DNA of 58,665 bases from assembly GCF_024171865.1 (NCBI RefSeq), contig NZ_JAMTCN010000030.1, positions 1 to 58,665 of the forward strand. The letters are read 5' to 3'. How positions within the stretch are numbered: position 1 is the first letter of the stretch; the number at the start of each line of letters is the position of its first letter. The translations under genes and the position numbers were made by a program. Positions 1 through 58,665 of this stretch are shown here, one piece after another. This stretch comes from Prauserella aidingensis (GTDB taxonomy: Bacteria; Actinomycetota; Actinomycetes; Mycobacteriales; Pseudonocardiaceae). Under the pieces are notes generated by a model that was not told where the DNA came from, did not search any database, and worked only from the letters and a program-made list of their open reading frames with translations.

Positions 1-88
1 CCGACCCGACCGGCGCTCGGCCGAAGCGACGGAGCGGGCGGTCTGCACACAGGCACGACTGGCATACATCGGACTCGGGGAGGGGTCG

Positions 89-607
89 ATGGCGGGGACG
101 GACACGAGCGGGCAGACCGCCGAACACGGACAGTCCTTCTGGGGCGACCTCGGCGAAGCCGTGACGGGCAAAGCCGCGGCCGGCTCCACCGTCAGGGTCG
201 GCGCGGGCGTCACCGACACCTGGAGCGGCGTCAACTTCATCGTCGACGGCCAGGAAACCAACCCCGGCACCGGCGGAGGCTTCCGACTCGACCGCGACGA
301 AGCCATCCAACTCCAGAAAAAGGCCACAGCGCTGGCAGAGCATTACAGCGGGCTCACTCGGACCACTGAGCAACTCAAGCACATGGGAACGCCGGCGGAC
401 GTTCAACCATGCAACGCATTCACCCAGGCCATGACGCAATCCTGGAGTGCTGGCCATTCGAACACGGAGCAGCTGCGAGACCTCTGGAAAAACCTCGCTG
501 AGAAGTTGGCCAAGATGGTCGGCACCTACGAAGAACAGGACGAGCAGTCCGGCAAGGACGTCAAACAGTCCGGCGGCCAGGACTCGGGCGGAGGTTACCT
601 GGGATGA
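89..607 (+). CDS. Hypothetical ESX-associated small protein
   Basis: A 172-residue soluble protein with no signal peptide. It has a Gly/Thr-rich N-terminal half and a helical C-terminal half (about residues 65-150, from LDRDEAIQLQKKA on) of the size and texture of WXG100/ESX-type helical hairpins. WS occurs near residue 120, but no clear WxG turn is visible, so family membership is inferred. The ATG has a strong upstream GGGGAGGGG ribosome site. Its stop overlaps the ATG of the DUF3558 lipoprotein gene (ATGA), and a PPE-like protein and an EspG chaperone follow, so it is the visible first gene of an ESX-secretion accessory operon. It could be a secreted ESX substrate or a partner of the PPE-like protein. 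Confidence 0.7.
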   Translation: MAGTDTSGQTAEHGQSFWGDLGEAVTGKAAAGSTVRVGAGVTDTWSGVNFIVDGQETNPGTGGGFRLDRDEAIQLQKKATALAEHYSGLTRTTEQLKHMGTPADVQPCNAFTQAMTQSWSAGHSNTEQLRDLWKNLAEKLAKMVGTYEEQDEQSGKDVKQSGGQDSGGGYLG

Positions 608-1233
608 AGCGCATCATCGTGAGCCTCGCGGCCTGCGCACTGCTACTCACCGCCGCATGTTCGAGCGAAGCGGACGGACAGGCAGAACCGACGGGCAGCG
701 CTCCGACTCCACCGGCCAGCTCCAAGGCGGAATCGAGCCCCTCGGCATCGTCGGACCTGCCTCACAGCGGTGCACCAGCTGTGGAGAACCCGCTACCCGA
801 GGCGGTGCTCGAGGAGCACCCGTGTGATGCCGCGCTCACCCCCCAGCAGCTCGACGACGCGCTGGGCAAAGAGGGAGTACAGCAGGAAACGAAGGATACC
901 GGCGCCGGACCGGGCTGCGACTGGTCGAACCCAGAGAGGTTCTCGGGACTTCAGGTCGGATACAACACGGCGACTCGAGAGGGACTGAGCGCCTTCTACC
1001 AGAACACGAAGCCAAAGAGCGCGGTTTTCCAGGAAGCGGACCCAGTCGCCGGTTTTCCCGCGGTCGAGTTCCAACCGTCGGTTGGCTCCGATTTCTGCAC
1101 CACTGCGGTAGGACTTGCCGACGAGTACTCGGTGAGCGTGACCGTGACCGTCGGCGACGAGGGCGCCGATCCGTGCCAGGGAGCGGCGCGGGTGGCCGCC
1201 GACGTCGTGGGGAATTTGAAGGCCAAGGCGTGA
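604..1233 (+). CDS. DUF3558-type lipoprotein
   Basis: A 209-residue lipoprotein. The signal peptide ends in a lipobox LTAAC, so Cys19 would be lipidated, followed by a Ser/Pro/Ala-rich linker to about residue 60. The folded C-terminal part has the two Cys-bearing segments typical of DUF3558 proteins (EHPCDAALTPQQLDDALG and GPGCDWSN), plus two later Cys (DFCTT and DPCQG). DUF3558 lipoproteins are common in Pseudonocardiaceae and are often next to ESX/PPE-like genes; their function is unknown. The start is fixed by the ATGA overlap with the preceding gene. It probably sits on the outer face of the membrane and may help the export or assembly of the neighbouring ESX products. Confidence 0.85.
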   Translation: MKRIIVSLAACALLLTAACSSEADGQAEPTGSAPTPPASSKAESSPSASSDLPHSGAPAVENPLPEAVLEEHPCDAALTPQQLDDALGKEGVQQETKDTGAGPGCDWSNPERFSGLQVGYNTATREGLSAFYQNTKPKSAVFQEADPVAGFPAVEFQPSVGSDFCTTAVGLADEYSVSVTVTVGDEGADPCQGAARVAADVVGNLKAKA

Positions 1234-1246
1234 CGAGGGGGATCGC

Positions 1247-2638
1247 GTGAGTGTGTTCGATAGGGTCGACTTCTCGATCGGCGACGTCTGGAAGGACCTG
1301 CTGGGCGGCTCGGGGGCGTTGTCCGTGCCCGAGATGGTGCGCCGTATCCGGGAGGGCGACTCGGGCAAGTGGCTCAACACGTCGGAGGACGCCAAGAACG
1401 CCGCGCAGGCCCACGACCAGGGTGCCGAGATGACCGGCAAACTGCTCCAGTCCCTCGAGAGCGCGTGGTCAGGCGAGGGCGCCGACGCCGCCACGGACAA
1501 GATCAAGAAGGGCATGGAGGCCGTGGTCCACACCAGCAAGGCCTACCGCGCGAACTCCATGGTCAACGCCGACGGCGGCCACACCTTCGACGCCGTCAAG
1601 AATACCCTCCCCGATATTCCGGACAACCCGCCGGAAACGAACATCGTCGACGACATGACGCCGTGGGACACCGATACCGAGCAGCGGATCAACGAGCGCA
1701 ACCAGCAGATCGCCCAGGCCCGCGCGGCCGTGCAGAAGTTCGAGGGCCAGACCTCCCAGCTGCAGTCGACCGTGGTGTCCGACTACGGCCAGGTCCCCAC
1801 GTTCGCCGACGGCGGTGAACCCCGCGGACCGAACAGCACGGACTCCGACGTACGCGATTCGAGCAGCGGCGTCATCGACATCCCCGGAACCGGCACCGAC
1901 ACCAGCGGGTCGCGCAGCTCGGTCACGCCGGTCACCCCGGTCAGCACCGGCGACCCCGGCGGCGGTGACAGGACCGGTGGTTCGTACCAGCCGTCGAGCC
2001 CCGGCCCGACGACCACACCGAACGACAGCACCGGCACCTCGGGGTACACACCGCCGAAGCCTGCGATGCCGCCCGCGGCCAACACGCCCACTCCGAACCT
2101 CCCCGGCCAGACCCCCGGCGGTGGCGGGTTCGGCCCCACCGGTCCCAACACTCCCGGCTTCGGCCCCGTCGGCACCCCGCGCGGCACCGGCTTCGGCCCC
2201 ACGGGCACTCCAGGATCGACACCGGGATCGACGCCGGGCTCGACGGGCGCACCAGGAGGCCGGTACTCGACCCCCGGGACAGTCGGCAGGGCCGGCGGCT
2301 TCGCGGGCGGCGCAGCAGGTGGTGCAGGCGGAGCGGGTTCCGGCGCCGCACCCGGAGCGGGCCGGATGTCCGGCGCAGGCGGTTTCGGCCCCACCGGTTC
2401 CGGTGGTGGCGCAGCGGCCGCGGGTGGCGCGGCGAGCGGATCGGCCGGCGCCCGCGGAGGCGCTCCCATGGGCGGCATGGGCGGTGCGGGCCGCGGCGGA
2501 CAGGGCGGCGACGACGAGGAACACCAGCGCAAGTACATCGCCGCCACCGACGAGGCGTTCAGCCTCACCGAGGGTGAGGAAGTGCTGCGCGACCCCGTCA
2601 CGGGCCACGTCGTCACCCCGCCGACCATCGGCGAGTAG
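1247..2638 (+). CDS. PPE/WXG100-like ESX substrate with Gly/Pro-rich tail
   Basis: A 463-residue protein. Residues about 20-180 form an alpha-helical PPE/WXG-like domain with a helix-turn-helix WSGEGA motif at Trp74. Residues about 185-425 are a low-complexity Gly/Pro/Ser/Thr/Ala tail with recurring GFGPTG and TPGS blocks. The last about 35 residues are conserved-looking and acidic (from YIAATDEAF). The GTG start has GAGGGG 8-14 nt upstream. ESX substrates of this type are secreted as heterodimers by a type VII system and handled by EspG chaperones; an EspG gene follows 6 bp downstream, which supports the assignment. No ESX core component (eccB, eccC, eccD, mycP) is in the window, so the apparatus must lie to the left or elsewhere. 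Confidence 0.8.
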   Translation: MSVFDRVDFSIGDVWKDLLGGSGALSVPEMVRRIREGDSGKWLNTSEDAKNAAQAHDQGAEMTGKLLQSLESAWSGEGADAATDKIKKGMEAVVHTSKAYRANSMVNADGGHTFDAVKNTLPDIPDNPPETNIVDDMTPWDTDTEQRINERNQQIAQARAAVQKFEGQTSQLQSTVVSDYGQVPTFADGGEPRGPNSTDSDVRDSSSGVIDIPGTGTDTSGSRSSVTPVTPVSTGDPGGGDRTGGSYQPSSPGPTTTPNDSTGTSGYTPPKPAMPPAANTPTPNLPGQTPGGGGFGPTGPNTPGFGPVGTPRGTGFGPTGTPGSTPGSTPGSTGAPGGRYSTPGTVGRAGGFAGGAAGGAGGAGSGAAPGAGRMSGAGGFGPTGSGGGAAAAGGAASGSAGARGGAPMGGMGGAGRGGQGGDDEEHQRKYIAATDEAFSLTEGEEVLRDPVTGHVVTPPTIGE

Positions 2639-2644
2639 CTCCTC

Positions 2645-3388
2645 ATGGCCGTACTGACCCGTCCCGTGGTGCTGCCGCGGGAAGCGCTCGTGCACGTCTG
2701 GCGACTGGAGAACCTCGGCGGCGTGCATCCACTGCTCGGCGAGTCCGAGATGTACGTCCCGGACTCGCTCGGGCCCGAGTTCACGCGGCGCTGCATGCGC
2801 GAACTCGCCGGACTCGGTCTCGCGACCGCCGACGAGACCCTCACCCGCGAGTTCCGCGTCACGCTGCGCGTCCTGGCCTCGCCCGCGCGTGAGCTGTACG
2901 CGTGGAGTTCCCACGCGGCCGGCCCGTCGCAGAACCGCAGGTTCGGAGCGGCCGCTGCGGGTGGCCAGGCCGTACTGATGCAGGTGCGGGGCGACGCCGT
3001 CGGCCTGGTGACGATCGACGAGTCCCGGCTGGTCGACACGTTCGTCGCCGAACTGCCGGACGTCCCGCCCGCGTCCGTGAGCCCGCTACACGTCACGCGC
3101 AGTGCCTACGAACAGCGCGACGAGAACCACGACATGTTCGCCGCGAAACAGAGCCCCGAGAAGCAGCTCGAGAAGCTGATGAAGGCGCCGCGTTCGGCCG
3201 CGCACCAGGTCTACGCCGCGGGTGCGTCCGGCTCGCAGCACGTGCGCAGCAAGCCCTTCACCGTGATCGACATCGAGAACCGGGGACGCGTCGTCACGTT
3301 CACCGACGCCCGCGGCGACATCCACTGCCTACCCGGAACACCCGACCAGCTCGCGCAGACGTTCCACGCCACGTGGCGGTCGATGTAG
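2645..3388 (+). CDS. espG: EspG-family ESX secretion chaperone
   Basis: A 247-residue cytosolic protein that resembles the EspG family throughout: an N-terminal beta/alpha segment that places a Trp-Arg-Leu element early (VHVWRLENLGG), a central segment with FVAELP, and a C-terminal GRVVTFTDARGDIHCLPGT strand followed by a final helix. EspG proteins bind the tip of PPE proteins and keep them soluble until the ESX ATPase takes them up. It starts 6 bp after the PPE-like gene and is very likely translated with it. It closes the operon: the next gene lies 137 bp away behind its own promoter. The paralogue (EspG type) cannot be fixed. Confidence 0.85.
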   Translation: MAVLTRPVVLPREALVHVWRLENLGGVHPLLGESEMYVPDSLGPEFTRRCMRELAGLGLATADETLTREFRVTLRVLASPARELYAWSSHAAGPSQNRRFGAAAAGGQAVLMQVRGDAVGLVTIDESRLVDTFVAELPDVPPASVSPLHVTRSAYEQRDENHDMFAAKQSPEKQLEKLMKAPRSAAHQVYAAGASGSQHVRSKPFTVIDIENRGRVVTFTDARGDIHCLPGTPDQLAQTFHATWRSM

Positions 3389-3498
3389 ACCCCGCATTCC
3401 GATGCACAGGTCCCCACGACGGACCCATCCGATTCGGATCCGCCGCGCCCGGGAAGTCCCACTCACGAACACGTCACGTGTCCGCGATATGGTCGCGC

Positions 3499-3519
3499 GC
3501 TGGTCTGGACCAATAGGAT
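3499..3519 (+). promoter_or_regulatory. DasR-type (dre) operator and -10 box of nagA
   Basis: The 16-mer GCTGGTCTGGACCAAT (3499-3514) closely fits the dre palindrome bound by the GntR-family regulator DasR (consensus ACTGGTCTAGACCACT). It directly abuts a TAGGAT -10 box (3514-3519), 6 nt before the nagA GTG, so bound repressor would block RNA polymerase. In Streptomyces and Saccharopolyspora DasR controls aminosugar genes including nagA. No dasR gene is in the window. Confidence 0.75.
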
Positions 3520-3525
3520 GGCTTC

Positions 3526-4695
3526 GTGAGCACTGCCGACGACCGCACGTCCGAACCTCCGGACCTCGTCCTCACCGGAGGCCGGTTCGCCCTGCCCGAG
3601 GGCGTGACCGACGACGGCTGGGTCGCGGTCACGGGGGAACGCATCACCGCGTCCGGTAGCGGGCCCGCGCCCGCGGCCCGCGAGCGCGTCGACGTCGGCG
3701 GGAGCCTCGTCGTCCCGGGCTTCGTCGACACGCACTGTCACGGCGGCGGGGGTGCGTCGTTCTCGACGACCGATCCCGCCGACGCCGCCCGCGCTGTCGC
3801 GGCCCACCTGCGGCACGGCACGACGACGATGCTCGCGAGCCTGGTCAGTCAACCGGTACCGACGCTGACGAGCCAAATCTCCGCGCTCACCGAACTGGTC
3901 ACCGACGGCCTGCTCGCAGGCGTGCACCTCGAAGGCCCGTTCCTCGCCGAGACGCGCTGCGGCGCCCACGACCCGGCGGTGCTGCGCGAGCCCGACGACG
4001 ACTCCGTGTCGGCGCTGCTCGACGCGGGCCCGGTCCGCATGGTCACACTCGCCCCCGAGCTTCCCGGCGGCATCGACGCGGTGCGGCGGATCGCGGACCG
4101 GGGTGTGCTCGCGGCGCTCGGCCACACCGACGCCCGATCCGAACGGCTGCGCGAGGCCGTCGACGCGGGCGCCACCGTCGCGACACACCTGTTCAACGCG
4201 ATGCGCCCGTTGCACCACCGCGAACCCGGCGCCGTCGGCGCACTGCTCGACGACGACCGCGTCACCGTCGAGCTGATCTGCGACCTCGTCCACGTCCACC
4301 CCGACGTCGTGCGACTCGCCACCCGCCACGCGGGACCCGGCCGCACCACGCTGATCACCGACGCGATGTCCGCCACCAGCGCCCCCGACGGCGAGTACAC
4401 GCTCGGCGCACTCGACGTCGAGGTGCGCGACGGCGTGGCCCGCATTCCCGGGTCCGGGGCGCTGGCGGGCAGCACGCTGACGATGGACTCCGCGTTCCGC
4501 AACGTCGTCACCACGGTCGGCATGAGCGTCGCCGACGCGGTGCACGCCACGGCCACGCGTCCCGCCCGGCTGCTCGGACTCGACCGTGAGGTCGGCAGTC
4601 TCGCGGCCGGACTGCGCGCCGACCTCGTGGTCCTGGACGACACCTTGCGAACACAGCGCGTGATGCATGTGGGCCAGTGGGTCACTAGGGAGTGA
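3526..4695 (+). CDS. nagA: N-acetylglucosamine-6-phosphate deacetylase
   Basis: A 389-residue amidohydrolase that removes acetate from GlcNAc-6-P, giving GlcN-6-P for glycolysis or cell-wall recycling. Visible motifs in order: the N-terminal metal site VDTHCHGGGG, the metal-binding Glu in HLEGPFL, His in GHTDA, His in ATHLFNAM, a substrate loop DLVHVHPD, and the catalytic Asp in LITDAMSA. Length is normal for the family. The GTG start is 6 nt after a TAGGAT -10 box, so the mRNA is probably leaderless, and a dre-like operator overlaps the promoter, which predicts DasR control. Transcribed alone; the next gene has its own -10 box. Confidence 0.93.
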   Translation: MSTADDRTSEPPDLVLTGGRFALPEGVTDDGWVAVTGERITASGSGPAPAARERVDVGGSLVVPGFVDTHCHGGGGASFSTTDPADAARAVAAHLRHGTTTMLASLVSQPVPTLTSQISALTELVTDGLLAGVHLEGPFLAETRCGAHDPAVLREPDDDSVSALLDAGPVRMVTLAPELPGGIDAVRRIADRGVLAALGHTDARSERLREAVDAGATVATHLFNAMRPLHHREPGAVGALLDDDRVTVELICDLVHVHPDVVRLATRHAGPGRTTLITDAMSATSAPDGEYTLGALDVEVRDGVARIPGSGALAGSTLTMDSAFRNVVTTVGMSVADAVHATATRPARLLGLDREVGSLAAGLRADLVVLDDTLRTQRVMHVGQWVTRE

Positions 4696-4760
4696 CTCGC
4701 GTGCAACCCGTTCGAGCACCGGCTGACCGGCCGCACCCGACGGCATTACGCTGGGCATCG

Positions 4761-5162
4761 ATGAGCGACGACCCCGAGCGCCTGCTGGCCGAGGCGTTGC
4801 GGGCACAGGCTCGCAACGCTCCTCCCGCTGAGCAGCCGGAGCCGCGGCACGCCGCCCCGGTATCCGAGTCCGCCGGGCCGGCACCCGTCGTGGAGACACC
4901 CGGCGGCTACGGGCTGTTGTCCGGTGCGGGCGAAGGTTCCCTCGAACGCGAACGTGCCGCGCTCGACGCCCAGACCGCACCGTCGGCGCCGCACACCGAC
5001 GCCGCGCCGGCGACGTCGCCTGCCGCCCCGCGGACGTCCGGGGGCCGGCACCACCGCGCCGACGCAGGCGGCATGCAGGTCACGTTGCCGTGGATCGTGC
5101 TGCTGGCCGCGATCCTCGGGCTCGCGTGCGGCTGCGTCATCGGCCTGCTCACCATCGCCTGA
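4761..5162 (+). CDS. Single-pass membrane protein, hypothetical
   Basis: A 133-residue protein with a long Ala/Pro/Glu-rich N-terminal cytoplasmic part (about 105 residues) and one C-terminal hydrophobic segment (LPWIVLLAAILGLACGCVIG), that is, a tail-anchored topology. ATG 4761 is chosen because a TACGCT -10 box ends 8 nt upstream, giving a near-leaderless transcript. A GTG at 4692 overlapping the nagA stop is possible but would add a 23-residue extension of low quality. No family is recognised. It converges with the GlcD-type oxidase gene, whose end is 65 bp away. Confidence 0.7.
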   Translation: MSDDPERLLAEALRAQARNAPPAEQPEPRHAAPVSESAGPAPVVETPGGYGLLSGAGEGSLERERAALDAQTAPSAPHTDAAPATSPAAPRTSGGRHHRADAGGMQVTLPWIVLLAAILGLACGCVIGLLTIA

Positions 5163-5226
5163 CGCTGCTCACCATCGCCGCACGCCGAGCACCCACCCGC
5201 GGCGCCAGGCGCCCACGCCGAGCCGA

Positions 5227-6642
5227 TCACCCGTCGAACATCGAACCGGGGTTGAACACGCCGTCCGGGTCGAGGCTGCGGCGGATGTCGCGGTGGACGC
5301 GGAGGCCGACGGGACCGAGTTCGCGGGCGAGCAGGTCCTGCTTGAACTTGCCGATGCCGTGCTCCCCGCTGACCGTGCCGCCGAGGGACAGGCCGAGGTC
5401 GCAGATCGCGTCGAACGCCTGCCGGGCGCGGGCGAACTCGTCGTCGCCGTCGTAGATCACGGTGGGGTGCATGTTGCCGTCGCCCGCGTGGCCGTTGACG
5501 ACGATGCGCAGGCCGACGTCCTCGGAGATGCGGGCGCACCCGTCGATGAGCTCGGCGATGCGGGTCCGCGGGACGCACACGTCGTCGATCATGTGCTGGG
5601 CACCCATGCCTTCGATCGCCTGGTGCACCGACCGCCTGGCCTGCATGAGCAGGGCGCCCTCGGCGGGATCGGTGGTCGAGTGCACGAGCGCGGCGCCGGA
5701 CTCCGAGCAGACCCGTTCCAGGGAGGCGAGTTCGGCCGACGCCGCCTCGCCACCCGCGTCGGACTGGCACAGCAGGAGCGTCCCGCCACCGTCGCCACTG
5801 CCGAGGTCCGTGCCGAGGTGACGTTCCACGGCGCGCACGGTCGTGGCGTCCATGATCTCCATCAGCGACGGCACGAGCCCGTCGCCGACGATCCTGGTGA
5901 CGGCAGCGCCCGCGTCGGCGGTGTCGGGGAACGACGCGACCAGCGTGCCCGGCGCCTGGGGCAGCGGCCGCAACGCGAGCGTGGCGCGGGTGATGACACC
6001 GAGGGTGCCCTCGCTGCCGACGAACAGCTTCGTCAGGTCGTAGCCCGCGACTCCCTTGACGGTGCGCCTCCCCGTCCGCAGCAGCGACCCGTCGGCAAGC
6101 ACCACGTCGAGACCCAGCACCGAGTCGGTCGTGACGCCGTACTTCACACAGCAGAGCCCGCCCGCGTTCGTCGCCAGGTTGCCGCCGAGGGTGCAGAAGT
6201 CGTAGCTGGCGGGGTCGGGCGGGTAGAACAGGTCGTGGGCGGCGACGGCCTCGCGCAGGTCGGCGTTGATGACACCCGGTTCGACGACCGCGACGCGGTT
6301 GGCGGCGTCGACCTCCACGATCCGGTTCATCCTGGTGAGCACGAGCACGACACAGCCGTCCAGCGCGTTGGCGCCACCGCACAGGCCGCTGCCAGCTCCG
6401 CGCGGGACCACCGGCACACCCGCGTCCGCACACGCGCGCACGACGGCCTGCACCTCCTCGGTCGACGACGGCAGCACGACCGCCAGCGGCGTCCCGGACG
6501 GCGCCAGCGGCAGCCGGTCGCGCGAGTAGGTCGCCATGACGTCGGGGTCGGTGAGCACGGCGGAGATGCCGAGCCGTGCGGTGAGCAGGTCCGCGAGGCC
6601 GGCTGCGGTGCCGACCGGGGAGGTACTGGCCATGGTCCGCAC
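5227..6642 (-). CDS. FAD-linked oxidase, GlcD/D-lactate dehydrogenase type
   Basis: A 471-residue flavoprotein of the glycolate oxidase subunit GlcD / D-2-hydroxyacid dehydrogenase family. The PCMH-type FAD domain contains VVPRGAGSGLCGGA, DPASYDFCTLGGNLATNAGG and LFVGSEGTLGVIT. The C-terminal FAD-linked oxidase domain ends with the family metal-site motif GHAGDGNMHP and the final GTVSGEHGIGKFK...DPDGVFNPG. It oxidises a 2-hydroxyacid (glycolate or D-lactate are likely) and passes electrons to an unknown acceptor; no glcE/glcF partner is nearby. GTG 6642 is preceded by GGCGGA at suitable spacing; ATG 6633 (three codons in) is an equally possible start. It is divergent from the MarR gene. Confidence 0.88.
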   Translation of the reverse strand: MRTMASTSPVGTAAGLADLLTARLGISAVLTDPDVMATYSRDRLPLAPSGTPLAVVLPSSTEEVQAVVRACADAGVPVVPRGAGSGLCGGANALDGCVVLVLTRMNRIVEVDAANRVAVVEPGVINADLREAVAAHDLFYPPDPASYDFCTLGGNLATNAGGLCCVKYGVTTDSVLGLDVVLADGSLLRTGRRTVKGVAGYDLTKLFVGSEGTLGVITRATLALRPLPQAPGTLVASFPDTADAGAAVTRIVGDGLVPSLMEIMDATTVRAVERHLGTDLGSGDGGGTLLLCQSDAGGEAASAELASLERVCSESGAALVHSTTDPAEGALLMQARRSVHQAIEGMGAQHMIDDVCVPRTRIAELIDGCARISEDVGLRIVVNGHAGDGNMHPTVIYDGDDEFARARQAFDAICDLGLSLGGTVSGEHGIGKFKQDLLARELGPVGLRVHRDIRRSLDPDGVFNPGSMFDG

Positions 6643-6733
6643 CGTAATCCGCCGTCACCCGGACCGGTGGGGACGTGCGGTCCTTCACAACGGTCGGTGT
6701 CCGCGAGAGCCTGTCGAACGGCTCCGCCTGAGC

Positions 6734-6760
6734 TAAGATAGTTGCAAACGTCAAATACTT
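6734..6760 (+). promoter_or_regulatory. Promoter and dyad operator upstream of MarR gene
   Basis: A TAAGAT -10 box (6734-6739) runs into a 26-bp imperfect dyad (6735-6760) with arms AAGATAGTTG and CAAATACTT around a CAAACGT core. TAGTTG/CAAnTA arms are characteristic of MarR-family operators, so self-repression by the MarR protein and perhaps control of the divergent oxidase is inferred. Confidence 0.55.
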
Positions 6761-6813
6761 GGCGAGCGTCACCGGTTCCCGACCCCTCGCGGGCACCGGT
6801 GCGGCGGCCGACG

Positions 6814-6847
6814 CGACGTGGCAGTACGAACGACGTGGCAGTACGAA
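6814..6847 (+). repeat. Perfect 17-bp tandem duplication in the marR leader
   Basis: The unit CGACGTGGCAGTACGAA occurs twice without a gap (6814-6830, 6831-6847), between the promoter dyad and the MarR start codon. It may be a slippage duplication or a second protein-binding site; nothing else marks its role. Confidence 0.85.
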
Positions 6848-6869
6848 CACCGCGGCGAAAGACCACCCC

Positions 6870-7403
6870 ATGACAGTTCCATCCCAGGACGACCTCGACG
6901 TCGCGGATGCGCTCGGCGGCCAGCTGGTGCGGTTCTACCGGGCGATGGCGAAGACGAAGTCATACCTGTCCAAGATCGGCCCGGACGGCATCGAACGCGC
7001 CGCGTACGCGATCCTGTTCTACCTGGTCAACAACGGCCCGCAGCGCACGTCGGCGCTCGCGGAGGCCCTGCATTCGGACATCTCCACGGTGAGCAGGCAG
7101 AGCAGCACACTCGTGCAGCACGGACTCGTCGAACGCACCGCCGACCCCGAGGACGGCCGGGCGACCCTGCTCGCTCCGACCGGCGAAGGGCTGCGCGTGT
7201 TCGAGGAGAACCGCAAGCAGCGCGCCCGGTGGATCGCCTCGATGCTTCAGGAGTGGCCGCGCGAGGACCGCGTCGCCGTCGCCTCCCTGCTCGACCGCCT
7301 CAACGCCGAGATCGAACAGTTCCATGCGGGCCTGGCCGGCGACTCGGCACCGGGCGGACCCGACCACGACCAGGTCACCGGCCACGACGACACGAACGGC
7401 TGA
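6870..7403 (+). CDS. MarR-family transcriptional regulator
   Basis: A 177-residue winged-helix regulator. The N-terminal helix (LGGQLVRFYRAMAK) would serve dimerisation. The HTH lies about residues 50-85 (QRTSALAEALHSDISTVSRQ), the wing follows at VERTADPEDGRATLL, then come C-terminal dimerisation helices and an acidic tail. The ATG at 6870 is chosen because the MarR fold starts right after it; the upstream in-frame stretch includes the 17-bp duplication and looks like a leader. A dyad over its own promoter predicts autoregulation. The ligand and other targets are unknown. Confidence 0.85.
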   Translation: MTVPSQDDLDVADALGGQLVRFYRAMAKTKSYLSKIGPDGIERAAYAILFYLVNNGPQRTSALAEALHSDISTVSRQSSTLVQHGLVERTADPEDGRATLLAPTGEGLRVFEENRKQRARWIASMLQEWPREDRVAVASLLDRLNAEIEQFHAGLAGDSAPGGPDHDQVTGHDDTNG

Positions 7404-7455
7404 ACCCCTGTGGCACGCGAACCACGTCCCGGCGAACAGCCGCACTCGAGGACGT

Positions 7456-7474
7456 AACGGTGATACCCACCGTT
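7456..7474 (+). promoter_or_regulatory. Inverted repeat upstream of the YceI gene
   Basis: AACGGTGATACCCACCGTT has perfect 7-bp arms (AACGGTG/CACCGTT) with a 5-bp spacer. It lies about 140 bp before the YceI start and about 25 bp before a TAGCAT -10-like box (7498-7503), the position of an operator or activator site. The cognate protein is unknown. Confidence 0.4.
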
Positions 7475-7614
7475 TTCCGACACATGAAGATCACCGCTAG
7501 CATCACACGGACGGGCGGAAGCTCCTCACCCAACGGAGTCGACGGCGACACGCACTCCCCGGTGGCCGACGGCGACGGGCCCCGCCCGACACGACCGAAG
7601 GGAACCACGCTCTG

Positions 7615-8436
7615 ATGCCCGGACTGTCCGCCACCATCCGCACGACCGACGGCTGGGGAATCGAGCACGCCGTCCTCACCGTCACCGACCTCAGCGGGCG
7701 GCAGGCCGCGCACGCCACCGCCGACGCCCAGGGCACGGTGGGCACCGAACTGCTACAGCCCGGCGTCTACACCGCGGTCGTCACGGCCGCGGGCTACCTG
7801 CCCGTGGCGCGCACGGCCCAGATCGGCAGCACGGGCGGCGCGGAGCTCGGCGAGCTCGTCCTCGAACCGGAGGAGGGCGCCGTCGAACTGCCTCCCACCG
7901 GACCGTGGGTGATCGACCCGATGCACTCGTCGGTGCAGTTCGCCGCACGACACCTGGGCATCTCCAGCATCCGGGGCCGGTTCGGCGAGGTACAGGGCCG
8001 GGTGGACGTCGCCAGGCCCACCGAACAATCGGTCGTGCGCGCCCAGATCACGGCCGACACCATCGACACCGGCATCAAGATGCGCGACGACCACCTGCGT
8101 TCGGCCGAGTTCCTCGACGTCGCGAACTTCCCGACCATCGACTTCGTCAGCACCGGCCTCGTCCAGCGCGGCTCGGCCGAGTGGACGATGGAGGGCGAAC
8201 TGACCCTCCACGGCGAACGCAAGCCGGTGACGCTCGAAATGACCTACGGCGGCTACGGGCCGGACCCGTGGGGCGGCACGCGCGCCGCGTTCCACGCCGA
8301 GACGCAGCTGCGCCGTGACGATTTCGCGATCAACTACAACGCGATGGTGCGCGCGGGTGTCGCGGCCGTCGGCACCACGGTCAAGGTGGAGATCGACTTG
8401 CAGCTCGTCCAGGGGGAACAGCTTCCCGAGATGTGA
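7615..8436 (+). CDS. YceI-family protein with N-terminal carboxypeptidase-regulatory-like domain
   Basis: A 273-residue protein. Residues about 1-90 form a small beta domain of the carboxypeptidase-regulatory/peptidase-associated kind (GWGIEHAVLTVTDLSG, AQGTVGTELLQPGVYTAVV). Residues about 98-273 are a YceI lipocalin-like domain: WVIDPMHSSVQFAARH, VRGRFG-type strand, MRDDHLRSAEFLDVANFP, LTLHGERKPVTLE. YceI proteins bind polyisoprenoid or other amphiphilic lipids; many are periplasmic, but no signal peptide is visible here, so a cytosolic location is inferred. The ATG follows GAAGGGAACC. The two-domain form is found in actinobacteria. Function in this organism is unknown. Confidence 0.88.
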   Translation: MPGLSATIRTTDGWGIEHAVLTVTDLSGRQAAHATADAQGTVGTELLQPGVYTAVVTAAGYLPVARTAQIGSTGGAELGELVLEPEEGAVELPPTGPWVIDPMHSSVQFAARHLGISSIRGRFGEVQGRVDVARPTEQSVVRAQITADTIDTGIKMRDDHLRSAEFLDVANFPTIDFVSTGLVQRGSAEWTMEGELTLHGERKPVTLEMTYGGYGPDPWGGTRAAFHAETQLRRDDFAINYNAMVRAGVAAVGTTVKVEIDLQLVQGEQLPEM

Positions 8437-8523
8437 CGTTTCGCGTCGGTGACCTCCCCCGCAGACCATTGATTTCGGTACTTGCGGGTGACGCGCCGAT
8501 GCGGCCACGTACGCTGGGTCGCT

Positions 8524-9195
8524 GTGAGTGGTGCGTACGCGATGGGTGCCGGATTCGGCCTGGACTGGCTCGCAACGGTCGGGCCGCTGTTGCTCTGGGT
8601 CATCGTGCTCGGCTTCGTCTTCATCGAGTGCGCCCTGATCCTCGGTCTGTTCCTGCCCGGCGACTCGCTGCTGTTCATCGCGGGCCTCATCATGGCGCAG
8701 GACAACGCCAGCGACGTCGAGGTGTGGGCCATGGCGCTGGCAGGGCTCGTGGCCGCGATCGTCGGCAACAGAGTCGGCTACTTCGTCGGCGACCGCACCG
8801 GAACGCGCTTCGTCGCGGGCCGGGACGGCAAGGTCCTCAACCAGCGCAACCTCGACCGGGCGCACGCGTTCCTCGACCGCTGGGGATTCCTCGCGATCGT
8901 CGCGGCGCGGTGGATCCCGTACGTGCGCACAGTCGCCCCCATGCTGGCCGGCGCCGCGCGCATGGAGATGCGGCGGTTCATGGCCTCCACCACGGTCGGC
9001 GCGATCATCTGGGTGCCGACGCTGGTGCTCATCGGCTTCTACGGCGCGGGGCTGATCTCCCACATCCCGTGGCTGACCGAGGGTCTGATCTGGGTCAGCG
9101 TCGCGTTCTGCGTGGTCAGCACGGCCTACGGCCTGATCCGCTACCGCAAGGAGACGCGCGAACCCGCGACGGCCGACGTCGAAAACCCGGCCTGA
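8524..9195 (+). CDS. DedA-family membrane protein
   Basis: A 223-residue polytopic membrane protein of the DedA/SNARE-associated family. Typical segments: FIECALILGLFLPGDSLLFIAG with the re-entrant-loop Glu, GNRVGYFVGDRTG, and FLDRWGFLAIVAARWIPYVRTVAPMLAGA with the conserved Arg and Pro. DedA proteins take part in lipid carrier (undecaprenyl phosphate or phosphatidylethanolamine) recycling and membrane homeostasis. GTG 8524 is chosen because a TACGCT -10 box ends 8 nt upstream; the in-frame stretch back to 8482 would put the promoter inside the gene. It is transcribed alone and ends 29 bp from the convergent ABC-F gene. Confidence 0.9.
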   Translation: MSGAYAMGAGFGLDWLATVGPLLLWVIVLGFVFIECALILGLFLPGDSLLFIAGLIMAQDNASDVEVWAMALAGLVAAIVGNRVGYFVGDRTGTRFVAGRDGKVLNQRNLDRAHAFLDRWGFLAIVAARWIPYVRTVAPMLAGAARMEMRRFMASTTVGAIIWVPTLVLIGFYGAGLISHIPWLTEGLIWVSVAFCVVSTAYGLIRYRKETREPATADVENPA

Positions 9196-9224
9196 TTCCC
9201 CGAACGAACGACCCCCGAACAGAC

Positions 9225-10898
9225 CTACTGCTCGCGTAACACTCCGTCGCGGAGCTCGAGGTGGCGTGTCGGCCGGACGGATGACAGGAATCGCTCGTCG
9301 TGGCTGACGACCACGAGCGCTCCCTCGTACGAGGCCAGCGCGCTCACGAGCCTGCCGACACTGACGAGGTCGAGGTTGTTCGTCGGCTCGTCGAGCAGCA
9401 GCAACTGCGGCGCCGGCTCGGCGAACAGCGTGCACGCCAAGGTCGCCCGCAACAGCTCACCGCCCGACAGGGACCGCACCGGCCGCTGCGCGCCGTCGCC
9501 CCGGAACAGGAACCGCGCCAGCAGGTTCATCCGGTCGACCTGCGACATCGACGGCGCGGACAGGGCCAGGTTCTCGGCCACCGACCGGTCGACGTCGAGC
9601 ACGTCGAGTCGCTGCGCCAGCTGCGCCACCCGCCCGTCGACCCGCCGCACCTCGCCGGCCTCCGGTTCGAGGTCACCGCTGATCACCCGCAGCAACGTCG
9701 ACTTGCCGGAGCCGTTCGGTCCGGTCAACGCGATGCGCTCCGGCCCGCGGATCGACAGGTCCAACCCGGGGTCGAACAGGTCGCGCACACGGAGGTGCTC
9801 GCCGTGGAAGACGGTCCGCCCGGCAGGCACGCGGGTCTGCGGCAGGTCGACGACGATCGCGTCGTCGTCGCGCAGGGACCGTTCCGCGTCGTCGAGCCGC
9901 GCGCGGGCCCGGTCGAGGCGGGCGGCGTGCACGTCGTCGGACTTCGCCGCCGAGACCTGCGCCTTGCGTTGCAGTTCCCCGGCAACGATCTTCGGCAGCC
10001 CGGCTTCTGCAGCCTTGCGCGACCCGGTGCCCGCCCGCCGGTCGGCGCGCTCGCGAGCCTGCTGCATCTCCCGCTTCTCACGTTTGACCTGCTGTTTCGC
10101 GGTGCGGATCCGTTGCTGGGCCGCCTGCCGTTCGCCCTCGATCGCCTCCTCGTAGGCGGTGAACCCGCCGCCGAAGAACCGGACCTCGCCCTGGTCGAGT
10201 TCGGCGATCCGATCCATCCGGTCGAGCAACGTCCGGTCGTGACTGACCACGAGCAGACAGCCCGACCAGCCGTCGAGGACGTCGTAGAGCTTCCGCCGGG
10301 CGTCGGCGTCGAGGTTGTTGGTGGGCTCGTCGAGCAACAGCACGTCGGGGCCGGCGAGCAGCTGTGCGGCGAGGCCGAGCTGCACGACCTGGCCGCCCGA
10401 GAGCGTGTGCAGCCGCCGCGTCAGTTCGACGCCGGGAAGGCCGATCCGGTCGAGCTGTGCCCGGCAACGCTGCTCGACGTCCCAGTCGTTGCCGATGGTG
10501 GTGAAGTGACGTTCGTCGACGTCCCCGGCCTCGACAGCGGCGATCGCGGCGAGCACCGGAGCGACACCGAGCACGTCGGCGACCGCCAGCTCACCCGCCT
10601 GCGGCAGTGTCTGCGGCAGGTGGCCGAGCACGCCGTCGACGGTGACCGTGCCGGAACGCGGCGGCAACGCTCCGGCGATGAGCGCGAGCAGCGTGCTCTT
10701 GCCCGTGCCGTTGGGGGCGACGAGGCCGGTGCGCCCGCGGCCGACGGTCAACGACAGGTCGTCGAACACCGGGGTGCCGTCCGGCCACGCGAACGACAGG
10801 TGGCTGCAGACGACGGACGGGGACGACTCCTGCGCGGACGCTGCTCCGGCAGGAGAGCCGGTGACGGGAGAGCCGGGAACGGATGACGCATGAGACAC
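9225..10898 (-). CDS. ABC-F family ATPase (ribosome-associated, antibiotic-resistance type)
   Basis: A 557-residue protein with two fused ABC ATPase domains and no membrane segment. Domain 1: Walker A APNGTGKST, signature LSGGQVVQLGLA, Walker B LLLDEPTNNLD. The linker (about residues 240-340) is rich in Arg/Lys/Gln and charged, matching the P-site tRNA interaction linker. Domain 2: GPNGSGKST, LSGGELLRATLA, LLLDEPTNNLD. ABC-F proteins bind the ribosomal E site and relieve stalling or displace antibiotics; the specific drug cannot be predicted. GTG 10898 (SHASSVPG) is taken as the start; the frame stays open to 10997 but that stretch holds leader hairpins. The leader looks like an attenuator, which is common for drug-inducible ABC-F genes. 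Confidence 0.9.
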   Translation of the reverse strand: MSHASSVPGSPVTGSPAGAASAQESSPSVVCSHLSFAWPDGTPVFDDLSLTVGRGRTGLVAPNGTGKSTLLALIAGALPPRSGTVTVDGVLGHLPQTLPQAGELAVADVLGVAPVLAAIAAVEAGDVDERHFTTIGNDWDVEQRCRAQLDRIGLPGVELTRRLHTLSGGQVVQLGLAAQLLAGPDVLLLDEPTNNLDADARRKLYDVLDGWSGCLLVVSHDRTLLDRMDRIAELDQGEVRFFGGGFTAYEEAIEGERQAAQQRIRTAKQQVKREKREMQQARERADRRAGTGSRKAAEAGLPKIVAGELQRKAQVSAAKSDDVHAARLDRARARLDDAERSLRDDDAIVVDLPQTRVPAGRTVFHGEHLRVRDLFDPGLDLSIRGPERIALTGPNGSGKSTLLRVISGDLEPEAGEVRRVDGRVAQLAQRLDVLDVDRSVAENLALSAPSMSQVDRMNLLARFLFRGDGAQRPVRSLSGGELLRATLACTLFAEPAPQLLLLDEPTNNLDLVSVGRLVSALASYEGALVVVSHDERFLSSVRPTRHLELRDGVLREQ

Positions 10899-10942
10899 GG
10901 CTGAACACCTCGGGAGTCTGGTGACGAGGACGCGGACAGGCG

Positions 10943-11065
10943 GCCACCGGATGCGGTGGCGGCTCCGCGGATCAGCCGAGCGCGCACACTCGACCACGAG
11001 GTCGAGCGGCGGTCGCGCTCACACGCGGAGCGGCTCAGTCGTCACCAAGCACGTTGTGGACTCCC
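10943..11065 (-). promoter_or_regulatory. Attenuator-like leader of the ABC-F gene
   Basis: On the minus strand, upstream of the ABC-F start, one sees in order: an SD-like GGGAG (11065-11061), a GTG 8 nt later opening a 5-codon ORF VLGDD-stop (11052-11035), a 7-bp hairpin with a 4-nt loop (11006-10989, arms CTCGACC/GGTCGAG), and a second 7-bp hairpin (10960-10943, arms GCCACCG/CGGTGGC). Such an arrangement fits ribosome-mediated attenuation, known for several ABC-F resistance genes. The hairpins are seen; their role is inferred. Confidence 0.45.
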
Positions 11066-11142
11066 AAGAACGACAGCAGGCCGGTGCCCAGGCTACTCGG
11101 ACCGCGGCCGCACGACGACGCATTTTTCGTACGCAAGCTGCA

Positions 11143-11199
11143 GTCCACGTGTGGACAAACCTGTGGATAACTCACACTTGTCCCCAAATCTGTGGACAA
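11143..11199. promoter_or_regulatory. Cluster of four DnaA boxes
   Basis: Within 50 bp there are TGTGGACAA (11150-11158), TGTGGATAA (11162-11170), TTGTCCCCA (11178-11186, opposite orientation, one mismatch) and TGTGGACAA (11191-11199). Three are perfect matches to the actinobacterial (TTGTCCACA) or E. coli (TTATCCACA) DnaA box. GTCCACGTGTGGAC (11143-11156) adds an overlapping inverted half. An AT-rich patch (CATTTTTCGTACG, 11121-11133) flanks it. It lies between the ABC-F and kinase genes, with no dnaA or dnaN nearby, so a DnaA-titrating or DnaA-regulated site is more likely than oriC. The rest of 10899-11268 holds no gene. Confidence 0.8.
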
Positions 11200-11268
11200 G
11201 TCGACGGGCGGCGCGCCCTGCCGGAGCGTCGTCCGGACTCATCGCGCCGCCCCAAGCGGAACCGCAGG

Positions 11269-11904
11269 TCACACCGCGAAGGTCGGCAGCTCCATGTCCT
11301 TGACGACGAGGTCCGCGCGAGCCGCGCTCGGTGCGACGAGGTCGGCGTTGCGCTGATCCGATCCCCACGCACGCTGCTGCGCCTCGACGAGAGAGCGGCC
11401 GTACTTGCGATGACGCGAGACGAGCCGTTCCAGCCGCACGTTCTCGTCCGGCTCCAGGAACCACGCCTCGTCGAGCAGCGACCGCAGCTGCGCCCACGGC
11501 TCGGCGTCGAGCAACAGGTAGTTGCCTTCGGTGATCACGAGCGGCACGTCCTCGGGAACCGCGACCGCACCCGCGATCGGCTCCTCGATCTCCCTGCGGA
11601 ACTCCGGGGCGTACACGCGCTCGTCGCCCGCGGCCAGCCTGCGCACCAGGTGCACGTACCCGGCGCCGTCGAACGTGTCCGGCGCACCCTTGCGGTCGGC
11701 GTTGCCCAGCCGCGCGAGCTCCACCTGCGCGAGGTGGAAGCCGTCCATGCCGACCACCTTCGCGCGGTTGCCGAGCGCGCCGGCCAGTCGCCACGCCAAG
11801 GTCGTCTTGCCGGAAGCCGGGCATCCCGCGATGCCCAGCACACGCCTGCCGCCGGATGCGGCGAGCGCCTCGGCGCGCGCCAGCAGATCATCAAACGTCG
11901 TCAT
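11269..11904 (-). CDS. P-loop nucleoside/nucleotide kinase-like protein
   Basis: A 211-residue uridine kinase/pantothenate kinase-like P-loop protein. Walker A GCPASGKTTLA (about residues 26-36), a Walker B-like VVGMDGFHLAQ that supplies the catalytic Asp of this superfamily, ITEGNYLLLD, and the lid-like RHRKYGRSLVEAQQRAW. These proteins phosphorylate small substrates (nucleosides, pantothenate, some sugars); the substrate cannot be set from sequence. It is divergent from a LacI-type regulator, suggesting but not proving a sugar or nucleoside link. The ATG is close to the regulator's promoter region. Confidence 0.8.
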   Translation of the reverse strand: MTTFDDLLARAEALAASGGRRVLGIAGCPASGKTTLAWRLAGALGNRAKVVGMDGFHLAQVELARLGNADRKGAPDTFDGAGYVHLVRRLAAGDERVYAPEFRREIEEPIAGAVAVPEDVPLVITEGNYLLLDAEPWAQLRSLLDEAWFLEPDENVRLERLVSRHRKYGRSLVEAQQRAWGSDQRNADLVAPSAARADLVVKDMELPTFAV

Positions 11905-12041
11905 CTCGCTCCCATCATGACCCGTGCACCGCGCCGCCGGCCCGGCGACCCCGGCATCGGCCGTGGCCCACGTCCACCGCCCACCGGGTGTCGATCAGGA
12001 TTGACGGTAGGCAGCGGTAAGGTGCCGCGCAATCCGCTACG

Positions 12042-12053
12042 CAAACGCTTGCC
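12042..12053. promoter_or_regulatory. LacI-type operator
   Basis: GCAAACGCTTGC is a near-perfect dyad with the central CG and GCAA/TTGC arms that typify LacI-family operators. It sits 27 bp before the LacI gene start and within the divergent promoter region shared with the kinase gene, so autoregulation is inferred. Confidence 0.55.
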
Positions 12054-12079
12054 GCCCTCGGAAGGAGCCCGTCGTCCCC

Positions 12080-13114
12080 GTGCCGAAGAGACCGAGCCGG
12101 CCGACCCAACGCGACATCGCCGAACTGGCCGGAGTGTCGATCACCACCGTGTCACACGTCGTGAACGGCACGAGAGCCGTGGCTCCCGCAACCCACGAGG
12201 CCGTCATGGCGGCGGTCGAGCGGACCGGCTACACGGGTGACGTCATCGCCCGGTCGCTGGTCACGGGCGGCACGCAGACGATCGGACTGGCGGTCTCCCT
12301 CAGCGGCAGCCCGCACATCGGCACACTCGTTCAGGCCGTCGAACGCGAAGCCGCGGCCGCCGGCTACACGGTGCTGCTGTCGGACACCCACGACGACGCC
12401 GACACCGAACGGTCCGTCGTGCGTGCGCTGCGGGCCCACCGCATCGAAGGCGTGGTACTGGTGTCCGCGCCGGACGACCGCGACATCGTCGACGAGCTCC
12501 TCACCGCGGACGTGCCGACGGTGCTGCTCGACCGGCTCACCACGCGCAGCGACATCGACCAGGTCGGGCCCGAGAACATCCAGGCCATGTCGGCGCTCAC
12601 CGAGCACGTCGCCGCGCGGGCGCACCGGCGGATCGGCCTCGTCAGCGGGCCGGAAGGGCAGGTCACGAGCGACGAACGCGTGCTCGGCTACCGGCTCGGA
12701 CTCGGGCGAGCCCGCGTGTCGTGGAGCCCGGAGCTGGTCGCCACCGGCGAGCGCAGCCGGGAAGGCGGGGCCGCGGCGCTGTCGGCGCTGCTGGACCTGC
12801 CGGAACCGCCGACCGCCGTGCTGGCCGCCGACGACGCGATGGCCGCGGGCGTGGTCGTGGAGGCCCGGCGGCGCGGCCTGCGGATCGGCGCCGACCTCGC
12901 ACTGGCCTGCTTCGACGAGCCCGAGTGGGCGGACCTCGTCGACCCGCCGCTCACGACGATCACGCAGTCGGTCGCCGACATGGGCCGCGAGGCGATGCGC
13001 CTGCTGCTCGCGAGGCTGAAGGACCCGGAACGCGAACCGGAGACGGTGCGACTCCCACCGGCATGGCGTCACCGGACGTCGTGCGGCTGCCCACCGGAGA
13101 ACCCCACCCCCTGA
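12080..13114 (+). CDS. LacI-family transcriptional regulator
   Basis: A 344-residue regulator. N-terminal HTH and hinge: TQRDIAELAGVSITTVSHVVNGTRAVAPATHEAVMAA (residues about 8-45), followed by a periplasmic-binding-protein-like sensor domain with the usual motifs (TIGLAVSLSGSPH, VPTVLLDR, HRRIGLVSGP, AVLAADDAMAAGVV, LTTITQSVADMGREA). The ligand is probably a sugar, unidentified. GTG 12080 is 10 nt after GGAGCC. A LacI-type operator lies just upstream. Immediately after its stop begins a 21-bp tandem array. The putative regulon includes the divergent kinase gene. Confidence 0.9.
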   Translation: MPKRPSRPTQRDIAELAGVSITTVSHVVNGTRAVAPATHEAVMAAVERTGYTGDVIARSLVTGGTQTIGLAVSLSGSPHIGTLVQAVEREAAAAGYTVLLSDTHDDADTERSVVRALRAHRIEGVVLVSAPDDRDIVDELLTADVPTVLLDRLTTRSDIDQVGPENIQAMSALTEHVAARAHRRIGLVSGPEGQVTSDERVLGYRLGLGRARVSWSPELVATGERSREGGAAALSALLDLPEPPTAVLAADDAMAAGVVVEARRRGLRIGADLALACFDEPEWADLVDPPLTTITQSVADMGREAMRLLLARLKDPEREPETVRLPPAWRHRTSCGCPPENPTP

Positions 13115-13116
13115 CC

Positions 13117-13190
13117 GTGTTGCGGATCCCCGGGACCGTGTTGCGGCTCCAGGAGCTCGTGTTGCGGATTCGCGAGGCCGTGTTGCTCCC
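13117..13190 (+). repeat. 21-bp tandem array A (4 units, sense to the LacI gene)
   Basis: GTGTTGCGG occurs at 13117, 13138 and 13159, and GTGTTGCTC at 13180: exact 21-bp spacing. The first unit begins 2 bp after the LacI stop codon and reads in the direction of that gene. Between the shared 9-mers the units vary (AT/CTC, then CC/GGG/AG-rich). Confidence 0.9.
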
Positions 13191-13310
13191 GCCCGTCGCC
13201 CGGCCACCACCCCTCAACGACGCGCTACCGTATCCGAGCACTGCCGTTGTCCGCTGCCGCTGGAGTCCCGAACATCGACAGCTCGTTATGACTGGTGTCA
13301 CCATCGCCGC

Positions 13311-15491
13311 ATGACAACGGCATATGTCACATGTCCGCTGTGTGAGGCGACCTGCGGGCTCGAGGTGACGCTGGACGGCGCGACGGTCACCGGCGTTCGC
13401 GGGGACCGCGACGACGTCCTCTCGCAGGGTTACATCTGCCCGAAAGGCGCGTCGCTCGGCGCGCTGCACCACGACCCCGACCGTCTACGCACGCCGTTGA
13501 TCCGCCGCGGCGGCGAACTCGTCGAGGCGTCGTGGGACGAGGCGTTCGCCGAGATCGACGCCCGCCTGCCCGGCCTCATCGACGCCCACGGGCGGGACGC
13601 GGTGGCGGTCTACGTCGGCAATCCCGTGTCGCACAACGTGTCCGCGTCCGTATACCTGCGCGCGCTCGTCAAAGCACTGCGCACGACCAACGTCTACACC
13701 GCGGGCACCGTCGACCAGATTCCGAAGCACTTCTCGTCGGGATACCTGTTCGGCGGCGCGATGACGATCCCTGTACCGGACCTGGACCGCACCGAGTACC
13801 TCCTCGTGCTCGGCGCCAACCCGCTCGTGTCGAACGGCAGCCTCATGACGGCCGGTGACGTGCGGTCGCGGCTGCGCGGGATCCGGAAACGGGGTGGACG
13901 GATCGTCGTCGTCGACCCGCGGCGCACACGCACGGCCGAGTTCGCGGACGAGCACCACGCGATCCGTCCCGGCGCCGACGCGCTGTTGCTGCTGGCGATG
14001 GTGCACACGCTGTTCGCCGAGAACCTCGTGCGGCTGGGCACGCTCTCCAGCCACGTCGCCGGGGTGGACGACGTGCGTGAACTGGCGGCCGATTTCGCAC
14101 CGGAGACCGTCACCGAGGCCACCGGCCTGCCCGCGGCCGACATCCGCAGGCTCGCCCGCGAACTCGCGGCCGCCGACCGCGCCGCGGTCTACGGCCGAAT
14201 CGGCACCACGACGCAGGAGTTCGGCACGCTGACGAGCTGGCTCGTCGACGTACTCAACGTGCTCACCGGTCACCTCGACCGCGAAGGGTGCGCGATGTTC
14301 CCGCTCGCGGCCGCGGGCCAGGCGAACACCGCGCCCGGCAAACCGTTCCGCGCGGGACGCCGTCACACCCGCGTGCGCGGCCTGCCCGAGGTCATCGGCG
14401 AGGTGCCCGTCGCGACACTCGCCGACGAGATCGAAACCCCGGGCGACGGGCAGGTGCGTGCGCTCATCACGCTCGCGGGGAACCCGTGCCTGAGCGCACC
14501 CAACGCGGCCCGCCTCGACGCCGCGCTGGCAGGGCTCGACTTCATGGTGGCGGTCGACATCTACCGCAACGAGACCACGCGCCACGCCGACGTCGTCCTG
14601 CCCGCACCGAGCGCCCTGGAACGGCCGCACTACGACGTGACGCTGTACCAGCTCGCGGTGCGCAGCGTCGCGAACTGGACCCCGGCCACGCTCACATCCG
14701 ACGTCCCGCAGGAGTGGCGGACGCTGTTGCGGCTCAGCGGCGTCATCGCGGGCCAGGGGCCGAATCCCGACGTGGATGCGCTCGACGACCTGTTCGCCGC
14801 CGACCTCGCGGGGCGCTACGGCGTCGCCGCCGACGACACCCGCCGCGGCCCGGAGCGGATCGTCGACCTGATGCTGCGCGCCGGGCCGTTCGACCTGACG
14901 CTCGCCGACCTCGAGGCGGCCCCGCACGGCGTCGACCTGGGGCCGATGCGGCCGCGCATCCCCGACGTGCTGTCCACCGAGAGCGGCAAGGTCGAGCTCG
15001 CGCCGGAGGCGATCGTGTCGGACGTCCCGCGGCTGGCGGCGGCGTTGACGCGTTCGTCGGCGCAGGGACCCGGTCCGGTGGGTGAGGCTTCCGGCGGGCG
15101 GGACCTGATCCTGATCGGCAGGCGGCACCTGAGCTCGAACAACTCGTGGATGCACAACCTGGAACCGCTCGTGCGGGGCAGCAACCGGTGCACGGCACAG
15201 CTGCATCCGGACGACGCGGGCGGGCTCGGGCTGGCCGACGGCGACTCGGTGACGGTCACCGCCCGCACCGGGTCGATCGCCGTCCCGGTGGAGATCACCG
15301 ACACGGTGCGGCCCGGCGTCGTGAGCATTCCGCACGGCTGGGGACACGACGTCACGGGCGTGCGAACCACCGTCGCCACCCGGCACAGCGGGGCGAACGC
15401 GAACGTGCTCACCGACGACTTCGCCCTCGACGTCCCCACTGGAACGGCCGCACTGGGCGGAATCCCGGTCACCCTGACCCCGACCCCCTGA
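13311..15491 (+). CDS. Molybdopterin oxidoreductase with N-terminal [4Fe-4S] site
   Basis: A 726-residue soluble enzyme of the formate dehydrogenase/nitrate reductase superfamily. The [4Fe-4S] ligands are Cys8-x2-Cys11-x3-Cys15 and Cys43 (GYICPKG). The bis-MGD body follows (GNPVSHNVSASVYLRALVKAL, VLGANPLVSNGSLMT, GGRIVVVDPRRTRTAE, TLAGNPCLSAPN), and the C-terminal molydopterin dinucleotide-binding domain contains RRHLSSNNSWMHNLEPLVRG. At the usual metal-ligand position the sequence reads GTVDQIPKH, with no Cys or SeCys, so an Asp or Ser ligand is possible. Substrate unknown. No signal peptide or partner subunits are adjacent. Flanked on both sides by 21-bp arrays. Confidence 0.88.
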   Translation: MTTAYVTCPLCEATCGLEVTLDGATVTGVRGDRDDVLSQGYICPKGASLGALHHDPDRLRTPLIRRGGELVEASWDEAFAEIDARLPGLIDAHGRDAVAVYVGNPVSHNVSASVYLRALVKALRTTNVYTAGTVDQIPKHFSSGYLFGGAMTIPVPDLDRTEYLLVLGANPLVSNGSLMTAGDVRSRLRGIRKRGGRIVVVDPRRTRTAEFADEHHAIRPGADALLLLAMVHTLFAENLVRLGTLSSHVAGVDDVRELAADFAPETVTEATGLPAADIRRLARELAAADRAAVYGRIGTTTQEFGTLTSWLVDVLNVLTGHLDREGCAMFPLAAAGQANTAPGKPFRAGRRHTRVRGLPEVIGEVPVATLADEIETPGDGQVRALITLAGNPCLSAPNAARLDAALAGLDFMVAVDIYRNETTRHADVVLPAPSALERPHYDVTLYQLAVRSVANWTPATLTSDVPQEWRTLLRLSGVIAGQGPNPDVDALDDLFAADLAGRYGVAADDTRRGPERIVDLMLRAGPFDLTLADLEAAPHGVDLGPMRPRIPDVLSTESGKVELAPEAIVSDVPRLAAALTRSSAQGPGPVGEASGGRDLILIGRRHLSSNNSWMHNLEPLVRGSNRCTAQLHPDDAGGLGLADGDSVTVTARTGSIAVPVEITDTVRPGVVSIPHGWGHDVTGVRTTVATRHSGANANVLTDDFALDVPTGTAALGGIPVTLTPTP

Positions 15492-15496
15492 CCCGC

Positions 15497-15601
15497 GTGT
15501 TGCAGTTTCGGGAGCCCGTGTTGCGGATTCCGGGGCGCGTGTTGCGGACTCGGGAGCCCGTGTTGCGGTTTCCGGGGCCTGTGTTGCGGATCCGGGGGCC
15601 G
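15497..15601 (+). repeat. 21-bp tandem array B (5 units, sense to the molybdopterin enzyme gene)
   Basis: GTGTTGC(A/G)G starts at 15497, 15518, 15539, 15560 and 15581, exactly 21 bp apart. The first unit starts 6 bp after the stop codon. Units alternate between a TCGGGAGCC and a TCCGGGGC type second half. The array lies between convergent genes. Confidence 0.92.
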
Positions 15602-15668
15602 GCCGCTCCATCACACGCTGCCGGGCGACAGGGTTGCGGGCGGCCCCGTGCAGGTTCGGACCGTGCCG

Positions 15669-16352
15669 TCAGGCGGCGATCCCCCACGCCCCTTGGAGAA
15701 GGTCACGGCCCGCCGACGTGACAGCCACACCACGCCCGGACGCATGTCGCGTCACCCAGCCGGCTTCGACGAACCGGGAGGCAACGGCCGCGCCCAACGC
15801 TCCACTCAGATGGAGTCGCCGTTCCGTCCAATCCAGACACACGCGCGTCGTGGGCCGACGCGTCCGTACCGCACCGTCGACGTCCACCCCGAGTTCGCGG
15901 AATCCGGCGGCGCCGGTGTCGGTCAACGCCAGCGCGTCGCGGTCCCGGAGCCACCCGCCGTCGGTCCACGCGTCCACGAGCGCGACCGCCAACCGGCCTG
16001 CGAGGTGGTCGTAACAGAACCTGGCCGCACCCAGCCGGTGCGCCTCCCGGCTGCGCCGCAGGCTCGTCACCGGAAGGCTGTCGGCCACGGATCCGAGCGC
16101 CTCGACCGCCGAGGCGACGTCCGGGCCCGCCAGTGCGTAGTAGCGGTGCCTGCCGCGCTTCTCGCACGTCACGAGGCCCGCGTCGACCAAAACACCGAGG
16201 TGTTCCGACGCGGTGGACGCCCGCACCCCGGCCGCCCTGCCCAGTTCCCCGGCCGGCCGCGCGGTGCCGTCGAGCAGCAGGTTCACGAAGACCGCGCGGG
16301 CCGGCGCCGCCAACGCGGCGCCGACCCGCGTGAGGTCCCGGTCCCGACTCAT
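15669..16352 (-). CDS. ArsR-type winged-helix regulator
   Basis: A 227-residue protein. The N-terminal ArsR HTH spans about residues 8-75: LAAPARAVFVNLLLDG, then GELGRAAGVRASTASEHLGVLVDAGLV, wing EKRGRHRYYALA. The C-terminal extension (about 150 residues) includes ARFCYDHLAGRLAVAL with one Cys and a second wing-like region near the end. This long form is typical of actinobacterial ArsR relatives with unknown effectors. It is divergent from the osmC-like gene with a 65-bp gap, suggesting it controls that gene, perhaps in response to oxidants. Confidence 0.85.
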   Translation of the reverse strand: MSRDRDLTRVGAALAAPARAVFVNLLLDGTARPAGELGRAAGVRASTASEHLGVLVDAGLVTCEKRGRHRYYALAGPDVASAVEALGSVADSLPVTSLRRSREAHRLGAARFCYDHLAGRLAVALVDAWTDGGWLRDRDALALTDTGAAGFRELGVDVDGAVRTRRPTTRVCLDWTERRLHLSGALGAAVASRFVEAGWVTRHASGRGVAVTSAGRDLLQGAWGIAA

Positions 16353-16417
16353 GGTGCGACCGTACGCCGCAGACGTTTCGGCGTGCGCCGCACGATTCCG
16401 GACCTACTGTCCGGCGC

Positions 16418-16870
16418 ATGACCGACTACGAGACACAGCTGAGCTGGTCCGGCTCGACCGCCCACGGGATCCGTTCCTATTCCCGCGCCCACACCGCCGC
16501 CGCCCCTCCCGCCACCGCAGCCGTCGAGCTGAGCGCTGACCCGGCCTTCCGCGGTGATCCCGGCCTGCTCAATCCGGAACAGCTCGTCGTTATGGCCGCG
16601 TCGTCGTGCCAGCTGCTGTCGTTCCTCGGCGCCGCGGCACGCGCCGGGATCGACGTCCTCGCCTACGAGGACCGGGGCACCAGCCGGCTCGACACCGCCG
16701 CGGAACCCGTGCGGCTCGGCACGATCCAGCTGGACGTCACCGTGCAGGTGGCTGCGGGGACGGACGAGCCGACGGTGCTCGACCTCGCCGAACGGGCCCA
16801 CCGTGAGTGCTTCGTCGCGAGCAGCCTGGCCACGCCCGTGCGGGTGCGGACGACCGTCGTGACCGCGTAG
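16418..16870 (+). CDS. OsmC/Ohr-family peroxiredoxin-like protein
   Basis: A 150-residue protein of the OsmC superfamily. The conserved elements are the first redox Cys in LVVMAASSCQLLSF (about residue 65) and the second Cys in AERAHRECFVASSL, with LNPEQL preceding the first. OsmC/Ohr proteins reduce organic hydroperoxides through this Cys pair. No partner gene is adjacent except the divergent ArsR regulator. It ends 80 bp from the convergent RNA methyltransferase gene. The exact subfamily (OsmC, Ohr or YhfA) is not resolved. Confidence 0.9.
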   Translation: MTDYETQLSWSGSTAHGIRSYSRAHTAAAPPATAAVELSADPAFRGDPGLLNPEQLVVMAASSCQLLSFLGAAARAGIDVLAYEDRGTSRLDTAAEPVRLGTIQLDVTVQVAAGTDEPTVLDLAERAHRECFVASSLATPVRVRTTVVTA

Positions 16871-16950
16871 CCGTCGGACTCGGGCACCGGCTCGGCGTCG
16901 GACCCGGACATCGGCCCCGGACGCCGGGCGCGTGCCGTTGGACCCGGCCC

Positions 16951-17622
16951 TCAGTCCCAGGCGTCGGCGACGTCGGCGTGCTGCCGAACCCACGTGTGCA
17001 TGACGATGCCCGCCGCGACGCCGGCGTTGATCGAACGGGTCGTGCCGAACTGCGCGATCGACACGACGAGCGACGCCGCGTCCTGGGCGGCCTTCGACAG
17101 CCCGGGGCCTTCCTGCCCGAACAGCAGCACGCACTCGCGCGGCACCGACGCTGTCTCCAGCGGCTGCGCGCCCGGGGTGTTGTCGACCGCCACGATCGGC
17201 AGCGCCCGCGCGGTGGCGAACTCGACGAGCCCGTCGACCGTCGGGTGGTGGTGAAGGTGCTGGTACCGGTCCGTCACCATCGCGCCGCGACGGTTCCAGC
17301 GGCGTTTGCCGACGATGTGCACGGCCGCGGCGGCGAACGCGTTGGCCGTCCGCACCACGGTGCCGATGTTGTGGTCGTGCTGCCAGTTCTCGATCGCCAC
17401 GTGGAACGGGTTCCGCCGCGTGTCCATGTCCGCGACGATCGCCTCGCGCCGCCAGTACCGGTAGGCGTCGACGACGTTGCGGCGGTCGCCCTCGGCGAGC
17501 AGTTCCGGGTCGTAGCGCTCGTCGTTGGGCCACGGACCTTCCCACGGGCCCACACCCACCTCGGGATTCGCGCCCCACTCGGTGGGCCCGGCGTCGCCGG
17601 TGCTCGGATCGTCAGCCGTCAC
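16951..17622 (-). CDS. TrmH/SpoU-family RNA 2'-O-methyltransferase
   Basis: A 223-residue SPOUT-class methyltransferase. The three trefoil-knot motifs are visible: NIGTVVRTANAFAAAAVHIVG (motif 1), CVLLFGQEGPGLS (motif 2) and SINAGVAAGIVMHTW (motif 3). It methylates the ribose 2'-OH of tRNA or rRNA using SAM; the target is not predictable. It resembles the protein encoded by Rv0380c, next to pyrE in M. tuberculosis; here pyrE is nearby, with DUF2784 and oxidase genes in between. The GTG start at 17622 opens an acidic N-terminal tail (ADDPSTGDAG). Confidence 0.9.
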   Translation of the reverse strand: MTADDPSTGDAGPTEWGANPEVGVGPWEGPWPNDERYDPELLAEGDRRNVVDAYRYWRREAIVADMDTRRNPFHVAIENWQHDHNIGTVVRTANAFAAAAVHIVGKRRWNRRGAMVTDRYQHLHHHPTVDGLVEFATARALPIVAVDNTPGAQPLETASVPRECVLLFGQEGPGLSKAAQDAASLVVSIAQFGTTRSINAGVAAGIVMHTWVRQHADVADAWD

Positions 17623-17682
17623 GCGGCCATTGTCCCGGGTCGGCGAGCGCGCATCCGAACGCCGCCCGCCGAACAGCCGTGG

Positions 17683-18078
17683 TCAACCGAGCCGCAGGGA
17701 GTGGCCGTGGCCGGAGCGCGGGTCGCCTGCGCGCTGCCGCCACAGCACGTACACGCCCACGTACGACACCGCGACCAGCAACAACGCCCCGACGGCCACG
17801 AACGGCAGCATCGAATGCGGAATGAGCGTCCCGTAGATGTAGTACTCGTTGAACCCGCCGGGCAGCGGTCCGAGCCCGCGCTGCTCACGCAGGAAGTCCT
17901 CCGCGACGGTGAGCGGACAGGCGAGCGAGAACACGTTCACGGCGATGCCCCACGCCGCGAACAACACGTGGACGTACACCGAGCGCGGCCATATCCACGC
18001 CAGAAAACCGCCGAGGCCGATGTAGGCGAGCGCGACGAAATGCGCGACGGTCACCAGAACCGTCAACAGCCACAACAT
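17683..18078 (-). CDS. DUF2784 membrane protein
   Basis: A 131-residue protein with three or four hydrophobic segments (LTVLVTVAHFVALAYIGLGG, VYVHVLFAAWGIAVNVF, MLPFVAVGALLLVAVSYVGV). The DUF2784 signature is visible: GGFLAWIWPRS, CPLTVAEDFLREQRGL, then a GYxxxxxxP-like element (NEYYIYGTLIPH). ATG 18078 has AGGTGGGG 5 nt upstream, which decides the start over the longer frame to 18201. Function is unknown. Confidence 0.88.
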   Translation of the reverse strand: MLWLLTVLVTVAHFVALAYIGLGGFLAWIWPRSVYVHVLFAAWGIAVNVFSLACPLTVAEDFLREQRGLGPLPGGFNEYYIYGTLIPHSMLPFVAVGALLLVAVSYVGVYVLWRQRAGDPRSGHGHSLRLG

Positions 18079-18267
18079 CGAACCCCACCTGCCCCGCGAC
18101 CGGCGACGAATTCCCCTGCGAATCGAACCCCTGTCGTCGTCAACATAGCGCGCACGGAGGAGATTCCGCGTCCGGAAAAACCCTGAAACGAGTGGTTTCA
18201 CGGCGGCCGTTACGGTTCCGATATCCGCTTCGCTTTCCGGGCGGCCCGTTCATCCGCCGGTGAGGGT

Positions 18268-18297
18268 GGCCGGCCGGGCTCGCGGGCCCGGCCGGCC
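18268..18297 (-). terminator. Hairpin after the amine oxidase gene
   Basis: Perfect 11-bp arms (GGCCGGCCGGG / CCCGGCCGGCC) with an 8-nt loop, starting 5 bp after the stop codon of the minus-strand amine oxidase gene. There is no T tract, as is usual in actinobacteria. Confidence 0.65.
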
Positions 18298-18302
18298 GCG
18301 CG

Positions 18303-19913
18303 TCACGAGTTCCGCACCCGGTCGTGCAAGGCCGTCACGACATACCGTGCCGAGTCGATCGCACCGGCCTGCCACGCGATGAAGTGGCTGAGCCAGTCGC
18401 CCGCGAAGTAGACGTTGCCCGCGGGTTCGTTCAGCAGGTCGTACTCACCGGAATCGCGCGAGGGCCAGCGCATCCAGCCACCTTCGATGTGCGGCGTGCG
18501 CTCCCACGAGACGGAGAACGACGCCCGCATGCCCTGCCGGTACTTCTCGCCGTGGATCTTCGCGCCCTGCGCCAACGCGCGGCGCAGGCGTTCGGCGGGG
18601 GTCAGCCGGCTGTAGGCCTCGGAGTACGGGCCCTCGGTGTAGTAGCCGACGATCACGCCCCGGTCGTCGTGGAACCCGTGCGACGGGTACCAGATGTTGA
18701 GCACGTCGAGGTCGGTCATGGTGATGCCGCCGTAGATCCGCTCGTCGAGCTCCCACCACCGGCGGTCGTACTCGAGGCCGAGCTTTCCCGAGGAGAAGGC
18801 CTCGGGAAACCGCAGGCCGGACGTCACGCGGGAGTCGAGGTTCGTCGGGATCCTCGCCATCACGTTCGGCGGCAGCGTCGCCACACAGAAGTCCCCGCTG
18901 ATGCGGGTGTCCTTGCCGCCGGGGCCGCGGTAGACGACGTCGACGCCCGCGTCGGTGTTGCGGACCTCGGACACCGGGGCGCCCGTGATCACCTCCGCAC
19001 CGGTGCGTTTCGCCGCCTTGTGGAGCGCGTCCGTGACGGCGTCCATGCCGCCGACGGGCTGCAGCAACGTCTCCGCGTGGGTGTACCGGGATTCGAACGT
19101 CAGCCAGCGCCCGAGCCCACTCGACAGCACCTCGGACACCGACGGTGGCGGCCCCAACGGCACACCCTCCTGATCCGCCGCGCCCGGTTCGACCTCGTAT
19201 CCGCGCCTGCTGCTCCCCGTGTACGCGAACCCGGCGTTCTTGTCGCCGATGTCGCCGTAGTACGACAGGAACGTCAGCAGCGCCTCCTTGTCGTCGGCCG
19301 TCAGCTCGGCGTCGAGCGCACCCTGGTCGACGGCCTTCGACAGCAGTTCCGACACGTACCCCTGGTAGTCGGCCTTCACGGTGCGGTACTGCTGCGCGCC
19401 GACACCCTCGCCGTGGACGAGTTTGTTGGCGTTGTGGGCCAGCAGCGGCTCCAGCGGAACACCCAGTTCACGGCAGTAGTCGACCGTGATGTGCGACTGC
19501 GGAATGCGTGCGGCACCGGCGTTGAAATAGCTGCCGGGATCCTTGCTGAACCTCGCGGTCTGCGTGTGACCGTCGAGGTCGGTCTCGGTGGTGCCCGCCC
19601 GGACGGTCCACACCCGGCCGCCCACCCGGTCCTTCGCCTCCAGTACGACGCACCGGTAGCCCGCCTTGCCGAGCTCGTACGCCGTCGTCAGACCGGCCAC
19701 GCCCGCGCCCAGGATCACGACCGTCTTGCCACGGCTGCCTGCGGCGAGGTCGCCGGCGCGCGGTTCGCGGAAATCCGGCACGGCCAGCGCCTGCGGCGAG
19801 GCGACGAGGCCCAGCGCACGCATCGACTCGAACATCGCACCGGCACCACCTGCCACCCCGATCGAGCGCAGCAGACTACGGCGGGTCATCCCGGCACTTT
19901 CGGTAGACAACAT
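18303..19913 (-). CDS. Flavin monoamine oxidase / L-amino-acid oxidase, Tat-exported
   Basis: A 536-residue FAD amine oxidase. The N-terminus has a twin-arginine signal (Arg11-Arg12 in MTRRSLLRSIGVAGGAGAM), so it is folded with FAD in the cytosol and exported. The Rossmann FAD motif is VVILGAGVAGLTTAYELG, followed by GGRVWTVR. The C-terminal FAD motif is GNVYFAGDWLSHFIAWQAGAIDSA. It oxidatively deaminates an amine or L-amino acid, producing H2O2 and ammonia; which substrate is unclear. ATG 19913 follows GAAGGGAG and fits the Tat signal. Monocistronic, with a hairpin at the 3' end. Confidence 0.92.
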   Translation of the reverse strand: MLSTESAGMTRRSLLRSIGVAGGAGAMFESMRALGLVASPQALAVPDFREPRAGDLAAGSRGKTVVILGAGVAGLTTAYELGKAGYRCVVLEAKDRVGGRVWTVRAGTTETDLDGHTQTARFSKDPGSYFNAGAARIPQSHITVDYCRELGVPLEPLLAHNANKLVHGEGVGAQQYRTVKADYQGYVSELLSKAVDQGALDAELTADDKEALLTFLSYYGDIGDKNAGFAYTGSSRRGYEVEPGAADQEGVPLGPPPSVSEVLSSGLGRWLTFESRYTHAETLLQPVGGMDAVTDALHKAAKRTGAEVITGAPVSEVRNTDAGVDVVYRGPGGKDTRISGDFCVATLPPNVMARIPTNLDSRVTSGLRFPEAFSSGKLGLEYDRRWWELDERIYGGITMTDLDVLNIWYPSHGFHDDRGVIVGYYTEGPYSEAYSRLTPAERLRRALAQGAKIHGEKYRQGMRASFSVSWERTPHIEGGWMRWPSRDSGEYDLLNEPAGNVYFAGDWLSHFIAWQAGAIDSARYVVTALHDRVRNS

Positions 19914-20050
19914 CGGCTCCCTTCGTCGCGCGGAAGGGAGCAGTCTGCCGTCCACACCCACCTACTCGGGCGATGCGGACATATCCGTTGCGTTAGGGAA
20001 CACGCGGCCGAAGACGGGCTGTTCGGGGGTCGCCCGATGGTGGGGCGGAG

Positions 20051-20620
20051 TCAGGTGCCGGAGAGGCCGAGGTCGTCGAGGTCGAGGAGGTAGCGGTACT
20101 CGAGACCCGCCTCCTCGATGGCCTCGCGCGCACCGGTGCCGCGGTCGACGACGGTCGCGACGCCCACGACGGTCGCGCCCGCCTCGTTCAGCGCCTCGAC
20201 CGCGGTCAGCACGCTGCCGCCCGTCGTCGACGTGTCCTCGACGGCCAGTACGCGCTGCCCGGCGACCTCCATGCCCTCGATCCGGCGCTGCATGCCGTGT
20301 TCCTTGAGGTTCTTCCGCACGACGAACGCGTCCAGCACCATGCCGTCGGACGCCGCCGAGTGCAGCATCGCCGTCGCGACCGGGTCCGCGCCGAGGGTCA
20401 GCCCGCCGACCGCGACGTAGTTCCAGTCGGCCGTCAACTGCCGCAACAGCGTTCCCATGAGCGGTGCCGCCGCGTGGTGGAGAGTGGCCCGGCGCAGGTC
20501 GACGTAGTAGTCGGCCTCCTTGCCGGACGCGAGGGTCACCTTGCCGTGCACCACGCACAGCTCGGTGACGAGCCTGGCCAGTTCGTTCTTCGCCGCTTGA
20601 TCCAACGAGGGTGTCGCCAC
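20051..20620 (-). CDS. pyrE: Orotate phosphoribosyltransferase
   Basis: A 189-residue type I phosphoribosyltransferase that makes orotidine 5'-phosphate from orotate and PRPP in pyrimidine synthesis. Visible: the N-terminal GKVTLASGKEADYYVDLR, the central loop KNLKEHG, and the PRPP-binding motif VLAVEDTSTTGGSVL (about residues 120-134). Length is normal. The GTG start (residue 1 before ATPSLDQ) is at 20620. Its neighbours (SDR, membrane protein, clpB) on the same strand match a clpB-linked pyrE neighbourhood also seen in mycobacteria. Confidence 0.95.
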   Translation of the reverse strand: MATPSLDQAAKNELARLVTELCVVHGKVTLASGKEADYYVDLRRATLHHAAAPLMGTLLRQLTADWNYVAVGGLTLGADPVATAMLHSAASDGMVLDAFVVRKNLKEHGMQRRIEGMEVAGQRVLAVEDTSTTGGSVLTAVEALNEAGATVVGVATVVDRGTGAREAIEEAGLEYRYLLDLDDLGLSGT

Positions 20621-20728
20621 GGCTGGCAGTCTGGCACGCGCGCGTCACGACCGCGGCCGCGGCCCGTGGCACACGTGACCCGCGCCGCCCGCGCCGCCCG
20701 CCCCGGAAGCCCTCCGGACTCCCGGTCG

Positions 20729-21493
20729 TCAGGTGCGGTCGCGGCCCGCGAACAGCCCGCCGAGACGACGGATCAGCCCGCGCGGAAACAGTTTCCCGAC
20801 GGCGACCGCGAACTTGTACTGCGCGCCCGGGACCGACACGGCCTTGCCCCGGCGCAGGTCCGACAGTGCTTCGCGGACCACGACGTCGGCCTGAAGCCAG
20901 ATGCCCTTGGGACCGGACTTCTCGAGCCCGGCACGGTCGTGGAACTCGGTGTGGGTGAATCCCGGGCACAGCGCCATGACCCGCACGCCCGAACCGCGCA
21001 GTGCGGAGGCGAGGCCGTCGGAGAACGACGTCACCCACGCCTTGCTGGCCGTGTACGTCGACCCGCGGCCGGAGAAGAAGCCCGCGACGCTGGAGACGTT
21101 GATGACGTCGCCGCCACCCGCCTCGCGCATCGCGGGAACGGCCGCGCGCGTCAGCTGCAGCACCGCCGTGACGTTGACGTCCAGCTGGTGCTGCAACTCC
21201 TCGGGCGAGGCCGTCCAGAACTCGCCCCCCAGGCCGAGCCCGGCGTTGTTGACGAGCAGGTCGACGCCGCCGACCACCCGCTGTTCGACGGCCGCGCGCC
21301 CCTCGGCGGTGGCCAGGTCGGCGGGAAGCACGTCGACGGACACGCCGTAGCTCTCGGCGAGCGCGTCCGCCCGCGTGCGCAGCCGCGTCTCGTCCCTGGC
21401 GACGAGCACGAGGTCGTAGCGTTCGCCTGCGAGCTCGCGCGCGAACGCAGCGCCGATACCGGACGTGGCGCCGGTGATGACAGCGGTCGGCAT
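20729..21493 (-). CDS. Short-chain dehydrogenase/reductase
   Basis: A 254-residue classical SDR. Cofactor motif [16 protein letters not shown] (residues about 7-22), [10 protein letters not shown], and the catalytic Ser...Tyr-x3-Lys (NVSSVAG ... YTASK). Arg at the end of beta-2 (VARDETRL) suggests NADP(H). The C-terminal [10 protein letters not shown] is basic. The substrate is unknown. ATG 21493 overlaps the stop of the membrane-anchored protein gene (ATGA), so the two are translationally coupled. Confidence 0.9.
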
Positions 21494-22248
21494 CAGCGGT
21501 TGACGCCTTCGCCCGGAGCGTTCACGCCGGGCTCGTCGACCTCGGTGTCGGACGGATCGGAGGGCGGTTCGACGACCGGTGCCTGCGACGGCACGTAGCG
21601 CTCCTCCATGGCCTCTTCGGACGGGTCGATGATGTCGGCGATCTCGCCGAGGTCGCGGAGCAGACGTTCCAGCCGCGACGGGCCGACGTTGGGCGCGAGG
21701 CTCGCCAGCACCCACTCCTGCTCGATCCACGCGACGCCGACGTCACCGCCGAGCGCGTCCGCGGCCTCGACCAGTTCCTGCGTGACGAGGCCGCGGCCCG
21801 CGGCCACCTCGTCGGCGAACGCGTATCGCTGGCCGACCGGCCCGAGCAGTTCCGGCATCTCCGTGCGCTGGAACGGCACACTCGCGAGCCACAGCTCCAA
21901 CAGCGCGGGCTGCACGCGGTTGCAGCGCACGGCCACGATCACCGAGGGGATGACCCCGTCGGCGACGATGTCGAACACGAACACCGGACGTCTGCCGTCG
22001 GAGGTGAACGTCGAGCCCGCGACCACATTGACCGCCGCCTCGGCGCCGAAGTAGCCGATCGCGCCGCCCGACCATTCGCGCGGCAGCTCCTCGTCCTCGT
22101 CGACGTACTGCCAGCCGCGCAGCTCAGCCCAGCGCGCGCGTTCCCGGTTGCGGGAGCTTTCGCGCGCACGGTCGGTCATCAGCAGAGCGAGACCCGCCAC
22201 GGCGGCGACGGCCGCGACGACGAACCAGATCCACGCCGGAATACCCAC
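21493..22248 (-). CDS. Membrane-anchored conserved protein (Rv0383c-like)
   Basis: A 251-residue protein with a single N-terminal hydrophobic helix ([22 protein letters not shown]) followed by a soluble domain with [29 protein letters not shown], and a Pro/Glu-rich tail. It resembles the conserved secreted or membrane protein next to pyrE and clpB in mycobacteria; the function is unknown. GTG 22248 is chosen because a TACGCT box lies 6 nt upstream, predicting a leaderless mRNA. It overlaps the SDR gene by 1 bp of start/stop sharing and starts 73 bp after the end of clpB. Confidence 0.8.
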
Positions 22249-22321
22249 GCGAGCAGCGTATCCCGCCCGGCCCGCCACACCGAAGAGGCAGGCCGGGCGG
22301 AACGGCTACTCATCCGGCCGG

Positions 22322-24937
<2,616 letters not shown>

Positions 24938-25012
24938 CCCCTCACCTCTGTCGTCCGTACTCGCCGACAGCCTCGCAGTTCGAGCACTGTCACGTAGTTC
25001 AACGTCAGGAAA

Positions 25013-25033
25013 GTTGAGTCTGTTCCGCTCAAT
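25013..25033 (-). promoter_or_regulatory. HAIR-type HspR operator upstream of clpB
   Basis: Read on the plus strand, GTTGAGT (25013-25019), 7-bp spacer, GCTCAAT (25027-25033), against the HAIR consensus CTTGAGT-N7-ACTCAAG: 5 of 7 matches in the second arm and 6 of 7 in the first. It is about 76 bp before the clpB ATG. Confidence 0.7.
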
Positions 25034-25116
25034 GCTTGCTGGGCGCGCTGATCCCACGGTGCGTACTCGTCATCCTGGCGAGCGCTGGGCGCGTGGTCTG
25101 CGGGTCGGCACACGCC

Positions 25117-25169
25117 GCCCCCAGGGGCACCCTGGTTGCACTCAACGCGACCAAGGTGCCCTTGGGGGC
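25117..25169. repeat. 53-bp imperfect hairpin repeat (copy 1)
   Basis: Two 22-bp arms (25117-25138 and 25148-25169) pair with a few mismatches around the 9-nt loop CACTCAACG. The core GGTTGCACTCAACGC and flanking GGGCACC...GGTGCCC recur at 37302-37352. It lies in the 404-bp gap between divergent clpB and the first symporter gene. No gene is seen in this gap. Confidence 0.85.
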
Positions 25170-25341
25170 GAGTGTTACCGGAGGCGGTGTGGCTGTGTGT
25201 GGCGGTCGCGCGACAGAGGGTGTCCGGTTCGGCACGTTTGCCGCATTACCACAGATCGACGCTGCACCGTGTAACAACTCGGCGTAACAAAGCGGCCCAA
25301 AGTCTTGTTTGACAGAGACCGTACGGGTCAACCTTTACGTC

Positions 25342-26943
25342 ATGCCTGTACCGAGCGCAGTCTTCACAAGCTCGCCGCCGACGTCGGGAGACACCCACGT
25401 CCTGGCCGCTGAGAGCGAACTCCTCTCGTCGATCGAGACCTGGATCAACGACATCTTCACGCCGATCTCGGACGGCTTCTCGAACTTCGTGTTCGCCGAG
25501 ATCTCCGTATTCGGTGTCACCTTCCCCTGGATCGTGGCCTGGCTGGTCCTCGCGGCCGCCGTCTTCACCGTCTACTTCGGTTTCATCCAGTTCCGCCGGT
25601 TCAAACTCGCCACGCAGATCGTGCGCGGCAAGTACACCGACAAGTCGGAACCGGGCGAGATCCACCACTTCCAAGCACTCGCCTCGGCGTTGTCCGGGAC
25701 CGTCGGACTCGGCAACATCGCCGGTGTCGGTGTCGCCGTCACCATCGGCGGTGCGGGTGCGACGTTCTGGATGATCCTCGCCGGCCTGCTCGGCATGTGC
25801 ACCAAGTTCGTCGAATGCACCCTCGGCGTGAAGTACCGCGAGGAGCACGAGGACGGCACCGTCTCCGGCGGGCCGATGCACTACCTGCGCAAGGGCCTCG
25901 CCGAACGGTTCCCCAACGCGTTCGGCGTCGGCCTGGGCAAGGTGCTCGCCGTACTGACCGCCATCGGCATCCTGTTCTTCGGCATCGCCGGCGGCAGCAT
26001 GTTCCAGGCCAACCAGACGTTCCAGCAGGTCCGCGACGTCACCGGTGGTGACGACGGCCTGTTCGGCAGCGACGGTTCCGCCCTGATCTTCGGCATCGTG
26101 CTGGCGCTGATCATCGGTGTCGTGATCATCGGCGGCATCAAGTCCGTCGGCGCCGTGACCGGCCGGCTCGTCCCCGCGATGGCGGTCGTCTACATCGCGG
26201 CGTGCCTGCTCGTGATCATCATGAACATCGGTCACGTGCCGGACGCGATCGGGCAGATCGTCAGCGGCGCGTTCACCGGGGACGGCGTTGCGGGCGGCAT
26301 GATCGGCGCCCTGATCGTCGGTTTCCAGCGGTCGGCCTTCTCCAACGAAGCCGGTCTCGGTTCCGCGCCGATCGCCCACTCGGCGGTCAAGACCAAGAAC
26401 CCCGCCACCGAAGGCTTCGTCGCGCTCCTCGAACCGTTCATCGACACGGTCGTCGTCTGCACCATGACCGCGCTGACCATCGTCATCGCCAGCCCGCAGA
26501 TGTGGCTGAACACCAAGGCGACCGTGGCAGCGGGTGGCGAGGCGCCCGACAACGAGCAGGGCGTGACGATCACGTCCGAGGCGTTCGGCACTGTGCTGCC
26601 CTGGTTCCCGTACGTGCTGACGGTCGCCGTCGTGCTGTTCGCGCTGTCGACGATGATCACGTGGGGCTACTACGGCCAGAAGGCGTGGACGTTCCTGTTC
26701 GGCAGGTCGCGCGTGGGTGAGCGCATCTACCAGGTGCTGTTCTGCCTGACCGGCGTCGTGGGCTGCGTGCTCACGCTCGGCAGCGTGCTGTCGTTCGCCG
26801 ACGCCGTGGTGTTCTCGCTGGCACTGTTCAACATCATCGGCCTCTACCTGCTGATGCCGGTCGTGAAGAAGGAGGTCAAGGGCTTCCTCGGCAAGATCAA
26901 GTCCGGCGAGATCCAGCGCACCGACAAGGAACCACAGGCCTGA
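25342..26943 (+). CDS. alsT: Sodium:alanine/glycine symporter (AGCS), copy 1
   Basis: A 533-residue integral membrane protein of the alanine/glycine:cation symporter family with about 10-11 hydrophobic segments. Visible family motifs: ALASALSGTVGLGNIAGVGVA (cation/substrate loop), GGPMHYLRKGL, GFQRSAFSNEAGLGSAPIAHS and TMITWGYYGQKAW. It takes up alanine or glycine with Na+. ATG 25342 is chosen by alignment with the second copy; a TTG at 25309 is possible. Most of it is highly similar to the gene at 27359. A terminator hairpin follows. Confidence 0.92.
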   Translation: MPVPSAVFTSSPPTSGDTHVLAAESELLSSIETWINDIFTPISDGFSNFVFAEISVFGVTFPWIVAWLVLAAAVFTVYFGFIQFRRFKLATQIVRGKYTDKSEPGEIHHFQALASALSGTVGLGNIAGVGVAVTIGGAGATFWMILAGLLGMCTKFVECTLGVKYREEHEDGTVSGGPMHYLRKGLAERFPNAFGVGLGKVLAVLTAIGILFFGIAGGSMFQANQTFQQVRDVTGGDDGLFGSDGSALIFGIVLALIIGVVIIGGIKSVGAVTGRLVPAMAVVYIAACLLVIIMNIGHVPDAIGQIVSGAFTGDGVAGGMIGALIVGFQRSAFSNEAGLGSAPIAHSAVKTKNPATEGFVALLEPFIDTVVVCTMTALTIVIASPQMWLNTKATVAAGGEAPDNEQGVTITSEAFGTVLPWFPYVLTVAVVLFALSTMITWGYYGQKAWTFLFGRSRVGERIYQVLFCLTGVVGCVLTLGSVLSFADAVVFSLALFNIIGLYLLMPVVKKEVKGFLGKIKSGEIQRTDKEPQA

Positions 26944-26978
26944 TCGGCCCACGGGCCGTCACAGCCCGACAACCCGAG

Positions 26979-27024
26979 CGCCCTCGGGTGCACCGGTCGC
27001 AACCGGCGCACCCGAGGGCGTTTC
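26979..27024 (+). terminator. Rho-independent terminator after symporter 1
   Basis: 13-bp arms CGCCCTCGGGTGC (26979-26991) and GCACCCGAGGGCG (27008-27020) with a T-rich tail TTTCT. Between this and 27296 I see no gene or clear site. Confidence 0.85.
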
Positions 27025-27296
27025 TCTGTGGCGGGACTCCTGCACGCCGGAGCGTCCTTCGCACAGCACCGTTCACCCGCGGCACCCGTCACCGGCGGCG
27101 CCGTTCACACCAGGGCGTCCGATCCGCCGAGTCGTACCGACAGTGATCATCACCGGACCCCTTTCGGCCGATCTGCGTGAGCCACGCCACAACAGAATCG
27201 GTCAGGTATCCGATCTCGGCCATTCCACCGTTCAGCACTCCCACCTGCGCCGAGTGACGCAGCGGAGTGCACCCGGCACGTCCGGTTGCGATAACG

Positions 27297-27308
27297 CGGC
27301 GTAACAAA
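27297..27308 (+). promoter_or_regulatory. Shared 12-mer upstream of both symporter genes
   Basis: CGGCGTAACAAA occurs here, 51 bp before symporter 2, and at 25280-25291, 51 bp before symporter 1; both are preceded by another TAAC. The same spacing in two paralogous promoters suggests a common regulator. The flanking sequences are otherwise different. Confidence 0.5.
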
Positions 27309-27358
27309 TCGCTTGATTTGCTTGCCCTAAACCATTCGTTCAGGTCAACTACCTGACC

Positions 27359-28948
27359 ATGTATCTGCAGAGCACAGCCGCGGCGGCCGATCCGCCGGGC
27401 TCCACCCACATCCTCGCGGCGGACGGAGGGGGAATCTTCGCCGGCGTCGAGAACTGGATCGCGGACAACTTCACCCCGATCGCCGACGGACTGTCGAGCT
27501 TCGTCTTCGCCGAGGTCACCATCGGTCCCGCGACGTTCCCGTGGATCGTCTCCTGGCTGATCCTGGGCGCGATCGTCTTCACCGTCTACTTCGGGTTCAT
27601 CCAGGTCCGCCGGTTCAAGCTCGCCACCGACCTGGTGCGCGGCAAGTTCACGGACAAGAGCGAACCCGGCGAGATCAACCACTTCCAGGCCCTCGCCTCT
27701 GCGTTGTCCGGAACCGTCGGACTCGGCAACATCGCCGGTGTCGGTGCCGCCGTCACCATCGGTGGCGCCGGCGCGACGTTCTGGATGATCTGCGCGGGCC
27801 TGCTGGCGATGGCCAGTAAGTTCGTGGAGTGCACCCTCGGTGTGAAGTACCGGGAGGAGCACGCGGACGGCACCGTCTCCGGCGGGCCGATGTACTACCT
27901 GAGCAAGGGCATCGCGGACCGGTTCCCGAACGGCTTCGGCGTCGGACTGGGCAAGGTGCTCGCCGTGCTGACCGCCATCGGCATCCTGTTCTTCGGGATC
28001 ATCGGCGGCAACATGTTCCAGTCGAACCAGGCGTTCGCCCAGATCAAGGACGTCACCGGCGGCGACGACGGCCTGTTCGGCAGCGACGGCTCCGCCCTGG
28101 TGTTCGGCATCATCCTGGCGATCATCATCGGCGTCGTCATCATCGGCGGCATCAAGTCGATCGGTAACGTCACGTCGCGCCTGGTGCCGACCATGGGTGT
28201 GCTCTACGTGGTCGCATGCCTCGTGGTCATCCTCGTCAACTTCACCGAGGTGCCTGCCGCGATCGGCGAGATCATCAGCGGTGCGTTCACCGGCGAAGGC
28301 GTCGCCGGCGGTGCCATCGGTGCGCTGATCGTCGGTATTCAGCGTTCCGCCTTCTCCAACGAAGCCGGTCTCGGCTCCGCGCCGATCGCCCACTCGGCGG
28401 TCAAGACGAGGAACCCCGCCACCGAAGGCTTCGTCGCCCTGCTCGAGCCCTTCATCGACACGGTCATCGTCTGCACCATGACCGCCCTCACCATCGTCAT
28501 CGCCAAGCCGGCGATCTGGACCGAGGGCTTCGTCGACGTCAACCAGAACGGCGCCGACGCGCCCGACGGTGTGACGGTGACGTCGGACGCCTTCGCGACG
28601 GCGATGCCGTGGTTCCCGTACGTGCTGACGGTCGCCGTGGTGCTGTTCGCGATCTCGACGCTCATCACGTGGGGCTACTACGGCGAGAAGGCCTGGGGCT
28701 ACCTGTTCGGCCGGAACAAGGTGTCGATCCGCATCTACCAGGTGCTGTTCTGTGTGATGTCGGCTGCGGGTGCGGTGCTCACGCTCCAGTCGGTCATCAA
28801 CTTCGCCGACGCCGTGCTGTTCCTGCTGGCGCTGTTCAACATCACCGGCCTGTACCTGCTGCTCCCGGTGGTCAAGAGGGAGGTCAAGGACTTCCTCGGC
28901 AAGATCGACAGCGGCGAGATCAAGAAGAAGGAGAAGACGGAGGTCTGA
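27359..28948 (+). CDS. alsT: Sodium:alanine/glycine symporter (AGCS), copy 2
   Basis: A 529-residue tandem paralogue of the preceding symporter. The cores are nearly identical in motifs (ALASALSGTVGLGNIAGVGAA, GGPMYYLSKGI, GIQRSAFSNEAGLGSAPIAHS, LITWGYYGEKAW); they differ most at the N-terminus and in the loop after TIVIA, where copy 1 has SPQMWLNTKATV and copy 2 AKPAIWTEGFVDV. That loop could alter specificity. The ATG is preceded by GTCAACTACCTGACC, with no strong SD. Ends with a hairpin terminator. Probably a gene duplication with subsequent divergence. Confidence 0.92.
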   Translation: MYLQSTAAAADPPGSTHILAADGGGIFAGVENWIADNFTPIADGLSSFVFAEVTIGPATFPWIVSWLILGAIVFTVYFGFIQVRRFKLATDLVRGKFTDKSEPGEINHFQALASALSGTVGLGNIAGVGAAVTIGGAGATFWMICAGLLAMASKFVECTLGVKYREEHADGTVSGGPMYYLSKGIADRFPNGFGVGLGKVLAVLTAIGILFFGIIGGNMFQSNQAFAQIKDVTGGDDGLFGSDGSALVFGIILAIIIGVVIIGGIKSIGNVTSRLVPTMGVLYVVACLVVILVNFTEVPAAIGEIISGAFTGEGVAGGAIGALIVGIQRSAFSNEAGLGSAPIAHSAVKTRNPATEGFVALLEPFIDTVIVCTMTALTIVIAKPAIWTEGFVDVNQNGADAPDGVTVTSDAFATAMPWFPYVLTVAVVLFAISTLITWGYYGEKAWGYLFGRNKVSIRIYQVLFCVMSAAGAVLTLQSVINFADAVLFLLALFNITGLYLLLPVVKREVKDFLGKIDSGEIKKKEKTEV

Positions 28949-28974
28949 CACTCCCGTCCACCACTCCTGCCGCG

Positions 28975-29010
28975 AGCGGCCCGGCATCCAACTCTGGGTG
29001 CCGGGCCGCT
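28975..29010 (+). terminator. Terminator after symporter 2
   Basis: Arms AGCGGCCCGGCATCC and GGTGCCGGGCCGCT pair (one G-T), loop about 7 nt. The following 29011-29217 holds no gene that I can support, only promoter-like TACCGT (29183-29188). Confidence 0.75.
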
Positions 29011-29217
29011 TCGCGTTCACGTCACTACCACCCAAGCGGGTGATGTAGTTGACCACACGAAGTGACGAATTGTCCGTTACCTGAGGGTGGCCAACTATCC
29101 GGGCACAAGTGACATACACCCCAAAACCGGCCGCGGTGCCACCCATCCGGAGCAACAACAGGACGAGCGGGCCTGTTCGCCCTACCGTGCAGGTGCACAT
29201 GAATTTAGGGTGAGCCC

Positions 29218-29355
29218 GTGCGTACGCACCGAAAGGCGGATTGGACAGTGAGCGTGACCGGAAGCCACTCGCCACGACCCCTCGCCGGGGCGAGTCGTGG
29301 TTCGACCACCTCCGGCGGCGCCGCGCCGGCCGCCGGGTCACCCGCGCGCGCCTAG
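29218..29355 (+). CDS. Possible 45-residue ORF in the flavohemoglobin leader
   Basis: GTG 29218 opens a 45-codon ORF (starts VRTHRKADWTVSVTGSH, ends AGSPARA). AGGGTGAG lies 6-12 nt upstream and a TACCGT -10-like box 30 nt upstream. It is basic, then Ala/Gly/Ser-rich, and matches no family I know. It may be a small protein or just leader sequence of the flavohemoglobin mRNA. Confidence 0.3.
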   Translation: MRTHRKADWTVSVTGSHSPRPLAGASRGSTTSGGAAPAAGSPARA

Positions 29356-29462
29356 CTCTGGAAGGCCCTGACGATCACAGTGCGTATCGACCGCAAGTCC
29401 CCCCACCACCCCGCCCGGTCCGTTCCCGGCGCGGGCGGCGTTGTCGAGCCCGGTGCCGCGAT

Positions 29463-30638
29463 ATGACAGCCGAGCCGCTCAACCCCATTCCCAAGGTCGC
29501 GGATTCCAGCAACGCTCCGGAGGCCGTGACCACGATGGTCCGCCATGTCCGCGAGACGTGGCGTGAGATCGAGCCGTACACCCCGGAAGTCGCCCAGTTC
29601 TTCTACGGGATGTTGTTCACCCTCGCCCCCGAGGCCCGCGACTTCTTCCCGATCCACATGGACGTGCGCAGCGGCAAGCTCGTCCGCGCCATCGTCAACA
29701 TCCTGCAGTCGGTGGACCGGCCCGACGACGTCGCGCCCTACCTCGTGCAACTCGGCCGCGACCACCGCAAGTTCGGCGTGCAGTCGCACCACTACGAGGC
29801 GATCGGCACGGCACTGCTGGCCGCGGTGAAACGCCAGCTCGGCCCCGGCTGGACCGACGACGTCGAACGCGCCTGGGCGGAAGCCTTCACGATCGTCGCC
29901 CGCTCGATGCAGGACGCCGCCGAGTCCGACGAGTACCCGCCGTCGTGGACGGGCACCGTGGCCGAACATCGCAGGCTGAGCTGGGACCTGGCGCTCGTGC
30001 GGATCGAGCCGGACCGTCACATCCCGTACCGGCCCGGCCAGTACCTGAGCGTCGAGGTCCCGCAGCGGCCGCGGTTGTGGCGGAACCTGTCACCCGCCAA
30101 CGCGCCGCGACCCGACGGTTCGATCGAGTTCCACATCCGCGCCATCGAAGGCGGGTGGGTCTCCCGCGGCATCGTCAGCCACACCCAACCCGGCGACGTG
30201 TGGCGGTTCGGCGCACCCATGGGTCAACTCCACGTCGACCGGGAGTCCGGCCGCGACGTCCTCATGGTCGCGGGCGGCACGGGAATCACCCCGCTGCAGT
30301 CGATCCTCGACGACCTCGGCCGGTTCGGGAAGAACCCCAACGTGACGATCTTCTACGGCGGTGCCGCCCGCGAGGACCTGTACGCGCTGGAGGTGCTGCG
30401 CTCGCTGTCGGCGACGAACCCGTGGCTGACCGTCCACCCGGTGGTCGAACAGGACGAGGGACTGTCCGGGTTCGAGGTCGGCACCCTCGCCGACGTCGTC
30501 TCGTCGTACGGCGCGTGGGCCGACCACGACGTGCTCGTCTCCGGTTCGCCCGCGATGATCCGCGCGACCGTCAGCCGCATGCTCGTCGCGGGCACCGCCC
30601 TGGACCAGATCCGCTACGACCCGTTCATCGAGGAATAG
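29463..30638 (+). CDS. Type II flavohemoglobin
   Basis: A 391-residue fusion of a globin (residues about 1-140) and an FAD/NAD reductase module. The globin part has a proximal-His segment GRDHRKFGVQSHHYEAIG. The FAD part reads PGQYLSVEVPQRPRLWRNLS, in place of the canonical RxYS of NO-detoxifying flavohemoglobins, and the NAD part is VAGGTGITPLQSIL. These changes typify type II flavohemoglobins such as mycobacterial Rv0385, which is next to clpB as here and has been linked to D-lactate oxidation rather than NO dioxygenation. ATG 29463 is the last good start before the globin domain; longer starts are possible. A 21-bp array begins 18 bp after the stop. Confidence 0.88.
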   Translation: MTAEPLNPIPKVADSSNAPEAVTTMVRHVRETWREIEPYTPEVAQFFYGMLFTLAPEARDFFPIHMDVRSGKLVRAIVNILQSVDRPDDVAPYLVQLGRDHRKFGVQSHHYEAIGTALLAAVKRQLGPGWTDDVERAWAEAFTIVARSMQDAAESDEYPPSWTGTVAEHRRLSWDLALVRIEPDRHIPYRPGQYLSVEVPQRPRLWRNLSPANAPRPDGSIEFHIRAIEGGWVSRGIVSHTQPGDVWRFGAPMGQLHVDRESGRDVLMVAGGTGITPLQSILDDLGRFGKNPNVTIFYGGAAREDLYALEVLRSLSATNPWLTVHPVVEQDEGLSGFEVGTLADVVSSYGAWADHDVLVSGSPAMIRATVSRMLVAGTALDQIRYDPFIEE

Positions 30639-30655
30639 TTCTCGACCCGGTGCGT

Positions 30656-30802
30656 GTGTCCTGCACTAGGCACCGCGTGTTGCGCCCTCGGGAGCCCGTG
30701 TTGCGCGCTCCGGGACGCGTGTTGCGCCTTCGGGAGCTCGTGTTGCGCGCTCCGGGACTCGTGTTGCGGACTCGGGAGCTGGTGTTGCATGCGCAGGGAC
30801 CG
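30656..30802 (+). repeat. 21-bp tandem array C (cap unit plus 6 units, sense to flavohemoglobin)
   Basis: A cap unit beginning GTGTCCTGCACTAG at 30656 is followed in exact 21-bp register by GTGTTGCG at 30677, 30698, 30719, 30740, 30761 and GTGTTGCAT at 30782. Units 2 and 4, and 1 and 3, are nearly identical, suggesting duplication of a 42-bp pair. It starts 18 bp after the flavohemoglobin stop. Confidence 0.92.
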
Positions 30803-30919
30803 GTGCGAACAGTGGCCGCACCCGGGCAGGCGCGGCCCGGGTGCGAGTGCACGGCTGTGGTCGCGAACGTGGTCTACATTCGCGGGTGAATCCCGACGAT
30901 CGGCGACCGAGGAGGCCCC

Positions 30920-31624
30920 GTGGAGACCACCGTCGACGTCACCGACGGCACGATCGGCGGCTATCTCGCCGAACCTCAATCCGAGGTCGCCGGGCCGGGT
31001 CCGTGGCCCGGGGTCGTCGTCGTGCACGACGTGTTCGGCCTGACGCGGGACACCCGTCTCATCACGGAACGCTTCGCCACCGCGGGATTCGTCGCGCTCG
31101 CGCCGGACCTGTACTCCCGCGGAGGTCTGGTGCGGTGTGTCCGGTCGGTGTTCCGCTCGATGATGGCGGGCAGTGGTAGGGCCTTCGACGACCTCGAGGC
31201 GACCCGGCGCGCGCTGGCCGAACGCGACGACTGCACCGGCCGCGTCGGAATCGTGGGGTTCTGCCTCGGCGGCGGATTCGCGCTCGTGGCCGCGAGTGGC
31301 GAGTTCGACGCCTCCGCGCCCTACTACGGTCAGTTGCCGGCCGACAGGTCTGTGCTCGACGACGCCTGCCCCGTGGTCGCCAGCTTCGGTGGCAAGGACC
31401 CGACGTTGAAGGGTGCCGCCGAGCAGCTCGAAGGCGAACTCGCCGCACGCGGCATCCCGCACGACGTCAAGGAGTACCCGCAGGCTCGGCACAGCTTCGC
31501 CAACCAACTCCCGCTCGGCCCACTCAACCTCCTGGCCCGCGTCAGCGGATTCGGCTACGACCACGAGGCCAGCGAGGATTCGTGGCGCCGGGTACTCGCC
31601 TTCTTCGGCGAACACCTGCGCTGA
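30920..31624 (+). CDS. Dienelactone hydrolase-family protein
   Basis: A 234-residue alpha/beta hydrolase. Nucleophile Cys in VGIVGFCLGGGFAL (about residue 115), acid Asp in VASFGGKDPTLKG, and His in QARHSFANQ near the C-terminus: the Cys-Asp-His triad of dienelactone hydrolases. The natural substrate is unknown; many actinobacterial members are not part of a chlorocatechol pathway, and none is present here. GTG 30920 follows GAGGAGG. The gene is bracketed by 21-bp arrays pointing toward it. Confidence 0.9.
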   Translation: METTVDVTDGTIGGYLAEPQSEVAGPGPWPGVVVVHDVFGLTRDTRLITERFATAGFVALAPDLYSRGGLVRCVRSVFRSMMAGSGRAFDDLEATRRALAERDDCTGRVGIVGFCLGGGFALVAASGEFDASAPYYGQLPADRSVLDDACPVVASFGGKDPTLKGAAEQLEGELAARGIPHDVKEYPQARHSFANQLPLGPLNLLARVSGFGYDHEASEDSWRRVLAFFGEHLR

Positions 31625-31639
31625 GTCGGCTGCTCGGAA

Positions 31640-31754
31640 TCCGCAACACGAACTCCTGAACCCGCAACACGAGCTCCCGGATCCACAACACGGTCCCGCG
31701 AGGACGCAACACGGTCCCGCGGATCCGCAACACGGGCCCGCGAGTGCAGGACAC
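31640..31754 (-). repeat. 21-bp tandem array D (cap unit plus 5 units, sense to hspR)
   Basis: On the minus strand the cap GTGTCCTGCACTCG starts at 31754, then GTGTTGCGG, GTGTTGCGT, GTGTTGTGG, GTGTTGCGG and GTGTTGCGG start at 31733, 31712, 31691, 31670 and 31649: exact 21-bp steps. It starts 25 bp after the hspR stop and lies between convergent genes. Confidence 0.92.
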
Positions 31755-31779
31755 GCGACGGTGCGAGAAGGGGGCCGGG

Positions 31780-32229
31780 TCAGCGCTTGGGCTTGCCCGG
31801 CTTCCAGACCACCATCGCGTTCTGCTTGCGGAACGGCACGAGGTCCTTGCGGTACGAAGCGTGCACCGCGGCCGCCGCCTGCTCCGCGGCCGCGTACGCC
31901 GCCGACAGTTCCTCGGCCAGTTCGGTCACGCGGGCCTGCAGCGCCTCGACCTGGTTCTCCAGGTCGATGATCCGCTTGATGCCCGCGAGGTTGACGCCCT
32001 CCTCCTGCGACAGCCGCTGCACCTCACGCAGCTGGGCGATGTCGCGCATGGAGTAGCGCCTGCCGCCGCCGGTCGTACGGCCGGGCGAGACGAGTCCCAT
32101 CCGGTCGTACGACCGCAGCGTCTGCGCGTGCAGCCCCGAAAGCTGGGCCGCGACGGAGATGACGAAGACGGGCGTGTCCTCGTCCGCGCCGTGCGGCATC
32201 CCCAAACCCGGCGAACCTGGACCGAACAT
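31780..32229 (-). CDS. hspR: HspR, MerR-family heat-shock repressor
   Basis: A 149-residue repressor. MerR-type HTH about residues 20-60 (VFVISVAAQLSGLHAQTLRSYDRMGLVSPGRTTGGGRRYSMRDIAQL), then a coiled coil (IDLENQVEALQARVTELAEEL) and a basic tail ending KPGKPKR. HspR with DnaK as corepressor binds HAIR sites and shuts off dnaK and clpB when DnaK is free. ATG 32229 overlaps the dnaJ stop (ATGA); a GTG one codon earlier is also in frame. It is the last gene of the dnaK operon, forming a feedback loop. Confidence 0.95.
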   Translation of the reverse strand: MFGPGSPGLGMPHGADEDTPVFVISVAAQLSGLHAQTLRSYDRMGLVSPGRTTGGGRRYSMRDIAQLREVQRLSQEEGVNLAGIKRIIDLENQVEALQARVTELAEELSAAYAAAEQAAAAVHASYRKDLVPFRKQNAMVVWKPGKPKR

Positions 32230-33449
32230 CACTCACCTCTGTCGCGCAACAGCGCAGTGATCTCGGGTCGCGGATCGTGCTGTGCGACCGCATCGGCGTA
32301 CTTCTCGAGTGCTGCCTTGGCTTCGTCGTCGACCTTGGAGGGCACGACGACCTGCAGCGTAACGAGGAGATCGCCCTGCGAGCCATCCCGTTTGGCGATT
32401 CCCTTGCCACGCACCCGCAGCACGCGCCCGCTCGACGTGCCCGCGGGCACGCGCACGGACACCTTCGAGTCGAGCGTCGGCACGGTCAGCGTCGTACCGA
32501 GCGCCAGCTCCGTGAACTCCACTGGGAGCGTGATCGTCAGATCGTTGCCGGACCGGCCGAACACGCCGTCGGCGTTGACGTGCACGCGCACGAACAGGTC
32601 GCCTGCGGGTGCACCACCCTTGCCCGGTTCGCCCTGCCCGGCGAGACGGATCTTCTGGCCGTCGTCGACGCCCGGCGGGATCCGCACGGTGAGCGTGCGG
32701 GTCCGGGTGGACACGCCGTCGCCCGCGCACTCCGGGCAGGGGTCGTCGATCTGCTGACCGCTGCCGCGGCAGTCCGGGCACGGTTCGGAGAACGCGAACG
32801 CACCCTGGTTGCGGTTGACGAGCCCGGCACCGGAGCAGGTCGGACAGGTCCGCGGAGAGGTGCCGGGCCGCGCGCCGTTGCCGCCGCACGTACCGCACGT
32901 CGCGGGACTCGACAGCCGCAGCGGCAGGGTCGCACCCCTCACCGCCTCGGCGAAGTCGATCCGCACATCGGTTTCGACGTCGCTGCCACGCTGCCCGCGT
33001 TGCGGGCCCGCCGCACCGCCGCCCCGGCGGCCGAACAGGTTGCCGAGCATGTCGCCCAACCCGCCGAAACCACCCGCCTGACCACCGGCACCGCCGCCCT
33101 GGCCGAAGATGTCGCCCAGGTCGAATCCGCCCGCGCCGCCGGGACCACCGGGGCCACCTGGCCCGGGGCCTCCGCCGGGGAAGCCGCCGAACCCGCCACC
33201 GGTACGGCCGGAGCCGAACACTGCGCGAGCCTCGTCGTACTCCTTGCGCTTGTCCGGATCGGACAGCACACCGTAGGCCTCCGAGACGGCCTTGAACTTC
33301 TTCTCCGCCTCGGCGTTGCCCGGGTTGGCGTCGGGATGGTTCTCCCGAGCCAGCTTCCGGTAGGCCTTCTTGATCTCGTCCGTGGAAGCGTCGGAGGAGA
33401 CGCCCAGCTCACGGTAGAAGTCCTTGTCGAGCCACTCCCGAGCGCTCAT
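32229..33449 (-). CDS. dnaJ: DnaJ co-chaperone
   Basis: A 406-residue class A J-protein. J domain residues about 9-75 with the HPD in [11 protein letters not shown], a long Gly/Phe-rich region (about 80-150), a zinc domain with four CxxCxGxG motifs ([32 protein letters not shown]), and C-terminal substrate-binding domains. It stimulates DnaK ATPase and delivers unfolded clients. Starts 28 bp after the end of grpE with an SD GGAGGAGA. In the order dnaK-grpE-dnaJ-hspR this corresponds to actinobacterial DnaJ1. Confidence 0.97.
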
Positions 33450-33476
33450 CGGGCGTCTCCTCCTTTCCGCTTGTCG

Positions 33477-34208
33477 TCAGTTCCGCTGCTCATTGCCGTC
33501 GATGGGGAGTTCACCTTCGACCGGCGGGTCGATCGGCGTCTCCGCATCAGTTGCCTGCCCGCCCTGGTCGGCGGGCGCCTCGCCGGGCTCGTGGTCCGTG
33601 ACGGCCACGAGCGCCGCCCGCAGCACACGGTCGCCGAACCGGTAGCCGCGCCGCAGCACGGTCGTCACGGTCGGGCCGGACACGTCGGGCGACGTGTCGT
33701 GCTGCACCGCTTCGTGCACGCTCGGGTCGAACTCGTCGCCCTCGGCGCCGAACGGCTCGAGACCGGCCTTCTCCAGCGCCTCGACCAGCTTGTCGGCCAC
33801 CGACTTGAACGCGCCGGTCAGGTCGCCGTGCTGGGCGGCGCGCTCGACGTCGTCCAGCAGCGGCAGCAGGTCACCCGCCAGCGAAGCCTTGCCGGAGGCC
33901 GCGAGCTGCTCACGTTCCTTGTCGGCACGCCGCCGGTAGTTGGCGTACTCGGCCTGGAGACGCTGCAGATCCGCGGTGCGTTCCTCCAGCTGCTTGGCCA
34001 GGTCCGACTGGGCGTCCGACTCGGCCTGCCCGGCCTCGCCGGCCGCCCCGCCGACCTCCGTGCCCGCGAGTTCGCCCGCGGGTACCTCGACCGCCTCGCC
34101 GTCCTCGGGAGCGCGCAGGTCGCCCGACTCCGGGTCGACCTTGCGACGGTCCCGAACGACGACCGGCTCCTGCTCTTCCCGGGCTTCGGTCTCGTCCCGC
34201 TCTGTCAC
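33477..34208 (-). CDS. grpE: GrpE nucleotide exchange factor
   Basis: A 243-residue dimeric exchange factor for DnaK. A long acidic N-terminal tail, then a coiled coil ([30 protein letters not shown], about residues 70-105) and the C-terminal beta-wing ([34 protein letters not shown]). The N- and C-terminal extensions are long, as in other actinobacteria. GTG 34208 overlaps the dnaK stop by 4 bp (GTGA), so translation is coupled. Confidence 0.95.
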
Positions 34209-36073
34209 TTCTTGTCGTCCTCGTCGACGATCTCGGCGTCCACGACGTCGTCGTCGGCCTTGGCGGACCCGGCGTCACCGGCACCCGCGGCGCCCGCGGC
34301 ACCGGCGTCGGCACCGGCCGCGCCCTCGGCGTCCGAGTTGGCGTACAGCGCCTGGCCCAGCTCCTGCGAGACCGTGTTCAGGTTCTCGACGGACTCCTTG
34401 ACCTTGGCGATGTCGTCGCCCTTGAGGGCCTCGTTGGTCTCCTCGATGGCCGACTTGACCTTGGTCTTGAGCTCGTCCGGCAACTTGTCCTCGTTGTCGG
34501 TCACGAACTTCTCGGTCTGGTAGGAGAGCGTCTCCGCCTGGTTGCGGGTCTCCGCCTCCTCGCGACGCCGCTGGTCCTCCTCGGCGTGCGCCTCGGCGTC
34601 CTTGACCATCTGGTCGATGTCCTCCTGCGGCAGCGCGGAGCCACCGGTGATGGTCATCGACTGCTCCTTGTTGGTGCCCAGGTCCTTCGCCGTGACGTGC
34701 ACGATGCCGTTGGCGTCGATGTCGAAGGAGACCTCGATCTGCGGCACGCCGCGCGGCGCGGGCGGCAGACCCGTCAGCTCGAACATGCCGAGCTTCTTGT
34801 TGTGGGCGGCGATCTCGCGCTCACCCTGGAACACCTGGATCTGCACCGACGGCTGGTTGTCGTCGGCCGTCGAGAAGATCTCGGAACGCTTGGTCGGGAT
34901 CGTCGTGTTGCGCTCGATGAGCTTGGTGAACACGCCGCCCTTCGTCTCGATGCCCAGCGACAGCGGCGTGACGTCCAGCAGCAGGACGTCCTTGACCTCG
35001 CCCTTGAGCACACCGGCCTGCAGACCGGCGCCGACGGCGACGACCTCGTCCGGGTTGACGCCCTTGTTCGGCTCCTTGCCGCCGGTCAGTTCCGTGACCA
35101 GCTCGGTCACGGCCGGCATGCGCGTGGAACCGCCGACGAGCACGACGTGGTCGATCTCGCCGACCGAGATGCCCGCGTCACGCACCACGTTGTTGAACGG
35201 GTTGCGCGCACGCTCCAGCAGGTCGGAGGTGATGCGCTGGAACTCGGCACGCGAGAGGGTCTCGTCGAGGAACAGCGGGTTCTTGTCCGCGTCCACCGTG
35301 ATGTACGGCAGGTTGATGCTGGCGGTGGACGAGCTGGAGAGCTCGATCTTCGCCTTCTCCGCGGCCTCCTTGATGCGCTGGAGGGCCATGCGGTCCTTGG
35401 TCAGGTCGATGCCGTTGGACGACTTGAACTTGTCGACCAGCCAGTCGACGATGCGCTCGTCCCAGTCGTCACCACCGAGGTGGTTGTCACCACTGGTGGC
35501 ACGGACCTCGACGACACCCTCGCCGATCTCCAGCAGCGACACGTCGAACGTACCGCCACCGAGGTCGAAGACCAGGATGGTCTGTTCCTTCTCGCCCTTG
35601 TCGAGGCCGTACGCCAGCGCGGCCGCGGTCGGCTCGTTGACGATGCGCAGGACGTTCAGTCCCGCGATCTGGCCGGCCTCCTTCGTGGCCTGGCGCTGGG
35701 CGTCCTCGAAGTACGCCGGGACGGTGATGACCGCGTCGGTCACCTCGTCGCCCAGGTAGGACTCGGCGTCGCGCTTGAGCTTCATCAGCACGCGCGCGCT
35801 GATCTCCTGGGCGGTGTAAGCCTTGTCGTCGACCTCGGTCTTCCAGTCGGTGCCCATGTGCCGCTTGACCGACCGGATCGTCCTGTCGACGTTGGTGACG
35901 GCCTGGTTCTTCGCGGGCTGACCCGTGAGCACTTCGCCGTTCTTGGCGAAGGCGACGATGGACGGGGTGGTACGCGCCCCTTCCGAGTTGGCGATGACCG
36001 TCGGCTCACCGCCCTCGAGCACGGAAACGACCGAGTTCGTCGTACCAAGGTCGATGCCGACCGCTCGCGCCAT
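34205..36073 (-). CDS. dnaK: DnaK, Hsp70 chaperone
   Basis: A 622-residue Hsp70. ATPase domain with [19 protein letters not shown] at residues 4-22, [17 protein letters not shown], and [16 protein letters not shown]; then a substrate-binding beta-domain and a helical lid, with an Ala/Gly/Asp-rich C-terminus ending [11 protein letters not shown]. It folds and holds client proteins with DnaJ and GrpE, and acts with HspR as corepressor. Two HAIR sites flank the promoter. The SD AGGAGGG is well placed. First gene of the operon. Confidence 0.98.
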
Positions 36074-36148
36074 GTGTCTTTCCCTCCTACTGATCCTGTG
36101 GACACCCCACCGGCCCGGCGCACCGGGCGGCTCGGCGGATCACCGAGA

Positions 36149-36225
36149 CCTGAGCGGGGCTCACTCAAGTTCTAACGCTACCGGCCGAGTGTCGTCAAAC
36201 GAGACTTGAGTGACGGCTGCTCAAC
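36149..36225 (-). promoter_or_regulatory. dnaK promoter with two HAIR operators
   Basis: HAIR 1: CCTGAGC (36149-36155), 7-bp spacer, ACTCAAG (36163-36169). HAIR 2: CTTGAGT (36205-36211), 7-bp spacer, GCTCAAC (36219-36225). Between them, on the minus strand, are a -35 TTGACG (36198-36193) and a -10-like TTAGAA (36175-36170) with 17-bp spacing. So HspR would sit on both sides of RNA polymerase. In 36226-36385 I see no gene. Confidence 0.8.
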
Positions 36226-36385
36226 CTTTCTGCCAGGGTAACGTCCGACCTGCGACGTTTGTTCCCGCGGCGGCTACGGACCGACAGGTCGAGACCACGC
36301 GTGTCCTTCTCCGGCCTGCCGACCTCCGGGTACCCCGAAACCTGCGCCGCCATGACGCAAGCCGCGGATTCGACGGGCACCACAT

Positions 36386-37051
36386 CTACCGGGGCTCGAC
36401 CAGCACGTCGCCGCTGTTGGTGGACAGGTCGAGCACCCGGTCGGCGTTCGGGCTGACGGTCACGCCGATGTCACGGTCGCCGCTGTTCGAATCGCCGAGG
36501 ACCTCGTACTCGCCGTCGGGCACGGTCAGCCGGACGTCGCCGCTGTTGAGGTCGGCCGTGACCCGTCGCGGATCGGCCACCTCCAGCTCGACGGAACCGG
36601 AGTTGCCGTCGACGTCGACCGAGCCCCGGGCCGAGCCGCGCACGTCGCCACTGTTCATCTCGACGTGCACATCGCCGACCCCGTCCACCGTGAGCGTGGC
36701 CGAGTTGAACTCCCCGTCGACCGCCACCCGACTCGGCACCGTCACCTCGTAGTTCACCGAGCAGAACCAGTCGCAGTCGCCCAGTTCCAGCGTCGAACCG
36801 TCGACCTCGTACGTCTCGCCGGGTTCGGCGAACAGGCGCTGCACCGACTGTCGCACGGTCGTGCGCTGCGCGTTCTCGTCCACCCGGATGTCGACGTCCC
36901 CGGAGCCGAGGTCGAGCCGGATCCGTTCGACGTCGGCGTCCACGATGCCGGTCCGCTCCTCCGACGTCGGCCACAGCCACCCCGTGCCGACGCCGACGCC
37001 CGCCACCACGAACACCGCACCACCGACCGCCAGCACCGACCTGCGCGACAC
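36386..37051 (-). CDS. DUF4097-type membrane-anchored beta protein
   Basis: A 221-residue protein. N-terminal hydrophobic segment (SVLAVGGAVFVVAGVGVGTGWLW) behind SRR, then a repetitive beta domain with recurring motifs of the type NSGDVRG, GNSGSVEL, LNSGDVRL, DSNSGDRDI and TNSGDVLV: the DUF4097 beta-strand repeat. These are thought to be surface or periplasmic adhesin-like or stress-related proteins; function is unknown. GTG 37051 has GGAGGGAG upstream. It is divergent from the PEBP gene. Confidence 0.85.
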   Translation of the reverse strand: MSRRSVLAVGGAVFVVAGVGVGTGWLWPTSEERTGIVDADVERIRLDLGSGDVDIRVDENAQRTTVRQSVQRLFAEPGETYEVDGSTLELGDCDWFCSVNYEVTVPSRVAVDGEFNSATLTVDGVGDVHVEMNSGDVRGSARGSVDVDGNSGSVELEVADPRRVTADLNSGDVRLTVPDGEYEVLGDSNSGDRDIGVTVSPNADRVLDLSTNSGDVLVEPR

Positions 37052-37301
37052 GTCACTCCCTCCGCTCCCGCCTGCCACGCCGACGCTAGGCGTGACCGGC
37101 CCACGGGGATATCGGGGACCCCCCTGGTTTTCCCCGATCCGACACCCCGAGGAGCCCGCGCCGCGCATCCCCGCCCCTCGAACCACGCCGCCGGGCCGCG
37201 TCGCCCGGGCGCCGCCGGGCCGCGCCGTCCGGGCCGCGCTGACGCGCCGTGCCCGGCTGCCTACGCTGGGGCCGGGTCGCAGCGATGCACCCGCCGACGT
37301 T

Positions 37302-37352
37302 CCCCCATGGGCACCTTGGTTGCACTCACCGCCACCAAAGTGCCCTTGGAGG
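37302..37352 (+). repeat. 51-bp imperfect hairpin repeat (copy 2), in the PEBP 5' leader
   Basis: 21-bp arms (37302-37322 and 37332-37352) around the loop CACTCACCG, homologous to 25117-25169. A TACGCT -10 box at 37262-37267 would place it inside the 5' UTR of the PEBP gene, 48 bp before its ATG. The rest of 37052-37301 contains only a short inverted repeat (ATCGGGGA 37111, TCCCCGAT 37131) and no gene. Confidence 0.85.
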
Positions 37353-37399
37353 CTCTGTCTCCAGCCGACTCAGTGCCACCCGACCACGAGGAGCGTGAG

Positions 37400-37948
37400 A
37401 TGGCCGACGCGCCGTTCAACTTCAACCCCTACGACTTCCTGCCGCAGGTGCCGAGCTTCGACGTGCGCAGCGACGACGTGACCGACGGCCAGGCGCTGCC
37501 CACCCCGCAGCTGTCCGGCCTGTTCGGCGCGGGCGGCGAGGACACCTCGCCTCACCTGGCGTGGTCCGGCTTCCCCGACGGCACCAAGAGCTTCGTCGTG
37601 ACCTGCTACGACCCGGACGCGCCGACCGTCAGCGGGTTCTGGCACTGGGCGGTGTTCAACATCCCCGCCTCCGTCACGGAGCTGCCCACGGACGCCGGGA
37701 ATCCGAGCGGGGCGAACCTGCCCGAAGGCGCGAAGATGCTCACCACCGACGGCGGTGTGCGCCAGTACCTCGGCGCCGCGCCGCCTCCCGGGCACGGGCC
37801 GCACCGCTACATCTTCGTGGTGCACGCGCTGGACGTCGAGTCGCTCGACATCCCCGACGAGTCCCGGCCCGCGTTCCTGCAGTTCAACATGTTCGGCCAC
37901 ACGCTGGGCCGCGCAACCCTCACGGGCCTTCACGAGAACAAGGGCTGA
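37400..37948 (+). CDS. PEBP-family (YbhB/YbcL, Raf kinase inhibitor-like) protein
   Basis: A 182-residue phosphatidylethanolamine-binding-like protein. Signature: GGEDTSPHLAWSGFPDGTKSFVVTCYDPDAPT (with the DPDAP pocket), FWHWAVFNIP, PPGHGPHRYIFVVHAL (GxHxY pocket). PEBP proteins bind anionic ligands; in bacteria the role is unknown. ATG 37400 follows GAGGAGCGTGAG. Cytosolic, no signal peptide. A 21-bp array begins 28 bp after the stop. Confidence 0.92.
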   Translation: MADAPFNFNPYDFLPQVPSFDVRSDDVTDGQALPTPQLSGLFGAGGEDTSPHLAWSGFPDGTKSFVVTCYDPDAPTVSGFWHWAVFNIPASVTELPTDAGNPSGANLPEGAKMLTTDGGVRQYLGAAPPPGHGPHRYIFVVHALDVESLDIPDESRPAFLQFNMFGHTLGRATLTGLHENKG

Positions 37949-37975
37949 CACCGTAGTCCCGCGCCCCGGGGACGC

Positions 37976-38136
37976 GTGTTGCGTTCCCGGGGCCTCGTGT
38001 CGCGGATCCCGGGGCGCGTGTTGCGTTCCTGAGTGACCGTGTTGCGCTTCAAGGGGCGCGTGTTGCGTCCTCCGGGGCCATGACTCGCATCACGTGTCCT
38101 GCACGCGGCACCACGTGTCCTGCATTCGGTGTTCTA
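37976..38136 (+). repeat. 21-bp tandem array E (5 units plus 2 cap-type units)
   Basis: GTGTTGCG-type units at 37976, 37997 (GTGTCGCGG), 38018, 38039 and 38060, in exact 21-bp register, then a degenerate spacer and two GTGTCCTGCA units at 38094 and 38115, again 21 bp apart. Sense to the PEBP gene. Here the cap-type units are at the far end of the array. Confidence 0.88.
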
Positions 38137-38151
38137 CGGCGGAGCACGGCA

Positions 38152-38319
38152 CGGCGTCCGGAACCCGCAACACGGTCCCCTGAACCCGCAACACGGCGTC
38201 CGGGATCTGCAACACGGGCCCCAGGAACGCAACACGGTCCCCGGGATCCGCAACACGGCGCCCTGAACCTGCAACACGATCCCCCGGATCCGCAACACGG
38301 CGTCTTGAGTGCAGGGCAC
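38152..38319 (-). repeat. 21-bp tandem array F (cap-like unit plus 7 units, sense to TetR)
   Basis: On the minus strand a cap-like GTGCCCTGCACTC starts at 38319, 10 bp after the TetR stop. GTGTTGC units follow at 38298, 38277, 38256, 38235, 38215, 38194 and 38173; one step is 20 bp and the others 21. It converges with array E, filling the 380-bp gap between two convergent genes. Confidence 0.9.
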
Positions 38320-38328
38320 GCGGGCGGG

Positions 38329-38892
38329 TCACCTCGGGTTGAGCAGGTAGTCGACGACCGGGCGGAGTTCCTCCTCGCCTGGGGGTTCGTCGTCGATGAG
38401 GCCCTGGATCAGCAGACCGTCGATGCCGGCGAGGAACACGCGGAAGGCGACCTCGTCGTCGTGGCGCACCATCGACGTGAGCACGTCGAGCCACCGTCGG
38501 GCCGCCGGGCGCAGTTCGGGCTTGCGCGCGGCCAGGAGATACAGCTCGTACTCGGCCATCGTCCGCCCGCGCTTCGGGCCGAGCGCCTCCGCCAGCAGCT
38601 TGGCGATCTCCTCCGCGCCACGCCCACGACCGTGTGAGCGTGCCCGGTCGATCATCCAGTACACCTCGGTGGCCATGTCCCGCGCGCAGTCGATCAGCGT
38701 CGCCACGAGCAGGTCGTCGAGGGTGGCGAAGTGGTACGTCGTCGACGTCGTCGGCACGCCCGCCTCCGCCGCCACCGTGCGGTGCGTGACCCCGGCGACG
38801 CCGTCGCGTTCGATCACGCGCAGGGTCGCCTCGATGATCTCCGTGCGCCGCTTCTCTCCCCGCGCTTTGCGGCCGTCGACCTGCCGTTTCAC
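38329..38892 (-). CDS. TetR-family regulator
   Basis: A 187-residue TetR protein. HTH about residues 15-60 (EIIEATLRVIERDGVAGVTHRTVAAEAGVPTTSTTYHFATLDDLL), then an all-helical ligand domain. GTG 38892 overlaps the stop of the SMR transporter gene by 4 bp (GTGA), so it is the second gene of a transporter-repressor operon and probably senses the transporter's substrate. A GAACGTTC dyad lies upstream of the operon. Confidence 0.9.
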   Translation of the reverse strand: MKRQVDGRKARGEKRRTEIIEATLRVIERDGVAGVTHRTVAAEAGVPTTSTTYHFATLDDLLVATLIDCARDMATEVYWMIDRARSHGRGRGAEEIAKLLAEALGPKRGRTMAEYELYLLAARKPELRPAARRWLDVLTSMVRHDDEVAFRVFLAGIDGLLIQGLIDDEPPGEEELRPVVDYLLNPR

Positions 38893-39215
38893 GCGGCGCG
38901 CCCCGCTTCGAGCAGCACCACCCCGCCGATGACCAGCGCCAATCCGGCGATCATGGTCGGGTTCATCGGTTCTCCGAGGAACGCCGATCCGATGAGCGCC
39001 ACGAGCGCGACACCCGCGGCCGCCCAGATCGCGTACGCGACCCCGACCGGCATACCGTGTTTCAGCGCCTGCCCCAGCAGCACGAACGCCGTGCCGTACC
39101 CGACGACCACGGCGATCGAGGGCAGCAGCTTGGAGAAACCCTCCGACAACTTCAACGACACGGTGCCGGTGACCTCGGCGACGATCGCTCCTGCGATCAA
39201 CAGATATGCACCCAC
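38889..39215 (-). CDS. SMR-family small multidrug transporter
   Basis: A 108-residue, four-helix protein of the EmrE/SugE family. The essential Glu is in AGAIVAEVTGTVSLKLS (residue 14); later segments are PSIAVVVGYGTAFVLLGQAL, GVAYAIWAAAGVALVALIG and MIAGLALVIGGVVLLE. It exports cationic compounds using the proton gradient. It is first in an operon with a TetR repressor, which supports drug-responsive regulation. It is divergent from etfD. Confidence 0.92.
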   Translation of the reverse strand: MGAYLLIAGAIVAEVTGTVSLKLSEGFSKLLPSIAVVVGYGTAFVLLGQALKHGMPVGVAYAIWAAAGVALVALIGSAFLGEPMNPTMIAGLALVIGGVVLLEAGRAA

Positions 39216-39231
39216 TCTTGTGAAGATACCT

Positions 39232-39239
39232 GAACGTTC
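39232..39239. promoter_or_regulatory. Candidate TetR operator
   Basis: GAACGTTC, an 8-bp palindrome (extended ACGAACGTTCAGGTA on the minus strand), 17-24 bp before the SMR gene start, near a TAATTATG -10-like stretch. It may be the binding site of the downstream TetR. Confidence 0.4.
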
Positions 39240-39375
39240 GTCCCATAATTAGCGAGGTTTCTGCCACATCAGTGGGACTCGGGCATCGCTCATCCGTTAC
39301 TCCTCAGTAGGACCTGAACGAAGAAGCGATACCCTCCCGACACCCACCACGAAGACCGAACCGAAAGGCCCGATC

Positions 39376-41688
39376 ATGGGTGCACTGCAGATCACGCTCG
39401 GCGTGATCGGCGTTGCCGTCAGCATTGTCGCTTGGGGTGTGTTCGTCGCCGCCGTCGTCCGGCAGGTGCGCATCATCCGACTCGGGCAGCCGGACGGCAC
39501 GCGCTACGGACCGTTCCTCCCGCGCCTGAAGACGCTGATCAAGGAGTTCGCCGCCCACACGCGGATGAACAAGTTCCGCAACGTCGGGCCATGGCACTGG
39601 CTGGTGATGTGGGGCTTCCTGCTCGGCTCGCTCGCCCTGTTCGAGGCCTACGGCGAGATCTTCGACCCGCACTTCGCGTGGCCGATCATCGGCCACTGGG
39701 CTCCGTGGCAGCTGCTGCTCGAACTGCTGGGCATCGGCACCGTGGTCGGTGGTGTCGCGCTGGCGATCATCCGTCAGGCCAACCACCCGCGCCGCGCCGA
39801 CCGGCAGTCCCGGTTCCAGGGGTCGGACTTCGCGGCCGCCTACTTCGTGGAAGCCGTGGTGGTCATCGAGGGTCTCGGCATCCTCGGCGTCAAGGCGTTC
39901 AAGATCTCCAGCGGCATCGAGGACCCGGCTCTGTGGTCCAGCTTCGTGACCCAGCCGCTCGCGCAGATCCTGCCGAGCGCCACCGCGGCCGTGTCGATCA
40001 TGGCGCTGATCAAGCTGCTGTCGGGCATGATCTGGCTGGTCGTGGTCGGCCGGAACCTCACGATGGGTGTCGCCTGGCACCGGTTCAGCGCGTTCTTCAA
40101 CATCTACTTCAAGCGCGAGGACGACGGCGGCGTCGCGCTGGGCAAGCTCAAGCCGATGATGTCGGACGGCAAGCCGCTCGACTTCGAGGAGGCCGACCCG
40201 GAGAAGGACGTCTTCGGTGCGGGCCAGGTCGAGGACTTCAGCTGGAAGGGCTGGCTGGACTTCTCGACGTGCACCGAGTGCGGCCGCTGCCAGTCGCAAT
40301 GCCCGGCGTGGAACACGGGTAAGCCCCTGTCGCCGAAGATGCTGATCACGCAGCTGCGCGACCACGCCTACGCCAAGGCGCCGTACCTGATGGCGGGCGG
40401 CAAGAAGGACATGGCAGGCGACGAGATCGGCCTGACCGGCGACGACCCGCACGCGGGCATCGACGTGCTGGCGCTGGCCGAGTCCGAGCGCGCGCTCGTG
40501 GGCGACGCCGAGGCGAACGGCGTCATCGACCCGGACATGCTGTGGTCGTGCACCAACTGCGGTGCGTGCGTCGAGCAGTGCCCTGTCGACATCGAGCACG
40601 TCGACCACATCGTCGACATGCGCCGTTACCAGGTCATGATCGAGTCGAACTTCCCGACCGAGCTGAACTCGCTGTTCAAGAACTTGGAGAACAAGGGCAA
40701 CCCGTGGGGCCAGAACGCCAAGGACCGCATGGCCTGGGCCGAGGACCTCGACTTCGAGGTGCCCGTGTTCGACGGCGAGTTCAGCGAGGACACCGAGTAC
40801 CTGTTCTGGGTCGGCTGCGCCGGTGCGTTCGAGGACCGCGCCAAGAAGACGACGCGTGCGGTGGCCGAACTGCTGCACATGGCCGACGTCAAGTACACCG
40901 TGCTCGGACCGGAGGAGACCTGCACCGGTGACCCGGCTCGCCGCGCAGGCAACGAGTTCGTGTTCCAGATGCTGGCGCAGCAGAACGTCGAGGTGCTGAA
41001 CTCGGTGTTCGAGGATGTCGAGCCGGAGAAGCGCAAGATCGTCGTCACGTGTGCGCACTGCTTCAACACGCTCGCCAACGAGTACCCGGATCTCGGCGGC
41101 AACTACGAGGTCGTGCACCACACGCAGCTGCTCAACCGCCTCGTGCGCGAGAAGCGGCTGACGCCGATGGCCCCGGTCGCGCAGGACATCACGTACCACG
41201 ACCCGTGCTTCCTCGGCCGCCACAACCAGGTGTACGAGGCGCCGCGTGAGCTCGCGGACGCCGCGGGCGCGAACCTGCGCGAGATGCCGCGGCACGGCGA
41301 CCGCTCCATGTGCTGCGGTGCCGGTGGTGCGCGCATGTGGATGGAAGAGCAGATCGGCAAGCGGATCAACGTCGAGCGCGTCGACGAGGCGCTCGGCACC
41401 GCACCGTCGAAGATCGCGACGGGCTGCCCGTTCTGCCGCGTCATGCTCAACGACGGCGTCACCTCGCGGCAGAGCGACGGCAAGGCCAGCGAGGATCTTG
41501 AGGTCGTCGACGTGTCGCAGCTGCTGCTGTCGGCGGTCAAGCGGGGTTCGGACAAGGAGCCGGTCACGGTGGGCGCGTCCGACACCGAAGCCGGCGGTGA
41601 GGCCGAGGCGGACGGCAAGGCCGACACCGCGGCCGGTCCGGCAGGTGCGAACGAGGCCGGCGCGCCTCGGTCGGCCGAGGATTCCTGA
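39376..41688 (+). CDS. etfD: EtfD-type membrane iron-sulfur electron carrier
   Basis: A 770-residue protein. The N-terminal about 240 residues contain five or so membrane helices with His ligands (GPWHWLVMWGF, VAWHRFSAF). Then two [4Fe-4S] ferredoxin motifs, CTECGRCQSQCP (about residue 299) and CTNCGACVEQCP (about 392), and two CCG domains with CAHCFNT, HDPCFLGR and MCCGAGGARMW (about 645). It matches mycobacterial EtfD (Rv0338c), the membrane oxidoreductase that transfers electrons from ETF to the quinone pool in fatty-acid oxidation. The C-terminus is an Ala/Gly/Glu-rich tail. The ATG follows GAAAGG. Ends with a strong terminator. Confidence 0.92.
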   Translation: MGALQITLGVIGVAVSIVAWGVFVAAVVRQVRIIRLGQPDGTRYGPFLPRLKTLIKEFAAHTRMNKFRNVGPWHWLVMWGFLLGSLALFEAYGEIFDPHFAWPIIGHWAPWQLLLELLGIGTVVGGVALAIIRQANHPRRADRQSRFQGSDFAAAYFVEAVVVIEGLGILGVKAFKISSGIEDPALWSSFVTQPLAQILPSATAAVSIMALIKLLSGMIWLVVVGRNLTMGVAWHRFSAFFNIYFKREDDGGVALGKLKPMMSDGKPLDFEEADPEKDVFGAGQVEDFSWKGWLDFSTCTECGRCQSQCPAWNTGKPLSPKMLITQLRDHAYAKAPYLMAGGKKDMAGDEIGLTGDDPHAGIDVLALAESERALVGDAEANGVIDPDMLWSCTNCGACVEQCPVDIEHVDHIVDMRRYQVMIESNFPTELNSLFKNLENKGNPWGQNAKDRMAWAEDLDFEVPVFDGEFSEDTEYLFWVGCAGAFEDRAKKTTRAVAELLHMADVKYTVLGPEETCTGDPARRAGNEFVFQMLAQQNVEVLNSVFEDVEPEKRKIVVTCAHCFNTLANEYPDLGGNYEVVHHTQLLNRLVREKRLTPMAPVAQDITYHDPCFLGRHNQVYEAPRELADAAGANLREMPRHGDRSMCCGAGGARMWMEEQIGKRINVERVDEALGTAPSKIATGCPFCRVMLNDGVTSRQSDGKASEDLEVVDVSQLLLSAVKRGSDKEPVTVGASDTEAGGEAEADGKADTAAGPAGANEAGAPRSAEDS

Positions 41689-41706
41689 CCCGGACGAGTA
41701 GCTCAG

Positions 41707-41750
41707 GCGGGCGCCGCATCGGACCTCCGGTGCGGCGCCCGCTGCTGTTT
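41707..41750 (+). terminator. Terminator after etfD
   Basis: Perfect 12-bp arms GCGGGCGCCGCA (41707-41718) and TGCGGCGCCCGC (41731-41742), followed by TGCTGTTT. Confidence 0.85.
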
Positions 41751-41904
41751 CGGCATCGACCCAGCTTGTTTACACGGGTGAAATACACAACCCCGTCCGG
41801 TTCTCCACAATCCTCGTCAGGCCACGCGGCGCAGCGTCGCAGGCCCTCCGGGGTCGTACCCGGCGACGAGACGGCCGCACGGCGTGCGAGGCGAGGGCGT
41901 GGGT

Positions 41905-42852
41905 ATGGGTACCTCGAAGGAACCAGCGAGACCGGAGTCGCGCGAGGACGCCGTCGGCCGCTCGGGTGCGCGCTTCCCCTCGGAACGGCAGCGCGAACGG
42001 CTCGGCGCGGAACCGGAGTTCGAGGAGGAACCCTCCGAGCCGGCCGAGGCCACCGACCTGCCGGTGCGGTCCGGTGCGCGCTTCCCGTCGGCGAAGGCGC
42101 TGGAGCGCATCGAGCGTGCCGAGCGGAAGGCGGCGGAGAAGGAGGCCGCCAAACGAGCCGGGAACCGCGGCTCGCCCGAGACCGAACCGGAACGGGCGCG
42201 GAAGAAGAGCCGGTCGCGGGTCGGCGGGTCGGGCGCGCGGTTCCCGTCGGCCTCGGCGTTGGAGCGGTACGGTGACGCGGAGCCGGGCGAGGCCGGCGAG
42301 ACCGCGAGTACACGCGAAGCGGCGGGCGCGGGCCGTTCGGAGGACCCGGGCGAGGCGGCGACCGTGCCCACCATGGCGCACGTGGAGGTCACCGGCCCCC
42401 GGCAGGCCGCGCCCGCCGATGAACGCCCCTCCGAACGCGCCGTCCCAGCGATCGACACCCCCGGCGGCAACCACGAGTACGCCGACGAGCTCTACGACCC
42501 GCTCGAGGAGAACCGCCTGCGGGTGCGGCCGTACGTGATCACCCGCGGCCGCACCGAGGCACGCGACGACCTGGCGATCGAAACGCTCGTCACGGTCAAC
42601 CCGGCGGGACCGTGGGCGCGAGACGGGAACAACGCCGATTACCAGGCGGTGCGCCGGCTGTGCGTCGAGCCGCGGTCGGTCGCGGAGATCGCGGCGCTAC
42701 TGGCCGTGCCGCTCGGTGTCGCGCGGGTCCTGCTCAGCGACCTGCTCGGGGCGGATCTGGTGCACGTCCACACGGCGTCGGCCCCGGACGAGACGGGCAG
42801 GCCGGATTTCGCGCTCATGCAACGTGTGCTGGCGGGCCTGCACCGATTGTGA
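41905..42852 (+). CDS. DUF742-domain protein with triplicated GARFPS motif
   Basis: A 315-residue protein. The C-terminal about 110 residues are a DUF742 domain (RLRVRPYVITRGRTEAR, CVEPRSVAEIAALLAVPLGVARVLLSDL). DUF742 proteins accompany small GTPases and roadblock proteins in actinobacterial signalling operons, but none is adjacent. The N-terminal half is disordered and holds three copies of SGARFPS followed by ER or LER (near residues 20, 55 and 115). ATG 41905 has AGGCGAGGG upstream; GTG 41899 is also possible. Confidence 0.85.
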   Translation: MGTSKEPARPESREDAVGRSGARFPSERQRERLGAEPEFEEEPSEPAEATDLPVRSGARFPSAKALERIERAERKAAEKEAAKRAGNRGSPETEPERARKKSRSRVGGSGARFPSASALERYGDAEPGEAGETASTREAAGAGRSEDPGEAATVPTMAHVEVTGPRQAAPADERPSERAVPAIDTPGGNHEYADELYDPLEENRLRVRPYVITRGRTEARDDLAIETLVTVNPAGPWARDGNNADYQAVRRLCVEPRSVAEIAALLAVPLGVARVLLSDLLGADLVHVHTASAPDETGRPDFALMQRVLAGLHRL

Positions 42853-42911
42853 CCGCGGCGCCTGTCGGGACCGCGGCAGCGGCTGTGCTCGCACCGTCCG
42901 TGGCCGCGGGC

Positions 42912-42950
42912 GGGAAGGGGCCGGCCGTACCCACCCGCCGGCCCCTTCCC
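42912..42950. terminator. Bidirectional terminator
   Basis: Perfect 14-bp arms (GGGAAGGGGCCGGC / GCCGGCCCCTTCCC) with an 11-nt loop, between the convergent DUF742 and esterase genes. Serves both strands. Confidence 0.85.
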
Positions 42951-42955
42951 TGTCC

Positions 42956-45196
42956 TCAGGCGCGACCCAGTCGCAGCAGGACCGACTCGCCCGGAGCGTC
43001 GTCGAGCCCGTCGTTGTCGACGGCGCCGACGAGGCGGCGGTCGGCGGTCACGGCGAGACCTTCCGGCTTGTCGGCCACGGCGCCGCCGCCCGCTTCGAGC
43101 GCGGGCAGCAGGTCCCGCGAGAGCCGCTTGCGCAGCACCGGTTTCGCTTCCCCGGCGGGCGCGGGATCGACCGTCGAGACGTCGATCTCGTAGACCTTCT
43201 TCGTCTGCGCGTTCTCGCCGCGCTGGTTGTCGCGTTCGAGCACGAGCAGACGACCGTCGCCGAGCGCGGTCAGCTCGGACACGCCGATCCAGCCGTTCTC
43301 CGGCGCGTCGTCGAGCGGGTAGGCCGCGAACGACCACTTCCCGGTCGAGGGCGTGTAGCGGGCGAGCGTGGTGCGTCCCGGTTCGTTGTCGGCCCACTCC
43401 CGCTGCACGGCGACCCACACGTGGTCGCCCGTCACGGCGACGCCTTCGAAGCCGTACCGCTCGGCTCCGCCTGCAATGGCGTCGGGCAGCGCGATCTCAC
43501 GGCGCACCTCGCCGCCGGAGTCGACGTCGACGAGCAGGTTGCGCACCCCGTCGGCAGGCTTGCCCTCGGTGGCGAGCCAGTAACCGCCGTCCTCGCGGGT
43601 GGCGATGCCCTCGACGTCGTAGGACGCCGCCTCGCCGTCGCGCGTGACCGGCAGTTCGCCGGTCACCCTGGCCGGATGCGACGCGGTGTCGACGCTGAGC
43701 ACGCGGCTCGGCGTGTACGCGTCGTCGGTGACGGCCACGACCTCGCCGGGCTCACCGGGGACGCCGGAAAGCCCCGACAACGCGCCGAACCCGATGCCGT
43801 CGGAGACGATCGACGGGGCGCCCCGGTTGTGCTTCAGCGACGCGGCGAGCGGCTTGCGCGTCAGCTGGTACCGGCTGAGCGAGGAACGCATGTTGTCCTC
43901 GGCGTCGTCCTCCTCGGCCGAGACGACGAGTCCGCCGCGCTGCGGCACGGGCAGCACGCCCTCGGGCGCGACGCCGGTGGGCAGACCCTGCACCAGCTTC
44001 GGGCTGCGCGGATCGTCCACGTTGTACACGGCGACGAGGTTGGCACGTTCGAGCGCGACGAAGGCGTAGCGGTGCTTGCCGTACGTGGCGACGGCCAGTC
44101 CCTCCGGTTCGACACCCTTGTTCTCGGCGCGGTGCTCCGGGTACTGGCCGTAGGAGATGGCGAGTTGCTCCAGTTCGGCACCCGAGCTGTACACGACGTC
44201 GCCGGTGCGGGCGTCGAACGCGGTCCACGTGCGGGTGCCGCCCTCGTAGTCGCCTTCGTCGGCGGTCGCGAGGGTGTCGTCGTCGAGCCATCCGACCGAG
44301 TCGGGTTCGCGGGGCGCCGTAACGGTGCCGTCGCGCTCGATGCGGGAGTTCTCGGTGGTGTCGACGTCGCGCACGGTCGCCGTGCCCGCGGTGAAGTCGC
44401 TGCGCACGTCGCCGGTCTCGAGGTCGACGACGGCGATGTGGTTGTTCTCCTGCAACGTCACGGCGACCTCGCCGCGCCCGTTGATCGAGACGTACTCGGG
44501 CTCGGGGTCGCTCGGCGCGACGTCGGCGAGGCCGGTCAGGTCGGTCTTGTGCACCTGCCAGTCCGCGGGCGAGCCGTCGAGGTCGACGATGTCGAGGAAC
44601 CCGGCGGGCTGCTGCGGGATGGCGCCGTCATCGAGATCCTCGTCGCGCTCGTTCTCGATGGCGACGGCGGCGTGGCGGCCGTCGTGGGAGATGTCGATCG
44701 CGTCGGGTTGACCGCCGAGGTCGTGGCTCGCGACGACGGTCCGCGTGTCGAGGTCGACGACCTGGAGTACGCCGGACGGTTCCGTGTAGCTCTCCGACGT
44801 GTTCACGGCGACGAGTGCGAACCCGCCGACGATGTCGACGGACGTGGGCTCGCCGGGCATGTCGAGGGTGCCCGCCGGTTCGACGGAGCTGCGCCTTGCG
44901 AGCTTCGCGAAGCCGATGCGCTCGCCGGGCGAATCCGTGTACACGACGGTCCGGCCGTCGGGGGTGACGGCCGAGATCTCGGCGGCCGTCTCCTCGTCGG
45001 GCGACGAGTTCTCGTGGACGGGCATCGTCGCCGTGCGGACGAAGTGCTCACCGGGGTGGGACGGGACGCCGGTGGCGGGCGAGGTGTCCGGGCGGGCGGG
45101 GCTGTCCGAGGCGGGGCTCGCGACGGCCGTCGGGGCCAACGTGGCCGTCAGCGCCGTGGCGGCCGCACAGGCGAGGAGTCGGTTTCTGTTTCGCAC
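42956..45196 (-). CDS. Secreted esterase-like phytase-family protein
   Basis: A 746-residue exported protein. Signal peptide (RNRNRLLACAAATALTATLAPTAVASPA, cleavage probably after VASPA). The first part (about 60-440) is a beta-propeller-like domain with repeated LDVVDLDTRTVVASHDL- and NHIAVVDLETGDV-type blades; the C-terminal about 300 residues are the esterase-like activity of phytase family domain (YDVEGIATREDGGYWLATEGKP, YGFEGVAVTGDHVWVAVQREWAD). Such proteins may hydrolyse phosphate or ester bonds outside the cell. GTG 45196 is chosen as it starts the signal peptide. It is divergent from the TetR gene. Confidence 0.88.
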   Translation of the reverse strand: MRNRNRLLACAAATALTATLAPTAVASPASDSPARPDTSPATGVPSHPGEHFVRTATMPVHENSSPDEETAAEISAVTPDGRTVVYTDSPGERIGFAKLARRSSVEPAGTLDMPGEPTSVDIVGGFALVAVNTSESYTEPSGVLQVVDLDTRTVVASHDLGGQPDAIDISHDGRHAAVAIENERDEDLDDGAIPQQPAGFLDIVDLDGSPADWQVHKTDLTGLADVAPSDPEPEYVSINGRGEVAVTLQENNHIAVVDLETGDVRSDFTAGTATVRDVDTTENSRIERDGTVTAPREPDSVGWLDDDTLATADEGDYEGGTRTWTAFDARTGDVVYSSGAELEQLAISYGQYPEHRAENKGVEPEGLAVATYGKHRYAFVALERANLVAVYNVDDPRSPKLVQGLPTGVAPEGVLPVPQRGGLVVSAEEDDAEDNMRSSLSRYQLTRKPLAASLKHNRGAPSIVSDGIGFGALSGLSGVPGEPGEVVAVTDDAYTPSRVLSVDTASHPARVTGELPVTRDGEAASYDVEGIATREDGGYWLATEGKPADGVRNLLVDVDSGGEVRREIALPDAIAGGAERYGFEGVAVTGDHVWVAVQREWADNEPGRTTLARYTPSTGKWSFAAYPLDDAPENGWIGVSELTALGDGRLLVLERDNQRGENAQTKKVYEIDVSTVDPAPAGEAKPVLRKRLSRDLLPALEAGGGAVADKPEGLAVTADRRLVGAVDNDGLDDAPGESVLLRLGRA

Positions 45197-45315
45197 CCGA
45201 GCTTTGTAGCCCGTTCGGGTGTTGTCGGGCTGAACACGACGCGAACGCCGCATACCGATGTCCGTGATCGCCCCGGCGCCCGGCCTGTCCGTGATCGTCG
45301 GTCTTGCCTCAAGCT

Positions 45316-45331
45316 GTGAATGGTGGTTCAC
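45316..45331. promoter_or_regulatory. Inverted-repeat operator before the TetR gene
   Basis: GTGAATGGTGGTTCAC: 5-bp arms GTGAA/TTCAC, 6-bp spacer, just 8 bp before the TetR ATG, in the spacing used by TetR autorepressors. Confidence 0.55.
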
Positions 45332-45339
45332 TATTTCGC

Positions 45340-45945
45340 ATGGTGTACCGCCGCACCCCGAGGATCCAGGCACGCATGGACTCGCAGCGTGCCGCGATCC
45401 TCGACGCCGCCGTCGAACTGCTGGCCACACGCGGCTACGCGGGTTGTTCGGTGGCCGCGGTCGCCGACGGCGCGGGCGTCGCCACCGGCAGCGTGTACCG
45501 GTACTTCGGCAGCAAGGCGGAGCTGGTCGTGGAGGTGTTCCGGCAGCTGGTGACGCGCGAGGTCGAGGCCGTCGAGCGCGCGGCGCAGCAGCCGGGTTCG
45601 ACGGGCGAGCGCGTCGTCGCCGTCGTCGACACGTTCGCCGCACGCGCACTCAAGGCGCCGCGGCTGGCGTACGCACTGCTCGCGGAACCGGTCGACGCTC
45701 CGGTCGAGGCCGAACGCATCGTGTTCCGCCGCGCGTTCCGCGACGTCATCGCGGCCCGGATCGGCGAGGGCGTGCGCGACGGCACGCTGCCGCCGCAACA
45801 GGCCCCGCTGACCGCCGCCGCGATCGTCGGCGCCGTCGCCGAGGTCATGATCGGACCGCTGACCTCGGGCGGCGAGGACGCGGTCGACGAACTGTCCACC
45901 TTCACCCTGCGATCCCTAGGAGCCTTCGATGCCGGCAACCCATGA
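45340..45945 (+). CDS. TetR-family regulator
   Basis: A 201-residue TetR protein. HTH about residues 20-60 (AILDAAVELLATRGYAGCSVAAVADGAGVATGSVYRYFGSKAELV). ATG 45340 is just behind a GTGAA/TTCAC dyad, a likely autoregulation site; a TTG at 45304 is in frame but would start before the operator. Its last 17 bp overlap the start of the acyl-CoA dehydrogenase gene, so the two are co-translated and the regulator probably responds to an acyl-CoA or alkylation signal. Confidence 0.88.
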   Translation: MVYRRTPRIQARMDSQRAAILDAAVELLATRGYAGCSVAAVADGAGVATGSVYRYFGSKAELVVEVFRQLVTREVEAVERAAQQPGSTGERVVAVVDTFAARALKAPRLAYALLAEPVDAPVEAERIVFRRAFRDVIAARIGEGVRDGTLPPQQAPLTAAAIVGAVAEVMIGPLTSGGEDAVDELSTFTLRSLGAFDAGNP

Positions 45946-47557
45946 CGTGACGAACCAGGTGCCGCAGTTGACCGGCCACGACGTCGCCGACGACCCGACG
46001 CTGCTGGCCGCGCTGACACGCGAGGGTGCGGACTGGGCGGCCGACGAGGTGCACGAACTCGGCGCGCTCGCGGGCAGCGAACGCGTGCAGGAGTGGGGCA
46101 GGCTGGCGAACGAGAACCCGCCGGCGCTGCGCACCCACGACCGGGTGGGCCACCGCATCGACGAGGTGGAGTTCCACCCGCACTGGCACGACCTGATGGA
46201 CGTCGCCGTCTCCCACGGACTGCACGCCGCACCGTGGCGGGACTCGCGGCCCGGCGCGCACGTGGCGCGGGCGGCGAAGTTCTACGTGTGGAGCCAGAAC
46301 GAGGCGGGCCACACGTGCCCGATCTCGATGACGTACTCGGCCGTGCCGACGTTGCGGCACAGCCCCGAGCTCGCCGACGTCTACGAACCGCTGCTCGCGG
46401 CCCGCGAATACGACTACGGCCTGCGCGTGCCGACGGGTAAACGCGGCCTCATCGCGGGCATGTCGATGACCGAGAAGCAGGGCGGCTCGGACGTGCGCGC
46501 CAACACGACGACCGCGACCCCGGCCGGCGACGGCACGTACGCGCTGACGGGGCACAAATGGTTCACGTCGGCACCGATGTCGGACGTGTTCCTGACGCTC
46601 GCGCAGACCCCGGGCGGGCTGTCGTGTTTCCTGCTGCCGCGCGTGCTGCCGGACGGTTCGCGCAACGCCATCCACCTGCAGCGACTCAAGGACAAGCTGG
46701 GCAACAAGTCGAACGCGTCGGCCGAGATCGAGTACGACGGTGCGATCGGCTGGCTGGTCGGCGAGGAGGGCCGCGGGGTCCGCACGATCATCGAGATGGT
46801 GTCGAACACGCGGCTGGACTGCGTCATCGGCGGGGCCGCGGGGATGCGTTACGGCACGGTACGAGCGGCGCACCACGCGCGGCACCGGTCGACGTTCGGC
46901 ACCCGGCTGGCCGACCACCCGGCGATGGCGAACGTGCTGGCGGATCTGGCCGTCGAGTCGGAGGCGGCGACGCTCGTGGCGATGCGCCTGGCCGGTGCGA
47001 GCGACCGCGCGGCGGCCGACGACGGTGAGGCGGCGTTCCGGCGGCTGGCACTGGCGGTGACGAAGTACTGGGTGTGCAAACGGGCGCCCGCACATGCGGC
47101 CGAGGCGCTGGAATGCCTGGGCGGCAACGGTTACGTCGAGGAGTCGGGCATGCCGCGACTGTTCCGTGAGTCGCCGTTGTCGTCGATCTGGGAGGGTTCG
47201 GGCAACGTCGCGGCGCTGGACACGTTGCGTGCCATGGCGAAGCAGCCGGACTCGGTGGAGGCGCTGGTCGCCGAGCTCGACGCGGCGTCCGGTGTGGACG
47301 GACGACTGGACGAGGCGATCGCCGGGGTGCGCAAGGAGCTCGCCGATCTATCCGATGTGGAGTATCGCGCGCGGAGGCTGGTGGAGCGGCTCGCGCTGGT
47401 GTTGCAGGGTTCGCTGCTGGTGCGCCACGGCGACGAGGCGGTCGCCGACGCGTTCTGCGCCTCGCGATTGGCGGGCGACTGGGGCGCGGCCTTCGGCACC
47501 CTGCCCACGGGTGTCGACACGACCCGCATCCTCACCCGCATCACCCCGACCGAGTGA
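45929..47557 (+). CDS. AidB-like acyl-CoA dehydrogenase
   Basis: A 542-residue flavoprotein of the acyl-CoA dehydrogenase superfamily, closest in motif pattern to AidB/isovaleryl-like members: MSMTEKQGGSDVRANTTTA (FAD-binding strand), KDKLGNKSNASAEIEYDGA, ECLGGNGYVEESGMPRLFRESPLSSIWEGSGNV. AidB binds DNA and protects it from alkylation, but activity as dehydrogenase is also possible; the C-terminal DNA-binding region is not clearly basic. ATG 45929 has TAGGAG upstream and overlaps the TetR gene by 17 bp. Confidence 0.88.
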   Translation: MPATHDVTNQVPQLTGHDVADDPTLLAALTREGADWAADEVHELGALAGSERVQEWGRLANENPPALRTHDRVGHRIDEVEFHPHWHDLMDVAVSHGLHAAPWRDSRPGAHVARAAKFYVWSQNEAGHTCPISMTYSAVPTLRHSPELADVYEPLLAAREYDYGLRVPTGKRGLIAGMSMTEKQGGSDVRANTTTATPAGDGTYALTGHKWFTSAPMSDVFLTLAQTPGGLSCFLLPRVLPDGSRNAIHLQRLKDKLGNKSNASAEIEYDGAIGWLVGEEGRGVRTIIEMVSNTRLDCVIGGAAGMRYGTVRAAHHARHRSTFGTRLADHPAMANVLADLAVESEAATLVAMRLAGASDRAAADDGEAAFRRLALAVTKYWVCKRAPAHAAEALECLGGNGYVEESGMPRLFRESPLSSIWEGSGNVAALDTLRAMAKQPDSVEALVAELDAASGVDGRLDEAIAGVRKELADLSDVEYRARRLVERLALVLQGSLLVRHGDEAVADAFCASRLAGDWGAAFGTLPTGVDTTRILTRITPTE

Positions 47558-47619
47558 CACCCGTCCGGGTGGGCAGCCTGTGCCCCAAGGGCGCAAAGCC
47601 GCCTACCTGCTGAACACGG

Positions 47620-48420
47620 TCAGTAGCCGAGGTCGAGGGTCCAGTACCAGCCGTTCTCGTTGAGGCCGACGCCGAGGGCGGTGACGTCGCAGTCGGTGAT
47701 GTTGGCGCTGTGGGCGTCCTGCGCCATCCAGTTGTCGACGACGGCGCGCGCCGACGTCACGCCCATCGCGAGGTTCTCGGCCGCGGGGTCGTCGTAGCCG
47801 TGCGATTCGACGCGCTCCTCGAAGGACGTGCCGTCGGAGGACTCGTGCGACAGCCTGCCCTGCCGGGACATGTCGTCGCTGTGCGCCTGCGCGGATTCGT
47901 CGAGTTCCGGGGCGACGCTGACGGGGGAGCAGCCCGCGAGGACGCGTTCCTCGTTGACGTACCTGGCGAGCTCCTCGAGTGGCTGGTCGGTGCGGTTGCC
48001 GCTGGTCGTCGTGGGGGCGGTCGTCGGCGAGGCGCTGTCGGAGCCGGACGTCGGCGCACTCGTGGTCGGTGTGGGCGAGTCCTCGGACCGGGTGGTCGTC
48101 GGCTGCTGCGACGACGTGCGGCTCGGTGCGGGATCGACGGTCGTCGTGGTGGGGGACCCACCGGGCAGCGAGACCGACGACGTCGCGGGGGCGGGGCTCG
48201 CGGACCCCGCGGCGCCGGGGCCGCCCGGGTGTCCCGGAGAACCGGTGGACGACGGCTCGGGCGGTTGCCGTTCCAGACCACTGTGCGGACCGGCGACCTG
48301 CGCGGTGTCCGTTGAGTCCGGTTCGAACCACAGCAGGTGACCGCCCACCGCACCCGCGACTCCGACGAGCACGCTGAGCGTCACCAGCGCTGCGCGGTAT
48401 CGAGGGGTCGGGGTAGCCAC
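47620..48420 (-). CDS. CAP-domain (SCP-like) extracellular protein
   Basis: A 266-residue protein. N-terminal hydrophobic segment (ALVTLSVLVGVAGAVGGHLLW) serving as signal or anchor, a long Ser/Thr/Pro-rich linker (about residues 35-145), and a C-terminal CAP domain (LARYVNEERVLAGCSPVSVAPELDESAQAHSDDMSRQ, DGTSFEERVESHGYDDPAAENLAMG). Two Cys (AGCSP and TDCDV) may pair. CAP proteins are common in cell envelopes. GTG 48420 is 8 nt after TAGCTT, so leaderless. Convergent with the AidB-like gene. Confidence 0.9.
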   Translation of the reverse strand: MATPTPRYRAALVTLSVLVGVAGAVGGHLLWFEPDSTDTAQVAGPHSGLERQPPEPSSTGSPGHPGGPGAAGSASPAPATSSVSLPGGSPTTTTVDPAPSRTSSQQPTTTRSEDSPTPTTSAPTSGSDSASPTTAPTTTSGNRTDQPLEELARYVNEERVLAGCSPVSVAPELDESAQAHSDDMSRQGRLSHESSDGTSFEERVESHGYDDPAAENLAMGVTSARAVVDNWMAQDAHSANITDCDVTALGVGLNENGWYWTLDLGY

Positions 48421-48526
48421 GACCGGGCAAGCTACCACCAACGAGTGACTTGGCGAACCGTTCTGTGAGACGGATCAGCCACGCGTCACCGCCGCGGCGC
48501 GCCGGCCTCGCGTGAGGTCTCGACCT

Positions 48527-49108
48527 TCAGCGGGCGGTGTCGACGCGGTCGAAGTTGCGGTACGCGCGGCTCGGCGTCGGCCCGCGCTGCCCCTGGTACT
48601 TGGAACCTGCCTCGCTGGAGCCGTAGGGGTGTTCGGCGGAGCTGGTGAGCCGGAACAGGCACAGCTGGCCGATCTTCATTCCCGGCCACAGGGTGATCGG
48701 CAGGTTGGCGACGTTCGACAGTTCGAGCGTGATGTGGCCGTCGAACCCGGGGTCGATGAACCCGGCGGTCGAGTGCGTCAACAGGCCGAGCCTGCCGAGT
48801 GACGACTTGCCTTCGAGGCGGCCCGCGAGGTCGTCGGGCAGGCTGAAGATCTCGAACGTCGAGCCGAGGACGAACTCGCCGGGGTGCAGGACGAACGGCT
48901 CGCCGTCGGTCTTCTCGACCATCGAGGTGAGTTCGTCCTGCTGCAACGACGGGTCGATGTGCGTGTACTTCGTGTTGTCGAAGACACGGAAGAATCGGTC
49001 GAGGCGCACGTCGATGCTCGACGGTTGGAGCATCTGCGGCCCGTACGGTTCGACGGCGAGGCGGCCTGCGTCGAGCTCCTTGCGGAGGTCGCGGTCACTG
49101 AGCAGCAC
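48527..49108 (-). CDS. dcd: dCTP deaminase
   Basis: A 193-residue trimeric dCTP deaminase/dUTPase-superfamily enzyme that makes dUTP (or dUMP in bifunctional actinobacterial forms) from dCTP. Key motifs: [46 protein letters not shown] with catalytic Glu129, and the C-terminal lid [18 protein letters not shown] 49108 is 7 nt after TAGGGT, predicting a leaderless mRNA. Which of the two reaction types it performs is not settled by sequence inspection. Confidence 0.95.
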
Positions 49109-49133
49109 GGACCCCACCCTATCGCCGCGCTGT

Positions 49134-50363
49134 TCAGGCCGCGGTGCGCATGTGCCGTGCGTAGGTGCGGTCGATGCGGAACACCGAGCCGAGCCTGCGC
49201 CGGTACTGGGCGCGGCCGAGCTCGCCGATGCGTTCCTGTACCGCTGTCGCGCCGGGCAGGACGCGTCGCACGCTCTCGGCCGCGAAGTTGGCGGCCGCGC
49301 CCGCGAGCACGGCTCCCTGTGCGATCGGGTCGTTCGGCAGGCCGAGGAAGTCGGAGTTGGCCTTGCCGAGTACGAGCCTGCTGACCGAGCCGTGCAGCCG
49401 TACCGAGAGCTGGGCGAGCACGGTGCCGAGGGCGCCGCGTCCCTCGCCGACGCCTTCGTGCGCGGCGAGCAGTGCCGCGGCGAGGCGCTTGGAGTCGTCG
49501 TCGGGGATGAATTCGCTGGTGGCGAGCAGCCAGAGCAGGCGCCACGAGTCGTCCTCGGTGGCGGGGAGGAGTTCGTCGTCGACACCCATGAGCCAGCCGA
49601 CGTAGCGCCACAGGTGGTGGATGTCGGCACGTTCGTCGTCGGTGTAGCGGACACCGAGCAGCTGCATACCCAGGACGTAGACCAGGGAGAACAGCAGGAG
49701 CGTGCCGACGGTCTGGATCTGGTTGACGGGCCGGTCCCAGGCGTCGTAGTCCCAGTCGGGGCGGCGGTTCATGGCGGCGCGCACGTGCGCGTGGACGAGT
49801 CGGACGCGGAGCGCGGAGGCGTAGCCGTGTTCGTGGGTGCGTAGCGCGCCGGGGGTGGTGACGTCGAGCCACCAGTGCGTGGTTTCGACGAGCCGTTTCG
49901 GTGCCATGTCCTCGATGAGCGCACCGGTGCCGACCAGGGGTTTCGTCGCCCTGGACGACAGGTAGCCGCCCATGAGCGCCATGTCGCCGAGGGGGAAGAG
50001 GCCGAGCAGGCCGGTGCGGACGATGGCGCGGGCGCCGGCGTCGATGCGGGCGTGGTCGACCCAGTACGGCGTGGCTTCCACCTGGCGGAAGAACGCGGCC
50101 AGTTCGGCGGGCGGGTCCGGGACGGCGTCGATGCCGTCGGCGAGCGCACGTTCGAAGAGGGCGCGACCCTCGCCGTCGGGGAGGCGTTCGATCAGGGCGA
50201 CGAGGTCGTCGGCGAGCGGGTCGGCCGTCTGGGCGTACTCGCGGAAGGCGTCGAGCTGACGCCGGGTGCCGCGGACGTCACCGGGTGCGTACAGCCGCGT
50301 TGCCAGGCGGAACCCGCCGGTGCGCAGGAACTCGGGCTCGGGCAGTCGCTCGTCGATGCTCAT
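49134..50363 (-). CDS. DUF2236 (MpaB-type) oxygenase-like protein
   Basis: A 409-residue protein of the DUF2236/oxygenase MpaB family. The conserved His-rich heme-site elements are visible: VHAHVRAAM and [22 protein letters not shown]. Also [20 protein letters not shown]. Members include heme-dependent polymer-cleaving oxygenases such as latex-clearing protein; the substrate here is unknown. ATG 50363 follows AAGGAG. The promoter carries an 18-bp perfect palindrome, implying strong regulation. Confidence 0.85.
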
Positions 50364-50396
50364 CGCATGCTCCTTCGCACGACCCCGTTCAGGTGA

Positions 50397-50414
50397 TGAC
50401 AACAAGTGTTGTCA
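50397..50414. promoter_or_regulatory. 18-bp perfect palindrome in the DUF2236 promoter
   Basis: TGACAACAAGTGTTGTCA has 7-bp arms and a 4-bp center, 34 bp before the ATG on the minus strand. A TTGACG -35 (50437-50432) lies upstream, so it overlaps the -10 region. Looks like a TetR/MarR operator; no candidate regulator is adjacent. Confidence 0.65.
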
Positions 50415-50500
50415 CTTGTGGCCGTGAACGTCAAGCGGCGAGATGAACCGGGGGTGGGGATGACGATCCGCGCGGACGTTGTAAGATCGGTCGGCAACAG

Positions 50501-50574
50501 GCGGATGTAGTTCAATGGTAGAACATCAGCTTCCCAAGCTGAGAACGCGGGTTCGATTCCCGTCATCCGCTCCA
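50501..50574 (+). tRNA. tRNA-Gly (CCC anticodon)
   Basis: A complete cloverleaf: acceptor GCGGATG/CATCCGC, D arm, anticodon loop TTCCCAA with CCC at 50533-50535, T arm GCGGGTTCGATTCCCGT, discriminator T and an encoded CCA (50572-50574). It marks the left end of the integrated element; the integrase gene lies 92 bp beyond. The tRNA 3' end is the probable attachment site. Confidence 0.95.
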
Positions 50575-50579
50575 CGTGG

Positions 50580-50622
50580 AAACCCCCAGGTCACACACCG
50601 TCTGATGTGGACCTGGGGGTTT
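50580..50622. terminator. Hairpin at the tRNA/element junction
   Basis: Perfect 13-bp arms AAACCCCCAGGTC and GACCTGGGGGTTT with a T-rich tail (TTCTGCTTTCTT). It can end the tRNA transcript and, read the other way, the integrase mRNA. Confidence 0.8.
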
Positions 50623-50665
50623 CTGCTTTCTTGATCGACAAGGCCAGCGTGCCATTAACGTGCCA

Positions 50666-51853
50666 TTAGCCGACCGGGGCCGGCTGGCCGGCCCCACCGT
50701 CGCCCGGCTCGTCATCGTCTCCGCCACGCCGTTCGCGGTATTCCTCGACAAGCCCCGAGAGCTGATCGGCGATCCGCTGGCCGGCCTCATCCGTGGCCCG
50801 CTGGTAAATCAGCGCCGCCCGCATGTCGTCGTGTCCCATCCGAGCCATGAGGTCCTTGGTCGACATGCCGGTTTTCGAAGCCCACACGTTGCCCGCGTGC
50901 CGCAGGTCATGGAAGTGCAGGCCCTCCAGCCCGATATCCGCGACAACCTTCGTCCACTTCACGCGCTGGTTGAAGTTCGGCCGGCGGATCGCGTTGCCGG
51001 AACGTTCACCCGTGAACAGCAGCGCCGTAAGTTCCGAGTCGACGTACTCAGCCACGTGTTCCAGCACGTCATCCCGCACCGCGGCCGGAACGATCACCTC
51101 ACGCGCGCCAGCCCGCGACTTTGGCGGCCCCTCGACCAGGCCTTGCCCGCGAACCTCGACGAACTGCCGGCTCACCCGCACCCAGCTCGCATCCTCAGCG
51201 ACGTCACAGCGGCGAAGCGCAGTCGCCTCGCCCCAGCGGAGCGACGTGAAGGCCGTGAGCAGAACCAACGCGCGAAAACGGGCGGGCATCTTGTCGGCGA
51301 GTTGGAACACCTGCGCAATGGACAGCGTTGGACGCTCCGCCGGGCTCTCCTTGTCCGCTCCCCGGATTCGACAGGGATTGCGCTGCAGGATGTTGTCCTC
51401 ATCCACCGCCGTGGTCAGGACCGCACGCAAGAACCGGTACGCCTTGGCCGTGACCGACTGCGACACACCCGAGGACAACCGGCGCGCCCGCCATTGCCGA
51501 ATCACCGCCGTCGACAGCTTGCCCAGCTGGACCCCGCCGAGGTCCGGGGCGACGTGCTTCGTCAACAGCCATTCGTACAGGTCAACGGTGCGCGGGCGTA
51601 GATCCGGACGTTCCTGGATCCATTGCCGGGCGTAGTCGGCGAGCTCGATCTTGCCCTTCTCCGGATCCACCCAGTCGCCTTGATTGATCTGGGTTTCCAC
51701 CATGGCCAACCAGCGCTCAGCGGCACGCCTGGTATCGAAGGTGTACGGCGCCAGCCGCTCGACCCCATCCGGGCCCGGATACCTCGCCTGCCAGCGCTTC
51801 GACGGCAGCTGACGAACGTTGCCGAAACTCCGGCGCCCCTTCTTGTTCGCCAT
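50666..51853 (-). CDS. int: Tyrosine recombinase (element integrase)
   Basis: A 395-residue site-specific recombinase. N-terminal AP2-like arm-binding part (about 1-70), core-binding domain (about 70-165), catalytic domain with Arg (FTSLRWGEATAL, about residue 205), HxxR (HFHDLRHAGN, about 315-319) and the nucleophilic Tyr (AALIYQRAT, about 349). It integrates the element into the tRNA-Gly gene next to which it sits. The ATG overlaps the xis stop (ATGA). Confidence 0.95.
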   Translation of the reverse strand: MANKKGRRSFGNVRQLPSKRWQARYPGPDGVERLAPYTFDTRRAAERWLAMVETQINQGDWVDPEKGKIELADYARQWIQERPDLRPRTVDLYEWLLTKHVAPDLGGVQLGKLSTAVIRQWRARRLSSGVSQSVTAKAYRFLRAVLTTAVDEDNILQRNPCRIRGADKESPAERPTLSIAQVFQLADKMPARFRALVLLTAFTSLRWGEATALRRCDVAEDASWVRVSRQFVEVRGQGLVEGPPKSRAGAREVIVPAAVRDDVLEHVAEYVDSELTALLFTGERSGNAIRRPNFNQRVKWTKVVADIGLEGLHFHDLRHAGNVWASKTGMSTKDLMARMGHDDMRAALIYQRATDEAGQRIADQLSGLVEEYRERRGGDDDEPGDGGAGQPAPVG

Positions 51854-52071
51854 CAGGCAGCACCTCCCAGGTCTCGCAGCACAGAGCTACGAGTCACCGG
51901 CTCGACTCGGCCGGCCTGGACGTAGGCTTCGAGGTCTTCGACGGCGAGTCGGACGTGGGTGCCGATCTTGTGGAAGGCGATACGGCGTTCGGCGATGAGC
52001 CGGCGGACGAACCGGACGGAGGTGCCGAGGTAGGCCGCTGCCTGCTGAACGTCGAGATATGTGGTGTCCAT
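51853..52071 (-). CDS. xis: Excisionase/HTH protein
   Basis: A 72-residue helix-turn-helix protein of the excisionase type: LDVQQAAAYLGTSVRFVRRLIAERRI (HTH), then FHKIGTHVRLAVEDLEAY (wing). It would steer integrase toward excision. ATG 52071, 12 bp from the rep stop; the stop overlaps the int start. Typical of pSAM2-like elements, where xis lies upstream of int. Confidence 0.9.
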   Translation of the reverse strand: MDTTYLDVQQAAAYLGTSVRFVRRLIAERRIAFHKIGTHVRLAVEDLEAYVQAGRVEPVTRSSVLRDLGGAA

Positions 52072-52082
52072 CGGTGCCCCCT

Positions 52083-53819
52083 TCACGCCGCGGCCTGGTC
52101 GGTTGCCGAAAGTTCGGCGGCTTGTCGTGCTTGGTCGTATTGCTGGCGCCATCGGCGTTTCTGGGCGATGGAGTGCAGCAGCAGTTGTGTCCGGTCGGGT
52201 TGTTTCGGGTCGCCGCGCGGGATGGGCACCCACCGGTACCGGCCGTCCGGGTCGTCGGGGGTGTCGAGTTCGGGGGTGGCGCCGACGGCCCCGAGGGTGC
52301 GCATCACGTGCTCGCGCCGTTCGTGGCGGTGTTCGGTGAGGTTCTTGCCCGACCATTTGCGCGAGACGAGGCACCGCCGGCCCCGGTAGCCGAGGGTGGC
52401 CGGCTTGTGTGCCTTGCCCTGACACGCACCGGGCACGAGGCCTTTGCCGGCGTCTTCGGGCTGGATGCCATACAGCAGCCAGTTCGCGCAGCCCTCGGAG
52501 CAGGGTTCCCAGCGCAGCGCGTCGGCGAGCCGGTCGTGGTGGCGCCGCTGGGCGTCGGTGTCGGCCTCGTAGCACGAGTCGAGGTCCTTGGTGAGGTATT
52601 TGACCAGGTAGGACAGGCACTTGCCGGCCTGGTCCGTACCGGCGTTGACGCCCTGAATATCGATGCCGCCGGTACCGAAGCGCACCACGTGGGCGGGTTC
52701 GGCGTCCGGGTCGAAGGTCTCGTCCAGCGCCTCTTCCCACGACCGCAGCTCCTGCCCGGTGTCGGGGTCGACGTAGGCGTCGGTGGCCTCGTCCCACACC
52801 GGCGCATGCTCGGGGCTGTAGACCGGCACGTCATGCACGGGCCACCACACCTGGTGATACGTGGCGGCCGCGACCTGCCGCAGCAGTGCCCGTGGGATGG
52901 TGCCGCGTACCGCGGCGTGCAGGTGCATCGCGAGGCGTTTCTGGGGTTCGACGGCGGCGAAGTACTGCACGTTCCACCCGCACGCCCGCCGCAGGTTCTG
53001 CCAGAACCGGTCGACGAGCTTGCCGAAGTGGATCGCATCGCGCGCCGCCCGCCGGTAGTCGTAACGACCGGGATCGAGGGGCGTGCCGACGATGCCGTCC
53101 TCGCGGTGATGCACCCGCCCGCACCGACAGCGTGTCGGGTGTTCGGGCTTTGTGGACGCCGAGTGCACCGGACCGTACGAATCCAGAGTGAGGGTCAGGA
53201 ACGTCGACGGGCGGAAGACCTTGCCGTCGCCGGTGTCGAAGGCGCGGCCGACGGTGGTGTCGGCGACCTGCCGCCGCGGCAAGTCCGGGGCGTCCTGTCG
53301 GCGGCGGGTCGAGCGCACCGTCCGAGGTTTCTTGTCCTCGACGGGTTCTTTCTCCCCGCGCAGCCCATCAGCTTTGAGCAGGGCGTGCGCGGCCTCGATC
53401 TCGCCGTCGATCTCCTCGGCGGCCCGGTCATCGCCGATACCGACCGCGAGCGCGCGGGCCTCGGTCAAATCGGCGATCTGGCCGAGCGCGGCCCGCTGCT
53501 GCGTCGTGGGTTCCTCGGTCTCGATCTGGGGTTCGTCGGTCAGGTGCCAGCCTTCGCGGGCCTGGTGCATCCGCAGCCGCCGCGCCTTATCGGCACACGA
53601 GGGGCACACCGCGCTCTGGGTGGCCCCGCACGGCACGGGCACGTGGACCTTCTCGCTCGTGGCGGTATCGATGCGTTCGAGCACCATCGGCCGCACACAC
53701 GCGCCCAGCTCTTCGGCCGTGGTTTCGGCCATGTCCTCGAGCGTGGCCGGGATGATCTTCCCGACCGGCGCCGGCAACTCCACGTCCTCAGTCAGCGCAG
53801 TCTCGGTCACAGCGGTCAT
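52083..53819 (-). CDS. Rolling-circle replication initiator (RepSA-like)
   Basis: A 578-residue Rep. Two Cys clusters near the N-terminus (CGATQSAVCPSCADKA, and CRCGRVHH at mid-protein) may bind zinc. The HUH motif AMHLHAAVRG lies near residue 297, and the catalytic-Tyr region CLSYLVKYLTKDL near 404-408, as in RepSA of pSAM2. It nicks a double-strand origin and starts rolling-circle replication of the excised element. GTG/ATG at 53819 overlaps the TraB stop (ATGA). Confidence 0.88.
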   Translation of the reverse strand: MTAVTETALTEDVELPAPVGKIIPATLEDMAETTAEELGACVRPMVLERIDTATSEKVHVPVPCGATQSAVCPSCADKARRLRMHQAREGWHLTDEPQIETEEPTTQQRAALGQIADLTEARALAVGIGDDRAAEEIDGEIEAAHALLKADGLRGEKEPVEDKKPRTVRSTRRRQDAPDLPRRQVADTTVGRAFDTGDGKVFRPSTFLTLTLDSYGPVHSASTKPEHPTRCRCGRVHHREDGIVGTPLDPGRYDYRRAARDAIHFGKLVDRFWQNLRRACGWNVQYFAAVEPQKRLAMHLHAAVRGTIPRALLRQVAAATYHQVWWPVHDVPVYSPEHAPVWDEATDAYVDPDTGQELRSWEEALDETFDPDAEPAHVVRFGTGGIDIQGVNAGTDQAGKCLSYLVKYLTKDLDSCYEADTDAQRRHHDRLADALRWEPCSEGCANWLLYGIQPEDAGKGLVPGACQGKAHKPATLGYRGRRCLVSRKWSGKNLTEHRHERREHVMRTLGAVGATPELDTPDDPDGRYRWVPIPRGDPKQPDRTQLLLHSIAQKRRWRQQYDQARQAAELSATDQAAA

Positions 53820-55336
53820 CAGGCCACGCCTCCGTCGATCGAGTGCAGCACCGGCCCGGGCCGGTAGGTCTGCGCCAGCTGGCGAATGTCGTCATCGGTC
53901 AGATAGCCGGCCCGAACCCGGGTCACGGTGCGGGAGCCGTCTTCGACGACGTAGCCCACGCCGGGCGAGGTGTCGGCGATCTCCTCGCAGCGGGCACCGC
54001 GGTCACGGGCACCGTCGCCGAGGACCATGTCCGGCTGGGACGCTTCGACCAGCCGCAGGCCGATGCGGGTGGGGAACAGGTCGCGCCAGCGGACCACCTC
54101 CTTGCGCGGGTCCTGCAGCGCGCCGATCACATGCATCCCGGGCGCCCGGCCCTTCGTCAGCAGCCGGCCCAGCGCAGCCTCGGCCCGCTTCTGCCGTTTG
54201 GAATCGGAGATGAACGCCGTGACGGAGGCGAGTTCGTCGATGACGACGAGGATGAACGGCATCGACCTCGAGGGCTCCAACGTCCGCGCATAGCCGGCCA
54301 ACAGCGAGGCACGCCGGTCCGCCTCATCGGCCAGGCCTTCCAGGAACGAGACGGCTTCTTCCTCGGCCTCGGTGCCGTCCATGGTGACCAGTTGTCGGAA
54401 CAACTCCCGGCCGAAGCCGAGTTCCATGCCGCCCTTCGGGTCCAGCCCCACGACCTGCACCAGCCCGCCGCGGATTGCCGGGCCGATGCCGGCCAGGATC
54501 GACCAGAGCACCGAGCCCTTACCCGAGCCCGTGGCGCCCGCCAGCAGGGTGTGCGTGCCGAGGAGGTTGACCAGCCAGCGGCCGCCGTCATCGCGCGTGC
54601 CGATCGGCACCGCCGCCAGGTCCACATCGGACCCGGCCGGGGCCGGCGCCTGCACGTGCACCAGCGGGTCGCCGAAGGCCAGGCGCACGAACACCAGACC
54701 CGGCTTGTCCGTCCGCTGGAACTCGCCGGCCAGGCGGGCCTTGACCCAGCAGGTCCAGGACCAGCGCGGCGGATCCACGACCCGTGCCTCACGGGCATGC
54801 ATCGCCTCGACCAGCTCGTCCAGGTGCTCGGCAAGCCGTGCCCGCGTGATGCCGGCCGGAAGTCGGACCGTGAGCACGTCGGCGAACCGGCCGTGCCGGA
54901 TGAACACCACCTTGGGCGCGACCAGCTTCTTGGACCGCTTCTTGGCCGTCAGCCCGGAAGCGACCATCACATCGGCCCACTTCCAGAAATACCGGCGGCG
55001 CCGCATCCACATGCGCCACGGCGAGGCGACCCACACATCGAACGAGGACGGCCACACCAGCAGCCACGCCACCAGCACGCACGCCGCGACGACGACCTGC
55101 ACCGCAGCCACCACATCCAGACCCACGGCCCACGTCCAGACCGCCGGCAGCAGCGCGGCCATCGGCAGCCAGTTGAAGGCCACGAACGTCACGATCACGG
55201 TGGCCACGAAGGCCACCCCGCGGGCCAGCCACACCAGGGCGGCAGCGAGCGAGCCCCACACACCGTCCGGGCGATGCCGGCGAGGGTGGACCTCGATCTC
55301 CTGCCAGCCGGCGTTCTTGTCGATCGTCACCGGCAT
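53819..55336 (-). CDS. FtsK/SpoIIIE-like conjugal DNA translocase (TraB-like)
   Basis: A 505-residue protein. N-terminal membrane region (about residues 25-100, three hydrophobic helices), then the FtsK ATPase domain with Walker A GATGSGKGS (about 266-273) and Walker B FILVVIDELASV. In AICEs a single TraB hexamer moves double-stranded DNA between mycelia, without a type IV system. Coupled to both neighbours by ATGA overlaps. The C-terminus (TYRPGPVLHSIDGGVA) lacks an obvious gamma domain. Confidence 0.93.
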   Translation of the reverse strand: MPVTIDKNAGWQEIEVHPRRHRPDGVWGSLAAALVWLARGVAFVATVIVTFVAFNWLPMAALLPAVWTWAVGLDVVAAVQVVVAACVLVAWLLVWPSSFDVWVASPWRMWMRRRRYFWKWADVMVASGLTAKKRSKKLVAPKVVFIRHGRFADVLTVRLPAGITRARLAEHLDELVEAMHAREARVVDPPRWSWTCWVKARLAGEFQRTDKPGLVFVRLAFGDPLVHVQAPAPAGSDVDLAAVPIGTRDDGGRWLVNLLGTHTLLAGATGSGKGSVLWSILAGIGPAIRGGLVQVVGLDPKGGMELGFGRELFRQLVTMDGTEAEEEAVSFLEGLADEADRRASLLAGYARTLEPSRSMPFILVVIDELASVTAFISDSKRQKRAEAALGRLLTKGRAPGMHVIGALQDPRKEVVRWRDLFPTRIGLRLVEASQPDMVLGDGARDRGARCEEIADTSPGVGYVVEDGSRTVTRVRAGYLTDDDIRQLAQTYRPGPVLHSIDGGVA

Positions 55337-55686
55337 CAGGCAGCCACCCCCGAATCAGCCGCCACCGCCAACGCACGCCGCCAGTAACTGGCCTCCATCT
55401 CGCGGTAACTCTCGGCCCTGCGCTCGGCGTCATGCTCCGCGGAGATCGCCGCGGTGGTGTAGATCCACTGAATGCCGCGCTGATGCGACGTCCAACGCGA
55501 CAGCACGCCCCACCAACGGGCCTCACGTTCGTACAGCTCCGCGATCCGACCCATCTTGCGTGCCGTCCCGCACCGACCAGAGACGCACTTGTTCTGTGCC
55601 TGCACATAGGCGCGCCGCGTGCGCCCCAATCCCTGTTCCACCATGTGCGGGACCGATCCCGGCCCCGCGAAAACCTGGCTGTCCAT
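55336..55686 (-). CDS. AICE accessory protein, hypothetical
   Basis: A 116-residue protein with CVSGRC, then a long amphipathic helix region (RMGRIAELYEREARWWGVLSRW, then AEHDAERRAESYREMEASYW). ATG 55686 has GAGAGGA about 11 nt upstream; a longer start at 55806 overlaps the preceding small ORF region and is less likely. The stop overlaps the traB start. It may be an Spd-type spread protein; unproven. Confidence 0.6.
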   Translation of the reverse strand: MDSQVFAGPGSVPHMVEQGLGRTRRAYVQAQNKCVSGRCGTARKMGRIAELYEREARWWGVLSRWTSHQRGIQWIYTTAAISAEHDAERRAESYREMEASYWRRALAVAADSGVAA

Positions 55687-55816
55687 TACTGTCGAAGTCC
55701 TCTCAACGTTCTTCAATGCCGCGGACGGCTGGAAGGAAACTGTTGGGAGACCAGGGGCCGAGTCCGTGGCCGCGGGCTCGGCCCCGCTCCCGAAAACCGT
55801 TGACATACCTCAGAAA

Positions 55817-55945
55817 TCACGACCGGCGCGCATCCACCTCACCCCCAAACCCGCGCTCAGGGGCCGGAGCGCCGCACTTGCAGCACAGCCACGTGCCCAC
55901 GATCCACACGAAGTAATGCCCATCGCCGGCAGCCGGATCGCACAT
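55817..55945 (-). CDS. 42-residue Cys-rich small protein
   Basis: ATG 55945 overlaps the stop of the upstream gene (ATGA). The peptide starts MCDPAAGDGHYFVWIVGTWL, then has CCKCGAPAPE, with a zinc-knuckle-like Cys pair (CxxC), and ends DARRS. The start codon overlap and compact size suggest real translation. Small zinc-ribbon peptides are common in such elements; the role is unknown. Confidence 0.55.
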   Translation of the reverse strand: MCDPAAGDGHYFVWIVGTWLCCKCGAPAPERGFGGEVDARRS

Positions 55946-56418
55946 CAGGCCGCCTCCGCCTGCGACGCCGACGACTCGCCCGAACGCCGGCCCGCCGACT
56001 TACCCGCCGACGACCCACCCGGCGACGACTGCGCCGCAGCGAACCCCGTCGCGAAATACATCCAGCCCAGCCGCTTGAACTTGTCCTGACCCGTCACCAC
56101 CGGCGAGACCTGCAGCCCCTCAAGGACCACCGGACGCATGCCGCAGCCCGGCATGAACTCCTCCGTCGTCGGAACCGGCTGCACGTCCGACAGGAAGATC
56201 ACCTTGATCGACGCCTCGGCCTCTTTCGCGTAACCCGGATCCGAGAACACTGCCTTCCAACGGCGCAGCCCAGTCGCCTCGTCCACCTTCTGCCGCGGCG
56301 GCGCGTTGCGGTTCTCCTGAAACTCGTTATCCGGTTCCACCTGACCGTTCAGCACCAAACCCGCCGGAAACGCCTGCTCAAACGGCACCTCGAACCGGTG
56401 CCCACGCTCCATACCCAT
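55945..56418 (-). CDS. AICE conserved hypothetical protein
   Basis: A 157-residue protein beginning MGMERGHRFEVPFEQAFPAG, with VLNGQVEPDNEF, a middle region GLRRWKAVFSDPGYAKEAEASIKVIFLSD and a C-terminal tail AAQSSPGGSSAGKSAGRR. Probably the first gene of the minus-strand transfer/replication operon, transcribed from the promoter region that carries the GntR operators. GGGAG lies 9 nt upstream of ATG 56418. I do not recognise the family. Confidence 0.7.
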   Translation of the reverse strand: MGMERGHRFEVPFEQAFPAGLVLNGQVEPDNEFQENRNAPPRQKVDEATGLRRWKAVFSDPGYAKEAEASIKVIFLSDVQPVPTTEEFMPGCGMRPVVLEGLQVSPVVTGQDKFKRLGWMYFATGFAAAQSSPGGSSAGKSAGRRSGESSASQAEAA

Positions 56419-56450
56419 CAGACTTGAACTCCCAATCCAGTGTTTGCGTG

Positions 56451-56526
56451 TTTGTAGGTTTGCCCGCAAACCTACAAATAGGCTAACCACGGGTCCGCGA
56501 TGGATGCAAGGGGTTTGCGCGCAAAC
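56451..56526. promoter_or_regulatory. Two palindromic operators between divergent AICE operons
   Basis: Operator 1: perfect 28-bp palindrome (56451-56478), arms TTTGTAGGTTTGC / GCAAACCTACAAA with center CC. Operator 2: GTTTGCGCGCAAAC (56513-56526). A further half-site GTTTGCG lies at 56442-56448. All share GTTTGC. Operator 2 lies 15 bp before the GntR ATG. Together they can control both the minus-strand operon and the GntR/glycosyltransferase operon. Confidence 0.8.
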
Positions 56527-56541
56527 TGCTAAAGTTGGCTT

Positions 56542-57366
56542 ATGAAACCTCAGAAGACCCCAGCTCGGAGCCCGATTGCGGTGCGCATCGCCGACGATCT
56601 GCGCATCCAGATCGAGTCTGGCCAGCGTCAGCCGGGCGACGCCCTGCCCACGCTGCACCAGCTGGCCGAGCAGTGGGCATGTTCCACCACCAGTGCCCGC
56701 ACCGCGATCGACCTGCTCAAAAAGCAAGGCCTGATCACCGGCGGCAGGGGCAAGGCGCCGGTCGTTCGGATCCCGCCGCGCCAGGTGGTCCGCACATCGA
56801 AGCGGCACCAAGAAGAGAAGGACGTCGTCCTGCAGACCGAGGAGATCCGCAGTCGACGCGGTCTCGCCGAGGACGACATGGACGTAGAGCTCGACGAGCT
56901 CGAGTTCACGGCCGACTACCAGACGGTGCCCGCAGGCGAGAAGCTCGCCGAAGCGTTCGACATCGACCCGTCCGACGAGCTGCTACAGCGCATCTACGAG
57001 CACTCCGACCCGCGAACCGAACGGCTCGAAGCGTGGTCGATCTCGTGGATCCCGATGAAACTCATCGAATCGAACCCGGCCATCGCCGACCCCGCGAACG
57101 CGGCGTGGCCGGGCGGCACGCTGCACCAGCTCTACACAGTGGGGATCGAGGTCATCGAGGTCATCGACGACGTCACCGCGTCGATGCCGTCGACCGTGGA
57201 CGTCGAACGTTGGCATCTACCCGACGGCGTGCCCATGATCTGGTGCCGGCGCACGTCGGTCGACACCGAAGGCCGCGTGGTCGAGGTGACCGATGCCCAG
57301 TACCCGGCCGACCGCACCGTCCTCAACTTCCACACACCACTCAAGCCCTGGAGCAGCGAAAAGTGA
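56542..57366 (+). CDS. GntR-family (KorSA-like) repressor of the element
   Basis: A 274-residue regulator. N-terminal GntR HTH (about residues 10-75: VRIADDLRIQIESGQRQPGDALPTLHQLAEQW..TTSARTAIDLLKKQG), then a UTRA-like effector domain (about 90-270, with VPAGEKLAEAFDI and ERWHLPDGVPMIWCRR). In pSAM2, KorSA of this family represses pra and so keeps the element integrated. Placement between divergent operons with matching palindromes supports the same role. The stop overlaps the next start (GTGA). Confidence 0.9.
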   Translation: MKPQKTPARSPIAVRIADDLRIQIESGQRQPGDALPTLHQLAEQWACSTTSARTAIDLLKKQGLITGGRGKAPVVRIPPRQVVRTSKRHQEEKDVVLQTEEIRSRRGLAEDDMDVELDELEFTADYQTVPAGEKLAEAFDIDPSDELLQRIYEHSDPRTERLEAWSISWIPMKLIESNPAIADPANAAWPGGTLHQLYTVGIEVIEVIDDVTASMPSTVDVERWHLPDGVPMIWCRRTSVDTEGRVVEVTDAQYPADRTVLNFHTPLKPWSSEK

Positions 57367-58196
57367 CACGTCGAGTCTCGATCATCACCGCCGCTTACGG
57401 CCCGAAAGCCGACTACCTCGACGAGGCCATGCGCAGCGTGCTCGCCCAGGACATGCCCGAAGGCTGGGAGTTCGAGTGGCTGATTCAGGAAGACGGCACC
57501 GATCCCCAGCTCGCCGACAAGTTCGCCGACCTGCCCAACGTTCACTACGCCGCGAACGAGGCACAGGCCGGCGCAGCCGTCAGCCGTAACTTCGCCCTCG
57601 CACGCGCGACCGGCGAGCTGGTGCAGGTACTCGACCACGACGACGTACTTCTCCCGCACGCACTACGCACCCTGATCCCGCACTTCGAAGACCCGCAGGT
57701 CGGATGGGCCTGCGGACAGGCCGACGACCTGCTCTCCGACGGCACGCGCACGAGCTACGAATCCGCGATGCCGTTCGGCACCATCGATGCCGGCGCCGTC
57801 AACTCATGGGCCATCGACCACGAAGCCAACTGGCCCGTGCACTGCGCCGCACTCATGATGCGCACCGACCTCATACGCGCCGCCGGCGGCTGGGCAGCCT
57901 CACCCATCGACGAAGACATCATCATGTTCTCCGCCCTGTCCGAACTCTCGGCCGGCTACAACGACGAGGCCGTCACCTGGCTGTATCGCATCCACGACCA
58001 GCAGACACACAAGACCGACACGTCCAGGCTGCACAGCCAGACCGGCCGACAGATCGCACTGCAGCGCATCCAGGCCCTATCCCGCGTCGGCCTGAACCTC
58101 AACGGCCAGCCAGTACCCACACGGCAATTCGAGGCCAGCGTCGGCGAAGCGGTCAAGTACAACGTCGCTCCAGGCGCTACCTGGTGGAATTCGTAA
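57363..58196 (+). CDS. Family 2 glycosyltransferase
   Basis: A 277-residue GT-A fold transferase. N-terminal nucleotide-sugar motif VSIITAAYGPKADYLDEAMRSVLAQ, DGTDPQLADKF, and the DxD-type metal site VLDHDDVLLPHAL (about residues 90-100); then AGGWAASPIDEDIIMFSAL. No membrane helix. GTG 57363 overlaps the GntR stop, so it is translated with the repressor. It is cargo of the element; the sugar and acceptor are unknown. Confidence 0.88.
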   Translation: MTRRVSIITAAYGPKADYLDEAMRSVLAQDMPEGWEFEWLIQEDGTDPQLADKFADLPNVHYAANEAQAGAAVSRNFALARATGELVQVLDHDDVLLPHALRTLIPHFEDPQVGWACGQADDLLSDGTRTSYESAMPFGTIDAGAVNSWAIDHEANWPVHCAALMMRTDLIRAAGGWAASPIDEDIIMFSALSELSAGYNDEAVTWLYRIHDQQTHKTDTSRLHSQTGRQIALQRIQALSRVGLNLNGQPVPTRQFEASVGEAVKYNVAPGATWWNS

Positions 58197-58409
58197 CGCC
58201 ACGACCTACCGGACTTATAATGCGCAGCGAGAAGCGACGTCATTTGGCACGATTATGAGACCTCGCCAAGATGAGCTTGAAGCTAATGGGTCTGTTTGCA
58301 CCTTGACATATAACCTTGGAATAAGGCCATTAACAATGAGGTTTTCTCGGTAAGTTGATCTTTGCTGGCTGTCGTCGACCGGCTGGGGTCAAGCCTGGCT
58401 GTGGATAGG
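58197..58409. other. AT-richer gene-free stretch
   Basis: About 210 bp visibly richer in A/T than the rest of the window (for example TTGACATATAACCTTGGAAT at 58304). I find no supported ORF, no RNA and no clear repeat. It may be a remnant of foreign DNA between the glycosyltransferase gene and the IS. Confidence 0.4.
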
Positions 58410-58470
58410 CGTAGAGCCCCTGGTAGGACTGGATTTGCGAAGATCAAGTCCGAGAACCAGAGGCTCTACG
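58410..58470 (+). promoter_or_regulatory. Hairpin overlapping the transposase start
   Basis: Arms CGTAGAGCC (58410-58418) and GGCTCTACG (58462-58470), with CTGGT/ACCAG and GGACT/AGTCC continuing the stem with small bulges. The last base G58470 is the first base of the transposase GTG. A readthrough transcript would fold this and hide the translation start. Confidence 0.75.
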
Positions 58471-58665
58471 TGATTACTTATCGTGCCACGCTCGATGTGC
58501 CGCGCGCACTTGCCCAGTACCTGGCCCGGTTGTTGCTGCTCGAACGGGGTGAACGGGGCACACGTCGAGGCCGGCGGGCGCTGGGCGTGTTCAGCCAGGC
58601 GGTTCTGGTGCTGCGCTGGTTTCGTGAGTCCACACAGGTCGCGCGCCTGGCACGAGACAATGGCG
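58470..58665 (+). CDS. IS5-family (IS112-like) transposase, 5' part only
   Basis: Starts with GTG: VITYRATLDVPRALAQYLAR, then LLLLERGERGTRRGRRALG, then SQAVLVLRWFRESTQVARL. This is the N-terminus of IS112/IS1647-type transposases of the IS5 family (HTH Tnp). The window ends after 65 codons, so the catalytic DDE domain is not seen. Intact up to that point, no frameshift. Confidence 0.85.
   Translation, partial: MITYRATLDVPRALAQYLARLLLLERGERGTRRGRRALGVFSQAVLVLRWFRESTQVARLARDNG

Follow-up and report, generated by a model that had tools for sequence, protein, structure and literature searches.

Described repeat families and the arrays of the window

Repeated DNA between genes takes several known forms. 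The MIRU of mycobacteria are actinobacterial intergenic tandem repeats oriented with the genes, with units several times longer than those described here and at few loci. The STRR heptamers of cyanobacteria are short direct repeats found in many gaps, REPs are tied to RAYT transposases, and the palindromic elements of Rickettsia enter coding genes in frame as single palindromic copies. Among the proteins that read rows of sites, BldC binds cooperatively, head to tail, to direct repeats spaced by about one turn, and the Sal boxes bound by the eukaryotic TTF-I are polar terminator arrays that set a boundary at gene ends. REPs are described as short high-copy palindromes tagged GTAG or CGTC, located behind genes in both convergent and unidirectional gaps and in some cases intragenic, and CRISPR repeats are given as 24-48 bp (PMC3733652). 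The TAACTGA repeats of Beggiatoaceae are treated as short direct repeats of many gaps and candidate binding sites, lying mostly just upstream of start codons in the BOGUAY genome (PMC4679880). Dispersed non-coding tandem-repeat families with many sites have been found in Leptospira interrogans and Methanocella conradii; that satellite survey calls such dispersal rare, the repeats long, and names only those two species (PMC6749651).

We analyzed a window of 58,665 nt (the whole stretch of DNA under study), for which a preliminary description had proposed six arrays with about 37 units. All six were found where it had placed them (Table 1). A profile caller counts 33 units and a looser CGTGT caller 38 in seven arrays, and every step is 21 bp except for one of 20 bp in array 6, the single exception already pointed out. 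The motif GTGTTGCGG, allowing one mismatch, has 63 matches against 26.3 expected, a number reached in none of 100 shuffles. The second half of the unit, described before as ATYC followed by SGGGRSCC, is indeed variable, and broader than that form. A sibling unit, CGTGTCCTGCA..., stands at several array edges in 21-bp register with the array; it supplies the first of the six units of array 4 and an in-phase head unit at 30655, ahead of the six profile units (30676-30801) of array 3. Head units within two mismatches were 39 of 142, a figure counted without a control and not used as evidence. In array 1 the fourth unit merges into a spacer or tail element that is repeated in Prauserella beside CGTGT units, and whose model, seeded in part with this copy, matches the window at 13157-13315 (E 7e-20). 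The distances to the preceding stop, reported as 2 to 28 bp, measured 1 to 37 bp. Finally, the window arrays do run in the sense of the preceding gene, as claimed, but this is informative only for those at 13116 and 30676, because for the other four a convergent gap makes it true by construction.

Table 1. Arrays and associated elements of the window. Genes were called with a simple predictor written for the purpose, not a standard annotator.
Feature	Position	Strand	Units	Preceding gene	Gap	Distance past stop
Array 1	13116-13199	+	4, step 21 bp	LacI-type regulator (12080-13114)		1-2 bp (measured 1)
Spacer/tail element copy	13178..13250 (end approximate)	+	about 72 bp
Array 2	15496-15600	+	5	molybdopterin oxidoreductase (13365-15491)	convergent	4 bp
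Array 3	30655..30801	+	head unit + 6, CGTGTTGC...	globin/FAD-NAD reductase (29463-30638)	tandem	37 bp (16 with head unit)
Array 4	31630-31755	-	6	MerR-type regulator (31780-32229)	convergent	24 bp
Array 5	37975-38079	+	5	PBP-family (37373-37948)	convergent	26 bp
Sibling-type pair	38093..38134 (match listed at 38094-38124)	+	2 CGTGTCCTGCA, step 21 bp
Array 6	38133..38320 (profile 38154-38299)	-	7 by profile, 9 by looser caller	TetR-type (38329-38892)	convergent	29 bp

The arrays resemble REP/BIME elements in part: the 21-bp arrays are also high copy, occupy convergent and tandem gaps behind genes and are sometimes intragenic. However, their units are non-palindromic direct repeats (CGTGTTGCGGATTCCGGGGCC) at a fixed step, though some arrays out-fold shuffles, and the window genome (G000) has no match to the Y1 (RAYT) transposase PF01797. 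The two sets of 15 genomes, array-bearing and comparison, had this family in 3 genomes each and matches to reverse transcriptase models, again with none in the window genome, in 6 each, and we discarded both enzymes as drivers of the arrays for lack of a match there. Compared with the dispersed satellites, we have here a 21-bp unit of fixed period, with lineage-specific versions over several genera. STRR and TAACTGA units are of 7 bp; the present arrays follow stop codons and advance by two turns per unit. MIRU, with units of several tens of bases, lack the 21-bp phase. In-frame entry into genes is shared with the Rickettsia elements, phased arrays are not. Unlike the near-identical repeats and unique spacers of CRISPR, each unit combines 9 conserved and 12 variable bases, and the latter are reused between loci. 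Nor is there the strong likeness within each locus that marks a VNTR or local minisatellite: at the 12 positions units differ by 4.21 within an array and by 5.07 between arrays, which indicates that the shared core does not come from recent local copying. BldC and the Sal boxes may illustrate how such arrays could work, homology not being claimed. Listings of open-licence papers did not contradict the earlier statement that no described family with this signature was known.

Period, core and distribution of the units

We scanned intergenic DNA for repeated lags without specifying any motif. Lag 21 (followed by 42 and 63) led in the window and in seven of nine genomes (G000, G002, G004, G005, G006, G009 and G059), tied with lag 12 in G107 and was absent from G136, where no gap had it. 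The word GTGTTGC recurs in Prauserella gaps 177 times at 21, 11 at 42 and 2 at 63 bp, as against 8 times at 19, 20 or 22 and never at 41, 43, 62 or 64. Over 231 pairs of adjacent units the mismatch ran from 0 to 16% over positions 1-9 and from 4 to 64% over positions 10-21, so that the first nine positions are nearly invariant and most others strongly variable. Between neighbouring units there were only 8 one-base indel steps against some 1,100 substitutions, a ratio of 0.007, while in the array-free gaps of four species pairs it was 0.045-0.064. Indels in the arrays thus fall 6-9 times short of expectation (Fisher's test against two of the four pairs gave p 6e-13 and 6e-8). A phased protein-binding array would keep a constant spacing of one or two helical turns against indels, as these units do. 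A 42-bp higher-order alternation hinted at by TRF was not significant over 108 arrays.

The genome-wide search proposed in the preliminary description gave 334 exact unit pairs in the window genome and none for the reversed pattern. With a stricter pattern, all of the 71 named stretches were from Prauserella. A more general pattern, three CGTGT at 21-bp steps, appeared 20 to 365 times per genome in seven genera of the host's family; of 295 other genomes of the phylum just 10 had it, one to three times each. The unit sequence is specific to the lineage and what stays constant across lineages is CGTGT and the 21 bp. That every lineage has its own repeat but an unchanged step suggests sites for a putative DNA-binding protein.

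Placement, inheritance and folding

From a looser set of 101 arrays, 91 were used for placement, one having no flanking gene and nine overlapping predicted genes; the pooled counts are not independent, orthologous loci of several species being included. The bias to gene 3' ends was confirmed, with 53 of 61 tandem-gap arrays closer to that end. In the window-genome sample, 19 of 33 arrays were in convergent gaps (23% of gaps) and 2 of 33 in divergent ones (26% of gaps). At this scale sense orientation held modestly, 43:18 in tandem gaps (17:10 when these named loci had first been counted with the profile), and was not replicated in the second sample alone (19:13), from which we omitted duplicates, arrays less than 900 bp from the end of a locus and, for orientation, nine that overlapped genes. 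Of the 43 sense arrays 30 lay no more than 30 bp from the stop, as did 6 of the 18 antisense ones (p 0.011). In convergent gaps with a single array, this was closer to its sense gene in 24 of 46, i.e. no preference. Some arrays stand beyond terminator-like hairpins (judged by eye) or beyond the SRP RNA. Neighbouring arrays less than 2 kb apart faced inward in 33 cases, outward in 2 and the same way in 14, an excess largely due to their sitting at 3' ends; a mobile cassette between inverted arrays was rejected, the intervening gene being present with or without them (groups 4 and 5). A coding origin was also rejected, with 0 of 33 arrays of the window and C3 overlapping predicted genes, in spite of the nine in the wider set. 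Three protein genes (AAA/VWA, acyltransferase PF01553 and GNAT PF13444) have in-frame arrays in their variable linkers, and the AAA/VWA linker carries them in 6 of 14 genomes of three genera, the unit type differing by genus.

Within the genus, arrays are inherited in position and orientation. Taking the largest array of each gap, orthologous arrays had the same orientation in 44 of 44 pairwise comparisons (about 15 gaps) and kept their position, with units nearly as unlike as random pairs (5.52 versus 6.15 of 16, p 0.03). Species whose CDS are 83-92% identical can differ in whether an array is present. When genera were compared by synteny, no array site was shared in 25 of 26 genome pairs, a test without power because at most 0.12 were expected per pair. 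Only two individual cross-genus cases stand beside it, groEL2 and the AAA/VWA linker, and groEL2 was chosen after its array had caught attention; its flank comparison leaves out G026, G134, G015 and G107, and includes a paralogue, L188 of G054.

The sense strand of 59 arrays folded better than shuffles to a moderate extent (mean z -1.59, 37% below -2), the antisense strand less so (-0.62, 19%). The strongest couplings, within units and between neighbours, show no preference for pairing, the best excess being 0.60 against 0.53 expected (657 units, 456 neighbours), and 3' flanks with close arrays have no stronger hairpins (median -17.0 versus -19.8, p 0.07). A conserved GC hairpin with a U-run, as in intrinsic terminators, is not seen either, with no pairing couplings and a consensus lacking the U-run. 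RNA structure as the basis of the arrays is not favoured by the couplings, the folding keeping part of the case alive.

Candidate explanations and their meaning

The preliminary description had offered a binding array or a 3'-UTR element. The first is now the better supported, because the 21-bp spacing and CGTGT outlast strong divergence and the turnover of units at genus level, and the RNA or terminator element less so. Our preferred reading, held at somewhat short of an even chance, is that the arrays are cis-acting DNA addresses, phased sites for a putative protein that mark a boundary at gene ends; the binding, the polymerisation and the boundary are what we infer. Asymmetric sites would stand in rows, with CGTGT and a few lineage-specific bases returning to one side of the helix at every second turn, and adjacent copies of the protein would bind head to tail, forming a polar patch. 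The likeliest effect, given that most arrays are found behind genes or where two genes converge, would be a boundary at which transcription is blocked or buffered, or DNA topology fixed, where transcription should stop. Several observations count against it: arrays in frame inside coding genes have no gene-end role, tolerated junk would equally sit at 3' ends away from promoters, the sense bias was not replicated and convergent gaps show no proximity to the sense gene, part of the arrays fold, and lag 21 is missing in G136 and only tied in G107.

The main rival, only a little less probable, is a selfish or neutral dispersed minisatellite, whose 21-bp units would be amplified, copied between loci by a machinery that needs CGTGT and the period, and persist where harmless, namely behind stops, in convergent gaps and in disordered linkers. 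The in-frame arrays of the three linkers, the depletion in divergent gaps and the variable presence among related species fit it, and lineage-specific units might reflect new subfamilies spreading. However, local copying predicts units far more alike within arrays than the small difference observed, position and orientation are inherited, the arrays hug stops with a modest sense bias, and neither Y1/REP-type transposase nor reverse transcriptase models matched in the window genome. Somewhat less likely than either is a wider version of the address reading, in which members of one actinobacterial family would use a genome-wide system of hundreds of phased 21-bp CGTGT units in dispersed arrays, with a polar DNA-polymerising reader; its specificity and all its sites would change together by lineage while the two-turn spacing and many positions are kept.

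We consider improbable a BIME-like topology element, at which gyrase or some other topoisomerase would be recruited to take up the positive supercoils between convergent genes: the excess in convergent gaps and the REP placement of other bacteria, convergent and unidirectional (PMC3733652), agree with it, but the unit is not palindromic and 61 arrays, most of them close to a stop, lie in tandem gaps. Least probable of all is a 3'-UTR RNA element for termination or mRNA stability, which the stop-proximal sense arrays and the sense-strand folding suggest, but which would not need a strict 21-nt phase and is at odds with the couplings, the flanking hairpins, the arrays that follow terminator-like hairpins or SRP RNA, and the 18 of 61 tandem-gap arrays that are antisense.

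Repeats scattered between genes tend to be set aside as noise or treated as REP or VNTR. Here the spacing is kept over several genera while the sequence is not, so that the constrained quantity can be named: two helical turns and CGTGT. This constraint predicts a specific DNA-binding protein and supplies a direct bait for it. If the arrays are selfish, a minisatellite spreading with no match to Y1 transposase or reverse transcriptase would itself be surprising. If the address reading is confirmed, they would represent a new layer of chromosome organisation in actinomycetes, or of the marking of transcription boundaries, and a natural example of many dispersed sites co-evolving with one reader.

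The 21-bp step and its unit

The six arrays of the window, tandem rows of CGTGT-type units, were located again in the sequence at the positions of the preliminary description, and its 21-bp period was borne out, every step but one being 21 bp. The unit profile obtained from the window and contig C3 is CGTGTTGCGGATTCCGGGGCC. Fixation is strong at positions 1-9, and most of the remaining positions are variable. The pair GTGTTGCG-N13-GTGTTGCG occurs 334 times in the genome of the window (G000) and its reversed form not once. A sibling unit starting CGTGTCCTGCA was found in register with the main unit at several array edges; within TGC-type arrays from the Prauserella samples it was a terminal unit, at either end, in 8 of 9 cases. 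Among the matches listed for G000, arrays seemed, as an impression, much denser on contig C3 than on C4.

We also scanned the intergenic DNA of nine genomes for lags from 7 to 70 without any motif. Lag 21 was the leader in G000, G002, G004, G005, G006, G009 and G059; in G000 it was found in 23 gaps, and the best lag that is not a multiple of 21 in 3. Its count was 2 in G107, level with lag 12, and 0 in G136. Within predicted genes lag 21 was no general leader (0-3 genes per genome), yet it was top in G009 with 3. The constant feature across lineages is the step, and further 21-bp arrays of non-CGTGT units in G009 and G059 (see table) indicate that it is more widely shared than CGTGT.

GTGTTGC in Prauserella gaps was spaced by 21 bp 177 times, by 42 bp 11 times and by 63 bp twice, with spacings of 19, 20 or 22 bp found 8 times and those of 41, 43, 62 or 64 bp never. 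Unit decay thus leaves the phase intact. Adjacent units differed on average at 4.77 of 21 positions, and a one-base indel was found in only 8 of 241 called steps by a caller that tolerates one-base shifts only. The indel-to-substitution ratio in arrays was 0.007, between 6 and 9 times below that of array-free gaps; when all CGTGT spacings of 19-23 were counted, 22 were off-step vs 232. Variable positions differed at 4.21 of 12 within an array vs 5.07 of 12 between arrays (174 distinct arrays, 720 units), values so close that the pattern is unlike fresh local duplication.

Distribution among genomes

A stricter two-unit pattern matched 71 stretches in a collection of one genome per species (84,980 species, from which the genome of the window itself or one very close to it may be missing), all titled Prauserella (P. 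rugosa, P. halophila, P. alba, P. isguenensis and P. salsuginis). Among 100 genomes including G000, the unit-pair pattern gave 60-254 matches in 5 of 6 same-genus relatives and none in the remaining one, G001, which carries its own unit CGTGTCAGCACCCCACGTCGC and 331 triple matches of the general CGTGT pattern; two of the 93 other genomes had one or two pair matches. This general pattern, which requires three CGTGT copies at 21-bp steps, was present in 35 of 120 genomes of the family, many with few matches only. Genomes with at least 20 matches came from seven genera, g1, g4 (unit type CGTGTCCTGCACTCCCGACGC), g10, g16 (CGTGTCGTCCGTCCAATCACG), g21 (CGTGTCCGCCGTCTGTGCACG-like), g25 (CGTGTCCGCAGGTTGCGTAGC) and g27 (CGTGTTCGCCGCTCCGGGCGC), the unit types being those among the matches listed; in these high-count genomes the reversed pattern gave counts of 0-6. 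Presence is patchy inside genera, some g16 and g27 genomes having 48 or 33 matches and others none or one. Across 296 genomes of the phylum, matches occurred in 11, namely G000 (365) and ten further genomes (one to three apiece).

In G005 C3:420001-680000, units of the types CGTGTTGC and CGTGTYYTGC were equally numerous (25 and 25) and never shared an array (0 of 19 mixed). As a single case, locus L171 of G342, a genome of the same class (family f18, genus g76), holds a near-perfect 21-bp array of CGTGTCACGGGCTCACTCCCA. The earlier statement, by an author aware of no such family, met no contradiction among the open-licence papers listed for Prauserella, Saccharomonospora, Amycolatopsis and Pseudonocardiaceae, where nothing matching was found. 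A survey of prokaryotic satellites describes genome-wide dispersal of non-coding satellites as rare and names two organisms (PMC6749651).

Placement, orientation and inheritance

Convergent gaps, 23% of all gaps, hold 19 of the 33 arrays of the G000 sample and the window (p 2e-5); tandem gaps account for 12 and divergent ones for 2. REP placement, from PMC3733652, was used for comparison. The preliminary description placed arrays after stop codons in the sense direction. The placement holds as a bias, 53 of 61 tandem-gap arrays of all samples being closer to the 3' end. The orientation is less strict, with a sense to antisense ratio of 43:18 in counts that pool orthologous loci of several species and are not independent. 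The second sample gave 19:13 vs 24:5 in the first, and thus the sense bias is modest. Within 30 bp of the stop we found 30 of 43 sense and 6 of 18 antisense arrays, and in single-array convergent gaps the sense gene was nearer in 24 of 46, showing no bias. Some arrays are located downstream of a terminator-like hairpin (judged by eye), for example behind groEL2, and the one at C3:72648 lies behind the SRP RNA (C3:72523-72619).

Array positions are inherited within the genus. Coinciding positions in orthologous Prauserella gaps exceed chance in most genome pairs (7 sites in common vs 0.74 expected for G000 and G004); only for G002 and G004 was the sharing not significant (p 0.13). Orthologous arrays had identical orientation in 44 of 44 pairwise comparisons, and their units were almost as dissimilar as between random arrays. 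The unit type varies by species in some orthologous gaps (groups 3, 5, 11 and 13), and gaps without a called array may retain one remnant unit. On the 3' side of groEL2, arrays of two to eight units were found in G000, G001, G002, G003, G004, G030 and G059, the last with another unit; G006 has a remnant plus spacer there, and no array was seen in the groEL2 flank of G005, G009 and G136.

A ~72-bp element (GTGTTGCKCCCRCCCGTCGCCCGRCCRCC...CGACGCGCTG...) lies in the window and at further loci. It gave 31 matches at E < 1e-8 (window copy counted, some loci twice), in Prauserella sequences only among the matches listed, and is flanked on one or both sides by CGTGT units of the same orientation.

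Arrays inside genes and possible origin

Internal antisense arrays, in frame, were found in the gene of an AAA/VWA protein (P. halophila, P. alba and P. isguenensis loci) and in those of an acyltransferase and a GNAT protein (P. halophila, P. alba). They encode NPQHGPR-like heptads in variable linkers of conserved protein genes. The AAA/VWA linker array is present in 6 of 14 genomes (four Prauserella, one g21, one g10) with differing units, that of the g21 genome being similar to its own intergenic type. Coding context is therefore tolerated, and 21 bp, being seven codons, allows it.

Positions of in-gene arrays, non-CGTGT arrays and the ~72-bp element (L, loci of compared genomes)
Feature	Position	Orientation and frame
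In-gene array	L060:2364-2447	antisense, in frame
In-gene array	L065:3157-3198	antisense, in frame
In-gene array	L087:5975-6037	antisense, in frame
In-gene arrays	L068:2844-2927, L068:3872-3955	antisense, in frame
In-gene arrays	L092:673-714, L092:1605-1688	antisense, in frame
21-bp arrays, GCGAGTYGCACC-type unit	G009: L279, L281; C1:1246289, 1272347	
21-bp arrays, CGTGATTGGACGGACGACACG and CGTAACTCGCGTGATTGAAGC types	G059: L308-L316	
~72-bp element	window 13178-13250	

These arrays inside genes favour the strongest rival reading, a selfish minisatellite, rated a little less likely than the best reading; the weak homogenisation of units and the inherited array positions speak against it. Y1 transposase and reverse transcriptase Pfam models had no matches in the window genome. 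RNA structure as the basis of the arrays is not favoured, for the position couplings do not track base pairing, even if, for the sense strand, folding surpasses that of shuffled sequences by over 2 SD in 37% of 59 arrays.

The best reading, advanced tentatively and with a chance somewhat short of even, is a polar row of putative protein-binding sites with CGTGT read every two turns. What the analysis demonstrates is the period, the fixed core, a constraint on indels, the placement and the within-genus inheritance. The candidate protein would bind CGTGT on one helix face every two turns, head to tail, perhaps cooperatively along the array, and the arrays may have a boundary role.
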